64,000 bases of DNA from Cephalotus follicularis (lineage: Eukaryota > Streptophyta > Magnoliopsida > Oxalidales > Cephalotaceae): positions 62,001-126,000 of the forward strand of contig BDDD01000343.1 of the NCBI GenBank assembly GCA_001972305.1, given 5' to 3'. A program made the position numbers and the translations under genes. The notes beneath the pieces are model-generated. The model did no database searches. It was given only the letters and a program-made list of their open reading frames with translations, and was not told where the DNA came from. Shown piece after piece: positions 1 to 64,000 of the stretch. Position 1 is the stretch's first letter, and the number at the start of each line of letters is the position of its first letter.

Positions 1-1299
1 GAATCTGTTCTGGGGCTTCCTCATCCGCTAAAACTGGTAAACCTCCTCGGACAACCCAACAGGCTCAACCAACACATGGGAAGGATCAGCAACGTACTTC
101 TGGAGCACGGATACATGGAACACATCATGCACTCTAGCGAACTCTGAAGGCAACGCCAGATGATAAGCCAGTTGTCTGATCCTGTGCACGATCTCAAAGG
201 GACCTATGTACCTCGGGCTAAGATTTTCATGCTTGCAAAAATGAACAATCCCAGTGTATGGTGATACTCTGAGGAAAACCTTATCACCTACCGAGAACTC
301 CAAGTCCTTACGACATTTGTCTGCGTGGCTCTTCTGCCTACTCTGAGCCATGCGCAGACTATCTCGGATCACCTTCACCTTTTCTTCCGTATCTTGAACC
401 AGCTCCATTCCCAAAAACTGGTGTTCTCCCACCTCATTCCAACATAAAGGGGTTCGACAATGTTTGCCATACAAAGCCTCATAAGGAGCCATACCAATGC
501 TCACTTGATAGCTGTTGTTGTAGTCGAACTCGATCAAAGTCAAATGGTCATCCCAACTTCCTCGGAAATCCATAACACAGGCTCTCAACATGTCCTCAAG
601 AATCTGGATAGCACGCTCAGACTGCCCATCGGTCTGAGAATGGTACGCTGTACTGATTCGCAACTCTGTACCCAACGTGCTCTACAAGCTCCACCAGAAC
701 CTTAATGTGTACCTCGGATCTCTATCCAAAACTATGCTACTAGGAATCCCATGTAACCTGATCACACCATCCACATACAATCGAGCTAACTTGTCTAAAC
801 TGAAGTCCTTCCTTATTGGTAAGAAGTGAACAGACTTGGTCAGACGATCAACGATCACCCAAATAGCATCGTGCTTACTTCTCGTCCGAGGAAAACCCGT
901 GACAAAGTCCATCGATATGTTGTCCCATTTCCACACTGGAATAGGAAGCGGTTGGAGAAGACCTGAGGGCTTCTGTCGCTCAGCCTTCACCTGTTGGCAT
1001 GTCAGGCATCTTGCCATAAACCTGGCAATCTCACCCTTAATGCCCCGCCACAAAAAGGATTGCCTTAGATCACGGTACATCTTGGTACTCCCAGGATGCA
1101 TCGACCAAGGAGAACGATGAGCTTCTTCCAAAATCTCTTGCTTGATCGTTTCAACATGTGGTACACATATCCTCTGCCCAAACATCAGAGCACCATTACC
1201 TCTGATGTGGAAGCAGTCTGAGAACCCTCTCTGACTTGTCTCATTAACTTGGCGAACCTCCAGTCCTTCTCTTGCCCTCCTTGGATCTGCTCTTCCCAA
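1..1299 (-). pseudogene. R1 integrase domain, broken
   Basis: This would insert retrotransposon cDNA into the genome. On the minus strand from 1299 the relic has the zinc-binding HHCC region (around HPGSTKMYRDL and CLTCQQVK), then the catalytic core with the first Asp in NISMDFVTGFP, the second in VLDRDPRYT and the Glu in DGQSERAI. All three acidic residues are still readable. The frame is interrupted near 676-682 (end of FWWSL) and again near position 25, where the reading shifts just before the expected chromodomain. The C-terminal part with VGDKVFLRVSPYTG and HDVFHVSVL is typical of plant Ty3/gypsy integrases. At least two breaks make it non-functional as it stands. Confidence 0.9.
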
Positions 1300-1399
1300 A
1301 CAGACCTCACTCGCGGAGAAGCCATCATTGCACCACTATCCTCGACAAACAACTCGTCCCTTAAGGATCTCAACTGTTCCAGCATCGGTAAGTAAACCA

Positions 1400-2000
1400 A
1401 CTGTACATGAGCCAAGGAAACAGAAGACTTCCTCCTGCTCAACGCATCAGCAACCATGTTGGCCTTACCAGGATGATACTCGATAGTACAATCATAATCC
1501 TTGATGATCTCGATCCATCTCCTCTGCCTCATGTTCAAGTGTGGTTGAGAAGACAAATACTTTAAACTCTAGTGGTCGGTAAAGATCTGGCAGACTTCAC
1601 CATACAGATAATGACGCCATATCTTCAAAGCAAACACCACCGCAGCTAACTCCAAGTCATGGGTAGGGTAGTTGAGCTCATGAACCTTCAACTGCCGAGA
1701 AGCATAGGCAATGACTTTCCCTTCTTGCATCAACAAGCAACCAAGTCCATGCAGTCAAGCATCACTGTAAACCACGAAACCAACCCCTGGAGAGGGAAGG
1801 GTCAACACTGGAGCTGACGTTAACCTATCCTTCTACGTCTAAAAGCTCTTTTCACAGTCCTCTGACCACACAAACTTCACATCCTTCCTGGTCAACTTTG
1901 ACAAAGGAGCCACTATTGCCGAGAATCCCTCAATGAATCTTCGATAATAGCCAGCAAGTCCAAGGAAACTGTGCACCTCAGGCACACTCTTAGGTCTTTC
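1400..2000 (-). pseudogene. R1 RNase H domain, degenerate
   Basis: RNase H removes the RNA strand during reverse transcription. The clearest remnant is the C-terminal end at about 1430-1556, with [19 protein letters not shown] followed by [14 protein letters not shown], the usual plant Ty3/gypsy junction between RNase H and integrase. Between 1557 and 2000 the frame is broken by stops (for example just upstream of 1556 and near 2000), so no continuous frame exists. The position between the RT relic and the integrase relic supports the call. Exact domain edges are approximate. Confidence 0.75.
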
Positions 2001-2999
2001 CTAGACTAACACAGCTTCAACCTTCCTCGGGTCCACTTCAACACCTTGGCCCGAGATCACATGGCCCAAAAACACAACATTGTCAAACCAAAACTCACAC
2101 TTACTGAGCTCCACATACAACTCATGGTTTGTCAAGGTCTGCAAAACGATACTCAGATGTTCCTCGTGCTCGGCGATACTCCGCGAGTACACCATCTCGT
2201 CGCCTATGAACACCACCACAAAAGTGTCGAAGAAGGGTTGGAACACCCGATTCATCAAATCCATGAAAGCGGCTGATGCATTGGTTAACCCAAACGGCAT
2301 AACTGAGAACTCATAGAGACCATATCTAGATCTAAAGGCTGTCTTCGGAACACCCTCTTCCCTCACCTTTAACTGGTGATATCCATACCGAAGAACTATC
2401 TTAGAAAACACACAAGCGTCGCGCAACTAGTCAAACAAGTCATCTATCCTCGGCAACGGATACTTGTTACGCACAGTGACCTTGTTGAGTTGCCTATAGT
2501 CCATACACAAACGCATAGTTCCATCCTTCTTCTTCACGAACAGGACCGGAGCACCCCACAGAGAACTACTTGGTCGGATAAATCCTTTGTCCAACAAGTC
2601 TTCCAACTGTACCTTTAACTCTTTCAACTCTAGTGGTGCCATACGGTAAGGAGCAAGGGATATAGAAGCTGCGCCAGGAATCAACTCAATCTCAAAGTCT
2701 ATTTCCCTGTCTGGTGGAGGACCTGGTAACTCATCGAGAAAAACATTGGGGAACTCACAATCCATGGGTATGTCCCTTACCTCTAGCTTAGACATCCGAG
2801 TATCCACCACATGAGCTAAGAATCCTTGCGCACCCTTTCCCAAGGTCTTACATGCAACCATAGCTGAAATTATCTTCAAAGGTGTCAAGCACTGCTCGCA
2901 GATTAACTCCATGCCTGACTCGTCGGGTAAACGAAAGGAAACAACCTTCCGCGAATAGTGCACCATTGCTCGATGCTTCACCAGCCAATCCAAGCCCAA
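2001..2999 (-). pseudogene. R1 reverse transcriptase, catalytic motif altered
   Basis: This is the polymerase that would copy element RNA to DNA. The first segment (2999-2427) begins with the protease-RT linker and carries [20 protein letters not shown] and [20 protein letters not shown]. The second (2426-2001) carries [37 protein letters not shown] and the active-site region. An in-frame stop separates them at 2426. The normal plant motif FIDD reads FIGD here, with a Gly codon at 2202-2204, so the first catalytic Asp is lost. The stop plus this substitution make the copy inactive independently of other damage. Confidence 0.92.
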
Positions 3000-3398
3000 G
3001 ATGGCATCAAAATCCTCGATCTTGAGGGGGATGAGGTCAGCTACAAAGCTTTGACCTTTGACCGTAACATCGCAACCTTTGTAGACTCATTCCACATGGT
3101 AACTTTGGCCCGTAGGAACAGATACAGTGATCTCTTCATCCAAAGAACTCAACTCATCACATGCATGTATGCAAAATGCATGGGCAACAAAAGATAAAGA
3201 GGCTCCCGTGTCAAACAAAACCGTGGCATCCCAACCAAAGATAAGAGCGTTACCTATAACCATGTCCGCGGATCCGAGAGCCTCTTCTCTATTAAGAGCA
3301 TAAACTCTAGCAGTCGATGCAGGTCTACCTTGCTGACGGCTACCACTGGCCTTGGATGAACCCACTTGCGAAGCCATTGATCCACCTCTGGCTCCCAC
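3000..3398 (-). pseudogene. R1 aspartic protease region
   Basis: The retrotransposon protease cleaves the Gag-Pol polyprotein. The catalytic triplet is visible as VLFDTGASLSFVA (DTGAS near 3199-3212), preceded by the linker with YALNREEA that is common in plant Ty3/gypsy elements. A readable frame runs from 3398 to 3087 and breaks before the downstream protease/RT linker at 2999. The catalytic Asp-Thr-Gly is intact, but the frame disruptions on both sides mean no polyprotein could be made. Confidence 0.85.
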
Positions 3399-3419
3399 AA
3401 ATTGTCTATTGGAAGCAGC

Positions 3420-4625
3420 TGGTCTAGGTATTATTGAGGTCTACTGAACCTGTGGATAGTTCATCTCGATGTGTCCAACCTGGCCACACTGGAAGCATTC
3501 TCGGGTCTCCGCCTTACAGTTCCCAAAGTGAGAACGACCACACCTCTGGCACCTTGGAGGTTGTTGAGAAACTGATGAACTCTAGTGCGTGCTCTACCAC
3601 GTACCACTGGCTGTAGGAGAACTCGTTCGTTGCGGAGAGAAGATCCCATGCCCATCAGACTTGGCCTGTCCTCGGTTTCCACCATTAGCTTGTTTGTGGG
3701 AGAAACGCTTCCTCTGTTTTCCTTGTCCTCGGGAGGAACCCTCTCCTTGAGCAGCCTGCTGTCCATCTCTCTTTTATCCTCTGTCCTGTCGGTTCCTCTA
3801 CTTTGTGATGCTTTGCTCAACCCTCTTGGCAGATTCTACCAAATCTCCAAAGATAGTCCAATTTGTTGTTGCCACAGAATGTCTCACCTTGGGCCTCAAC
3901 CCATCCAAGAATTTCTCACACCTCTCCTCTTGGTCTGCAACCAACGCCGGAGCAAAGTGAGACAACTCCATAAAACGGTACTCATACTGGTTCACAGTCA
4001 TGTTCCCCTAGCGTAAGTGCAAAAACTCCCTCCTCTTCTCTTTCACAAAGGTATCCGGGAAGAAGTACTGGCGAAACTCTCGTTTAAAAACATCCCAAGT
4101 GATCGCCGCAACATCGGTATGCCTAGCCTGGAGAGCTTCCCACCATCGAAGAGCATTCTTCCTTACCAAGAAGATGGCAAGTCCAATGCATGAGTCATCG
4201 GAAACTCCCATATGTAGAAAGATCATCTCAAGATGATTTAGCCATGCCTCTGCATCCGCTGGATCTTCAGTACCCTCATAGGTCATAGCGCCTAAACGTT
4301 GCAGACATTCAACTCGTAGAGGTTGAGGTCGAGAACCGCTCAAAGCTTGTGCTATGATCGTAGCAAACTGCATCCACTCAACTTGATTGCCTGTACCTAT
4401 CAGAAGAGGTACCTGCACTGCTGGGACCTCGGCTGCCACCCCTGGTCCAGTCTCTTGTCCAACTACTCCAGGGTTTGCCTGCACACCAGGCTCAACAGGA
4501 GGCAGTTCTTAATCCACATATGGTGGGGAGGCCTCTCTTCCTCTGCCCCGACCATGTCCTCTAGCTGGGGAGGCTCCTCTTCCTCTACCCCAACCACGTC
4601 CTCTGGTCTGACGCTAAGGCACCAT
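3420..4625 (-). pseudogene. R1 gag, multiple stops and frameshifts
   Basis: Gag is the capsid/nucleocapsid precursor. The likely start codon is at 4625, followed by a TAG at codon 4, an Arg/Gly-rich leader and a TAA about 35 codons in. The core (4484-4008) has the retrotransposon gag signature: ADAEAWLNHLEMIF, ALRWWEALQARH and WDVFKREFRQYFFPDTF. It continues at 4001-3798 (MTVNQYEYRFMELSHFAP, EKFLDGLRPKVR). Zinc-knuckle sequence is readable near 3470-3560: CQRCGRSHFGNC and CFQCGQVGHIEMNY. In the second knuckle the final Cys is replaced by Tyr. Every segment lies in a different or interrupted frame. Confidence 0.88.
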
Positions 4626-4735
4626 TTACCTTCACATGCAAGGTTAGGGTATTACTAACAAGTATACAACACGAAATGCATGCAATGCATACCCCTAAAC
4701 ATCTCCAAAGAAAACACAAGGAAACTAAACCAGTT

Positions 4736-4747
4736 GCTCTGATACCA
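4736..4747 (-). other. R1 primer-binding site (tRNA-Met type)
   Basis: On the minus strand this reads TGGTATCAGAGC, the standard plant initiator-methionine tRNA primer site. It lies 6 bp inside the LTR edge at 4754. It fixes the element's orientation and the LTR boundary. Confidence 0.9.
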
Positions 4748-4753
4748 AAAAGC

Positions 4754-7353
4754 TGACACTCCCCGTTCCCGACCACCCCCGCCGGAGGACGGCCGTGCCA
4801 GGTGGAAGGATACTCCACCTGGATCCCTAACCTCAAACACCAACATACAAAAGCCTAACTCTCAAGCCAAGGAAGCAGGCGTGAAAATGCGCTGCAGAGG
4901 AGAACGCTACTCTTCAAATGACCATGTACTCTAAGGCATTAAACAAACAATGCCCGAGCACAAAAACGACAGCGTAACACTAACCTTAAGCCTGGGATTA
5001 ACTCAAAATCCCAGGGACAAACGCCTTGCAGAGGACAAACATCCTAGGTCCTCTAATGTTTAACTTACTCTAAGACGATAGCACCTCACCATGCCTGAGC
5101 ATACAAAAGATCTACCAGGTTTCACACTTCAAACACCTCAAGGAACCTTACTGATCAGAGGTCGGGAGGTCGGGCAAGACTAAGGAAAACCTTAACACTT
5201 ACTTAACGTCTACGAGCTACGTCCGAGCACAACACCTGGGGACGCCACCAGACTTTAACTCTAAGGTCAAACTAAACTAAGAACCTCACTACCCCTTTCC
5301 CAGAATCTCAGCAGAGGTGCCGTTAGCTCCCTGAGGCCCCGAGAAGGATCCCCTAAGAATCTACCTAAGTTCTGGGCTGAGGAGACCTACTCCTCTGCCA
5401 AAAGTCAGACGACTCCAAAACACGCTCCTCATCTCCGCATCCTAAAACAATTAGTGAAAAACAACAAGATTCGCAGGGTAAGATCTCATAACAACATAAA
5501 AAGAAGTATATAAAACATCAAGTGAATTATACACGATCCTCTGACTAAATGCTGAGGACACACAAACATCCAGGATTCATATGCAAGCTTACAAGGAAAG
5601 AGGTTACAGATCTTATCATCAAAAGAATCTATACAAAAACCCCCAAGAATGCCCCTAAATGCATGAAGGTTACGCATGGCCGATGAGCCATCCTAAGTTG
5701 CTTGCGTCAGGCGCGTACCTCTGACAACACGCATTCTCTTAGTGGATCTCAAGAACTTTGCAACCCTGCTTCCTCTGCACACAAAACTGAGAAGGGATCA
5801 GTCCAACTGACTAGTGAGTAAGATTGAGGAACTTCCCAAACAACCCACCACCATCGGGTGCTAAGAACATGGTAAACGCCCTACCCCAACTGGGCCGAGG
5901 ACACCCCATATCCACTACTCAACAAAACAAGGTAGAGGTGAACATGTGCAAGAATATCGATAATAAACGAAAGTTCGAGGAGACGTCAGAGCTATCAAAC
6001 TCAATGACTAACCTCAAGGAAAGATATTATCAACAAGTTATAACAAATATGCCAAGAATCCGAGGATCAACAAACGATAAAACTCTAAGGTTCAATAATT
6101 ATAAGAGAACTACTGGTACTGTATCAATCACAAGCACAATTCCACACACACACATGCACACATCATACTCACACATTTCTATAGCTGAAACAACCTCGGC
6201 AACAGAAATAAAAGCTCCGCTGAAATCCATCAACGTGGTCATGGGCTACAGGACTGTACACATCCCTCATATACGCATATAGATACCCACTTCCAGAGCA
6301 CCATCTGAACATTGATGGAAGAGCAATACGAGCACTCCTTCCTCGGCAATCACACATTTAGCGCACCTCACTATATAAACATCGATTAAAGCGCTAGACA
6401 AGCACTCCCTCGTCGACAAATCAAAAGTTCAGCACTACACCATATGGCCATCAATCGAGGAGATACCTCGTTGGAAATCATATAGCGCTAATATCGTCCA
6501 AGGGGCCCACGAATCACCGCTCAGCTCTACCCTTGACGAGGTGACAGAGGAGAAATTTGACTCAGAGGTAAGTGTATCACCAGTTATACCATCTCGGCCG
6601 GCAATCTCATGTTTGAGGACTCCATCATGGCTTGACTAAGGAATTAGCGGATCCTCGGCTGCCCTCACACACCACTCCGTCATAGACCAATGAAATGAGC
6701 AGATCCTGGTATGGAACCCAGGCACACTCACACCCAACAGTTCATCATAGACAATGGCACTGCTGGATGGAATTGGGATCGAACGCCAACTCCTCTGCCC
6801 GCCATAACAATCCTCATACATATCCAAGTACCAGTAACCAGTATCCCAGGAAAACAACACATGATATCAAGAAATCATGAAATACATAATCAAGAAAAGG
6901 GAAAACAACAAGTTCAACCCAATATCGAGTCCTCTGCTCAGAAAATAGTATTTCAAACATGCTATAAACAACAAGACCACAAGAAAGAAATCCTGGTCAG
7001 ACAATATCAAAAAAACAGGCATATTAAGCAATAACTCTCAGTATCAATTGATAGAAAGGGAACATCCCACTCACTAGTATCAACAGCTTCCTCAGGCTAT
7101 CTTCCTTGTTGTGCGGACTCCACGCCTGGATCCTCCTCCGCAGGATCAACCCACAACAACTCTTAGCTATATCATCAAACATTCTGAGGTCATGCATGAT
7201 CCACACACATGCATAAGAACCATGACGAAGCTCTTCCTCGACCTCACGGGCCATTACTGTACCATCAAAGTGACGCATCACAACGTACTGAGGAGAACAC
7301 TCACCTGTTGGACGCGTAGACGGGTAAGAAATTTTCCAACCTCAGGTGATGAA
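4754..7353 (-). repeat. R1 5' LTR, first segment
   Basis: The LTR edge begins TGACACTCCC next to the primer-binding site. The LTR runs right to 7353, where R2 is inserted, and resumes at 20555. Total LTR length without R2 is about 2.93 kb. The segment has only short spurious open frames and no TCGA-type array. Short words resembling TCCTCGGC and TCCTCTGC recur irregularly, most clearly between 6170 and 6940. Confidence 0.82.
7349..7353. other. R2 target-site duplication, left (ATGAA)
   Basis: The 5 bp ATGAA directly left of R2 is repeated exactly at 20550-20554, directly right of R2. This proves that 7354-20549 is one insertion unit. Confidence 0.93.
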
Positions 7354-10323
7354 TGTAACGCTCCCGACCCGAGTTCACTTTATGCTCAAAGCGAGCCTTG
7401 AGGAATCGGTGTGTTACGTGGGGTGAACCATTAACCATCAAATCATTTAGTCATTTAACGATCTGTTAACCATTTAATCATTTCTATGTTATATCATATT
7501 CGATAACCTCATAATTCAAAAATATGAAGAATTCAAAATTTTCATCTACTCATCACGGCTAACCTTTATTACAATAATTGATCTTAGCTTACTCAGCGGA
7601 AACATCACATCATATTCAATAGCTTCAAGGGACCAAAATATACTAACAACTTTGAACACTTAGCATTAAAATCATCATGCTTCCCATAATCTAAATTTTT
7701 TCTTTACACTTTCAACACTAACATCAAAACATCATGTTCTTATTTGAAAACATCATATATTATAACCTTCATTTCTATACGTTTATATTTATGCATCATC
7801 TGTTATAATACCATACACAGCGGAAAACATTAACTCATTACATCAAAAGAAGTTGTACAAAACATTATTACATAACATACTTCCTTTTCAACACTTCTTT
7901 TACAAACTTCCTCTAAAGCTCGCATTATCACGTTCAACCATTTCCTGGAAGGGTTAATTTGAAAACAAGAGATTGAAAGGAGTGAGCTCAAATTGCCCGG
8001 TAAGAATCATAGTCATAAAACATTATTGAAATTCATTATTTTTGATAATCTTTATCAAAACGTTTCCAAATCATACATTTCAAAACATCATTGAAAATCA
8101 CCTTCTAGTTTTATAAAACTAGAACATTTCTAAAATCATACTATTTCTAGTATATAAACCAACTATACTTGAAAACAAACATCCTTTAAAACCCTTTTCT
8201 GGTATAAAAATCAAAACATTTCACATTCATTTCCTTTTCAATCACATTCGTTCTTTTATGTTCATATCTCATGAAACAGAACATTTCATTTCTTTTTCTG
8301 ATCATATCTCATGAATCAGAACATTGCATGAATAACTGAGGGGTTGTATAAACTTAAATAACCCAATTGAACCAGCCACTGGGGCATTGTGCACTTCCCC
8401 GATCGCCAACTTACATCACATGCATGTCCGTGAGCACTCTCCGCTCATAACATTAATCTTTTACTAGATTAATCCACCCTGGATTGCAATCCAGTCGTTG
8501 TTCATCTCAGTTCGCTGCATTTTCTCATTTCGTAAAAACATTTCTTAATACTTTGAGTGATCAGCTCAACGCATTAATAAAACAGTAAAATCATAGTAGA
8601 CATTTCAACGATTTCAAAATGATAAAATCATAATTTTCATTGAGAATAAGAATAGTATATAAGTAGTAATTTTAAACGTAATCTTTCGTCAAAAAGTTGA
8701 CAGAGTTTTGAAATACATAACAGTTATAGATAATATCTTGAAATTTTCAAAACTTTCAACCATTCCAATTCTCGAAGAAGTTATGAGTAAGACAAGCTAC
8801 TGTAAAATATCAGATGAAAATGGGACATTTGATACTTTTAGAAAAATGAGTAGGAATCCTTACTAAAATAAAATACTTTGGAAAAGTGAGTAAGAATCCT
8901 TACGTTACTTTTGCATAAAATAGCATTTTCCTTACACCTATAAAATACTCTGGAAAGGTGATCAGGATTCCTTACCTTGCTTTAATATCCTTCTCTCCCA
9001 TGATTCATCCTAGCTAAAACTTAGCAGAAACTAATCCCTTCTTAGCCGAAACAGCACACATATGTATAGCATTTATCAAACACAATATGTATGCTATATG
9101 TTCATAAACATGTCATACACCTTACCTGTTAACACTAGCAACTGTACATTCGAGCTACAGGTTCAACCGCCGAACATTTCGAAGTTGCTAGCAACTATCG
9201 ATTATCACTTCCCTTCACTGTCGAACCAAATTACCAACTCGCTCACTACACATACAATACATTTCCATTACGATCAACGCACATAAAGCAACATTGCCAT
9301 CACCGGAGCGTCGGCCAGATTTCGGCCAACTCACCCAGCTTATGAAACACCCATAAACAGGCTCCACATTGAACGGTCTACTCAAAACTTCTCAAGACTC
9401 GCTGTGAATCGGCGCCGAACGCCGTGTTACCGGCGGCCGCGAGTTGCGACTCACTGAGTCAACTCGTCTGATTTCCACCACTTCGGCCACCACCCAAAAA
9501 TGCCACACAACCATCAGTTCTACCCACTACTAGCCAAGACTCGCCGAGACTCGACGCCAAACACACGGTCTCAGGCGGCAGTGAGTCAACTCATTGGCTC
9601 GACTCAGTTAACACATCCCGGCCGAGAAACGCCTCAACGGTGGTCGAAATGGATAGAGCGGGCCATCTAGACAAAAACCAACCCCATCCACGACGTTAAC
9701 GGCGTTAGAAAATGCACGGTCAATGCGCACAATGGGGGGGAAGAAAAGAGAAAAGAGAAGAAGGGGGGGAAGAGTTACCGGCGGTAGGCATCCCTGGGTT
9801 GCTCCTCGTCCTCTCCCGGTCAGGTGGCTGGCTCCGGCGTCGTGTCCGGCGCCCTCTCTTCCTTTCTCTCCAGCTGTCTCTCCCGTTATCTCTCCCTGTC
9901 TCTCTGTTGCAGGCGTTTAGCGCCCGCTTCCTATTCTGTACACGGGCGCGAGATTCGCCCGTGGTCTCTCTCCCCTTCCCTTTATTTCTTTGCTTCGTCT
10001 TTATTATTTACCAAAAAAATACTAAAGTCTGGGTCCTGATTAATCCGCGAATTACGACAGAAATTATCCAAACGACAACCAAAATAATCGTAAAAATAAT
10101 GCGAACATTGGGCCTTACAAGGGCGCATTAAAAATAGACTTTATTAGCTGTTTTGAGCATCATAATTGCGGCTTCAAATGCGCAATGCCTTAGAACATTT
10201 CCTTATCATTCCTCTTTCAAAACTCGACGTAATAAAAAGGAAAACATCATCAAATTCAAGAATTTCACTATTCTCATTAATTCCGTAATAAGATTTCATT
10301 TTACGAAAAACTTGGGTGTTACA
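7354..10323 (-). repeat. R2 3' LTR (2970 bp)
   Basis: This is the intact LTR copy, TGTAACGCTC...GGGTGTTACA on the plus strand. It aligns by eye to 13624-15094, 17380-18518 and 20191-20549. It includes a stretch rich in GACTCA-like words (9400-9620) and a purine-rich block (9735-9775), both shared with the R3 and R4 LTRs. The small open frames in it have no recognisable domain. It has no TCGA array. Confidence 0.92.
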
Positions 10324-10338
10324 TTCTCCCCTCCTTAA
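10324..10338 (-). other. R2 polypurine tract
   Basis: On the minus strand, a purine-rich AAGGAGGGGAGAA sits directly before the LTR start TGTAACACCC. This is the expected plus-strand DNA primer site. It is followed on the internal side by the dyad TCTCGTCCCGAGA (about 10346-10359), which also occurs next to the R4 polypurine tract. Confidence 0.85.
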
Positions 10339-12480
10339 AAGAATCTCGTCCCGAGATTTTCTACTCATAGAATTCTAACTCATCCGTATCAAACAATTCA
10401 TAATCATACGATCCAATTATAATGACCCGATCCTTAACCACATGGTTTATGACTGCCCAATCCGTAATCGTACAGTTTGTATCCGTATCACCCAGTCTCC
10501 AAGAACTCAGCATAATACCTATTATTATTTCGCAACTCCAAATAACTCCAATTAGCACTTTATTCAGTTAATCACTTTCAATCTCCCAACAGTAAGGATT
10601 TTACACTGGTATATGCAGCATAGTTTCGTCTAATCCAATCAATCATATATCAATCATACCCAAAAGTGCTATAACACTTTAAACAATCATATCCTATCAT
10701 ATGAATAATCAAATGGATACATTCTAACTCTTATAATCTCCCAAAAATTGGGCATGTAGTATTCGTTCATTGGACCATGCCACATGTAGAGAAAAACACA
10801 TTTATATATCCATACTCTCGAAGGAGGAACCAGCAGTTCATAAAATGGCTCTGCCCTCAGTAGACCACAACTCAATAGAATTACATCATTATAGAACCAC
10901 AAGTGATGAATCCATCAAAATCATACTCTTAGGATTTCTCAAAATTTGTGCATGAAGTATTCGTTTATCGGACTCCATGCCACCTGATAAACCACAGTTT
11001 ATATGTTTGGGGATCAACCCTCAGATCTAATCAAAATCTATATGCTAAGGACTCATCCTGCACCAGACTACATCACAACTAAATCAAATATATCATACAC
11101 AAATCAACTTATGCACTGCCACATGCCGGCATGTCTAATACATCAACACACATTTATATTCCAGCACTGCCACAAGCCGACAGGTCATATAATGTAAATA
11201 TACTATTCATCTACATCAACTACCTTATACAAACATAGATCGAAAGAATGTAAATCATTACCCTGCACTCGGACTGTCTAATCACTGACGTGTCCACCAG
11301 AACCTGAACATGACCCACTTCATTTCAATGAAACAGGTCAGCTGCCAATGGCTGTATACAATATACATATGCAATGAATGCATGCCAAGGTGTAACAGAT
11401 ATATATATATAATGTTAATCATGTGAGATGCGTACATAGCATAAGAGATGTGAACAATGTCATTTCATATTCCTATAAGTCCTAACACAATCCTTCATCA
11501 GCAACTCCACCATATACCATCATCTAGGGCCTTTCGTTCCGTATCAATCCACAACCATGCTATATCATTTACATTTCATATCCGTTTACGGTCCATAGCC
11601 GTCTACAGTCCATATCCATTTACAATCCATATCTGTCTAGCATTTTAACATCTAGTGGTTGACTAAATATATATGTTGTCCTATACCAGCATATATAAAC
11701 AGTTAACCGTCCTATCAGTTCATTCACAATCTAGTTCGAGCATCCATGCAATGCCCATCCATTCGATAACAGTCCATCCGATCACTAACCGTTCAATAAA
11801 GGTCCATTCGATCACTAACCATTCAACAACGGTCCATTCGATCACTAACCATTCAACAACGGTCCGTTCGATACAATACAATCGATGACGATATACTAGC
11901 CATCCATAACCAATTATACACTATCCATTCGCATTCTATCTCGATCAACCATTATTCGATACGGAAGCTATTCAGACAACACTTATGCCTTCCAGCCCAT
12001 TCGATCGATCTCTTAGCCATTTCGGCTTACTCGGTCGGTCACTTAGCCGTTATACAGTTCATAGCTCTCACTGTCACTTCATTTGGTATAATCCCATAGG
12101 ATTTTGGGAGGTCTGCCTTCCGGGCAAGTCTAGACTACTTGGTAGCCTTAGGCGCCACTTCGGAGGTTCAAACACTAACCTGATCTCAATCGGAATCAAA
12201 TCCACACAAAACTGGGCAGTTTCACAAAAACAGGGCTATTGGCATCAACACCATCCTTATTTTAATAGTCTACGCAAAACATGATGCAATCAATGACTGC
12301 GTAGCACTAGGGTTGATCAGTACATGACTAATACGTCAGATATGAAGATGGTACGTTATACAAAAATCATTCAACCATTCACTCAACAGTTCAATCAATC
12401 ATTCCTTCGGTCATTCATCCAATCATACCTCAGTCATTCACCTAAACATAATCACCGCCAATCCAACCAATTAATGGCAC
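10339..12480 (-). repeat. R2 internal region: R4/R7-type LTR sequence captured inside the element
   Basis: From 10339 to about 10615 the sequence matches the short internal region of R4 (37765-38290). From about 10615 to 12480 it matches the R4/R7 LTR type: the phrase around AAAGTGCTATAA (10660), GGGCATGTAGTATTCG (10750), the CAGGTCAG block (11335) and the short-period CCATTCGAT repeats (11570-11960). The primer site and first bases of that LTR are missing here. The same arrangement occurs in R3 (42443-43712), so R2 and R3 share a chimeric ancestor. No coding potential is seen. Confidence 0.7.
11760..11875. repeat. Short tandem repeat, about 30-bp unit
   Basis: Three to four copies of a unit resembling GGTCCATTCGATCACTAACC lie in tandem, inside the captured LTR sequence of R2. 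Similar but shorter-period repeats occupy the equivalent place in both R4 LTRs. Confidence 0.75.
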
Positions 12481-12484
12481 TTCT

Positions 12485-12850
12485 AATCAGCAACAATACA
12501 ATTACTCAACAATCCTCGAACGTTGGGTTTTAAACCTTCAAAAAACCTATTCGTACTTCTTTGTTCCGTCAACACCATGTGAGTAACGTATCGATACAAC
12601 CTAGTAAAATTCGCATCGTATCGAGCTACCGATTCGGACTTACCTTGTTTCAATCGAAGGAAAATCTTCTTCCATTTTGTCCTTCATCATCTGAGGAAAA
12701 TATTTGTGCATAAATATTTCCTTGAACGTTTCCCATGTCATCGCTTCTAACTCCCAATGTGTCTTCGTCCTCTCGATCATGTTCTACCATTGATCGGCTT
12801 CTCTTTCTAGCTTGTAAATCGAGAGCTATACCTCCTGACGATCCGTGCAA
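12485..12850 (-). pseudogene. R2 gag fragment with frameshift
   Basis: Translating the minus strand directly gives TKTHWELEAMTWETFKEIF followed by HKYFPQMMKDKMEEDF, the conserved core of Ty3/gypsy Gag. A one-base shift at about 12660 then opens LRLKQGKSESVARYDANFTR. This matches the usual order of the gag core and its following helix. Upstream (12790-12850) the frame is closed by stops. No zinc knuckle or protease was found downstream. The fragment lies correctly between the primer site (13608) and the rest of the internal region. Confidence 0.8.
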
Positions 12851-13607
12851 TTAAAGGTTCCGAAGATCTCTTTGTTTCCTAGAATCCATGCTTCCGCTTT
12901 CGTAAGATCTACTTCTTCCGAAAACGTCTTCAGATTTTCCTCGCAAACAATTCTGGGGTTGGCCTTACTGGCAAGGCGCTTGATGGTCATTACCGTTGTT
13001 ATCAGTAATAACTCAAGCCAATCGATTCAATACCGCGTCTAGAGAATTATCTTCTCTATCCTCTTCTGCATGTCTTTGACCACAATCTCTTCTTGCGTTA
13101 ACCATCTTGTTACCACTTAAGAGTTAACCTCAAACAATTCTAATACTCCATATCTTACAAGGAAACTAACCTTTACATTTCTTTGCACATATCTTACATC
13201 CACTATACATTTCTTACATAAAGCTCCTTCATTGATACTCTAATCTCCGTCACTAGACTCATCATCATCGGAAATCTTCTCTCGAATATACCTTATCATC
13301 ATCAACAAGTTTTCTCTAACTTGTCATATAACTATTCCATTCATTCCCCATATAAACCTCAAAAGAACATTCATACTTAACTTAGGTTCTCTAAAGCATT
13401 CACCCTTTCTTGATAACTTCTGTCTATACATTTCTTCCAATTGACATATGCGAGTACAAAATTCTCTCTTCGCAAGTTTATGATTCCTAGATATCAAATC
13501 TTGTACTAGTCTCCAAATGATCTGACTCACTCTTTGATGACATCTACCAAAATAAGATCAGCAAATGTCTCCATATAGTTCATATCCTTAAGTATAACAA
13601 AATCAAC
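12851..13607 (-). other. R2 leader and gag 5' region, non-coding as read
   Basis: This lies between the gag fragment and the primer-binding site. On the minus strand it should hold the untranslated leader and the gag start, but I could not follow a continuous frame. The short open frames here show no recognisable domain. Confidence 0.5.
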
Positions 13608-13619
13608 TCTCTGATACCA
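13608..13619 (-). other. R2 primer-binding site (tRNA-Met type)
   Basis: On the minus strand it reads TGGTATCAGAGA. It lies 4 bp inside the 5' LTR edge at 13624. Confidence 0.88.
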
Positions 13620-15179
13620 TTCATGTAGCGCTCGCGACCCGAGTTCACTTTATGCTCAAAGCGAGCCTCGAGGAATCGGTGCGTTACGTGGGGTGAACCA
13701 TTAACCATCAAATCATTTAGTCATTTAACGATTTCTTAACCATTTAATCATTTCTATGTTATATCGTATTCGATAACCTCATAATACCAAAATATGAAGA
13801 ATTCAAAATTTTCATATACTCATCATGGCTAACCTTTATTACAACAATTGATCTTACCTTACTCAGCGCAAACATCACATCATATTCAATAGCTTCACAG
13901 GATAAAAATATACTTACAACTTTGAACACCAAGCGTTAAAATCATCATGCTTCTCATAATCTCAATTTTTTCTTTACACTTTCAACACTAACATCAAAAC
14001 ATCATGTTCTTATTTGAAAACATCATATATTATAACCTTCATTTCTATATGTTTACATTTATGCATAATCTGTCATAATACCATACACAGCGGAAAACAT
14101 TAACTCATTACATCAAAAGAAGTTGTACAAAACATTATTACATAACATACTTCCTTTCCAACACTTATTTTACGAACTTCCTCTAAAGCTTGCACTATCA
14201 CGTTCAATCATTTCCTAGAAAAGTTTATTTGAAAACAAGACATTGAAAGGAGTGAGCTTAAATAGCCCAGTAAGAATCATAGTCGTAAAACGTTATTGAA
14301 ATTCATTATTTTTCATAATCTTTATCAAAACGTTTCCCAATCATACATTTCAAAACATCATTGAAAATCACCTTCTAGTTTTATAAAACTAGAACATTTC
14401 TAAAATCATACAATTTCTGGTATATAAACCAGCTATACTTGAAAACGAACATCCTTTAAAACCCTTTTCTGGTATAAAATCCAAAACATTTCACATTCAT
14501 TTCCTTTTCAATCACATTCGTTCTTTTCTGTTCATATCTCATGAGACAGAACATTTCATTTCTTTTTCTGATCATATCTCATGAATCAGAACATTGCATA
14601 AATAACTGAGGGGTTGTATAAACTTAAATAACCCAATTGAACCAGCCACCGGGCCATTGTGCGCTTCCCCGATCACTAACTTACATCACATGCATGTCCG
14701 TGAGCACTCTCCGCTCATAACATTAATCTTTTACTAGATTAATCCACCCTGGATCACAATCCAGTCGTTGTTCATCTCAGTTCGTCGCATTTTCTCATTT
14801 CGTAAAAACATTTCTTAATACTTTGAGTGATCAGCTCAACACATTAATAAAATAGTAAAATCATAGTAGATATTTTAACGATTTCAAAATGATAAAATCA
14901 AAATTTTCATTGAGAATAATAATAGAATATAAGCAGTAATTTTAAACGTAATCTATCATCAAAAAGTTGACAAAGTTTTGAAATACATAATAGTTGTAGA
15001 TAATATCTTGAAATTTCCAAAATATTTAACCATTCCAATTCTCGAAGAAGTTATGAGTAAGACAAGCTGCTGTAAAATATCAGATGAAAACGGGTGTAAT
15101 GACCCAAATTTCCATGTAAGATATTATTTATGGAAAATTATTGCTATTGTGTAAATTGGCAAATAGTTTAAGGGACCCG

Positions 15180-15292
15180 TAGTATGACCCTACGCTTGGG
15201 GAGTACGGGGGTTCTGCTCCCCGGTGAGCGGATGGGGGGTCCCGTTGCCCAGTCAGCGGGCAGGGGTTCGGGGGGCAGCGCCCCCGGAAGAA
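15180..15292 (+). repeat. GC-rich hairpin-forming block in S1
   Basis: This stretch is strongly G/C-rich in an otherwise A/T-rich LTR. It contains the inverted repeat GGGGGCAGCGCCCCC, the repeated TCCCC/GGGGA words and two related GGGTTC blocks. It should fold strongly in RNA. No coding domain is recognised; the minus-strand open frame here is a by-product. Confidence 0.7.
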
Positions 15293-15335
15293 AATTTTAT
15301 TTGGATATTTGTTTTGGATGAATGTCATGCTGAAA

Positions 15336-15575
15336 ACGTCGATCTAAAAGGCTAAAGGTTACAAAACTGTCTAAAGTGCTGACGGTTTTATTTAAAGCGT
15401 CGACGCTTTGGGCAACGGTCGATGTCCTAATTTTAGACGTCAACGCGTTGAAGTTAAATGTGTCAGTTGACTTAGACGAAGACTTAAAGCGTCAGCGCTT
15501 TAGTCGGGATAGAGGTAAAAAAACTCAGGAAAATGCCATAACCGCCGACGCTTATAAGGAAAACGTCGACGCTTT
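15336..15575. repeat. TCGA-dyad array in S1
   Basis: Sites resembling GCGTCGACGC have cores at about 15339, 15400, 15419, 15440 (TCAA variant), 15492 (TCAG) and 15545/15565. Neighbouring sites are 19-21 bp apart and the spacers are unrelated. Degenerate sites differ from the perfect palindrome mostly by C-to-T or G-to-A changes. Confidence 0.75.
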
Positions 15576-18500
15576 GAGCTACAGACAAAATTGCAAATCT
15601 GACTTCTTGGTATTTTGTGAGTAAAAATCTTTAATTTTGGACACGTGGCAGGCCAGGGAAGGATGCTATGAGGTGTTATCTAGTGATCTAACTGGTGTAA
15701 ACACATGGATTGGCTGAATCTTATCACATGGGCTGCCAAGAGAGAGAATTGAGTATGTGAGAGGGGAAAAGGCTTGCCTCACAAGCTATCCTTCTATTTA
15801 ATGGCTAAGAGTGTTGAAACTCAGTCATTTTGGCTGAGAAAGAAAGTGTTCCTGCTGATAGTGAAGCGAAGAATTCATGGAGAGCAAAAGAGAAAGGAAT
15901 TCTAAAGCAAAAGTAAGGAAATTCTATACCCGTTCTCTACAAAGCATCCCCTATTTTGCTTTCAATTATGCAGCAGATTGTTCATTTGATATCTTGTTCA
16001 ATTCTTGATAAAATTTTGAATGTTTGGATGTTATGGAAACTTTAGGATGTCCTCTTCAACTTTTATGCTTTGAATGTTTCAAGATTCTATCGTTTTCTTG
16101 ATGAAAATTTATGTTTTAAAACTGTCGTTTGGGTACTGTTTTATTCATGAATTATGCAGAAAATTCTTTAAATCACATCTTACTCGTTTGTTGATCAAAA
16201 ATTAAATGACTGGATGTTTTGAAAACCTTAAGATGTCCTCTTTAACTGTTATGTTTTATGTATCTCGAAATTATGTCAAATTCTTGACGAGAATCCATGA
16301 TTCATTTTACTGCTCATGCCTGTTTTCTCATGGAACCAGCCACTTTCAAAAATTCATAGAGGATTCAATTCCTAACCAATTGTTATGATCTTGAGCTTTC
16401 TGAAATCTTAAAGATGTCTACTTTAATGTTTATGTTTTGCGTTTTATCTGAAAATGCTTATTTCTATATGAATTATCAGTTTTCGTAAAGCTACGCAAAA
16501 CTGTTTTTATAAACTCATTTGAATCATTTATTCCAATGAAGAGAAAAGTTTATGAAATTTAAAGGAAATGTTATGAAATGATTTTTATGAATGCTTTGAG
16601 CTGATCACTCAAAGTATATGATGAATGAAATGCCCTTGGATTGCGATCCAAGGGGAATGGAGCGAAATGCTCAATGTTAATGGAGCGAAAGGCTCAATGT
16701 TAATGGAGCGTAAAGTGCTCGCGGACATGCATGTGATGTAAGGATAGTAATCGGGGAGTGCACAATGCCCCGGTGAAGCGGTGTAAAGGGTTCATTAAGG
16801 TTTTTATGAATTTAATGTTTAAGAAATGATCTAATTATGATATTAACTAGAAAAGTGATATGTTTTATGAAATGTTCTAGTTATATGTATTGACTAGAAA
16901 AATGTTATGATTAAATGTGTTTACTATAAAAACACCTTACTGAGCTATTTTGAGCTCATTCCTTTCAATGTCTTGTTTTCAAATAAAATGTTTTCAGGAA
17001 ATGAATGAATGGGGATTGCGAGCTTAGAGGAAGCTATTAAGAAGGAATTTTTGAGAAAGAAAGGCTATGCAATGATGTTTGCATTAATGTTTTGTTATGT
17101 AATAAGAATAAAGTTTTTTTCCGCTGTATTATATGTTTATGTAGAACAATGATCCTGTGTAATGTAGATCAGCGATATGATTATGACATCTTTATATAAG
17201 ATGATTATGTGTAAAGTTTGAATTTAATGTTATGTATGATGTTGCGAGATATGAGTTTATGAAGTATTTTACTTATAGAGAATAGTACCAAAGGATGTAA
17301 CGTTTCACACCCAACGTAACGCAACCGATCTTCGGAGTTTGCTTTGAGCTATTAGCGAGTTCGGGTCGGGGTCGTTACAACGGGGGACATTTGATACTTT
17401 TAGAAAAATGAGTTGGCATCCTTACTAAAATAAAATACTTTGGAAAAGTGAGTAAGAATCCTTATGTTACTTTTGCATAAAATAGCATTTTCCTTACACC
17501 CATAAAATACTCTGGAAAGGTGATTAGGATTCCTTACCTTGCTTTAATCTCCTTCTCTCCCATGATTCATCCTAGCCAAAACTTAGCAGAAACTAACGCC
17601 TTCTTAGCCGAGACTACACACATATGTATAGCATTTATCAAACACAATTTGTATGCTATATGGTCATAAACATATCATACACCTTACCTGTTAACACTAG
17701 CAACTGTACATTCGAGCTGCAGGTTCAACCGCCGAACATTTCCATGTTGCTGCCAACTATCGATTATCACTTCCCTTCACTGTCGAACCAAATTACCAAC
17801 TCACTCACTAAACATACAATACATTTCCATTACGATCAATGCACATAAACCAACATTGCCGTCACCGGAGCGTCGGCCAGATACCGGCCAACTCACCCAG
17901 CTTGTGAAACACCTATGAACAGGTTCCGCATTGAACGGTCTACTCAAAACCGCTCAAGACTCACCGTGAATTGGCGTCGAACGCCGTGTCACCGGCGGTA
18001 GCGAGTTGTGACTCACTGAGTCAACTCGTTCGACTTCCACCACTTCGGCCACCACCCAAAAATGCCACACAACCATCAGTTCTACCCACTACTGACCAAG
18101 ACTCGGCACCAAATGCACAGTCTCATGCGGTAGTGAGTCGACTCGTCGGGTCAAGTCAATCAACACATCCCGGCTGATTCTGACTGAGAAACACCTCAAC
18201 GGTGGTCGAAATGGATAGAGCGAGACTTCTAGACAAAAACCCACCCCATCCGGGATGTGAACGGCGTCAGAAAACGCATGGTCAACGGGCTCAGTGGCGG
18301 GTAAGAAAAGAGAAAAGAGAAGAAGGGGGGAAGAGTTGCCGGCGATAGGCGTGCCTGGGTTGCTCACCATCCTTTCCCAGTCACGTGGCTGGCTCCGGCG
18401 TCGTCTCCTGCGCCCTCTCTCCCTTTCTCTCCCGTTGTCTCTCCCTGTCTCTCTGTTGCGGGCGTTTAGAGCCCGCTTCCTTTTCTTTACAGGGGCGCGG

Positions 18501-18828
18501 GATGCGCCCGTGGTCTCTTGTTCACTGTAAACAGAATGTTTTAAAATTTATAGCCGCAAGTGCACGGATCATGCAGTAACGGGTCGAACGCAGGGAAACG
18601 TTAAACTAGTTATAATTTATTCAACCTAGACGAAGTATACCAAATTTGAAGTAAACTATTAAAAACTACTCCTAATTATGCAAAAAATAATAAAACAATT
18701 GAAAACAAGAAATAAATAAAATAAAATAACATACTAAAGTAATTCGAAATACCAAGAAATAAAGCATGCAATTTTAAGACGAATCAAAGCAATGAATAGA
18801 AGTGAAGAAAATATATAATTAAGAAGCG

Positions 18829-19384
18829 NNNNNNNNNNNNNNNNNNNNNNNNNNNNNNNNNNNNNNNNNNNNNNNNNNNNNNNNNNNNNNNNNNNNNNNN
18901 NNNNNNNNNNNNNNNNNNNNNNNNNNNNNNNNNNNNNNNNNNNNNNNNNNNNNNNNNNNNNNNNNNNNNNNNNNNNNNNNNNNNNNNNNNNNNNNNNNNN
19001 NNNNNNNNNNNNNNNNNNNNNNNNNNNNNNNNNNNNNNNNNNNNNNNNNNNNNNNNNNNNNNNNNNNNNNNNNNNNNNNNNNNNNNNNNNNNNNNNNNNN
19101 NNNNNNNNNNNNNNNNNNNNNNNNNNNNNNNNNNNNNNNNNNNNNNNNNNNNNNNNNNNNNNNNNNNNNNNNNNNNNNNNNNNNNNNNNNNNNNNNNNNN
19201 NNNNNNNNNNNNNNNNNNNNNNNNNNNNNNNNNNNNNNNNNNNNNNNNNNNNNNNNNNNNNNNNNNNNNNNNNNNNNNNNNNNNNNNNNNNNNNNNNNNN
19301 NNNNNNNNNNNNNNNNNNNNNNNNNNNNNNNNNNNNNNNNNNNNNNNNNNNNNNNNNNNNNNNNNNNNNNNNNNNNNNNNNNNN
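18829..19384. other. Assembly gap (556 N)
   Basis: The gap flanks match T2 on either side of its 54-bp tandem array (about 58734 and 59548). The missing sequence is therefore probably the same array. Any open frames drawn through it are artefacts. Confidence 0.95.
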
Positions 19385-19686
19385 AAGGCAGAAATATTGA
19401 AGAACAAATCAAATATTCAAGGATTTTTATTGATGGAATTGAAACAATAACAATCTAGGCTTTGTTCTTCCCCAAAACCTTGAGAAGTTTAGCTACTAAA
19501 CATTGTGAAATAAAACTAAAATTGATAAAGAAAAATAGGGTTTTCACCAGCCTCTACACACTCTCTTTTATTTTGGCCGGCATTGCATTGTTTTTATACT
19601 ACAAAACTGATCAAAAATGGAAATAAATCAATCCTAGTTACAAAATCTGGCAAAAAATCTAACTTTCTATTTCTGCTGCAGAAGAA

Positions 19687-19990
19687 GACGTCGACGCCTT
19701 TGGTTGGACATCGACGCGTTTTGTAAAGAATCGCGTTTTGCTGAGATGCGCGTAACGGACGTCGATCCTTTTGATGAGAGACGTCGATGCAGTTTGATCC
19801 AAGAGTTACAGATCGAAGTTGCACAACGACGTCGATCTGTTTGATGAAAGACGTCGATGCCTTTTTCATAGCTCTTGAAGATAAGTTGCAATTTCCAGAA
19901 AGAACATCGATACCTAACAAAAGACATCGATACGTTTAATGCAAACCCAGAAAAGACGTCGATCCCTATGAAAGACATCGATGCGTTTTG
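19687..19990. repeat. TCGA-dyad array in T1, five spaced pairs
   Basis: Cores are at 19691/19711, 19762/19784, 19832/19854, 19907/19927 and 19959/19978, with an extra TCGA at 19813. Within-pair spacing is 20, 22, 22, 20 and 19 bp. Successive pairs start 71, 70, 75 and 52 bp apart. The word is GACGTCGATGC or GACATCGATRC. The array is bracketed by CTGCAG-containing direct repeats and is absent from T2. Confidence 0.9.
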
Positions 19991-20549
19991 CTCTGTTTCT
20001 GCAGAATTTGTCAATTCTTCAATCTTTACACTTTCAAGCTCTAATTTGCACAACTTTGGGTAGTATTCTTGCACTTTGGTCCTTTTGCACTTGTACCTGA
20101 AAATCAATATAACACAACCAAAGTAGTCTATTCCAAGCATAAAAATATTACAAATAGATCATTCAAAACAACACATTTTTATGCTAAACATATCTCTCCC
20201 CTTCCCTTTATTTCTTTGCTTCCTCTTTAGTATTTACCAACAAAATACTAACGTCTGGGTCCCGATTAATCCGCGAATTGCGACAGAAATTATCCAAACG
20301 AAAACCAAAATAATCGTAAAAATAATGCGAACACTGGGCCTTACAAGCGCGCATTAAAAATAGACTTTATTAGCCGTTTTGAGCATCATAATTGCTGCCT
20401 CAAATGCGCAATGCCTTAGAACATTTCCTTATCATTCCTCTTTCAAAACTCAACGTTATAAAAGGGAAAACATCATCAAATTCGAGAATTTCACTATTCT
20501 CATTAATTCCGTAATAAGATTTCATTTTAGGAAAAACTCGGGTGTTACA

Positions 20550-20554
20550 ATGAA
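20550..20554. other. R2 target-site duplication, right (ATGAA)
   Basis: This is an exact copy of 7349-7353. Confidence 0.93.
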
Positions 20555-20884
20555 CAAGCTTCAAGGATGAAACGGTGAAGAAGAAGAAGAAGAAGAAGAA
20601 GAAGAAACTCTATCAAATGCTCCTTCCAACGTGAGTAGACAAAAGTGACCAACTGCCAAACCTGCCAAATACCGAAAGTAACAACTGCCCAAGCTTCTTC
20701 AACAAGCTACACACACTTCCCAAGACACACACAAGGCTTCCTTTCATTCCTTCACTCATGATCCATCACTTGTCAAAAGGGCCTTAAGCCACCAAGCCCA
20801 AAACAAAACCCAACCAAAGGAAAAAGAAAAATTTTCCCCGGGGCCCAAACATCAATTTATCCAAAATTAATACGGGTCGTTACA
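20555..20884 (-). repeat. R1 5' LTR, terminal segment
   Basis: This continues the R1 LTR after R2 and ends ACGGGTCGTTACA, which on the minus strand is the LTR start TGTAACGACCCG. A (GAA)n microsatellite lies at 20578-20606. R3 LTR sequence begins at 20885. Confidence 0.82.
20578..20606. repeat. (GAA)n microsatellite
   Basis: About nine to ten consecutive GAA/AAG triplets occur within the R1 LTR. Confidence 0.95.
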
Positions 20885-22038
20885 ACAACTCCGTCGCATG
20901 GCCGACGCAGTATCAATCCACTCACAAACCATCAATCAATCCAAGTCAATCCATTTTCCAAGTAGTTTATAAGTTATAAATTACTTGAAACGATATATTT
21001 TCACAATATATATATCAATCCTTAAAATAGTTTACAATTATTTGGAAACTATTTTTCAATCCTTCGAAAAATGTACATTTTGTGTAAAATAACGATTTTC
21101 TTATAAATCATTAATGCACTTCCAAAATGGTAAAACATTTTAGAAACCATATACAATTCAATCCATAATCCAATCCATAGCAATATGAAATGCAAACATA
21201 TGCTCAAATGCATCTAGACTCATTTCCAGGTCAACGTGCACTATCTAAGCGAAATCGCTCAAAACAGTAGCTTAAGCGTTGACCTTTAACTTTTGTCATC
21301 GATGCTTATGTCCTTTAAGGGTCGACGCTTTCATCCTTAGCGCCAGTGCTTAGTTCAGAAGCCTTGTGCATCAGTACTTGTCTTTGGCATCGACGCTTTG
21401 AGGTAGGAACCTCCATATCAAGGTGTCCAATCATTCATCTTCTTCGTCTAACAGTCCAAAGTGTCGACGCTTATTCTTTAAGCGTCGACACTTAAAGAAG
21501 ACCATATCGTCTTCTTCAACGCGTCACAGAAATAGGGGAAACCAAATCAATCCAAGCATTCAATCCAATCCAATATCATACCAAAACATGACATGCATGG
21601 CAGGTTAACATATCACACTAACCACAACACCAATCATGCTATTAACAGTCGATAATAACCATGCAATCATCAATGAATATTCACCATTTTTGAACTCAAA
21701 ATTGCATGTATAAATCCCTTAACAGTTAAAGCAATAGCAACAATACAATCGAGCTGCAGGTTTATATGCCGAACATTTCCAAATTGCTGCCAACTGTCTA
21801 TTATCACCTCTCTTCACTGCCGAACCAAATTACCAGCTCGCTCACTGCACATACAATACATTTCCATTACGCTCAACACAAAGAAAAAAACAGTGTCGTC
21901 ACCGGAGCGCTGGCCAGATTCTGACCGACTCACCTAGCTTGTGCAACACCCATAAACTGGTTCCACATTGAACGATATACTCAAAATCGCTCGAGACTCG
22001 CTGTGACTCGGCGCCGAACACCGTGTCACAGGAGGCAG
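20885..22038 (-). repeat. R3 3' LTR, first visible segment
   Basis: It matches the R3 5' LTR from about 52366 to 53500, including the TAAGTTATAAATTACTTGAA phrase and the TCGA array. S2 interrupts it at 22039 after GGCAG. Confidence 0.85.
21275..21500. repeat. TCGA-dyad array in R3 3' LTR
   Basis: Cores at 21279/21299, 21322/21343, 21371/21390 and 21464/21485 form pairs 20, 21, 19 and 21 bp apart. The word is GCGTCGACGC with common TTGA, CCAG and TCAG variants. Confidence 0.85.
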
Positions 22039-22510
22039 TGTCGTACCCCATTTTCAGTAAACAGGAGATATGGTAAAGGCAATTAACATTTAAGATTCAG
22101 CTTATGCAAATACCATCAAATTTATACTTTTCAAACATGATATCAATTGCCGAAGCATTAAAATTCATAAGCTGAAAACCACGTAACGTGCATCCCATAC
22201 TACACGTTACCAAATACATGCATGTCATAGTTAAAAGCCCACAAAACGGAGCGTGATCCAAAATACATTATCCAGCAACATCATAAAACATAACCAGCTT
22301 AACAAAACCCAAAATGACATAACCCCAAGTAAAACTTTACTAAAACTTGTACTTCATCCATTCTTGTACCCCAATGTCGGTCCACAACATCAATCTGCAA
22401 ATAGAGGGTTAGCCTTTGTCCTCATTCGACTAAGTCATAAGAGTAAGTCGTGATTAACATTACATGCATGTCATGAGATGTATGCGTAGTGATGCGGTAC
22501 AGTAAAAATA

Positions 22511-22516
<6 letters not shown>

Positions 22517-22544
<28 letters not shown>
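22517..22544. repeat. (TA)n microsatellite
   Basis: About 13 TA units lie within S2. Confidence 0.95.
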
Positions 22545-22547
<3 letters not shown>

Positions 22548-23399
22548 AAATATATAAATTAGCAGTACAGTGAAATAACAGTGGAGATATATATATGAAA
22601 ATATATATGCATCATCAGTACAGTAGTAACCCGGCCAGGACTACATGAAACAGGCACAGTAGCGTCCGCATAGGACCAGTAAACAGTAAACAGTATGTCC
22701 ACAAAGGGACTAACAGGCAGTCAGTCAGTACGAACAACGTCGCCAACTCCTGACCCCACGTCGTACTCCTAACTTATGCCCCGCCTCCGGACGGCACGCA
22801 GTAGGCCACAGTATAGTACAGTGAGTCACCCAGCCAACTACTGGCTTCTAGGTCAACCCTGCCACTAGTCATCACTGGCAATCTCCGCCACGCAACTAGT
22901 GCGGCGCAAACACAAACACAGCCCAAACACAGCATAGTCACAGTGCAAACACGAAAATAGTCACAGTGCAAACACGAAAATAGTCACAGTAACAGTACAG
23001 TTCAAGAAATTTTATAAAATAATTACTTGATCAAAAATATATCAGTTTACTTCAAGTCATTTAAAATTACTTGAAATTATGCATTTCCATCTCATAGAAA
23101 ATTCTTTAAACAGTTACAGTAATGGGATTCATTCCCCAATTTGTTCAAAAATATGTATTTGTCCAATATATATTTTCGTACTTAAAACATTTATTTCCAA
23201 ACTCATATATGCATTTCTAAATTAATATAACAATTTAGAAATCATAAACAGTTCATAAATAGTTGATAAACAGACAGTAAGCAGTACACATGCAATGCAT
23301 ACAAATGCTCTACTGCATCTTAACTGGAATCGAGATCGTTTCATGTCATTTAAGTAAGAAAACTTCCAAACAGTACAAGAAGGAGTCGATGCCTATTAT

Positions 23400-23655
23400 T
23401 AGGAGTCAATGTTATTGTCCCGTAAGCGTCGACGCTCAACTCCTTAACATCAGCGCTTTCCACTGTTCTAAAGACGTCGATGTCCAACTTATACGCGTCG
23501 ACGCTCAAGTTATGGAGCCTTAAATGCCAACGTATTGCTTAAGGCGTTGACGCGTTAAGGTAGGAACCTTAGGCGTCGACGTATAATACATCAGTATCCA
23601 TGTAGACAACCCAAAGACGTCGATGTTTCCCAAAGGCGTCGAAGTTTTTCGAGCA
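23400..23655. repeat. TCGA-dyad array in S2, distal cluster
   Basis: Cores lie at 23406 (TCAA), 23429, 23450 (TCAG), 23477/23498, 23527/23547 (variants), 23576/23591 and 23620/23639. Most neighbours are 19-23 bp apart. The word is GCGTCGACGC. A second dyad, AAGGTAGGAACCTT, lies between two sites at about 23557. Confidence 0.85.
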
Positions 23656-24173
23656 TCAGTCATCTTCTTCCTCACAACATGACAAACAGTAACCTCTCCA
23701 ACTCAACAACATATAAACCAACATGCATTAAGCCCAGAAAACCGACATGCAACATCATATTACGCATCCAGTACAACATGGCATAAATCCAGTGACAAAA
23801 AACAATTCAATTAACCCTGAAAACTATGCAGAAAAATCACTGTCCAGGCATGAATATTAAGCTCAAAATTACAATTATGGCTTCCCCTACATCTGGCCTC
23901 AAGTTAGAAGCCGAAAGTCCACCTCTTTTAGTATTCAACACTCCCTTTTGAGTTCCCAGGTACGACTTGAACGCTCCCTGGATCGTTCCAACAGTTGCGG
24001 TTCAAGCTCCAAGCTCTCCCTTGCTCAACAATGGAGGTTTAACTTTCTCTCCCTATCCTTCTACTCTCTTTCACCCTCTGTCTTTCTATTTCAGTAACAG
24101 ACTAGAGGAAGGTGAGAGAATCGACACTTATGTAATTCCCATTTTTGTTTCATCTGCATGCATCCACGAGATC

Positions 24174-24174
<1 letters not shown>

Positions 24175-24207
<33 letters not shown>
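24175..24207. repeat. (CT)n microsatellite
   Basis: About 16 CT units lie within S2. On the element's own (minus) strand this is a GA tract. Confidence 0.95.
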
Positions 24208-24209
<2 letters not shown>

Positions 24210-24424
24210 CAAACCTGATGTAACAGGTGTTGCATTCTTCCTCCTCACAGTTCATGCACTCAGAGATTCTTTCTCTCTTCAGTGTCTTTTTATTATTTGT
24301 CAGCCAGGCATTACAGGCATGCACACCACATCACAAAAGGGTCTGCCAAGATGCCAGATGAGTGGCATAAAAAACCCTCCATGCAACACGTCCATCTGCT
24401 GTTAGTGCGCATCAGGAATATGAC

Positions 24425-24580
24425 ACAAGGCGTCGACGTCTTTTTCTTCACGTCGATGTCTTTACACATTTACGCGAAAGGCATCAACACGTATACTGTG
24501 CGTCATCATTTTGACGAGTTTGAAATACGCACGCATTAGTTGGAAAGGCATCGACGCTATAGGTTTAAGGCGTCGACACT
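24425..24580. repeat. TCGA-dyad array in S2, proximal cluster
   Basis: Pairs lie at 24433/24453 (20 bp) and 24551/24573 (22 bp), with degenerate sites between them. The word is GGCGTCGACGTC or a close variant, as in the distal cluster of the same LTR. Confidence 0.8.
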
Positions 24581-24774
24581 TTTTCCCTTTTCTTCAATTT
24601 TTAAAGCTAGGCAAACGCTTAACATTTCTTGGTATTTCTTATCACAAAATCAACATTTTTCAAAATAGAAAACGTCATCAAAGTCGGGAAATCCATCATT
24701 TTATTCATTCCACAATAAAAGTACATTTACATCGTGAATCTACAACATATGAAAATCCTGGGCGTTACAGGCAG

Positions 24775-25386
24775 TGAGTTCAACTCACTATGTTGACTCG
24801 CCAGACTTCAACAACTTTGGTCACCACCAAAAAACGCCACACAACCATTAGTTCTACACGCCACTATCCAAGACTCATCGAGACTCGGCGCAAATCACAC
24901 CGTCACAGGCAGCAGCGAGTCAAAATGGTTGAGTTGACTCAGTCAACCAATTCTGACCGATTTCGGCAGAGAAACACCTCACCCGCCGTCAAAATGGGCA
25001 GAGCTTGCCTTCTAAAAGAAGACCCGCTCCATCCGCGATGCTAACGGCACCAAAAACGCAAGGCCGACACGCACAGCGTGGGGGAAGAGAAGAGAAGAAA
25101 AGAAAGAAAAGAGAATAAGAAGGAAGAAGTTACTGTCAAGTTGAGGGCTTGGGTTGCTCGCCGTCCTTTTCTGGTCCTGTGGCTTGCGCCGAAGTCTTCT
25201 CCGGCGCTCTCTCGCACCCTCTCTCCCTTTATCTCATTCTTTCTTTTGCACGGGCGAATAATGCGCCCGTGTCTCCTTTCTTCTTTCATTATTTAGTTCT
25301 CCCCCTTTCTTTATTGGTATTTACCAACAAAACATTAAGGCCTAGGTCCTGTTTATTTCACGCATTGCGATATAAATTAATCCAGC
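24775..25386 (-). repeat. R3 3' LTR, second segment
   Basis: It continues R3 LTR sequence after S2 (the GAGTTGACTC block, then the AGAAGAGAAGAAA purine block) up to AATCCAGC, where R4 is inserted. It matches 53500-53979 plus 56287-56460 of the right LTR. Confidence 0.82.
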
Positions 25387-26344
25387 TGTCACGCATTGCG
25401 ATACCATTCGTTCAATCCATTCATATCATATATAACCATACTCCAAAAGTGCTATAGTTTTTAAAACTTTAATCACTGTCATGCAAGCGGAATAATCATT
25501 CATAATATATATTCTAACTCTTAAAATATCCTGAAAATCGGGCATGAAGTATTCGTTTATCGGACTATGCCCACTGTAAAGAAAAACATATGTTATATAT
25601 GGGCTCAGCCCTCAATAATCCACACTCCCGTAGGAGGAAAATCCAGAAATAATCATAATAGCAGGACCCATCCATATCCTTTACATCAACAGACATATAA
25701 ATCAAGCACTGCCCCAAGCCAACATGTCAATAGCTTAAATAAAACATGTCACTTATATAACATTTATACATAAATTCATCCGTATACAAAAATCATACTT
25801 AATTAAATCATATTCATTCAAGGTAGGTCAGAGGAGTTACATTATCAATTTGATCTATGCCGTGTTTCAGCCCATCTGTTTACCTTCAAGCGTTACCTGT
25901 ACCTAAACCTGATCCATTTCATTTCAATGAAATGGATCAGCAACCCAAAGGTTGTGTAGGATATACATATGCAAGGAACATATAAGAGTGCAACAGATAT
26001 GTGTACAATATGAGAGATGTATCCATGACAATCAATATAAACCAAACATGCCATTTTCCATAGTAGTCACCATTCAATAACCATATCCATATGATTCCAG
26101 CACAATTCAATTATCATTCGTCATCCATATCATTCCAAAGTCCTTCCAAAGCATACATAAGCTTTTATCGGCCTTCCCTGCCAAGGTAACAGACTAGGCA
26201 CTCTTGGCGTCCTAGGTAGAGGTCCTCATTCTACTGGCAGACTAGAGTAGCATTGGTTAGTAGAACAGGGAAGAGAAGATGGACCTTCTCTAACACTGGT
26301 CTCTCTAGCTACAGCCACCATCAATATCCATATACCATCGAAGT

Positions 26345-26560
26345 CCGGCCCGTTACAATCCATAACGATACGATCCATAATCATATCATATCAGTTCCAT
26401 AACCATTCCGTATCCATTCCGTGACCATTCCATAACCATACGATCCATTTCCATTCGATCCATAACCGTACGAACCATAACAATTCAATCCGTAACCATA
26501 CGGTCCATAACCGTACGAACCATAGCCCTTCAATCTGTAACCATTCGATCCATATAGTGG
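26345..26560. repeat. Short-period repeat (CCATAACCGTACGA-like)
   Basis: Units of roughly 13-16 bp vary around CCATAACC plus TACGAT or TTCGAT. The counterpart in the other R4 LTR is 39290-39510. Minus-strand translations look repetitive (RLWIEW-like) but are by-products. Confidence 0.75.
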
Positions 26561-26899
26561 AAGGCTATAATATATGTCATGCGATGCAACAATACAACAA
26601 TATGTGATGTATTATAATCGTGTATCAATATGTCGTGTAATGCAACATTATAACAGTATGTATGTGCATGGCATGCTATAGGCATGAATGCCAAGTGCGG
26701 ACAGCTTCTGTATACCAACTGTCCCTAAGCAGTGGTATACTCGGCTAGTCCTAACATAATATCAAAGTCCATAGGCCTGCAGACAATCCATAACAATCCA
26801 TAACCATACCATGTGTCAAACAATCCATAAGGTCCATCCCACTATCTACACACTCTGTGTTGTAGACATGCAAGGTCGAGATAAAAATAACCACATCAT

Positions 26900-27050
26900 C
26901 CATACCATATGGCTTGTTCACTTGGTCCTAGCCATCCATACCATAGGGCTTGTTCACTTGGTCCCAACCCTTCCATACCATGATTGGACTTGTTCACAAT
27001 GGTCCTATTCCAATATTATCATAGACTTGTTCACTTGGTCCCAGCCTATG
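26900..27050. repeat. Tandem repeat, about 40-bp unit, in R4 3' LTR
   Basis: About four units each end in CTTGTTCACTTGGTCCC or a variant. The counterparts are 39848-39995 in the R4 5' LTR and a diverged version at 61625-61775 in the R7 LTR. Confidence 0.75.
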
Positions 27051-27565
27051 ATACCATATTCCTTTAATTCCATAAGATGTGATTTGACACTCATAATCTC
27101 CATGACGGAAATGAAGTTTATGACTGGTAATCTCGTTAGGTCTCCAACAATAGCAATCATACCATAACCGTACCCAAAACCATATTCCATTTAAAAGACA
27201 AGGACCTACCATAAAGAATCACATAGGATCCACATCTGTCAAAAACCATTTTTAAAACCATTTCCATAACCATAGGCCATTTTCCATATCCATAAACCAT
27301 TTCCATTTCCATAAACCATCTGGTTGGTCCCTATTGATATTGTAATGAATGGAATGGAAGTCAATTGGGAATATCCGCGTCCAGATATCCCGCAAAATGA
27401 AACTATCCAAACCAATAATTAAAAACGATTTTTAACCTTTGTATGAAAACCCTTTTGTTTGGAACTTTTCTTAAAACTTCTTCTTTGAAGCTTCATTTTA
27501 GAAATCCAAGGGTTAAAGAAGGATTTCCATCGGTTACAAGGCCTTAGGGAGGCTTCCTATGGAAT

Positions 27566-29165
27566 TGTCACACTACGTTTCCATAAATGACCTGCAGGTC
27601 GTGGCAATCAACATATATATGTTCAGCTTATGCAATTTATGGCAAATTTAACAACATTCAATACATAATATCATAGCGAAAGCATTTAACTATAAGCTGA
27701 ATCCAAAAAGTAACATACGTCCCATACTGCATGTTACCCTATTTCAAAAAATATAATAAAACCATCATCGTTAATTGCCTCAACAATGGAGCATGAACCA
27801 TTTAATTAATACATCGATTCATTTATTACAATAATCTAGGTTAACATTCTTAAAATAAATACAAGTTGATGCTTCGTCATTTTCCTGAAGCTCCAACAAT
27901 GTCAATTCGCTGCATTAATCTGAAATTGATAGGGTTAGCCGAATCCACTAGCTAAGTTGAGAAAATATAAATACACTTTGGGGTCAACGATAATGAATGT
28001 CAGGTATGAATGCATTCATGATGAAACATGTAATACATCATAATATACAATATATATATATATCAGTCAATAGGTAAGCAACCATGCAAAGTGTCTACAA
28101 CCGTCAATCCATCGATCATGTCTCAAGGACAAATAATCCACTCCAGTCAATCATGTAACATAGGAAAACCAATTCAATCCAGTCCAGTTAATCATGTCAC
28201 ATAGGACAAACAATTCCGGAGTGCTTCCACTCGATGTTTAGCACCTGGTTGCTTATACTCTGTGTTTAGCAACTTGTTACTTCCACTATGTGTTTAGTAA
28301 CCCAGTTACTTCCGCTCAGCGTTTAGTAACCGACAAATATGGGAATCCCTAGCTACTTCCACTCTGTGTTTAGTACCCCGGTTACTTCTGCTCTGCATTT
28401 AGTAACCAACAAGTATGGGAGTCCCTAGCTACTTCCACTCCGTGCTTAGTATCCAACACATGTGAAATTCCTAGTTACATCCACTCAGTGTTTAGTAACT
28501 AATGTGGAATTCCCATCAGAATTTATCAATCAATTCAGTCAATCCTTTTCCATGTAGATTATAAGTTATAAAATACTTGAAAATAATACATTTATTCAAT
28601 GTATAACCAATAGGCAAATATGTTTCCAAGTAGTTTATATGCAAATAAACGCTTGAAATCATAAACGCATTTGGATATATATATATATAATCCCAAATTC
28701 CTTATCATGTAATTCATGTATTATAAAGTACTTGCCGAAACATATTTATTCAAAACATGTATCCATCTTTGAAACCTCGTTTCAATCTTTGAAATATAAT
28801 ATTTCATATTAAATTATGATTCATAGTAAAATCATATACATTTATATATGCTTTTCTGAAATGTTAAATCACTTTAAAAGTCATATACATTCATTCCTCA
28901 ATCCAGTCTCTAGCCATATGTAATACAAACATATCTCAAAATGCAAACAGACCCTTTTTGGCGTCAACACCTAACTCTAGGCGTCAACGTGTACGGCACC
29001 TTGTGCTCCCAAACACAATCAGTCACTTTTTGTGTCAACGTATACCCTATACGCGTCAACGTGTAAAGTAGTTCTCTTAGGCGTCAATGTGTATTCTAGG
29101 TGTCGACGTGTATGGCAACCCACTCAGGCGCCAACACTTGCTCTAGGCGTCAATACAAGCTCTAG
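27566..29165 (-). repeat. R5 3' LTR, truncated
   Basis: It begins TGTCACACTACG and matches 33167-34740 of the right LTR. At about 29165 it joins integrase sequence directly, so the first half of the LTR in element orientation and the polypurine tract are deleted. TCGA-type sites occur at 28960-29160. Confidence 0.85.
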
Positions 29166-29440
29166 GTTGGTGGAATCGCCATTGAACCTTCACCATGGGA
29201 ATGGTTCGGTTCCTCAATACTTGCATCCCCCAATCCAGAATCCCCACTGGTAATTCTTCGCAAGAAGGATTCTCTTGCACCAATACCGAGTCGTAATCCA
29301 ATATATGTGATGGATCTCTGATGTATCCTCCCACATAGATACATGAAAAACGTCATGTACATTCAACTACATAGGAGGCAAGGTGAGTTGATAAACCGCC
29401 TCCCCCAACTCCCGGGAATCTGAGAAGGATCAACGTAGCG
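29166..29440 (-). pseudogene. R5 integrase C-terminus with chromodomain-like end
   Basis: Direct translation gives RELGEAVYQLTLPPM, a stop, then NVHDVFHVSM. After a frameshift comes YIRDPSHILDYDSV, and the end reads LPVGILDWGMQVLRNR and IPMVKVQWRFH. This is the usual tail of plant chromovirus integrase running into a chromodomain-like segment. It is cut off by the join to the LTR at about 29165. A single N lies at 29446. The upstream integrase core is absent. Confidence 0.8.
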
Positions 29441-29503
29441 TGGAGNAAAGGTTCCAACTCAATATCCACCAGAATCCACCCGATCACAACTATGGGCAGC
29501 CCC

Positions 29504-29725
29504 ATCAATCAATGATACATACTATTAATGAAAATACTATGTACCTCTTATAACAGAAGTAGACTTCAAAAGTAAGAGTGAAAACCTTACCTCTTATGAT
29601 GCTTTTGCCGCTATCTGTCCACTGTGAAGGTCCAGCTGTAGCATCACTACCACTCGTAGGTCCAGTACACACTGTCACTTGACTCCCCATACAATCCCTT
29701 GCAAAGTGGCCAGATGCTCCGCACC
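29504..29725 (-). pseudogene. R5 gag C-terminal piece, left of S3
   Basis: The minus-strand frame carries RCGASGHFARDC, the second to fourth ligand region of a CCHC zinc knuckle, followed by a Ser/Thr/Gly-rich tail. The first Cys codon of the knuckle lies on the other side of S3, at about 32037, so S3 landed inside the nucleic-acid-binding motif. Confidence 0.82.
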
Positions 29726-29905
29726 TTATGTGTGATGACCCGAATTCCCTTTTGTAATGTTCATGCATACTGTACCGTATTGGACCGTATTGGACCGTAT
29801 CGAATTGTATTGAATTGAGGTATTCCTATACCTATTGTTATTGTATTGGTTAAATGAATGTATAGTAAGGATTTGGGCTGAGTTTCAGAGAGTTAGCAGA
29901 ATCGG

Positions 29906-29914
29906 CTATATAAG
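29906..29914 (+). promoter_or_regulatory. Putative TATA box of S3
   Basis: CTATATAAG lies about 175 bp inside the LTR and is followed by a C/T-rich stretch, a usual plant LTR promoter layout. No start site can be proven from sequence alone. If correct, the TCGA array lies about 540 bp downstream, in transcribed sequence. Confidence 0.5.
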
Positions 29915-30444
29915 CCAATTCCTTAGGCATTCCTCTCATTTCACTCATTCTTCTCCGTCTCTCTATCCTTCTCCTCCTCTCTCTCTCTCCCAGTCGTCAG
30001 CCTCCTCCTCTATAGTTGCTCCGGATTGCATCTCCAATAGCAAACAACAATTGAAGTCTCACCTTTCCTTGGTTGGAGCAAGATTGCAGTGGATTCTTCA
30101 AGTTTCCCAACCGATTGATTGATTGGAAGCTCAACTTTTGAAGCTTCATTAAAGGTAGGACTTCCCTACTTGAAATGCCTATTGCTTAAATGCATGATTG
30201 ATTAAATTGCATGATTGATTGAGTGATTGAATGATTGAATTGAAATGAATTGTGAAACTATGGTTTTCATTGATTTTCCTTGCTCTAATTGTTCTAGGAA
30301 GATTGAAACTAAATTGTGAAGGTTGTAACAAGTTTTACTAATCTTAAATGATTGATTTTAAACCTTGGTTTTCAAGGAATGGCTTTAAATTGTATTTTGA
30401 CTTGAAAATTGCTGGTTTTCTGTACAAAATCAGCCATTCCCAGT

Positions 30445-30780
30445 AAAGACATCGATCCCCTTGCCCATGGACATCGATGTCTTTCACTTTGGGATGCAAC
30501 CTCCTTGATTTCGCAGCAAAGACATCGATGTCTTTGAAAGCCATCGACATCTTTACCTTGAGATGTCTTTTCCCAGAAAAGGCATCGATGCGGGCCATCG
30601 ATTCGCATTCCCAGGTCATTTTTATTTAAATGCGTCGACGTCTTTGTCCAAGGATATCGACGTCTTCGGCCAACTGAGAAAGAGATCGATGTCTTTCAAA
30701 GACATCGACGTCCTTCTATCATTTTCAAAGGCATGCCCTGATACACATCGATGTATTTTGCCAAGGACATCGATGCATTT
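30445..30780. repeat. TCGA-dyad array in S3, six pairs
   Basis: TCGA cores lie at 30452/30474, 30525/30544, 30585/30598, 30635/30657, 30686/30705 and 30748/30770. Within-pair spacing is 22, 19, 13, 22, 19 and 22 bp. The dominant word is GACATCGATGTC, a perfect 12-bp palindrome. Spacers are not alike. All 12 sites keep the central TCGA. Confidence 0.93.
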
Positions 30781-32034
30781 CGGGCTGAGTGGAGTTTTTG
30801 ACTGTTTAAAGCTGGTTTTCAACTTCTTTTCACATTGCCACTTGATTGGACCTCACTTGAGGTGTTCAAGTGTTTGAAAAAATGGTTTTAATGATTGTAC
30901 TACCGATTGATTGCTTGAGTCATGAGTGATGTGAGTCTAAGTCGGTAAGTTGGACGCACAATCCCAACCCTCCATTAGATACCGTCACTCATTGACTTTG
31001 CTAATTGACATTAAAATGATATCGTATTGACGTGATTGATTGTATTGTATGGATCCTATAGAGCGACCTTATGATTTGTGTCAGCATGTTAGGTTGTTGA
31101 CTCTGCCCACCTATTTCGTCGATCATTTCATTTACTGCATTGTATTGACCCGCTGATGAGCGGTACCGATTGATTGTAGATTTATGCTCCCTTGAGGCCG
31201 TTGCTCCCTAACGGTATCAGTAGCTCCCTTGGTTGTAGCTCATCGAGACTGTATTGACCCAGCCATAGGCTTGAAGATCTATGAGTCTCAGACATGATCA
31301 ATCTGGGAACCGTAGATGGATCTCCCACCTTTCTTGAAGGACTACCTTCCGTGGGATTGATCACTGCTAACTGATTGACATTGTATTGACCCGGGGTCGC
31401 ATGCTCTATAGGATATTGATTGATTGATTGGGTGTTTTATACACCACCATTGAGTGTCTACCATTGATCTATTGTTATAGATCCTATCCGTATGCTCTGT
31501 TATGGGTCATTGTCATACTGGTAGTCTGATCGCCAACTGTACATATGCATTTGCCATGTCATGCATTGATATTGTACACCGCACATTGTTATTGCATAGA
31601 TTGTCACCGATATTGCACATTGTACATGCATACATGCTACATGAGGTTTCTGCTTAGCCAGTGTAGCTAACCCCATCCTTCGGGGTGGGGTTATGTTGTA
31701 CCTTTGTGTGCGGCATAGGTAGGGTAATAGGTAGCAGCGGATCGAAGGATTGAAGATTCCATCGACCGAGGGGTTCGTCTGGATCTGAAAAAGTTCTTAG
31801 TGTTACTGTATTGAAGAGTTGATAAGTGTATTGTAAAAGATTGGTATTGTAAAGGATTGTGTTGTATTGTACTGTAAAGATGGATTGTTGTATTGTATCT
31901 TCCGCGTTATGATATGTATTGCAAAGTTTTAAGTTTTTCTGTATTTTTATATTGCTAGTCCCAACCATTGTATTGATATTGGATTGAGAGTAATGCCACG
32001 TGTCCGCCCAGTGGGCGATGGGTGTTACATTATG

Positions 32035-33055
32035 CATAACCCATTTTCAATGAACAATCCTCCAGCTGATGGGTTTACAGCCACAATGAGAACAAGCTTC
32101 AAACCTAGCATTGCTCCCCTGACCAAGAGTACCCTGAGTAGCGGTCTGTCGAAACCTGTTCCTCAATGATTTTGTCAGAGAATCACTACCCTGCCATTCC
32201 GATGATGCTGGTCTAGACTGTGTAGAGGCCTGCTTAGCTCGCTGAGTGCGGGCCTCTCAGCACGGTCTTCATTTGATATGCACTCCAGCGATCTTGCTTT
32301 TTGAGCGACCTGTACAAAAGTTCCCAACTCCATAGCTATGATTCTTGACCGAAGATCCGGTTTTAGACCTCTCAAGAACCTCTGAATTTTCTTCTCTTCA
32401 TCCGCTACCAGATAGGCTGAGTGTGTGCTAGCTCCATAAATCTGGCCTGATATTCGGCCACTGTCATCTCTCCTTGACGCAACTCAAAGAGTTTCGTATC
32501 CCTTCGTTCTTTTTCAATTCGGGGCACATAAGCATCAAGAAATTATCTTTGAAACCTTCCCCACGTGCCAACAAGTCCGGCTGACTCCCATTTTGCTTTG
32601 ACCATCTCCCACTAGTGAGTGGCCTTGCCCCATAACCGATAAACGACAAACTTCAACTTCTGATCATCGATGCAATCAATCACCTCAAAGATCTTCCCTA
32701 GATCTTGCAACCATCTCTCCGCAATAGTAGCATCAAGCTCCCCTTGGAAAATGAGAGGATTCTGCCTCATGAATCTCTCAAGGTTGCTCCCAAACTGATT
32801 CCCAGCATCACGTGCGCCATGGACAGGGGCCATGTGCTAAGGTCGGGCTTGGGCGTGCAATCGCCGTATCTCCTCCATATTAGCTGCATTGGCAGCCATC
32901 TGCTGCTAGAAGTAGTCAGCCATGCGATCCATCGGATCTCTCCCCACAATCACTTCTTGGGGAACATTACCCATTGGGTCTCCCGCAACACTCGCTTATG
33001 GAGGAACATTTCGATCAATAGCTTGAGCCCTTCCCTGTCTCCTTCTGTCATCCAT
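32035..33055 (-). pseudogene. R5 gag, N-terminal and core part
   Basis: The start codon is at 33055 (MDDRRRQGRAQAI), followed by an in-frame stop after NVPP. Core signatures are FGSNLERFMRQNPLIF, LDATIAERWLQDLGKIFEVI and FVVYRLWGKATHWW, then a piece at 32649-32464 and another at 32375-32175 (MRGLKPDLRSRIIAM). The pieces lie in different frames. The layout (N-terminal Arg-rich, gag core, Ser-rich linker, zinc knuckle) matches R3 and R7 gag. Confidence 0.85.
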
Positions 33056-33150
33056 TTTGTTTCCTATAAGGAAGATGTGATTAGTAATCTCTAGGAAACA
33101 ATAGTCAATTGCCCAGGAACTTATCCAAGCTAAGCATATAATATCACATA

Positions 33151-33163
33151 TGCTCTTATACCA
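33151..33163 (-). other. R5 primer-binding site, one mismatch
   Basis: It reads TGGTATAAGAGCA on the minus strand, against the usual TGGTATCAGAGCA. It lies 3 bp from the LTR edge at 33167. Confidence 0.82.
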
Positions 33164-33616
33164 CTTTGTCACACCCCGTTCAAGTCATGAAAATCAACAT
33201 ATATATGTTCAGCTTATGCAATTTATGGAAAATTTAAAAACTTTCAATACATAATATCATAGCGGAAGCATTTTACTATAAGCTGAATCCAAAAAGTAAC
33301 ATTCATCCCATACTGCATGTTACCCTATTTCAAAAAAATATAATAAAACCATCATCGTTAATTGCCTCAACAACGGAGCATGAACCATTTAATCAATTCA
33401 TCGATTCATTTATTACAATAATCCATGATAACATTCTTCAAAGAAATACAACTCGATGCTTCTTTGTTTTCCTGAAGCTCGAGCAATGTCAGTCCGCTGC
33501 AATAATCTGAAATTGATAGGGTTAGCCGAATCCACTGGCTAAGTAGAGAAAATATAAATACACTTTGGGGTCAACGATAATGAATGTCATGTATGAATGC
33601 ATTCATGATGCAATAT

Positions 33617-33648
33617 GTGTGTGTGTGTGCGTGCGCGCGCGTGCGTGT
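33617..33648. repeat. (GT)n(GC)n microsatellite
   Basis: About 32 bp of alternating purine-pyrimidine. The equivalent spot in the truncated R5 LTR (about 28045-28065) is a TA repeat instead. Confidence 0.9.
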
Positions 33649-34549
33649 ATATCAGTCAATAGGTAAGCAACCATGCCAAGTGGCTACAACCGTCAATCCA
33701 TCGATCATGCCTCAAGGACAAACAATCCAGTCCAGTCAATCATGTCACTTAGGACAACCAATTCAATTCAATCCAGTCCAGTCAATCATGTCACATAGGA
33801 CAAACAATTTCGGGGTGCTTCCACTCGGTGTTTAGCACCCGGTTGCTTCCACTATGTTTTTAGCAACTCGGTTACTTCCACTATGTGTTTAGTAACCCAG
33901 TTACTTCTGCTCAGCATTTAGTAACCGACAAATATGGGAATCCCAAGCTACTTCCACTATGTGTTTAGTAGCCCGGTTACTTCTGCTCTGCGTTTAGTAA
34001 CCGACAAGTATGGGAGTCCCTAGTTACTTCTACTCGGTGTTTAGTAACTAATGTGGAATTCCCATCACAATCCATCAATCAATTCGGTCAATCATTTTCC
34101 AAGTAGATTATAAGTTATAAAATACTTGAATATAACACATTTATTCAATGTATAACCAATAGTCAAATCTATTTCCAAGTAGTTTATATGCAAATAAATG
34201 CTTGAAATCATAAACACATTTGGATATGTATAATCCCAAATTCCTTATCAACTAAGTCATGTATTATAAAGTACTTACTAAAACATGTTTATTCCAAACA
34301 TGTATCTATCTTTGAGACCTCGTTTCAATCTTTGAAATATAATATTTCATATTAAATCATGATTCATAGTAAAATCATATACATTTATATATGCTTTTCT
34401 AAAATGTTAAAACACTTTAAAAGTCATATACATTTATATATGCTTTTCTAAAATGTTAAAACACTTTAAAAGTCATATACATTCATTCCTCAATCCATTC
34501 TCTAGCAATATGTAATACAAACATATGCTCAAAATGCAGACAGACCCTT

Positions 34550-35065
34550 TTTGGCGTCAACGTGTATGGCACCTTGTGCTCCCAAACGCAATCAATCACT
34601 TTTGGCGTCAACGTATCCCATATACGCGTCAATGTGTAAAGTAGTTCTCTTAGGCATCAACGTGTATTCTAGGCGTCGACGTGTATGGAAATGCACTCAG
34701 GCACCAACACTCGCTCTAGGCGTGAATACAAACTTTAGGAGTCAACGTCCATGTTTCCCACGTGTTAACATTTAAGGCAGGAGCCTTAGGCGTTAACATC
34801 CATCTCCTGTCCGTTGACGTGTTAAGGTAAGAACCTTAAGCATCAGTGACTTTCTCCTTTGCGTTGACGCTCTAAGGCAGGAACCTTAGGCGTCAATGTC
34901 TATCTACTTTTGGCGTCGATGCTATAAGGTAGGAACCTTAAGCCCCAGTGCCTTTTCTTTATGCGTGAATGTCACCTCATGGCGTCGACGCTTAAAGCGT
35001 CTTCTTCCCTGCATAACAGGCCAAAGCGTTGACGTCTATCCTCCTAGGCGTCAACGTGTTCAAAA
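34550..35065. repeat. TCGA-dyad array in R5 5' LTR with interleaved second dyad
   Basis: Paired cores include 34608/34629 (21 bp), 34657/34676 (19 bp) and 34893/34916 (23 bp). The word is GCGTCGACGC or GCGTCAACGTG. Between about 34770 and 34940 each pair is followed by an imperfect dyad AAGGTAGGAACCTT or AAGGCAGGAACCTT, giving a composite unit of about 51 bp repeated four times. Confidence 0.85.
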
Positions 35066-35724
35066 CCTAAACATGGTTTCTCCATTGAAACCTTACCAAC
35101 CAGCAGAATCATGCATGACAGCATGCAACACAATCCGAAATCACTCAAAAACACTATACATCAGCAATTCAATCCACAGTCCACCAAGACATGCAAACCA
35201 TCAATGATCATTTACTATTTTTGAACTCAAAATTGCATGCATATAATCCCTACCTTTGATTCCAAGTTAGGAATCCGAAAGTCCACCTCCTTAAGTACTT
35301 GGAACAGTAGTGTTTGAGCTCCCCCAGTAGCTCCAAGTAGCTCGTCTCCTTTCCTGGTTCGAGCTTCTCAAGCTTGCACAGGTCCAACAATGGAGAATAG
35401 AGTCTTCTTTCTCTTTCTCTTTCTTTCCTTCCCATTTTCTCTCTTGTTTCTTTCTCTATTTTCTCTCTTCTTCCCCTTTTTTGTGCTGAAGGAAGAAGAT
35501 GAGGGTGTAAATTTATGGAGTTTTCTCCGATCTCTTTTCTCTCTGACGTAATCAAGGCACCATGCGTCTCTCTCTCTCCTCCTTCTCTCTGCCACCATGA
35601 CACCCATCAGTTACTTCCCTCTCCCCTATGTCATGGCAGAGCATGGGGAAGAGATAAAGTGTCTCACACTTCTCTTCCACGCGTCTTTTGTCAGCGTTTT
35701 GTCTCATTCTACCAAAAGTCTTAA

Positions 35725-35960
35725 GCGTCAACGTCTACGATGCCCGCCGACGCATTGACTATCTTCCTTAGCGTTAGTAGGTTCCCACGAATCGTGCTAA
35801 TGTTCATCCTTGGCGTCGACACGTTAGGGCAAAAGGCCCTTATTGTCGCGCCACGCTTCCTCGCGTTGACGCCATTATATGGCGTTGACGCTTTAAGGCC
35901 AGAAGCCTTAAGCGTAGCGCTTTGCTTATTGGCGTTGATGTCACCCCTTGGCGTTGACGC
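35725..35960. repeat. TCGA-dyad array in R5 5' LTR, proximal cluster
   Basis: Several GCGTCAACGTC, GCGTCGACAC and GCGTTGACGC sites lie roughly 160-400 bp from the LTR start in element orientation. S2 and S4 have proximal clusters at similar offsets. Confidence 0.75.
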
Positions 35961-36124
35961 TCAACACCCCTTTTCCTTGTATTTTCAATTCAACACATCC
36001 ATCTCACATCTTTTGCTCAGAACCCCGAAACCATACTTTGGAAAGAGCCATCATTCACATTAATTTATGGCGATTTACGTTGCGAATTACCACAATATAT
36101 TTAATGAAATTCCCGGGCGTTACA

Positions 36125-37764
36125 AGAGTACATTTAAGGATAAAATCATTTTGGATTGAAACCATATAAAATAGTGTGTTTGGCTAAAACAGGACGATTT
36201 TCAGGTCTAACACATGAGGTGCCGCCTAATTACACTTACGCGTCGACTAATCAACACAAAGCGTCAACACCTTTAGCCAAGGCGTCGACGGTTTGACCAT
36301 AATAAGGGGTTCATCGAACAATTTGGAAAACCATATTAAAACCATTTCAAATCCAGTTAAATTCGATCAAAAGGAAGCTATAAGCTTCAAACATCAGTGA
36401 AAACTCAAAACAGTTTTAAAACCATAAAATCCATTTCCATAACCCTTGAATTGAGGGAAGGCAGAAGCTCAACTTCTCTCAATTCTCCATTCAGTCCATT
36501 ATACCCATATACAGTTCATTAAGCCGTGTAATCAGCAATCATGCATAACCATAACAATCCATTTAGCACACAATCATCAATGAATGGCATATCAATCCAT
36601 ACCATCGTTCAAAATGCATGAATGCAAGTAAAATAGTATAACCGTACTCTAGTGATGTACCATTCGTATACTACCGTCCCATACCGGCGTATACGAATGG
36701 GATCAAATCAATAGTCATCTGGGCACGTACCATCAAAGCATATGTAAACCCTACCTCTTATAAATTGAGCTTGCGAGTTGGGAGGACTTGTAGAAGAATC
36801 GACTAACCGCCTTCTCCTCTAAGCTTCACTCGCTATTATGAGCATAGCTCCTTCTTGTGCCAACATAGTTCTCTTCCTCTCTTAGCATCACTGCAATAAC
36901 CATCACATTTTCGTTACGACCTACACGAAGATAGAAAATACACATTGTCATCACCGGAGCACAATCCAGATTCCGACCAACACATCGGGGCTCCGGCCAC
37001 GCCATAAACAGCCTCCAAATTGGCCGATCTTCAAATAACCATCGGAGACTCACCGAGACTCGGCAACGAACGCCATGTGATAGGCGACAGTGAGTTCAAC
37101 TCACTGATTCAACTCGTCGGTCATCCATAACTCAGACAACTTCACAAAAGTACCGCAAAATAGCCAGCTCTAGGCCTCTCTGCTCGTAACTCGCCAAGAC
37201 TCGGCGCTGAGTCACCTCGACGGAGCTCCGACCAGTTCGTCTAGCTTCAGTCACGCCATAACTGGCATTAAAAGTCTTTGATCAAGTCGTTGGTGACCGA
37301 GACTCGCCGTGCAACGTTGTGTCATAGGTTTCATCACATCAAACCCATTGGGTTGACTCAGCCTTCATATTTCGACCGATTTCGATCAGAAATCGCCTCA
37401 ACAGCCATCAAAAGGGGAATAGCTGGTCTTCATGACAAAAACCCGCTCCAACCGTGATGATTTCCGGCGGTGGAAAGCACGGTGGAGATGGCGAAAGTGA
37501 TGCAAGGCATCAGGGAGAAGAGAAGAAAAGAAAATAGAAGAGGAGAGAGGTTACCGTCGGTGCTGGACCTTTGCCGCTCGCTTCCGGTCGTCGAGCTCCT
37601 TGTCGAGCGTCGTCTTCTCTGGCTAGCTCAGTTTTCTCTCTCTCTCTCACGCGTCTAATTGGCGCTTCATAGATGCGTTATGCGTCTCTCTCTCCCTTCT
37701 ATTTCTCTTAATGTGCCTGGCACCTTTTTCTTCTCTTTTATATATATATATTCGGGGTATTACA
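36125..37764 (-). repeat. R4 3' LTR, second segment
   Basis: It continues the R4 LTR after R5 and ends TCGGGGTATTACA. It matches 40511-42233. It includes degenerate TCGA sites (36238-36295) and a TATA-rich run at 37739-37751 directly inside the LTR start. Confidence 0.87.
37739..37751 (-). promoter_or_regulatory. Putative TATA box of R4 at the LTR start
   Basis: On the minus strand ATATATATATAAAAG begins about 14 bp inside the LTR and is followed by a GA-rich leader. If it is the promoter, the element has an extremely short U3. In the 5' LTR the same spot is an expanded (TA)n repeat. Confidence 0.4.
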
Positions 37765-38292
37765 TCCTCCCCTCCTTAGAGAAATCTCGTCCCGAGATTC
37801 CCTAGGTTAAAACATGTGAGGGTACAATACCTTCATTTCTTCCTCACGTCCCATTTGACTTTCTCAAATTCATAAGATTGCCATAACACTTCAATTAGGG
37901 CATTATTCTTTTTCCTTAACCGCCCCATTCCGTAACCGTACCATCAACCCATACCATAAAACTATGAGACTAGGTCAATTTGCCTACCCTTGATGGTTCC
38001 GTTTCTTTTACCTTCCACATCCACTTGTATAAGAGACAAAAGAATCATCTATCGATTTCATGACCATAATCCAAGACAATTACAGAACCACAATTCATCA
38101 ATATCACTCAATTCCATTAAGAGCAAACTTATCCATATCACTTAACCTCTAAGAACTCAACATAACACCTATTATTATTCTGCAACTCCAATTAACTCCA
38201 AATAGCACTTTATTCAATTAATTACTTTCAATTTCCAACAGTCGAGGACCCTATCCTAGCATGTACAGCATAGGCCGGCTCTGATACCAAGT
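37765..38292 (-). other. R4 internal region (528 bp), non-coding
   Basis: The left edge is a polypurine tract (CTAAGGAGGGGAGGA on the minus strand). Next comes the dyad AATCTCGTCCCGAGATT, then about 450 bp of leader-like sequence and the primer site. The right 150 bp matches the R7 leader just after its primer site (62715-62880). No open frame resembles Gag or Pol. Confidence 0.87.
38278..38289 (-). other. R4 primer-binding site (tRNA-Met type)
   Basis: It reads TGGTATCAGAGC on the minus strand, 3 bp from the 5' LTR edge. Confidence 0.9.
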
Positions 38293-40579
38293 TGTCACGC
38301 CCCGAACCTGAGAGTAAATCCCCACGACCCGACGCATGAGATACCATCCATTCAGTCCATTCATATCATATATAACCATACTCCAAAAGTGCTATAATTT
38401 TTAAAACTTTAATCACAGTCATGCAAGTGGAATAATCATTCATAATATATATTCTAACTCTTAAAATTTCCCAATAATCGGGCATGAAGTATTCGTTTAT
38501 CGAACTATGCCCCCTATAAAGAAAAACACATTTTATATATGAGCTCAGCCCTCAACAATCCACACTCCCGTAGGAGGGAAAACCAGGAATAATCACAATA
38601 GCATGACCTATCCATATCCTTTTCATCAACAGACATATAAATCAAGCACTGCCATAAGCCGACAGGTCAATAGCAGAAATAAAAAATGTCTCTTATATAA
38701 CATTTATACATAAATTCATCCTTATACAATAATCATACTCAATTAAATCATATTCATGCAAGGTAGGTCAGAGGACTTGCATTATCAATTTGATCCTTGC
38801 TGTGTTTCGACCCATCTGTTGACCTTCAAGCATTAACTGTACCTGAACCTGATCCATTTAATTACAATGAAATGGATCAGCAACCTGAAGGTTGTGTAGG
38901 ATATACATATACAAGGAACATATAGGAGAGCAACAAATATGTGTACAACATGAGAGATGTATGCATGACAATCGATATAAACCAAACATGGCATTTTCCA
39001 TAGTAGTCACAATTCAATAACCATATCCATATGATTCCAACACAATTCCATTATCATTCGACGTCCTTATCATTCAAAAGCCCTTCCAAAGCATATATAA
39101 GCTTTTCTCGGCCTTCCCTGCCAAGGTAACAGACTAGGTACTCTTGGCATCCTAGGCAGAGGTCCTCATTCCACTGGCATACTAGAGTAGCATTCCTAAG
39201 TAGAACAGAGAAGAGAAGATGGACCTTCTCTAACACTGGTCTCTCTAGCTACAGCCGCTATCAATATCCATATTCCATCACAATCCAATCCATTACAATC
39301 CATAACGATTCAATCCGTAATCATATCATATCCGTTCCATGACCATTCCGTATCCGTTCCGTGACCATTCCATAACCGTACGATCCATTTCCATTCGATC
39401 CATAACCGTATGATCCATAAACATTCAATCCATAACCATACAGTCCATAACCGTACGAACCGTAGCCCTTCATTCCGTAACCATTCGATCCATATAGCGG
39501 AAGGATATACTATATGCCATGCAATGCACCAATACAATAGTATGCGATGCAATATAATAGTGTATCAATATGTTGTGTAATGCAACTGTATAACAGTATG
39601 TATGTGCATGGCATGCTATAGGCATGAATCCCAAGTACGGACAGCTTCTGAATACCAACCGTCCCTAAGCGGTGATATACTCAGCTAGTCCTAACATCAC
39701 ATCAAAGGCCAGAGGCCTGCAGACAATCCATAACAATCCATCACCATACCATGTGTCAAACAATCCATAAGGTCCATCCCACTATCTACACACTCCTTGT
39801 TGTAGACATGTGAGGTCGAGATAACATTAACCGCATCATCCATACCATATGGCTTGTTCACTTGGTCCCTGCCATCCATACCATAGGACTTGTTCACTTG
39901 GTCCCAGCCCTTCCATACCATGATTGGACTTGTTCACAATGGTCCCAGTCCAATATTATCATAGACTTGTTCACTTGGTCCCAGCCTATGATACCATATT
40001 CCATTAATTCCATAAGATGTGGTTTGACACTCATAATCTCCATGACGGAAATGAAGATTCTGACTAGTCATCTCGTTAGGTCTCAAACAATAGTAATGAT
40101 ACCATAACAATACCCAAAACCATATTCCATTTAAAAGATAGGGACCTACCATAAAGGATGGCATAGGATCCACATCCGTCAAAAACCATTTTCAAAACAA
40201 TTTTCATAACCATAGGCCATTTTCCATATCCATAAACCATTTAAATTTACATAAACCATTTGGTTGGTCCCTATCGATATTCTAATGAATGGAAGGGAAG
40301 TCAATTGGGAATATCCCCATCCATATATCCCGCAAAATGAAACTATCCAAACCAATCATTAAAAACCATTTTATAACCATTGTATGAAAACTCTTTTGTT
40401 ACGAACTTTTCTTAAAACTTCTTCTTTGAAGCTCCATTTTAGTAATTCAAGGGTTAAAGAAGGATTTCCATAGGTTACAAGGCCTTAGGGAGGCTTCCTA
40501 TGGAATCCATTTGAAGATTAAATCATTTTGGATTGAAACCATATAAAATAGTGCGTTTGGCTCAAACAGGGCGATAAGG

Positions 40580-40745
40580 GTCGATACTATGTGCTAGGCG
40601 TTGACGATTAAGGTGTTATGCCTTATGCATTGACGCATAAGCTAAACGTCCACCATGTGTAACACATGAGGCACCGATTAATTACACAAAAGAGTCAAGT
40701 AATCAACACAAAGCGTCGACACCTTTAGCCAGAGCATTGACGGTT
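40580..40745. repeat. TCGA-dyad array in R4 5' LTR
   Basis: Cores lie at 40581/40601 (20 bp), 40630, and 40695/40716/40737 (21 and 21 bp). Most sites are degenerate (TTGA, TCAA), consistent with CpG decay, yet the 20-21 bp spacing is kept. Confidence 0.8.
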
Positions 40746-42173
40746 TGACCGTAACAAGGGGTTCGTCGAATAATTTTGAAAAACCATATTAAAACCATTT
40801 CAAATCCATTAAAATTCAATCAAAAGGAAGCTATAAGCTTCAAACATCAGTTAAAACTAAACCATAAAATCCATTTCCATAACCCTTGAAATGAGAGAAG
40901 GCAAAAGCTCAACTTCTCTCAATTCAGTTCATTATGCTCGTATACGGTTCATTAAGCCATGCAATCAGCAATCATGCATAACCATAACAATCCATTTAGT
41001 ACACAATCATCAATGAACAGCATATCAATCCATACCATTGTTCAAAATGCATGAATGCAAGTAAAATAGTATAACCATACTCCAGTGATCTACCATTCGT
41101 ATACTACCGTCCCATACTAGTGTATATGAATGGGATCAAGTCAATCTTTATCTGGGCACGTACCATCGAAGCATATGTTAACCCTACCTGTTAACAATTG
41201 AGCTTCCGAGTTGGGAGGACTTACAGAAGAATCGACTAACCGCCTCCTCCTTTAAGCTTCACTCGTTGTTTCGAGCACAGATCCTTCTTGTGCCAACAGA
41301 GTTCTCTTCCTCTCTTAGCATCACTGCAATAACCATCACATTTTCGTTACGACCTACACAAAGATAGCAAATACATGTTGCCATCACCGGAGCTCCGGCC
41401 AGATTACGGCCAACACATCGGGGCTTCGGCCACGCCATAAACAGGCTCCAAATTGGTCGATCTACTCATAACCGTGGGAGACTCGCCGAGACTGGGCGCT
41501 GAACGCCGTGTCATAGGAGGCAGTGAGTTCGACTCACTGAGTTGACTCATCGATCATCCACAATTTTGGCCCCTTCACAAAAGAACCGCAAAACTGCCAT
41601 CTCTAGGAGTCTCTGCCCGTATTTCACCGAGACTTGGCACTGAGTCACCTCGCAGAAGCTCCGACCAATTCATCTAGCTCTGATCATGCCATAACTGGCA
41701 TTAAAAGTTTTTGATAAAGTCGTTGGTGATCGAGACTCGCTGTGACTCAGCGTGAAATGCCGTGTCACATGCTTCATCGTGTCAAACCCACTGGGTTGAC
41801 TCAGCCTTCACATTCCAGCCGATTTCGTTCGAAAATCGCCTCAACAGCCATCAAAAGAGGAAGAGTTGGTCTTCACGACGAAAACCCGCTCCAACCGTGA
41901 TGATTTCTGGTGGCGGAACGCACGACGGAGATGGAAACAGTGATGCATGGCGTCTGGGAGAAGAGAAGAAAAGAAAAGAGAAGAGGAGAGAGGTTACCGT
42001 CGGTGGTGAACCTGCGCCGCTCACTTCCGGCCGTCCATCTCCTCACCCAGAGTCGTCTTCTCTGGCGCGCTCAGCTTTCTCTCTCTCTCTCGTCCGACTG
42101 GCGCTTCAGTGATGCGTTATGCGTCTCTCTCTCCCTTCTATTTCTCTTAAGGCGCCTAGCACCTTTTTCTTCT

Positions 42174-42175
<2 letters not shown>

Positions 42176-42221
<46 letters not shown>
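42176..42221. repeat. (TA)n microsatellite at the R4 5' LTR promoter position
   Basis: About 23 TA units. The matching place in the 3' LTR (37739-37751) has about six. Confidence 0.95.
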
Positions 42222-42222
<1 letters not shown>

Positions 42223-42233
42223 GGGGCATTACA

Positions 42234-42442
42234 CTAGCTACCACTAAAATAATTGTAATAATAATACAAACATTGGGCCTTACTATCGCGCATTAAAAAT
42301 AGGCTTTATTAGCCGTTTAGGCTTACAATTTCGGGCTTCAATGCGTAACGCCTTTTACTACTCCGGGCCTCAATCGACTTTATCACGGTCATACACTCTA
42401 CCAACATCACAATAATTATTCATGAAATTCTGGGGCATTATA
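42234..42442 (-). repeat. R3 3' LTR, last segment
   Basis: After the R4 TSD the R3 LTR resumes (ACTAAAATAATTGTAATAAT) and ends GGGGCATTATA. The right LTR ends GGGGCATTACA, so the terminal CA is mutated to TA here. Confidence 0.82.
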
Positions 42443-42851
42443 TCCTCCTCTCCTTAGAGAAATCTCCTCCTGAGATTCCCTAGGTTAAAGCATGCGAAGG
42501 TAGAATACCTTCATTTCTTCCTCACGTTCCATGTGGCTTTTCAAACCTATAACATTGCCATAACATTTCCATATTTCTAGCTTGTATTAGATACAAAATC
42601 AGCTATCATTTCTCACAATCATAACCCCAAGACAAATATAGAACCGTGGTTCATTAATATTACTGAATCCCATTAAGAACAATCTTGTTCATATCGCTGG
42701 GTCTCTAAGAACTCAACATGACACCTATTATTATTCCGCAACTCCAAATAACTCCAATTAGCACTTTATTCAGTTAATCACTTTCAATCTCCCAACATTA
42801 GAGATCCTATGCTGATATATCCAGCATAGTTCCGTTCTCTGATACCGAATC
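42443..42851 (-). other. R3 internal: polypurine tract plus R4-like short internal segment
   Basis: It starts with the R3 polypurine tract (rc CTAAGGAGAGGAGGA, about 42443-42457) and then matches the R4 internal region throughout. It ends in a primer-site relic at 42836-42847 (CGGTATCAGAGA on the minus strand, first base mutated). It is followed by an R4/R7-type LTR start at 42852 instead of the R3 LTR. Confidence 0.75.
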
Positions 42852-43712
42852 TGTCACGCCCCGAACCGTGAGCGCAAACCCCCTGACCTGGCCAGTGAGA
42901 TACCATTCGTTCAGTCCAGACGATCATATATTAATCATATTCCAAAAGTGCTATAAATTTAAAACTTTAAACAATCATATCATGTCAACGGGATAATCAA
43001 AGGAACATATTCTAACTCTTATAATCTCTCAAAAATCGGGCATGTAGTATTCGTTTATCGGACCTATGCCACATGTAAACAAAAACACATTTATATATCC
43101 ACACTCCCGCAGGAGGAATCAGCAGTTTATAAGTGGGCTCAGCTTTCAGCAGACCACAACTCAATAGAATTACATCATTTTAGAACCTCAAGTGATGAAC
43201 ATATTTAAAATCATACTCTTAGGATTTCTCAAAAATTGGGCATGTAGTATCAGTTTATCGAATTCCATGCCACCTGATAAACAACAGTTTATATGTTTGG
43301 AGATCAAACCTCATATCTCATCACAATCTATTGGGGGCTCAGCCGCACAAAAATACATCATAACTAAATCAAATATATCATTTGCATGCAGAAGGACAAT
43401 CCTTTCAATACCCTCAAATGATAGGATTGATCATATCCAATAATATAATACGCATGCGAAGGATAACCATGTCAAAATCTCAAAAGATGGGTCTGATCAT
43501 ACCCAATAATATCATACACCGATCAACTTATGCACTGTCACATGCCGACAGGACATATAATGTAATATATTGTTCATCTACCTCAACTACCTTATACAAA
43601 TATAGATCGGAAGAATGTAGATCCTTACACTGCACTTGGACTGTCTAATCATTGATCCGTCCACCTGAACCTGAACGTAACCCACTTCATTTCAATGAAA
43701 CAGGTCAGTAGC
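42852..43712 (-). repeat. R4/R7-type LTR fragment captured inside R3
   Basis: It begins TGTCACGCCCCGAACC, like the R4 LTR. It follows the same sequence as R2 internal 10640-11340, including GGGCATGTAGTATTCG and the CAGGTCAG block. R6 is inserted at 43713. The fragment resumes right of the gap at 50940 and ends near 51145 in R3 gag. Confidence 0.72.
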
Positions 43713-44256
43713 TGATAAGCATAAAAATGTGTGATTTTAATGATTTATTTATTATATTTTTATGCTTCGAATAGACTACTGTGGTGGTGTTTAATTGATT
43801 TTCAGGTATTATTTCATTATTGCGGAATAAGAGGAAATGGAGTTAAAACGTTACTTTTCGAGTTAAAGTGGTTTGAAGTCAACGATCGGTTAAAGAGTGC
43901 ACTCACTTCAGCGAGAGAAGTCAAAATTTAAAGCTTGGAATATATTGAATATTGGGCTCATATTGTTCATAAAATTATTTGGAGCATTTTTAGTTCTTGG
44001 GCCGGTTCATTTTGAAGCTTCGATGAAGAGATATTGCAAGAAAACAAATATTGGAACACAAGTCTCGAGCATCGCCATGTGTCGCCATGCCATCCAGCCC
44101 ATGCCGTTCCAATTCCAATTCTGCCGAGTCTTCATTCATGGGCGCGATCCATGTAACATACATCCCATGCGTCTATGCACATATGAGCAATCACACGCCA
44201 AAGTCTTCAGCATCTCTGCATCAGAAGCCCATGCAACCAATTATACCACATGCATT
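43713..44256 (+). repeat. R6 LTR, partial left copy
   Basis: It is nearly identical to 45154-45698, then diverges abruptly after CACATGCATT at 44256. The remaining 1.1 kb of LTR and most of the interior are absent from this copy. Confidence 0.88.
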
Positions 44257-45153
44257 AGAAAAGGAATATATCTCAAGGTAGGAGTTTGTGCGAATAAATG
44301 AATAAATGAAAATATAAAAGATCAGTCTTGTGTGCTTTCATGGTTTCATAAATTTTAGTAAGGAGAAAGACATAGAATGGATGTTCTTACATATATATGT
44401 TAAAAAAAAGAAAAAAAGAAAAAGAATAAAGCATATTTTACCTCTTTGAATTCAGTCTTGGTCTATAGCCTATTTGATTTGAGTAATTAAATCCGAGTGC
44501 TGTTTTACACCTAGTTCCTTAAAGCCAACTGGTTTGAGAGTAACTAGTCGAAAGCTCGCTACATGGGTCTTATAGAAAGCTTAAGAGATCAAGACATTGC
44601 ACGAATTTAAGTTGGTAAAAAAAAGAGCAAAGAAAATGAAAATGAAAAAGAAAAATGAAAAATGAAAAAGCAAAAGAAAGAACATGTGTGTAAGTGCTAA
44701 AGTTCTTTGTCTGACTCCGAACTAGGATTTTATGTTGCTAAGAATGCATACATTGATTGGTATATATGGTGAAACAATAAAAAAAATTGTTTGCTAAAGA
44801 TTCCTTAATTGAGATTTGTTTTGATTCTAGAACTTGGAACGAGATAATAAAATTCAAGTATGGGGGTGTTCTATGAATTTTTGAGTTGAGATACATTTAA
44901 CCTATTGTCAAATTTTTGATGAACTGAATTTTGTTTGTTTATTCACTTGGAAAACACTCACGGGACAAAACTCATCCACTAGGGACACCTAGGGGTTTAA
45001 AGGCTTGTTGCATCTGCTAAATGCAATCGTGATTCCTACGAAAGTGAGTTAGGTTTTTATGTTTGCTGTTTTAGTTTTTAGTTTTTATGTTTTTGTTCTT
45101 AGCCTGTCATTTTATTTGATTGAGGACAAGCAAAGTGCAAGTATGGGGGTATT
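44257..45153 (+). other. R6 3' internal remnant with two polypurine-like tracts
   Basis: There is no coding domain. CAAGTATGGGGGTGTTC (44855-44871) and GCAAGTATGGGGGTATT (45137-45153) are near-copies. The second lies exactly at the LTR edge and follows GATTGAGGACAAGCAAAG, the usual polypurine-tract context in Athila/Tat elements. The first is an upstream, probably ectopic, tract. A-rich AAAGAAAA runs lie at 44400-44680. Confidence 0.8.
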
Positions 45154-45913
45154 CGATAAGCATAAAAATGTGTGATTTTAATGATTTATTTATTATATTT
45201 TTATGCTTGGAATAGACTACTGTGGTGGTGTTTAATTGATTTTCAGGTATTATTTCATTATTACGGAATAAGAGAAAATAGAGTTAAAACGTTACTTTTC
45301 GAGTTAAAGTGGTTTGAAGTCAACGATCGGTTAAAGAGTGCACCCACTTAAGCGAGACAAGTCAAAATTTAAAGCTTGGAATATATTGAATATTGGGCTC
45401 ATATTGTTCATAAAATTATTTGGAGCACTTTTAGTTCTTAGGCCAGTTCATTTTGAAGCTCCGATGAAGAGATACTGCAAGAAAACAAATATTGGAACAC
45501 AAGTCTCCAGCATCGCCACGTGTCACCATGCCATCCAGCCCATGCCATTCCAATTCCAATTCTGCCGAGTCTTCATTCATGGGCACCATCCATGTAACAT
45601 CAATCCCATGCGTCTATGCACATATGAGCAATCACACGCCAAAGTCTTCAGCATCTCTGCATCAGAAGCCCATGCAACCAATTATACCACATGCATTCGT
45701 CTTCAGCCCACATGCACCACACGTCCTACATCCCATGCAATGCCATCAGCAGCATCTCATGAGCCAACGCCACAAGTCTTCATGATGTTCATTAATTAAA
45801 CATCCAGCCCACATGCGCAACATGCATCAATTTAACGCCATCTGCCAAAGCCCATGTCCATGTAACCAACATCCACGCGTGTTTAATTATTTTAGGTTTA
45901 AGTCGGCTGATGG

Positions 45914-45926
45914 TATATATATATAA
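45914..45926 (+). promoter_or_regulatory. Putative TATA box of R6 LTR
   Basis: A TATATATATATAAG-type run sits about 760 bp into the LTR, followed by AGACAATTGAGAG-type purine-rich sequence. It is a plausible promoter for the downstream gag-protease frame. Confidence 0.5.
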
Positions 45927-46267
45927 GTAGACAATTGAGAGGCAGACAATGGAGAATACAAAGAGAGCTGCAACGCAGAGAGACAATTGAGTAGTAGTGA
46001 CACAGTAGAGAGACGCGAGCATGGCAGCCGCAAAGGAGAAGATGGAGAATTTATTGAAGATATTTGTCACCATGATCGACTAAGTATTTTAATCCTTAGA
46101 TGTAGATGAACCCATGTTATATATATTTTTCAGTTTTTGTTTTAAGTTTAATTGCATGTTTGTCAGACATTTTTTCTTGTTAATGTCGTGACAACATTTA
46201 TGAGAAGAATTTTTAATATATAAAATCTGTGTTGATGACATGTAATATTTTTCTGTGTGATTGAACC

Positions 46268-46440
46268 AATGACAGCCTTTAACCAATCAACCTTTTGAGA
46301 GTATCAAGGTGTGACAGGATAGGTTGTACCTAGGCTAAATCACTAGTTTGCTATGTTAATCAAAGACAGTCTTTAACCAATCAACCTTGTGAGAGTATCA
46401 AGGTTTGACAGGATAGGTTGTACCTAGGTTAATTCCTTAA
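46268..46440. repeat. Tandem duplication of about 96 bp in R6 LTR
   Basis: The phrase from TTTAACCAATCAACC to GGTTGTACCTAGG occurs twice in a row with a few changes. Confidence 0.85.
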
Positions 46441-46833
46441 ATTTCTGCGCTAAACTGAAACTTGTGCCATGAATTTGAATATATATATATATATATATAC
46501 ATGCGGGGATTCTCACATCTACGGGATTGCTGTTTCATATTATTTAATTATTTATTTATTTTGATAATTTACGTTAGATATTTAATTTGAATTGTTTAGT
46601 TGTTTTTATTAGATTAGTTTAATTCAAAACCAATCATCTTTTCAATTCATTTTATTTGCATTGTTAATTTAGATTAAATTAATTTCGTATTCGTTATTTT
46701 TGTTTAGTTGCATCCTAGGTTTATTTTTATAGCATCTCCTTTCAGCTCTTCGTGGGAACGATCCCTACTTCCACTTGCTAAATTGTTAGATTAGGGTAAT
46801 TTTGATTCGGCCTAACGACACCCATCAAATTTT

Positions 46834-46851
46834 TGGCGCCGTTGCCGGGGA
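46834..46851 (+). other. R6 primer-binding site, copy 1
   Basis: TGGCGCCGTTGCCGGGGA lies 6 bp after the LTR end. It is the primer sequence usual for Athila/Tat-lineage elements. I do not assign the tRNA with certainty. Confidence 0.88.
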
Positions 46852-46875
46852 GCGTTTTGAGTGTCATCAAAATTT

Positions 46876-46893
46876 TGGCGCCGTTGCCGGGGA
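46876..46893 (+). other. R6 primer-binding site, copy 2 (duplicated)
   Basis: A second exact copy of the 18-bp primer site lies 42 bp downstream of the first, within a repeated segment that also duplicates GTGTCAT and AAAATTT. Only copy 1 sits at the normal distance from the LTR. Confidence 0.88.
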
Positions 46894-47000
46894 CCGAAGT
46901 GAGTGTCATAAAAATAACTTAGGAAGTTTGGTAAGTCAAAAAAAAACAAAAAAAAAACAAAACCTTAGGAAAATTTCTTCTTTTTAGTTTAGTTAGATGC

Positions 47001-47228
47001 ATGATAGGTCGCCGATCGTTGGATTATGAAATACTTACTCGAGACCTAGAAGTTGAAAGAACCCTTGCTGGAATTAGAGCGAATAACATAATGGGTGAAA
47101 ATCATAACGTGCCCCAAAGACGACCCTTAAGTGAACATTTTACCCCACGTGCATATACCACTGCTTCATGTATTAGGGTGCCTGCTGTCCAAGCTGCTCA
47201 ATATGAGATTAAGTCCAGTATTATTTAG
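47001..47228 (+). pseudogene. R6 gag N-terminus, closed by a single in-frame TAG
   Basis: The 75-codon frame starts MIGRRSLDYEILTRDLEVE and ends QYEIKSSII. It is in the same frame as the 1015-codon gag-protease frame that begins at 47229, right after the TAG at 47226-47228. Related Athila-type Gag proteins run through this junction without a stop, so the TAG is probably a C-to-T change from CAG. Either Gag now starts at the downstream ATG or the copy is disabled; readthrough cannot be excluded. Confidence 0.72.
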
Positions 47229-50200
47229 ATGTTACCATCCTTTTATGGACTTGCCAATGAGGAACCGTACAAGCATTTAGATGAATTCATTGAGATTTGC
47301 TCCACGTTTAAAATTCAGAATTTGTCGGAGGATGCCCTTAAGCTTATCTTATTTCCATTCTCATTGAAAGATAGAGCTAAACAATGGTTACATTCCTTAT
47401 ACTCCGTAATCATCACAACGTGGGCACAATTTCAACACGAATTCCTCAAGAAATATTTTCCCATAGGTCGAACCAACCAAATAAGACGAGCTCTGACTAG
47501 CTTTTCGCAAAAAGATGGTGAGCAGTTCCATGAGTCATGGGAAAGATTAAAGGAACTCATTCGAAAATGTCCCCATCATGCCTTTCCTAAATGGCAGTTT
47601 GTCCAATGCTTCTCTGATGGACTGACCGCACAAAATAAACAGATGGTGGATGCTTCTTGTGGAGGTACATTCATCCATAAAAATGAGGACGAGGCTTGGC
47701 AATTATTTGAGTCCCTCGGCGAGAACTCTTTGCACCATTTATCATCTAGAATCGAGTCCTCTACGATGGGTACTCAAAAGAAAGGAGGCATATACGAGGT
47801 TAGCCAAATTGAGACTATCAATGCCAAGGTGGACATCATATCTCAGAAATTAGATAAAGTGCTTACTATAGGGTCGCTTCCTACGCAATCTACTAAGACT
47901 TCTACTGCACTCGAGGCTTGCGCCTTATGTGCTAATCCAACACATTACATGAGTGATTGCCCGCTTGCTGTGCAATATCCAGAATTTATTCAAGAACAAG
48001 CGCAAGCATTGCAAGGATTCCCTAAACCGGTGAATAATTCATATTCCAACACGTATAACCCAGGATGGAGGAATCACCCCAATTTTTCATGGAAGCAGCC
48101 CAATACTAGCCAAAATCCCCCGTATAGGCAAGATAATTCCTTTCCTTATCAGAATTCCTATAGGGATGTGCAACAATCGAATTTTTCACCTCAAGTGCCC
48201 TTAACAAATGAAGATAAATTGGATAAGGTACTATTTGCGTTAGATGGGATCAACAAGAATAGCCAGAAATATGATCAGATCATTCACTCCCATACCCAAT
48301 CCATCTCCAAATTGGAAACGCAAATAGGACAGCTAGCTGATATGATGAGAAAGAGAGAAGAAAGCCACATACCCAGTCAAGTGGTATGCAATCCGAGAAA
48401 TCAGACTGGACAGTGTTCCTACGTAGAACAAGCCCAAGCAATTACTACTTTGAGAATCGAAGGAACGCAAGAAACTATCTCAAATCCTGATCTGATTCAT
48501 GAAAAGAATCCTGAAGAGAGTGTGTCCTCCGAGAGTGGTGAGAAAGAGACCATTGGCCAATCTGAAACGGAAGTCACTAAAGCATCCACGTCTAAAGAAA
48601 GTGAACAAAAGGGGAAGGAAAAAGACATTACCTTTGCCAAACCTAAAGCACCTTTCCCCGATTGTTTACGATCTCCGTCTTTAGTTCCTCCGTTTGGTAA
48701 AAACTTAGCAAGAATGGACGAGATGATGGAACTGTTCAAACAAGTCCAAATCAACATTCCTCTCTTAGATGCAATACGACAAGTGCCAGCTTATGCCAAA
48801 TTATTAAAAGACTTATGCACCACGAAGCATAAGCTGAAAACGTACATTCCAAAAATGGTCCATCTCACAGAGCAGGTGAGCGCAGTGCTTTCTAACAAGT
48901 TGCCACCTAAAGTAAAAGATCCTGGAGCTCCTCTGATATCGTGTAAGATTGGAAATTTACTCATAGATAGAGCACTTTTGGATTTAGGGGCTAGCGTTAA
49001 CATCCTCCCTAGCTCAGTTTATGACAGTTTCGAATTTGGAGAATTGAAACCCGCTCTTCAACTTGCTGATAGATCTTTGAAAATTCTGAAGGGATTCATT
49101 GAGGACGTTTTGGTGAAAGTAGATGAGCTTTATTTTCCAGTGGATTTCCTTGTGCTTGATATGGAAACACCTGCGATTGGGAAACCACATTCGATTATCT
49201 TAGGTCGTCCTTTCTTAGCAACAGCAAATGCATGCATAAATTGTCGATCTGGAGCTATGGACATATCCTTTGGTAATAAGAAATTGAGAATAAACATCTT
49301 CAATGCACCCCTAGGACCTCAAGGTGAGGAGGCTTGTTTTTTCATAGATAGGATAGATAGGACATATCCTTGGAGTTTCATTGACGATGATTGTGAGGCA
49401 GATTCAGACACTGTTGAGATTAATGCCCTGTTGGATTCTCCTTTGATATACTCGACTCCTGATAGGATTGACACACAGTGGTTGGAAAATGAAGCTGAGT
49501 TAGCATGGCTAGAAAGTAAGCTTGATGAGCCAACATCAGATAGTGAATGGGATCATCTATCCCATTACACTCACAAAATTGCCACGCCTGACCAAACGTC
49601 CTTTGACATAGAGTTTGATAGCAACTTCATTGAATGCTTGAAGGAAATAGAGGATGAGGAAGCAATTCAACAGGAATTTTTGAAGTGGTTGGATAATGGG
49701 GTTATGGAATCAATCTCATATAGGGAACGCGAATTTGATGAAATCATCAGTGAGTGTATGAGGGAATTTGAGGAGATTGAAAAAGGAGATTTCTTTGAGG
49801 TGTTAGGTCCACAACCATTAGAATTAGAGGGTCCATTGCCCACATCTTGGCATAAACCATTCATAGAAAAGTCTTTGAAATTTCAATTAAAAGAATTTCC
49901 TTGTAATTCATTCATGGGTCATTACTCCACCTCATTTGAAATTGTGAATGTTCTTTGGGATTGGGAGACTAGTAATTTGGTAGATTGCATTCTTGACAGT
50001 TTTTACTGGTGGAATTCTTGTTGGGATGGTTCTTATATTGTAAAAATTGTTTTCTCCCATTTTGTTGATGCACTTAAATGTTATGGTTCTCTTCATGGTT
50101 TTTATTGGTGGATGTCTCATTGGGATAGCGCTTATATTTTTAAAATTATGCTTTCACCTGGTATTTTTGAATTTGTTGAGACAGATATTGGAGACAAACC

Positions 50201-50276
50201 TTACGTGGACGGAGTTACTGATGGACAAATGATTAAGTCTGTTGACTTGATTGATCCTGTCTACACTCGTTTGTGA
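47229..50276 (+). CDS. R6 Gag-protease polyprotein, Athila/Tat type, no RT
   Basis: A 1015-residue open frame, the longest in the window. Residues 1-150 are the gag core (FYGLANEEPYKHLDEFIEIC, DRAKQWLHSL, QFQHEFLKKYFP, FHESWERLKELIRKCPHHAF). A CX2CX4HX4C zinc knuckle spans 231-244. The acidic, Ser/Glu/Lys-rich linker covers about 400-480. The aspartic protease carries DLGASVNILP (catalytic Asp about 585) and ILGRPFL near 657; the DLG variant is usual in Athila-type proteases. The last 250 residues are acidic, then aromatic, with a repeated YWW...YIxKI unit near 926 and 959. RT, RNase H and integrase are missing, so this copy would depend on others. The start lies after an in-frame TAG, so the native N-terminus is uncertain. 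Confidence 0.88.
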   Translation: MLPSFYGLANEEPYKHLDEFIEICSTFKIQNLSEDALKLILFPFSLKDRAKQWLHSLYSVIITTWAQFQHEFLKKYFPIGRTNQIRRALTSFSQKDGEQFHESWERLKELIRKCPHHAFPKWQFVQCFSDGLTAQNKQMVDASCGGTFIHKNEDEAWQLFESLGENSLHHLSSRIESSTMGTQKKGGIYEVSQIETINAKVDIISQKLDKVLTIGSLPTQSTKTSTALEACALCANPTHYMSDCPLAVQYPEFIQEQAQALQGFPKPVNNSYSNTYNPGWRNHPNFSWKQPNTSQNPPYRQDNSFPYQNSYRDVQQSNFSPQVPLTNEDKLDKVLFALDGINKNSQKYDQIIHSHTQSISKLETQIGQLADMMRKREESHIPSQVVCNPRNQTGQCSYVEQAQAITTLRIEGTQETISNPDLIHEKNPEESVSSESGEKETIGQSETEVTKASTSKESEQKGKEKDITFAKPKAPFPDCLRSPSLVPPFGKNLARMDEMMELFKQVQINIPLLDAIRQVPAYAKLLKDLCTTKHKLKTYIPKMVHLTEQVSAVLSNKLPPKVKDPGAPLISCKIGNLLIDRALLDLGASVNILPSSVYDSFEFGELKPALQLADRSLKILKGFIEDVLVKVDELYFPVDFLVLDMETPAIGKPHSIILGRPFLATANACINCRSGAMDISFGNKKLRINIFNAPLGPQGEEACFFIDRIDRTYPWSFIDDDCEADSDTVEINALLDSPLIYSTPDRIDTQWLENEAELAWLESKLDEPTSDSEWDHLSHYTHKIATPDQTSFDIEFDSNFIECLKEIEDEEAIQQEFLKWLDNGVMESISYREREFDEIISECMREFEEIEKGDFFEVLGPQPLELEGPLPTSWHKPFIEKSLKFQLKEFPCNSFMGHYSTSFEIVNVLWDWETSNLVDCILDSFYWWNSCWDGSYIVKIVFSHFVDALKCYGSLHGFYWWMSHWDSAYIFKIMLSPGIFEFVETDIGDKPYVDGVTDGQMIKSVDLIDPVYTRL

Positions 50277-50307
50277 CGTCCACATTTGTTGCGTCTAGCC
50301 AAAGACG

Positions 50308-50340
50308 TTAAAGCAAAGCGCTTAGTGGGAGGCAACCCAC
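50308..50340 (+). other. Athila/Tat conserved post-ORF motif
   Basis: TTAAAGCAAAGCGCTT is followed by TGGGAGGCAACCCA, a short hairpin. This pair is commonly found after the long ORF in Athila/Tat elements. Its function is not known to me. It supports the lineage and the idea that RT was lost from between protease and this point. Confidence 0.75.
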
Positions 50341-50467
50341 TATTTTTGTTTTATTTATATATCTCGTTTCTTTTATGCTTTTGTTTTTGTTTTTGATTGT
50401 TTTTGTAGGTAAACTACGTGTAGTACCCTGTTTCCACTGTTCTCAATTTCAGCTGCACTGATAAATG

Positions 50468-50939
50468 NNNNNNNNNNNNNNNNNNNNNNNNNNNNNNNNN
50501 NNNNNNNNNNNNNNNNNNNNNNNNNNNNNNNNNNNNNNNNNNNNNNNNNNNNNNNNNNNNNNNNNNNNNNNNNNNNNNNNNNNNNNNNNNNNNNNNNNNN
50601 NNNNNNNNNNNNNNNNNNNNNNNNNNNNNNNNNNNNNNNNNNNNNNNNNNNNNNNNNNNNNNNNNNNNNNNNNNNNNNNNNNNNNNNNNNNNNNNNNNNN
50701 NNNNNNNNNNNNNNNNNNNNNNNNNNNNNNNNNNNNNNNNNNNNNNNNNNNNNNNNNNNNNNNNNNNNNNNNNNNNNNNNNNNNNNNNNNNNNNNNNNNN
50801 NNNNNNNNNNNNNNNNNNNNNNNNNNNNNNNNNNNNNNNNNNNNNNNNNNNNNNNNNNNNNNNNNNNNNNNNNNNNNNNNNNNNNNNNNNNNNNNNNNNN
50901 NNNNNNNNNNNNNNNNNNNNNNNNNNNNNNNNNNNNNNN
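50468..50939. other. Assembly gap (472 N)
   Basis: It separates the R6 3' interior from R3 internal sequence, so the R6 right LTR, if present, is missing from the assembly. A CA repeat follows directly at 50940. Open frames across the gap are artefacts. Confidence 0.95.
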
Positions 50940-51145
50940 CACACACACACGATCATATGAGATGCACATATTCATTGCTTATATATAGCATTAAAGATGT
51001 GAACAATGTCATTTCATTAAAACAGGGCTATTGGCGTCAACACCATCCTTTAGGCGTCGACGTGCTGGGTGCATGCCAATGATATGCGTTGATGCGTAAC
51101 ACTGATTAGTGCATAGAAATACGAAGTAATGCACATCGCGTCATC
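50940..51145 (-). repeat. R4/R7-type LTR fragment inside R3, right part
   Basis: It matches R2 internal sequence near 11425-11470 (GATGTGAACAATGTCATTTC) and 12228-12260 (CAGGGCTATTGGC). It contains TCGA-type sites at about 51035-51090. It joins broken gag at about 51146. Confidence 0.65.
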
Positions 51146-51498
51146 TGGTCTTCCGTGCAATCCATAACAGTAAAGATCTTATCCATATCTTGTAACTATC
51201 TCTCAACAATAGTCGCATCAAGCTCACCCTTCAAAGTATGAGGGTTTAGCCTCATGAATCTCTCAAGATTCCCTCCAAACCGATTCCCATCATGCCACGC
51301 ATCTTGGTCAGGATCCATGTGTCATGGTTGTGCTTGTGCGTACAATCGCCGCATTTCCTCCATATTAGCCGTATTAGCAACCATCTGCTGCTGGAAGTAA
51401 TCGGCTATACGCCCCATAGGGTCCCATCTATCATTTGCTTCCTGAGGAATATTTTCATTAACGGCTCGAGGCCTTCCACAGCTTCTTCTCCCATCCAT
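51146..51498 (-). pseudogene. R3 gag N-terminal fragment, two stops
   Basis: Direct translation from the ATG at 51498 gives MDGRRSCGRPRAVNENIPQ, then MGRIADYFQQQMVANTANME. After a TGA comes MDPDQDAWHDGNRFGGNLER and LNPHTLKGELDATIVER, a TAG replacing the usual Trp, and KIFTVMDCTEDQM. It matches the N-terminus of R5 gag closely. The rest of gag and all of pol are missing, replaced by LTR-like sequence. The plus-strand open frame over the same bases is a shadow. Confidence 0.85.
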
Positions 51499-51595
51499 TT
51501 CGTTTCCCTAGGGAAGATGTGATTAGTCATCTTTAGGAAACAATTTGTTAGTTGCCAAGAAACTTATCCAAGCTAAGCATATAATTTTCATAAAT

Positions 51596-51607
51596 GCTCT
51601 GATACCA
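51596..51607 (-). other. R3 primer-binding site (tRNA-Met type)
   Basis: TGGTATCAGAGC on the minus strand, 4 bp from the LTR edge at 51612. Confidence 0.9.
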
Positions 51608-52739
51608 CTGTTGTCACACCCCGTTTCCATAAATAACCTTTAGGCCGTGGCAATCAACATATATATATTCAGCTTATGCAATTTACGGCCAATTTGAAAC
51701 TTTTCAACACATAATATCATTGCGGGAGCATTTAACCATAAGCTAAAACCAATAAGTAACATGTATCATATACTACATGTTACAACAATATAATATTATT
51801 GTTAATCGCCCTCAAATGGAGCATGAACTGATTTGATCAACGCATAAATTTATTTATTAGAATAATCCATGTTAACATTTCTTACAAGAAATACAACTTA
51901 ATTCCTCTTCATTTTCCCCAAGCTCCAGCGATGTCAGTCCGCTGAATCAAGCTAAAATTGATAGGGTTAGCCGATTCAACTGGCTAAGTAGAGAAAATAT
52001 AAATACACTTTGGGGTCAATAATAACGAATGTCATGTAATGAATGCATCGTGACGCGATTCAGTATATATACAATACATAATATGTATATGTATATCAAT
52101 AGGTAGCAACCATACAATCCATCAACCATGTCCCAAGGACCAATCCAAAACAATCCGATCAATCCACTGTTACTTGCTCGTAGGCTAAGTAACCAATGGG
52201 TGTGGGTGTCCTTAGCCAACTCCTGGCCCCTAGGTGCACAATCCTGCTCCTAGCCCTCAATGACAGCTCCGTCACGTGGCTAGCGCAGCATCAATCCAAT
52301 CATTGTGGGAGTCCCTAGACATCTCCTGGCTCCTAGGCACACCATCCTGCCCTTGCCCCTCAATGACAACTCTGTCACGTGGCCGACGAAGATCAATCCA
52401 ATCACAAACCATCAGTCAATCCAAGTCAATCCATTTTCCAAGTAGTTTATAAGTTATAAATTGCTTGAAACAATATATTTTCAATATATATATCAATCCT
52501 TAAAACAGTTTGCAATTATTTGGAAACTATTTTTCAATCCTTCAAAATATCTACATTTCATGTAAAATAATGATTTTCTTATAAATCATGAATGCACTTC
52601 CAAAATGGTAAAACATTTTACAAATCATATACAATCCAATCCATAGTAATATGCAATGCAAACATATGCTCAAATGCATCTAGACTCATTTCGATGTCAA
52701 CGTACACTATCTAAGAGAAATCGTTCAAAACAGTAGCTT

Positions 52740-52960
52740 GAGCATCGACGTTTAACTTTTGGCGTCGACGCTTATTTCCTTTAAGCGTCGACGCTTTCAT
52801 CCTTAGTGTCAGCGTTTACTTTAGAAGCCTTGCGCACCAGCACTTATCTTTGGCGTAGACACATTGAGGTAGGAACCTCACGCATCAACATGTGTAATCA
52901 TTCATCTTCTTTGTCTAACAGTCCAAATCGTCGACGCTAATTCTTTAAGCATCAACTGTT
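52740..52960. repeat. TCGA-dyad array in R3 5' LTR
   Basis: Cores at 52745/52765 (20 bp) and 52788/52809 (21 bp), with degenerate sites near 52837/52856 and 52930-52955. It is the counterpart of 21275-21500 in the other LTR of the same element. Confidence 0.85.
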
Positions 52961-54119
52961 AAAGAAGACCAGATCGTCTTCTTCAACGCGTCACAGAAAT
53001 AGGGGAAGCCAAAGCAGTCCAAGCATGCAATCCAATCCAATATCATACCAAAACATGACATGCATGGCAGGTTAACATATCACAGTAACCACAACACCAA
53101 TCATGCTATTAATAGTCCATAATAACCATGAAATCATCAATGAACATTCAACATTTTTAAACTCAAAATTGCATGTATAAATCCCCTACCAATTAAAGCA
53201 GTAGCAATAGTACAATCGAGCTGCAGGTTCAATTGCCGAACATTTAAATTGCTGCCAATTATCGATTATCACTTCCCTTCACTGCCAACGAAATTACCAG
53301 CTCTCTCACTGCACATACAACACATTTCCATTACGCTCAATACACAGAAACCACCACTGCCGTCACTGGAGCGCCAGCCAGTTCTAGTTGACTCACCCAG
53401 CTTGTGCAACACCCATAAACAGGTTTCACATTGAACGATCCACTCAAAACCGCTCAAGACTCACTATGACTCAACGCCGAACACCGTGTCACAGGCGACA
53501 GTGAGTTCAACTCACTGAGTTGACTTGCCAGACTTTAACAGCTCCAGTCACCACCCAAAAATGCCAGACAACCATCAGTTCTACACACCACTATCCAAGA
53601 CTCACCGAGACTTAGCACAAATCACACGGTCAAAGGTAGCAGCGAGTTAGAACTACTGAGTTGACTCAGTCAACCGATTCTGCCTATTCTGGCCAAGAAA
53701 CGCCTCAACCACTATCAAAATGGGTAGAGCTGGCCTTCTAGATGAAGACCCACTCCATCCGTGATGTTAACGGCCCTGGAAACGCATGGACAACACACAG
53801 CATTGGGGAAGAGAAGAGAAGAAAAGAGATAAAAGAGATGGAGAAGGAAGAAGTTACTGTCGAGTTGAGAGCTTTGGTTGCTCGCCATCCTTTTCTGGTC
53901 CAGTGGCTTGCCCCGGCTTCTTCTCCGGCGCTCTCTCTCTCTCTCCCCCTCTGTCCCGTACTCTCTCCCGCTCTCTCGCTGTAACGCCCAGGATTTTCAT
54001 TTATGTGTAATATTGCTTTTCTAATGTAATTTTACACCTTGTGTTAATGAGAATCATGTTTTCCCTATTCCCCGCGTTGAAATGTTGCAAGAAAGTGTGT
54101 TGTGGTGTGTTTTTGTGCA

Positions 54120-54256
54120 AGGGCAGTCGACTGCCACAGGGAGACAGCCGACTGGACCCTTGCTGAGGCGCGACAGCCAGCTGCCAAGAGGAGGCAGCCG
54201 GCTGGTAGGAGTGTCGGCAGAAACAGCCGATTGCCAAGCAAGGCAGTCGACTGCCA
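54120..54256. repeat. TCGA-dyad array in S4, proximal cluster, three pairs
   Basis: Cores at 54127/54148, 54177/54198 and 54227/54247: within-pair spacing 21, 21 and 20 bp, pair period exactly 50 bp. The word is CAGTCGACTGCC with CCGA, CCAG and CCGG variants. Spacers differ. Confidence 0.92.
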
Positions 54257-54769
54257 TGTGCCAGACAGCCCACGTGCTGTCTGCCTTAAGTGGGAAAAGG
54301 GGGAAGTGTTTTGGATTTATTGCATTTTGCAGAGGAGGGGCCGGGGGTTTTCTCCATAAAACACAACATTTCTCTCCTATTCCTCCATCTTTCTTTGTGA
54401 TTCAAGAGAGTTTGAGAGTGAAAGTGTGTGTGTGTTGAAGCTACGGAGCTTGTGCGTTGAAACCGTGAAGATTGGAGGCTTGACAGTGGGCGTGCGGGCT
54501 TGTTGAAGGCGGCTGAACGTGTTGGGGTTGCAAGAGCTTCGGATTTAAGCTTAAAGAGGTGGATTGCAAGTCCTAACTTGGAGTTCTAAGGTAGGGGGAA
54601 GTCGTTTTGCAACATAATTTCAATTGTAAATGTTTTTGATGAAATAAAATGCATGTTTATGTTGTATTGTGAGCTGGGAACGTGTATGTGCATAAATATG
54701 TCATTTTGGGTTGTGTTTGGTGTGTGATTGTGGCTGTTTTAGCAGTTGGTTTTTACACCTGCTGCAGAA

Positions 54770-55080
54770 TTCAGTTGACTGCCCACCTCGGACAGTCGAC
54801 TGCCAACGGGTCCAGCCGACTGCCTAGGGAGGCCAGTCGACTGCCCACGTTCGTTTCCCAAAAATGTTTGCAGAGGTAGTGTAGTCGATTGTCGTAGGTC
54901 GACACCCGACTGTGGGGTGTGGACAGCCGACTGTCAGGGATGACAGCCGACTGTCGAGTGTGGGCAGCCGACTGTCTTGGTAGACAGCCGACTGCCTGGT
55001 CATGTAGCCGACTGCCTGGGGTTGGCAGCCGACTACTTTGAGGGGGACAGCCGACTGCCAGTGGTGTGCAGCCGACTGTT
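54770..55080. repeat. TCGA-dyad array in S4, distal cluster, phased at two DNA turns
   Basis: Cores at 54775, 54796, 54816 and 54837 (21, 20, 21 bp), then 54884, then nine consecutive at 54906, 54927, 54947, 54968, 54988, 55008, 55029, 55051 and 55072 (steps 21, 20, 21, 20, 20, 21, 22, 21). The site is CAGYCGACTGYC. The roughly 10-bp spacers have no common sequence. Confidence 0.94.
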
Positions 55081-56664
55081 GGGGGCCTGTTTCGCCCGTG
55101 AACATATGTATGCATCGTGTATTGTGATGTTTTGCTTCGTGAAGCCTTATGAACTGTTTGGAGCATTGTGATTATTGAGTTTAAACTGTTATAACATATT
55201 GCTGGAAGTGCATTGTAGTTAATGAAAAATCATTACTTTACACGAAATTATATGTTTTGAAAAATATATACTTTCGAACCGTGAAAATGACTTCCAAAAA
55301 CACCGTGAACTGAGTTTTGTGATATTGAGAACCGTGAACCGTGACATCGAGAAAATGAGTTTGTTTTCAGGTATTTTGTTTTATAAACTACTTGGAAACT
55401 GTTTTCAGCATCGAGATGATTGTGATTATGATTGAGCTTGACTGTGGTTGCTGTTTGTGATTTTGATTGTGGCCGTACTGGTTGCATGGCGGAGATGCCA
55501 GCGATGACTAGTGGTCTGGTTGACTCAGGGGCCAGGAGTTGGCTGGGTGACTTACTGTATTGTGACCTGCTTCGTGCCGCCCGGAGTTGGGGCCGATGTC
55601 GGGATGTACGACGTCGGGGCCAGGAGTTGGCGACGCTCTTCGTACCTACCGTGAACCGTGAACCGTGAACCGTGTATTGTGTAGTCCTTTGGACTTGTTT
55701 GAGACCGTGCATTGTGATATTGTGACATTGTGACACCGTGGTTTCGGTGATATCGTGACATCGTGTTTTGGCATATGCATATCTATATTTATATATATGT
55801 ATCGAGATATAGTATGTACTGCATCATGCTGCTTTCATACTTTGGTTTTATTGATAATGTGTTCTTTTTATGACTTTGGCCGAGTGAGGACAAAGGCTAA
55901 CCCCCTACTGCTGCAGATTGATGCTGCGTTGGACTTTGCCGAGCATGGCTGTTTGGGCTATGATGTGACGGAGTTTTATGCTTTGTTAAGCAGTGTAGCG
56001 AACATGTTGTACTTTGGTTTATGTACTAATGTTTTGCTATTGTTGTTGTATCAACTTTGGATCATGCTCCGCTTGTGGGCTTTTTAACATGTTGTTATGA
56101 GCATGTTGTGGGAATCATGCGGTATGGGACGCATGGTTTCGCTTGTTTTCAGCTTATATATATATGCTTCCGCAATATTTGATGTCTGTTTAAAAGTTTT
56201 AAATTTTTATCGTTCTCTGTATAAGCTGGATATCTGTTAAATTGCCATGTTGTATGTTGTTAATTCAAGCGGGGTGTGACACTCGCGCCCTCTCTCCCTC
56301 TATCTCATTCTTTCTTTTGCACGGGCGCATTATACGCCCGTGTCTCCTTCTTTCTTCTTTCATTATTTGGTTCTCCCCCTTTCGTTATTGGTATTTAGCA
56401 ACAAAACATTAATGCCTAAGTCCCGTTTATTCCACGCATTGCGATATAAATTAATCCAGCCGCCACTCAAATAATTGTAATAATAATGTGAACATTGGGC
56501 CTTACTGTCGCACATTAAAAATAGGCTTTATTAGCTGTTTGGGCTTACAATTTCAGGCTTCAATGCATAGTGTCTTTTACTGCTCCGGGCCTATATCAAC
56601 TTTATCATGGCCATACACTGTACTAATATCACGATAATTATTTATGAAATTCTGGGGCATTACA

Positions 56665-56879
56665 CCTTCACATCATCAAATAAGTTAGGTGCTTTGGTAT
56701 CATCAAAACCAAGATTGTAACACATAAATGTCAACAATCTCAATTGGTGACCCTTATAAGTCATCTTAATCAGTGACCCTTATAAGTCATCTCAAAAAGG
56801 GAGTCCCAGGGCTATATAGTCTGAGAGCTTTCCTAAGATCTTTTTTCAAACTTTTTGCTTTGTGCCCTAATCTCTTCCT
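56665..56879. other. Unassigned flank of R3
   Basis: The phrase GTGACCCTTATAAGTCATCT occurs twice, 34 bp apart. No open frame or element end is recognised. This may be host or older repeat sequence. Confidence 0.4.
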
Positions 56880-57575
56880 CCGAGGTCAGGCTTCAAGCTT
56901 TGAAGTCTGCCTTCTAGTACGAGGTCTTGCCTTCTAGCATGAGGTCTGCCTTCAGTATGAGGTCTTGCCTTTAGTACTAAGGTCTGCCTTTAGTGCGAGG
57001 TTTTCCTTCTAGTACAATGTCTGCCTTCAGTGTGAGGTCTTGCCTTCAGTACTGAGGCTTGCCTTCAGTATGAGGTCTGCTCTAGTATGACATCCGCCTT
57101 CAGTACGAGGTCTGCCTCTAGTACGAGGTCCACCTTCAGTACGAGGTCCGCCTTCGAGTACGAGGTCTTCTTCTAGGACAAGGTCCGCCTTCAGTACGAG
57201 GTCTGCCTCTAGTACGAGGTCCTCCTTCAGTACGAGGTTTGCTTTCTAGTACGAGGTCTGCCTCTAGCATGAGGTCCACCTTCAGTACGAGGTCGGCCTT
57301 CTAGTATGAAGTATGCCTTCATTACGAGTTCTTGCCTTCATTACTGTGGTCTGCCTTCAGGATGAGGTCCACCTTCTAGTTTGAGGTCAGCCTTCAGTAC
57401 GAGATCTACTTTCAGTATGAGGTCTGCCTTCAGTACGACGTCTTGCCTTCAGTACTGAGGTTTGCCTTTAGTACGAGGTCTTGCCTTTAGTTCTGAGGTC
57501 TGCCTTCTAGTACGCGGTCTGCCTTCAGTACAAGGTCCGCATTCAATACGAGGTCTGCCTCTAGTACGAGGTCCC
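56880..57575. repeat. Minisatellite, about 18-bp unit
   Basis: Roughly 35-40 degenerate tandem copies of a unit like GAGGTCTGCCTTCAGTAC, with variants (GCCTCTAGTAC, GTCCACCTTC). It is not inside any element I can delimit. Confidence 0.92.
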
Positions 57576-57766
57576 TAATGATACGATTATTAGTCCCAGG
57601 AGGTTCTAGCCGATAATGATATGATTACTAGTCCCTGAAGGTTCTAGCCGATAATGGTACGATTACTAGTCCCTGAAGGTTATAGCCGATAATGATACGA
57701 TTACTAGTCCCTGAAGGTTCTAGCCGATAACGATACGATTACTAGTCCCATGATGGTTGTAATCGA
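57576..57766. repeat. Minisatellite, 38-bp unit, five copies
   Basis: Units start TAATGATACGATTACTAGTC and end GGTTCTAGCCGA. The starts are 38 bp apart (57576 to 57728), and the fifth copy is one base longer and diverged. It directly abuts the 18-bp array. Confidence 0.93.
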
Positions 57767-58253
57767 TAACGATTCCTAATTGAGGGTAGGAAAAGCTAGG
57801 GTTGAAAACTTGGTATTTTGCAGAGAACGGGGCTCTAACGCCAAGGTCTACCTTAGCTTCCTCGAGCTCTGCCTTAGCTTCTTTGCTCCAAGTCTGACCT
57901 CTACTTCTAAGGTCTGTAATTGACAATTGCTCTAGGCGTCGACTGTTATCTCTTAAGCATAGCGCCAACATTGTGGCCTTTGCAAAGCATCGAAGACGAT
58001 TGATAACGATTTGCAGTTTCAACCCAAAACCCTTTGAATTCCATTCTAGAGGAAGCAGTAAGTTCCAATGGTCGATTATCAGTTGAAAACCACTTTAAAG
58101 CATCAAATCCATTCCCATAAACCACAGATCGGGAGAGAGAAGAATTTGGGCAAAATGTCCCAACTCTCTAATATCTCAGATCTCCATCTAAAAGCCGTAA
58201 CATACCACAACAATCAATCTAACCCATCCATAACAATATAATTTACAGATTCA

Positions 58254-59822
58254 TGTTTAGCATAAAAATGTGTTGTTTTTAATGTGTTATTTATGATATT
58301 TTTATGCTTGGAATAGATTACTTTGGGTGTGTTATATTGATTTTCAGGTACAAGTTCTAAATGACCAAAGTGCAAAAATACTACCCAAAAGTGTGCAAAT
58401 TGGAGATTAAAAGAGTAAAGATTGAAGAAATGCCAAATTCAGCAGAAATAGAAAGTTTAGATTTTTGCCATATTTTGTAAACTAGGATTACTTTTATTCC
58501 GTTTTTGATCAACTTAGTAGTAAATAAACAATGTTAGCCGGCCAAAAACAGTAGATTAGATCAGAGAGAGGGTGGTGACAACCCTAATCCTTCTTTTCTC
58601 CTTAGTTTAGTTTTCATTATGCTTAGTAGCTAGTTTTTTAAGGTTTTGGGGAAGAACAAAGCCTAGATTGTTATTGTTTCAATTCCATCAATAAAAATCC
58701 TTGAATATTTTATTTGTTCTTCAATATTTTTGCCTTCGCACACACTTTGTTTGTCTGATTAAAATCCACACTCATCTTATCGGTGAAGCTGAAAGTTGGT
58801 GAATAAATGGAGCTTAATTCAACGGGTCTACTCATACGATTTGTCGCAACGAACACACTTCGTATAGACCTAGCATGACTACTCATACGTCTTGTCTGAT
58901 TAAAATCCACACTTCGTATAGACCTAGCATGACTACTCATACGTCTTGTCTGATTAAAATCCACACTTCGTATAGACCTAGCATGACTACTCATACGTCT
59001 TGTCTGATTAAAATCCACACTTCGTATAGACCTAGCATGACTACTCATACGTCTTGTCTGATTAAAATCCACACTTCGTATAGACCTAGCATGACTACTC
59101 ATACGTCTTGTCTGATTAAAATCCACACTTCGTATAGACCTAGCATGACTACTCATACGTCTTGTCTGATTAAAATCCACACTTCGTATAGACCTAGCAT
59201 GACTACTCATACGTCTTGTCTGATTAAAATCCACACTTCGTATAGACCTAGCATGACTACTCATACGTCTTGTCTGATTAAAATCCACACTTCGTATAGA
59301 CCTAGCATGACTACTCATACGTCTTGTCTGATTAAAATCCACACTTCGTATAGACCTAGCATGACTACTCATACGTCTTGTCTGATTAAAATCCACACTT
59401 CGTATAGACCTAGCATGACTACTCATACGTCTTGTCATCACCGCCACACTCCGTATCGACCTAGCTGCCGTTGTTTATCAAGGTATGATCGGTCAACTAC
59501 ATGGAATTGTTCAATACAATCTACGGTGAGTTTCTATACCCTAAACCGCTTTTTAATTATATTTTCTCTTAGTTTTTATTCATTGCTTTAATTAGTTTTA
59601 ATTTGCACGTGTTATTTTATTTTATTTTATTTCTCGTTTTCAATTGTTTTATTTTATTTTGCATAATTAGGAGTAGTTTTCGATAGTTTATCTCATAAAT
59701 TGTTATACTTTGCCTAGGTTGGATAAATTACAACTAGTTTACGTTTCCCTGCGTTCGACCCGTTACTGCATGATCCGTGCACTTGCGGCTATAAATATTA
59801 AAACATTCTAAATAAGTGAACA
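58254..59822 (+). mobile_element. T2: Athila-like solo LTR (1569 bp) with perfect TSD
   Basis: TGTTTAGCAT...AGTGAACA, with ATTCA at 58249-58253 and 59823-59827. It is the same family as T1 in the opposite orientation. It has the GCATAAAAAT / ATTTTTATGC inverted repeat at its start. It lacks the TCGA array present in T1. It has no primer site or coding region. Confidence 0.92.
58855..59445. repeat. 54-bp tandem array in T2, about 10-11 copies
   Basis: The unit runs from CTTCGTATAGACCTAGCATG through ACTCATACGTCTTGTC to AAAATCCACA and is almost identical between copies, so it was recently homogenised. Because 54 is divisible by 3, both strands stay open across it, giving false repetitive proteins. 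Confidence 0.95.
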
Positions 59823-60538
59823 ATTCACTCAATATGTAAGTTCATAGCATATCTACAGAACATACCTCAATAACTGTTAAATCATTGATCTGATCCTTCC
59901 TTCAGGTTCTATGCTCTACCATGAGTCCAACGACTCATTCCTTTCTCCAATCTGAGCTTTCTCTCTCAAATTCCCTCTCTCATTGTCTCTCTAAAACCAG
60001 AGGCAATAAAATGAGAGTATGAGAATGAACGGGAGATGAGAGTAGAAGCGTATATGAGAAGCTGAATTGTCTATATATTTAGAGACTTATTTTGGGCCGA
60101 AAAATCCACAACCTGCCCTTGACCTCACAATGTATAAGCCCTATAATTTTATGTAAATGTTTGAAATAAATAATATTGTGAAATGGAGTCTTGGAAATGT
60201 TATTTTATTGATGGATTGTAATTGTGATATGTAATATATTTCCCTTCATGAATTATGTGGTTGAGTAGCATTTAATCAAAGTGGAGGAATAAAGGTAGAT
60301 TAATATAGGACCCAATTCTTAATAATTCTCCAGAATAGAAAAAGGCGGCATCCCTGTCTTCTTTCCTGGAGAATTAGTCACTCTCCTTATTAAATATCAC
60401 GCCTGGACTCGTCAAAAACAGAAGAGAAAGAGAGACAGTGGGGAAAAGAGAAGAGAAAGAAGAGAAAGGGAAAACAAAAGAGACAGCGGGGAAGAGGAAG
60501 AAAAACGGTAGACAAAGGGAGAAAGAGAGAGCGTTGAG

Positions 60539-60560
60539 CAGAGAGAGAGAGAGAGAGAGA
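60539..60560. repeat. (GA)n microsatellite
   Basis: About 11 GA units inside the GA-rich block of the R7 LTR. Confidence 0.95.
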
Positions 60561-60864
60561 AAAGCTCAGGATTGACACAGGTGAAGCTTGAGGTACTGGA
60601 AGTTCGTCAGTTTTGCAGCAGAATCCTCCATTGTTAGGAGCTCATCAGTTACTATTGAGGTAGGTTATACTATTTGCTGCATTTATCTATTTCAATGAAT
60701 TGCATGAATTGTTACTATTACTGAGTGTTGATTTCATGTTAGGGGGCTGGATTGGGAACTGAATATGGTTTATAAACTGATTTTACTGGTTTTGAAATGG
60801 ATTGTAGTGGATTTTGACATGGTTTTGACTGATTCTTGAACTGTTCCAGGTTGCCACTTCTGTT

Positions 60865-61035
60865 AAAACCGTCAAAGCTTCATGCCTTTAATACTAAACA
60901 CGTCAACACTTTGTATGTTAAGCGTCGATGCCTAGCACAATGCTTTATGACTTTAATACTAAACATGTCAATGCTTTGTGTATTAAGTGTTGACGCCTAG
61001 CGCAGACAGTCGGCGCTTAGGTGCGTCGACGTCTA
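60865..61035. repeat. TCGA-dyad array in R7 LTR
   Basis: Cores at 60903/60925 (22 bp), 60968/60990/61010 (22 and 20 bp) and 61026. The word is GCGTCGACGC with TCAA and TTGA variants. Confidence 0.8.
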
Positions 61036-61624
61036 ATGCCTTGCCTTAGCTAAATTTCACGGTTTTACATAGTTTTCGATTTCAAACAGTTTTCTTCCCA
61101 AATGGATTCCATAGGAAGCCTCCCTAAGGCCTTATAACCTATGAAAATGCTGTTTAACATATCTAATTTCTAAATTGATCTTCCAAAGTCAACCTTAAAG
61201 AGAGAAGTTTTGTAAAAAGTGCTTTATGATCATTAAAATGGATTTCAAAATGGATTTCAAAAATGATTAGGATAGCTTCATTGGGATATCCGGATGCGGA
61301 TATCGTAGTTGGACTTCCTCTCCATTGCTTTACGAACTTCGATAGGGACCAACAAAACGGTTACAGAAAACATATATGAAAATGGTTTTTATAAACTGTT
61401 TTGACGGATGTGGATCCTACGTGATCCTTAATGTTAGGTCCCTATCATTTCCATGGTAATACGGGTACGGGCTATGGGTATTATATGGTTATGATTGATG
61501 GTTGTTATTATTTGAGACCTAACAAGATAACCTCATTTATAATCTTCATTTCTGTCGCGAGGATTATGGGCGTTAGATCACATCACTGGAGGCTGTGGAC
61601 ATCTCTTTAGGGGTGGTCCAATGG

Positions 61625-61775
61625 CGCCTACGGGTTAGGACCGCTTTTACGACCTAACATTGTGTCTACGGGTTAGGACTGTTTTTAAGGCCTAACATTA
61701 TTTTTACGGGTTATGACTGTTTTTACGGCCTAACATTATGATTATAGGCTAGGACCCTTTTTGACTGCCTAGTAT
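61625..61775. repeat. Tandem repeat, about 40-bp unit, in R7 LTR
   Basis: About four units of the type ACGGGTTAGGACTGTTTTT followed by GGCCTAACATT. It occupies the same LTR place as the CTTGTTCACTTGG repeats of R4. Confidence 0.8.
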
Positions 61776-62714
61776 TGATGTGGTCAGCGTTATCTCTTCC
61801 CCACTCAGCTACAACCCTGAAAAGGTAGGTAGTCGATGGGAGTACTATCTTGGGATAGAGAGGTAGAGAAGTATTTGACCCTACGGATTGTTTGTCCCTA
61901 TGTATGATTCCTGATTATTTATAGAGTGTCTGCAGGCCTATGGCTTTTGATGTGACTAGGACTAGCCAAGTATACCCCGCTTAGGGACGATTGGTATATT
62001 GAAGCTGTCCGCAATTGGTATTCATACATATAACATGTCATGCATATATATATGGTTATACTGTTTTACTGTTACATACATAGCATATAGTATACCTACC
62101 CGAATATATATCGTTGACCCATTTTATCGTAATGGAACGGGTCAGGTACATGTGACAGATTGCAATGAGACAGACTGAGAAGGATAGGATGCTTAAGGAA
62201 GATTATAGGATAATAATTAGATTTTGCTATCTATCATGTATATATGGTTTTGCTTGTATGAGTTGTCATAAAAAGGGCTTAATGTATAAGATACATGTTT
62301 TATTTCAGCTATCGATCTGCCGACTTGTGGCAGTGCTTAAGATATATGTGTGTTGATGTATTGGATATCGATGGGTTCATCATTTGAGGTATTAGAATGT
62401 ATATTTCTGGATTTCCTCCTACGGGAGTGTGGTTTGCTAAGGGTTGAGCCCACTTTTATAAAATATGTTTTTCTTTACAAGGGGCACAGTCCGATAAACG
62501 GATACTACATGCCTGATTTTCATAAAATTAGAAGAGTTAGAATATATATATATATATATATAGGAATGATTATTCTGCTTGCATGACTTTGACTTAAAGT
62601 TTTAAATTTATAGCACTTTTGGGAGTATGAATATATATGATTGAATGGATTGAATGAATGACATTTCACGCATCGGATCGTGGGGGTTTCCCCGTGGCTC
62701 AAGGCTTGACAACT

Positions 62715-62728
62715 TGGTATCAAAGCCC
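62715..62728 (+). other. R7 primer-binding site (tRNA-Met type, one mismatch)
   Basis: TGGTATCAAAGCCC, 3 bp after the LTR end. The common form is TGGTATCAGAGC. Confidence 0.85.
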
Positions 62729-62904
62729 AAAAATATGCTGGATATGCCAGGATAGGATTCTTGGCTATTAGGAGTTGAAAGTGATTGACTGAATAAAGTG
62801 CACTTTAGAGTTATTTGGAATTACGGAGATAATAAATGTTATATTGAGTTTCTTGGAATTATTATTGTGAAAGTTGATAGCTGACTTTTGTCTCTTATAT
62901 AAGG

Positions 62905-63960
62905 TAGGTACGGAAGGCCGACGTGGAAATACCGCAATAGGAGGTAGAACAAGGTCGACAATTAGACGGATTTGAGCTAATAAAGCCACGGAAGAAGAAA
63001 GTGCAGCCCATGAAGCAGAAAATGTTGCTCCTACCCATGAAAGGCCCAGGGGTGTGCTATGATGGCTGGAATGAATGAATTCATGCAACGTTATAGGATT
63101 GCAGCAAACCAAACCCCAACCGAAAGACCGGTTAGGCGTGCAATAGAAGCACCAGAGAAAACCCCAACAGGAAGACCAGCTGGGCGTGCAAAAAGAGCAA
63201 GGAGATCAGTTGATATGCCTTCACGAAGGGAGGATCCCTTAATCAGATTTTTGAAGTTAATACCTCCAGTTTTTATTGGAGCTGATGCAATGACCTCTGA
63301 GAGATGGATGATACAAATGGAGAAAATCTTTGATGTCTTGGGATGTTCGGATTCAGACAAAATTGCCTTCGCCACTTATATGTTGCAACGTGAGGCGGAA
63401 CATTGGTGGAGGATGGTTAAATCCTCATGGGAAGAATCGGGGGTGCATAAGTCTTAGTACTTGTTTGTAAAAGAATTTAATGAAAAATATTTTCCCGAGA
63501 TAGAGACTGATAAGATGGAAGCTAAGTTCCTTGGTTTGGTGCAAGGTGGTATGACGATACCCCAGTATGAAGCCAAGTTCATTGAGTTGGCAAGAGTTTC
63601 TCCTCACATGGTCAACACAGAGACCAGAAATGCTAAAAATTTCCTTAATAGGCTTAGACCAGACATCAGACTGAGGCTGGTACCGCATTGATTGAGATCT
63701 TTTTCCGAGATAGCTAGTAGGACCAGGGAGATTGAGTCTTTATCTGATCACTTACGTAATTTGAGGATCCAGACTGGTAACAAGAGACCATCATCTTTGG
63801 GCGGACAATCAGGGAGGAGTTCTGGGAGTAGCAACAAGTCCCTGAGGTCAAGGAACAACAGTTCTAGACAGGGTTGCTCACCTCAGATCCATCTGGATTT
63901 TTTGGTCAGAGAGGACAATTCAGAGGGTCTCACAGAGGGGTAGTAAGTAGGGCTCCCAAC
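62905..63960 (+). pseudogene. R7 gag, two in-frame stops and an upstream frameshift
   Basis: An N-terminal stretch (about 62970-63050, EESAAHEAENVAPTHERP) is one base out of frame with the main frame from 63059 (MAGMNEFMQRYRIAA). The core reads MTSERWMIQMEKIFDVLG and YMLQREAEHWWRMVKSSWEE. After a TAG at 63455-63457 come FVKEFNEKYFPEIETDKME and MTIPQYEAKFIELARVSPHM. A TGA at 63689-63691 precedes RSFSEIASRTREIESL and a Ser/Arg-rich tail. All three pieces from 63059 are in one frame. A zinc knuckle would be expected just beyond the window. Confidence 0.88.
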
Positions 63961-64000
63961 GGAGAGAGCTGAGGAAGACGTGGTCTCAGGGAGGTCGCTC

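What the first reader, a model, noticed from the sequence alone, without database searches (positions are those of the whole stretch)
15336..61035. Phased arrays of TCGA-centred palindromes in many different LTRs
At least eight LTR units here (S1, T1, R3, S2, R4, R5, S3, S4, R7) carry clusters of 8-14 bp sites with dyad symmetry around TCGA. Neighbouring cores lie 19-23 bp apart, about two turns of B-DNA, often as pairs that recur every 50-75 bp. Spacers are unrelated, so this is not simple tandem duplication. The R2 and R1 LTRs lack them, so they are not an unavoidable part of LTRs. Dyad sites on one DNA face suggest binding by a dimeric or multimeric protein; self-complementary RNA sites for genome dimerisation are an alternative. 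I know of no named feature like this.
Basis: partly seen in the sequence, partly recalled or inferred. Interest (0 to 1): 0.87.

Follow-up and report, generated by a model that had tools for sequence, protein, structure and literature searches.

The report
Helically phased palindromes in plant LTRs
In the genome of a carnivorous plant, the control regions of different jumping genes carry large numbers of short mirror-image DNA sites spaced by whole turns of the double helix, which looks like a docking rail for paired proteins; related palindromes were already known from one group of these elements.

Summary
AAGRCRTCGAYGYCTT occurs 114,924 times (reversed control 521). CAGTCGACTG pairs occur 25,896 times at 21 bp and 47 times at 25 bp. 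Core spacing follows the helical turn: best period 10.24 bp over 75 site clusters. Spacers are unrelated.

It is not nameless: Ty1/copia Sireviruses carry palindromic "RM boxes" in LTRs and before an envelope-like gene (PMC2829016). Elements here show the Sirevirus polypurine tract, LTR arrays and, in 4 of 5 loci examined, phased boxes before a PF20167 gene.

New as far as my searches reach: helical phasing; arrays in LTRs attached to Ty3/gypsy pol and, judged by LTR ends, in this window, although the paper calls RMs Sirevirus-specific; and two site classes (RCR-TCGA-YGY, CAG-TCGA-CTG) never found adjacent at 21 bp.

Best reading: promoter arrays bound cooperatively by protein dimers on one DNA face. 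Boldest: the PF20167 protein is the binder, a VANC-like anti-silencer. New variant of a known kind.

The parts
15394..15428 (.). pair of class I sites, cores 15400 and 15419 (16-bp palindrome at the first)
19685..19987 (.). array of 10 class I sites (gaps 20,51,22,48,22,53,20,32,19) inside an insert at about 18518-20193; the same-family copy 58253-59823 (-) lacks the array, with a junction at TTTCTGC repeats that suggests a deletion
21293..21494 (.). class I sites (cores 21299, 21322, 21390, 21464, 21485) in a repeat copy whose homologue at 52366-53503 also carries sites
22039..24769 (-). solo LTR, ends TGTAACGCCC...GTACGACA, target duplication GGCAG, with two class I arrays; Ty3/gypsy type inferred from its ends, no pol attached
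23380..23658 (.). class I array in the solo LTR 22039-24769
24427..24582 (.). second class I array in the solo LTR 22039-24769 (gaps 20, 98, 22)
30446..30779 (.). array of class I sites; close pairs alternate 22, 19, 22, 19, 22 bp; homologous array at C1:221380-221667
34670..34994 (.). class I sites (cores 34676, 34916, 34985) at and beyond the edge of the repeat 33181-34739/27595-29166; no 19-23 bp pair among them
51612..56664 (-). LTR (start TGTAATGCCCC, end GTGTGACA next to an initiator-Met-type primer binding site) with the nested solo LTR 53980-56281
52739..52940 (.). class I sites (cores 52745, 52765, 52788, 52931) in the LTR 51612-56664
53980..56281 (+). solo LTR, target duplication CTCGC, same first 14 bases as the solo LTR 22039-24769 but with class II sites
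54124..55078 (.). class II array: 12 sites CAGTCGACTG, CAGCCGACTG or CAGTCGGCTG, 20-21 bp apart inside groups

Best explanation
The arrays are cis-regulatory platforms of LTR retrotransposons. Each 10-18 bp palindrome binds one protein dimer; neighbouring dimers sit whole helical turns apart (mostly two, also about three, four, five) on the same face and bind cooperatively or as an oligomer, controlling the LTR promoter and, in Sirevirus-type elements, an internal promoter before a PF20167 gene. Two site classes (I: RCR-TCGA-YGY; II: CAG-TCGA-CTG) stand for two recognition specificities, each used by Sirevirus-type and by Ty3/gypsy-type LTRs. Shown: sites, symmetry, phasing, no adjacency of the classes at 21 bp, conservation of sites over spacers, places in LTRs and before PF20167 frames. 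Inferred: protein binding, cooperativity, promoter function, and the gypsy type of class I solo LTRs (from their ends).
For: Genome counts 114,924 vs control 521; with the central C changed 4,600+4,711 = 9,311 (controls 8 and 1), while flanking CpGs vary freely in 83 aligned sites, themselves picked by similarity to the pattern. Period 10.24 bp (bootstrap over 75 clusters 10.15-10.30); distances of 26 bp and more alone give R 0.386 against at most 0.127 in 300 random-placement controls. Class II pairs 25,896 at 21 bp (control 89) vs 47 at 25 bp; class I ACRTCGAYGT pairs 2,762 (control 28) vs 74. Class I beside class II at 21 bp: 0. TCGA vs spacer changes in six comparisons of four LTR copies: 0/52 vs 36/172, 1/52 vs 39/172, 0/48 vs 43/169, 9/60 vs 89/244, 10/60 vs 89/246, and for two copies 92% alike 1/64 vs 11/251. 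Sites 20-22 bp apart lie within 300 bp before the PF20167 frame in 4 of 5 loci examined; L042 has none in register.
Against: No binding, expression or methylation data, and no identified factor. In two of the six comparisons the core is no better kept than the half-sites (0.15-0.17 vs 0.17-0.18), only better than spacers. Arrays could be kept for silencing or nucleosome rotation (10.24 is nearer the nucleosomal than the free-DNA repeat; recalled). Separation of classes could be founder effect with local duplication, and only one spacing was tested. Only one out-of-phase spacing (25 bp) was counted genome-wide. Some clusters are weakly phased or in inserts without LTR ends. In the window alone the phase vector is not beyond shuffles.
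Confidence: 0.6

Rival explanations
1. The binder is encoded by the elements themselves: the PF20167 'envelope-like' protein (conserved core, acidic stretch, heptad-like C-terminus, often a basic N-terminus) binds the arrays and counters silencing, as VANC proteins do for VANDAL transposons; LTRs without the gene are parasites of it.
For: PF20167 frames lie between array-bearing LTRs 98% alike in L034 and near arrays in L042, L043, L045, C1_6050. All 4 of 20 stretches with PF20167 also have arrays, though 14 of 20 have arrays anyway. The genome gives 13,073 first-look candidates; 150 were scored, all over the cut-off. 21 of 27 proteins of 370 aa or more have a basic cluster in residues 1-40; 39 of 240 reach a 19-residue hydropathy of 1.6. 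VANC motif arrays also arise by local repeats and change with the protein (PMC5735166, passages).
Against: The basic cluster is absent in P0067, the one long clade-1 protein. Covariation of protein clade and site class is not shown: clade 1 (L034, L045, C1_6050) goes with class II, but clade 2 has a class I-like pair before the frame in L043, and in L042 class II sites lie 1.9 kb downstream, perhaps in another element. The relative beside a class I LTR is a fragment of 25-30% identity. The two clades are 21-23% identical.
Confidence: 0.2
2. The palindromes serve silencing: array transcripts form hairpins that feed small RNAs, as proposed for maize Sirevirus LTR palindromes.
For: Maize palindrome-rich LTR regions are small-RNA hotspots (PMC5311732, passages, citing a 2016 paper I could not read). 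One array is CpG-rich (o/e 1.52, C1A), two are not (0.57 L034, 0.66 L047).
Against: Hairpins do not need 10.24-bp phasing or a kept central CG, and selection on the element to keep a silencing trigger is hard to see (inference).
Confidence: 0.1
3. RNA dimerisation or packaging sites.
For: The sites are self-complementary.
Against: Phasing fits the DNA helix; boxes also stand before an internal gene; in two Sirevirus-type LTRs the arrays start 165-213 bp into the LTR, probably before the transcription start (inferred).
Confidence: 0.03
4. Neutral by-product: slippage or local duplication of a 21-bp unit with no function.
For: Some multi-site stretches of 110-130 bp are duplicated at 74-76% identity.
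Against: Spacers unrelated, sites kept better than spacers across diverged families, phase also at distances that are not multiples of 21, such as about 51 and 71 bp.
Confidence: 0.05

Closest known systems
Sirevirus repeated motif (RM) boxes, Bousios et al. 2010 (PMC2829016; sections 6, 9, 19, 20 and passages read)
   Same: Palindromic, many copies per LTR, flanks divergent, cluster in the upper part of the LTR, extra copies before the envelope-like gene; two of 13 published motifs are TCGA-centred.
   Different: Here spacing is helically phased (a word search of the paper found no RM spacing analysis), the core is CG within TCGA rather than CGG-CCG, two classes coexist in one genome, and LTRs attached to Ty3/gypsy pol carry them.
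[quoted passage not shown] known from the citation in PMC5311732)
   Same: Palindromes in the regulatory part of LTRs.
   Different: No small-RNA data here; whether that paper looked at spacing I could not check.
VANC / VANDAL motif arrays (PMC5735166, passages; PMC10398659, abstract)
   Same: Dense arrays of a short motif in non-coding DNA of a transposon; motifs differ between families; arrays are gained and lost.
   Different: VANC motifs lie in one orientation in tandem repeats of DNA transposons and their binder is known; no binder is shown here.

Membership tests
Sirevirus (Ty1/copia) | AGGGGGAG polypurine tract 10 bp before the 3' LTR | tested here: met
   AGGGGGAGAT|TGTTGA in C1_101788, C1_199755, C1_205532; one-base variants in L034 and L043; in L045 the tract is intact but the LTR start changed. 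Not seen at the TGTAAyrCCC LTRs of the window
Sirevirus (Ty1/copia) | several copies of that octamer in the linker | tested here: inconclusive
   exact octamer twice in C1_205532 and in L045, once plus a variant in L034 and L043; further copies in L045 only as GGGGAGA
Sirevirus (Ty1/copia) | copia pol followed by an envelope-like gene | tested here: inconclusive
   L034 4295-4846 reads like a copia RNase H end by eye (no Pfam hit), followed by PF20167; that PF20167 is the published envelope-like gene is inferred from position
Sirevirus RM boxes | palindromic repeats in the LTR and before the envelope-like gene | tested here: met
   before the gene in 4 of 5 loci, L042 none in register
Sirevirus RM boxes | CGG-CCG core signature | tested here: not met
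   classes are RCRTCGAYGY and CAGTCGACTG; Tnd-1 in the paper is also an exception
Sirevirus RM boxes | restricted to Sireviruses | tested here: not met
   L046: RVT_1, integrase and SH3_Tf2-1 domains run into an LTR with a class II array; L047: solo LTR of that family, 2793 bp, duplication GGTGA
VANC-type anti-silencing system | element-encoded protein binds the motif and removes silencing | not testable with these tools
   no binding or methylation data; structure prediction switched off

The most novel reading that the evidence does not exclude
A plant retrotransposon community runs two orthogonal protein-DNA codes. PF20167 'envelope-like' proteins of Sireviruses are nuclear, oligomeric DNA-binding anti-silencers that assemble along one DNA face of phased palindromes, and Ty3/gypsy and non-coding elements have independently evolved the same arrays to exploit them.
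Probability: 0.17. Interest if true: 0.92.

Novelty: new variant of a known kind. Interest (0 to 1): 0.68.

Why it matters
A spacing rule this strict (about 550-fold for class II and 37-fold for class I between 21 and 25 bp) turns a descriptive note on Sirevirus palindromes into a testable model of cooperative binding, and the same sites in two retrotransposon superfamilies point to shared trans-acting factors. It also offers an alternative to the unproven 'envelope' role of a very abundant gene family (13,073 first-look candidates here, 150 scored).

Tried and rejected
Considered and set aside: integration-target palindromes (PMC6911290, passages: a slight preference, 5-6 nt); microsatellite artefact; plain tandem repeats. 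The window hit to protein P0210 at 31566-31709 was dropped: it matches only that protein's tail. Hits of P0192 to RNase H regions were ignored. A count for AARGCGTCGACGCYTT did not complete; in held DNA half-sites A (ACR) and C (GCR) mix within sites (63 hybrids) and are counted as one class, while hybrids with B (CAG) are 6. One profile search of solved structures gave nothing useful.

Limits: the constraint test used four LTR copies (all six comparisons told). The period estimate used 20 stretches, the window and 6 of 9 C1 blocks; three of one family were left out as near copies, but LTR pairs inside stretches were not thinned. The 20 stretches were picked by me by contig number before seeing them, not by a random generator; the C1 blocks were fetched because they hold the motif. 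C1_205532 was not tested for boxes before its frame (frame cut by the block end).
Full report
What is there. The window is a nest of LTR retrotransposons from Cephalotus follicularis: protein searches return CFOL_v3 proteins, and contig lengths given there (390,113; 759,470; 1,263,020) equal those of C500, C40 and C10. In the finding's interval 31 TCGA dyads of 8 bp or more stand against 8.7 expected, and 23 TCGA pairs at 19-23 bp against 1.9. The phenomenon is genome-wide: AAGRCRTCGAYGYCTT occurs 114,924 times, its reversed control 521 times.

Phasing. In 20 arbitrarily chosen 10-kb stretches TCGA-TCGA distances peak at 20-21, 41-42, 49-52, 62-63, 70-72, 81, 91-92, 101-103 and 112-113 bp, with a weak rise at 31-34; AGCT, GATC, GTAC, ACGT and TGCA show no comparable series there. 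Over 75 clusters and 675 distances the best period is 10.24 bp (10.15-10.30), and it remains when distances under 26 bp are left out. Genome counts give the sharpest form: CAGTCGACTG pairs 25,896 at 21 bp and 47 at 25 bp; ACRTCGAYGT pairs 2,762 and 74. In the window alone the phase vector does not exceed shuffles, though the fraction in phase does.

Site classes and constraint. The 83 class I sites within two mismatches of the pattern extend over 18 bp, AAAGRCRTCGAYGYCTTT, with transitions common at the flanking CpGs and rare at the central one (the sites were picked by likeness to the pattern). Genome-wide, versions with the central C changed number 9,311 against 114,924. Class II is CAGTCGACTG, for example L043 6376-6561 with gaps 21, 21, 21, 29, 21, 29, 43. 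Class I beside class II at 21 bp was found nowhere; one array (C1_6050) does hold a class I site among class II sites at other distances. Between diverged LTR families TCGA is kept better than spacers in all five comparisons; between two copies 92% alike the difference is small, as expected if selection acts on replicating elements rather than dead copies. An array can be absent as a unit: the copy at 58253-59823 lacks what 19685-19987 has.

Carriers. Of 43 clusters of at least four RTCGAY, flanks with sites masked fall into 16 sequence groups, 10 of them single members; the largest group (13) holds both class I and class II arrays, and some clusters are weakly phased. 14 of the 20 stretches hold at least one cluster. 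Sirevirus-type carriers are recognised by the AGGGGGAGAT|TGTTG junction. Ty3/gypsy carriers: L046, where RVT_1, integrase and SH3_Tf2-1 domains are followed by a polypurine tract and an LTR with an array, and L047, a solo LTR of the same family with duplication GGTGA. The lineage name Tekay is recalled, not tested. In the window, the solo LTRs 22039-24769 and 53980-56281 begin with the same 14 bases but carry class I and class II arrays; their superfamily is inferred from their ends. In L040 both LTRs of a pair carry class I arrays and the stretch has no frame of 150 aa.

PF20167. Frames matching 'putative plant transposon protein' sit between LTRs 98% alike in L034 and near arrays in L042, L043, L045 and C1_6050, with a distant relative beside the class I LTR of C1_205532. 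In L034, L045 and C1_6050 class II sites 20-22 bp apart, and in L043 a class I-like pair, stand within 300 bp before the frame; in L042 none in register. This matches the published extra RM copies before the Sirevirus envelope-like gene. 201 of 240 of these proteins stay below a 19-residue hydropathy of 1.6, and 21 of 27 long ones have a basic cluster near the N-terminus, which fits a nuclear better than a membrane protein but proves neither.

Known or new. PMC2829016 (abstract, passages, sections 6, 9, 19, 20 read) describes RM boxes as palindromic and Sirevirus-specific; a word search of it for spacing, distance, helical, phased and turn showed no spacing analysis of RMs. Paper searches listed nothing that by title or abstract start describes phased arrays or RM arrays in gypsy LTRs; one search listed 12 of 22, 10 of 11 and 10 of 611. 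Subscription papers, including the 2016 maize paper, were out of reach. Hence: new variant of a known kind.

Noticed in passing
window 58854-59436: 10.8 copies of a 54-bp tandem repeat, 100% matches, in the repeat copy that lacks the palindrome array.
   Followed up: no
window 56905-57573: 36 copies of an 18-bp unit (55-bp higher order), 74% matches.
   Followed up: no
window 46834-50276: Two Athila-type primer binding sites 42 bp apart, followed by a 1015-aa frame with a gag domain (PF03732); 'Athila-type' is recalled.
   Followed up: partly
L044:1-2920: Array of about 163-bp units, mostly about 80% alike, directly before an LTR-like start TGTAAGGCCCC.
   Followed up: no
L043:4447-8404: Two PF20167 stretches (4447-5042 and 7607-8404, -) on either side of an LTR-like stretch with a class II array; whether one broken gene or two copies is open.
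   Followed up: partly
window 30446-30779 and 19685-19987: Close pairs alternate between about 22 and 19-20 bp, with 29-53 bp between most pairs, so two dimer-dimer geometries may exist.
   Followed up: no
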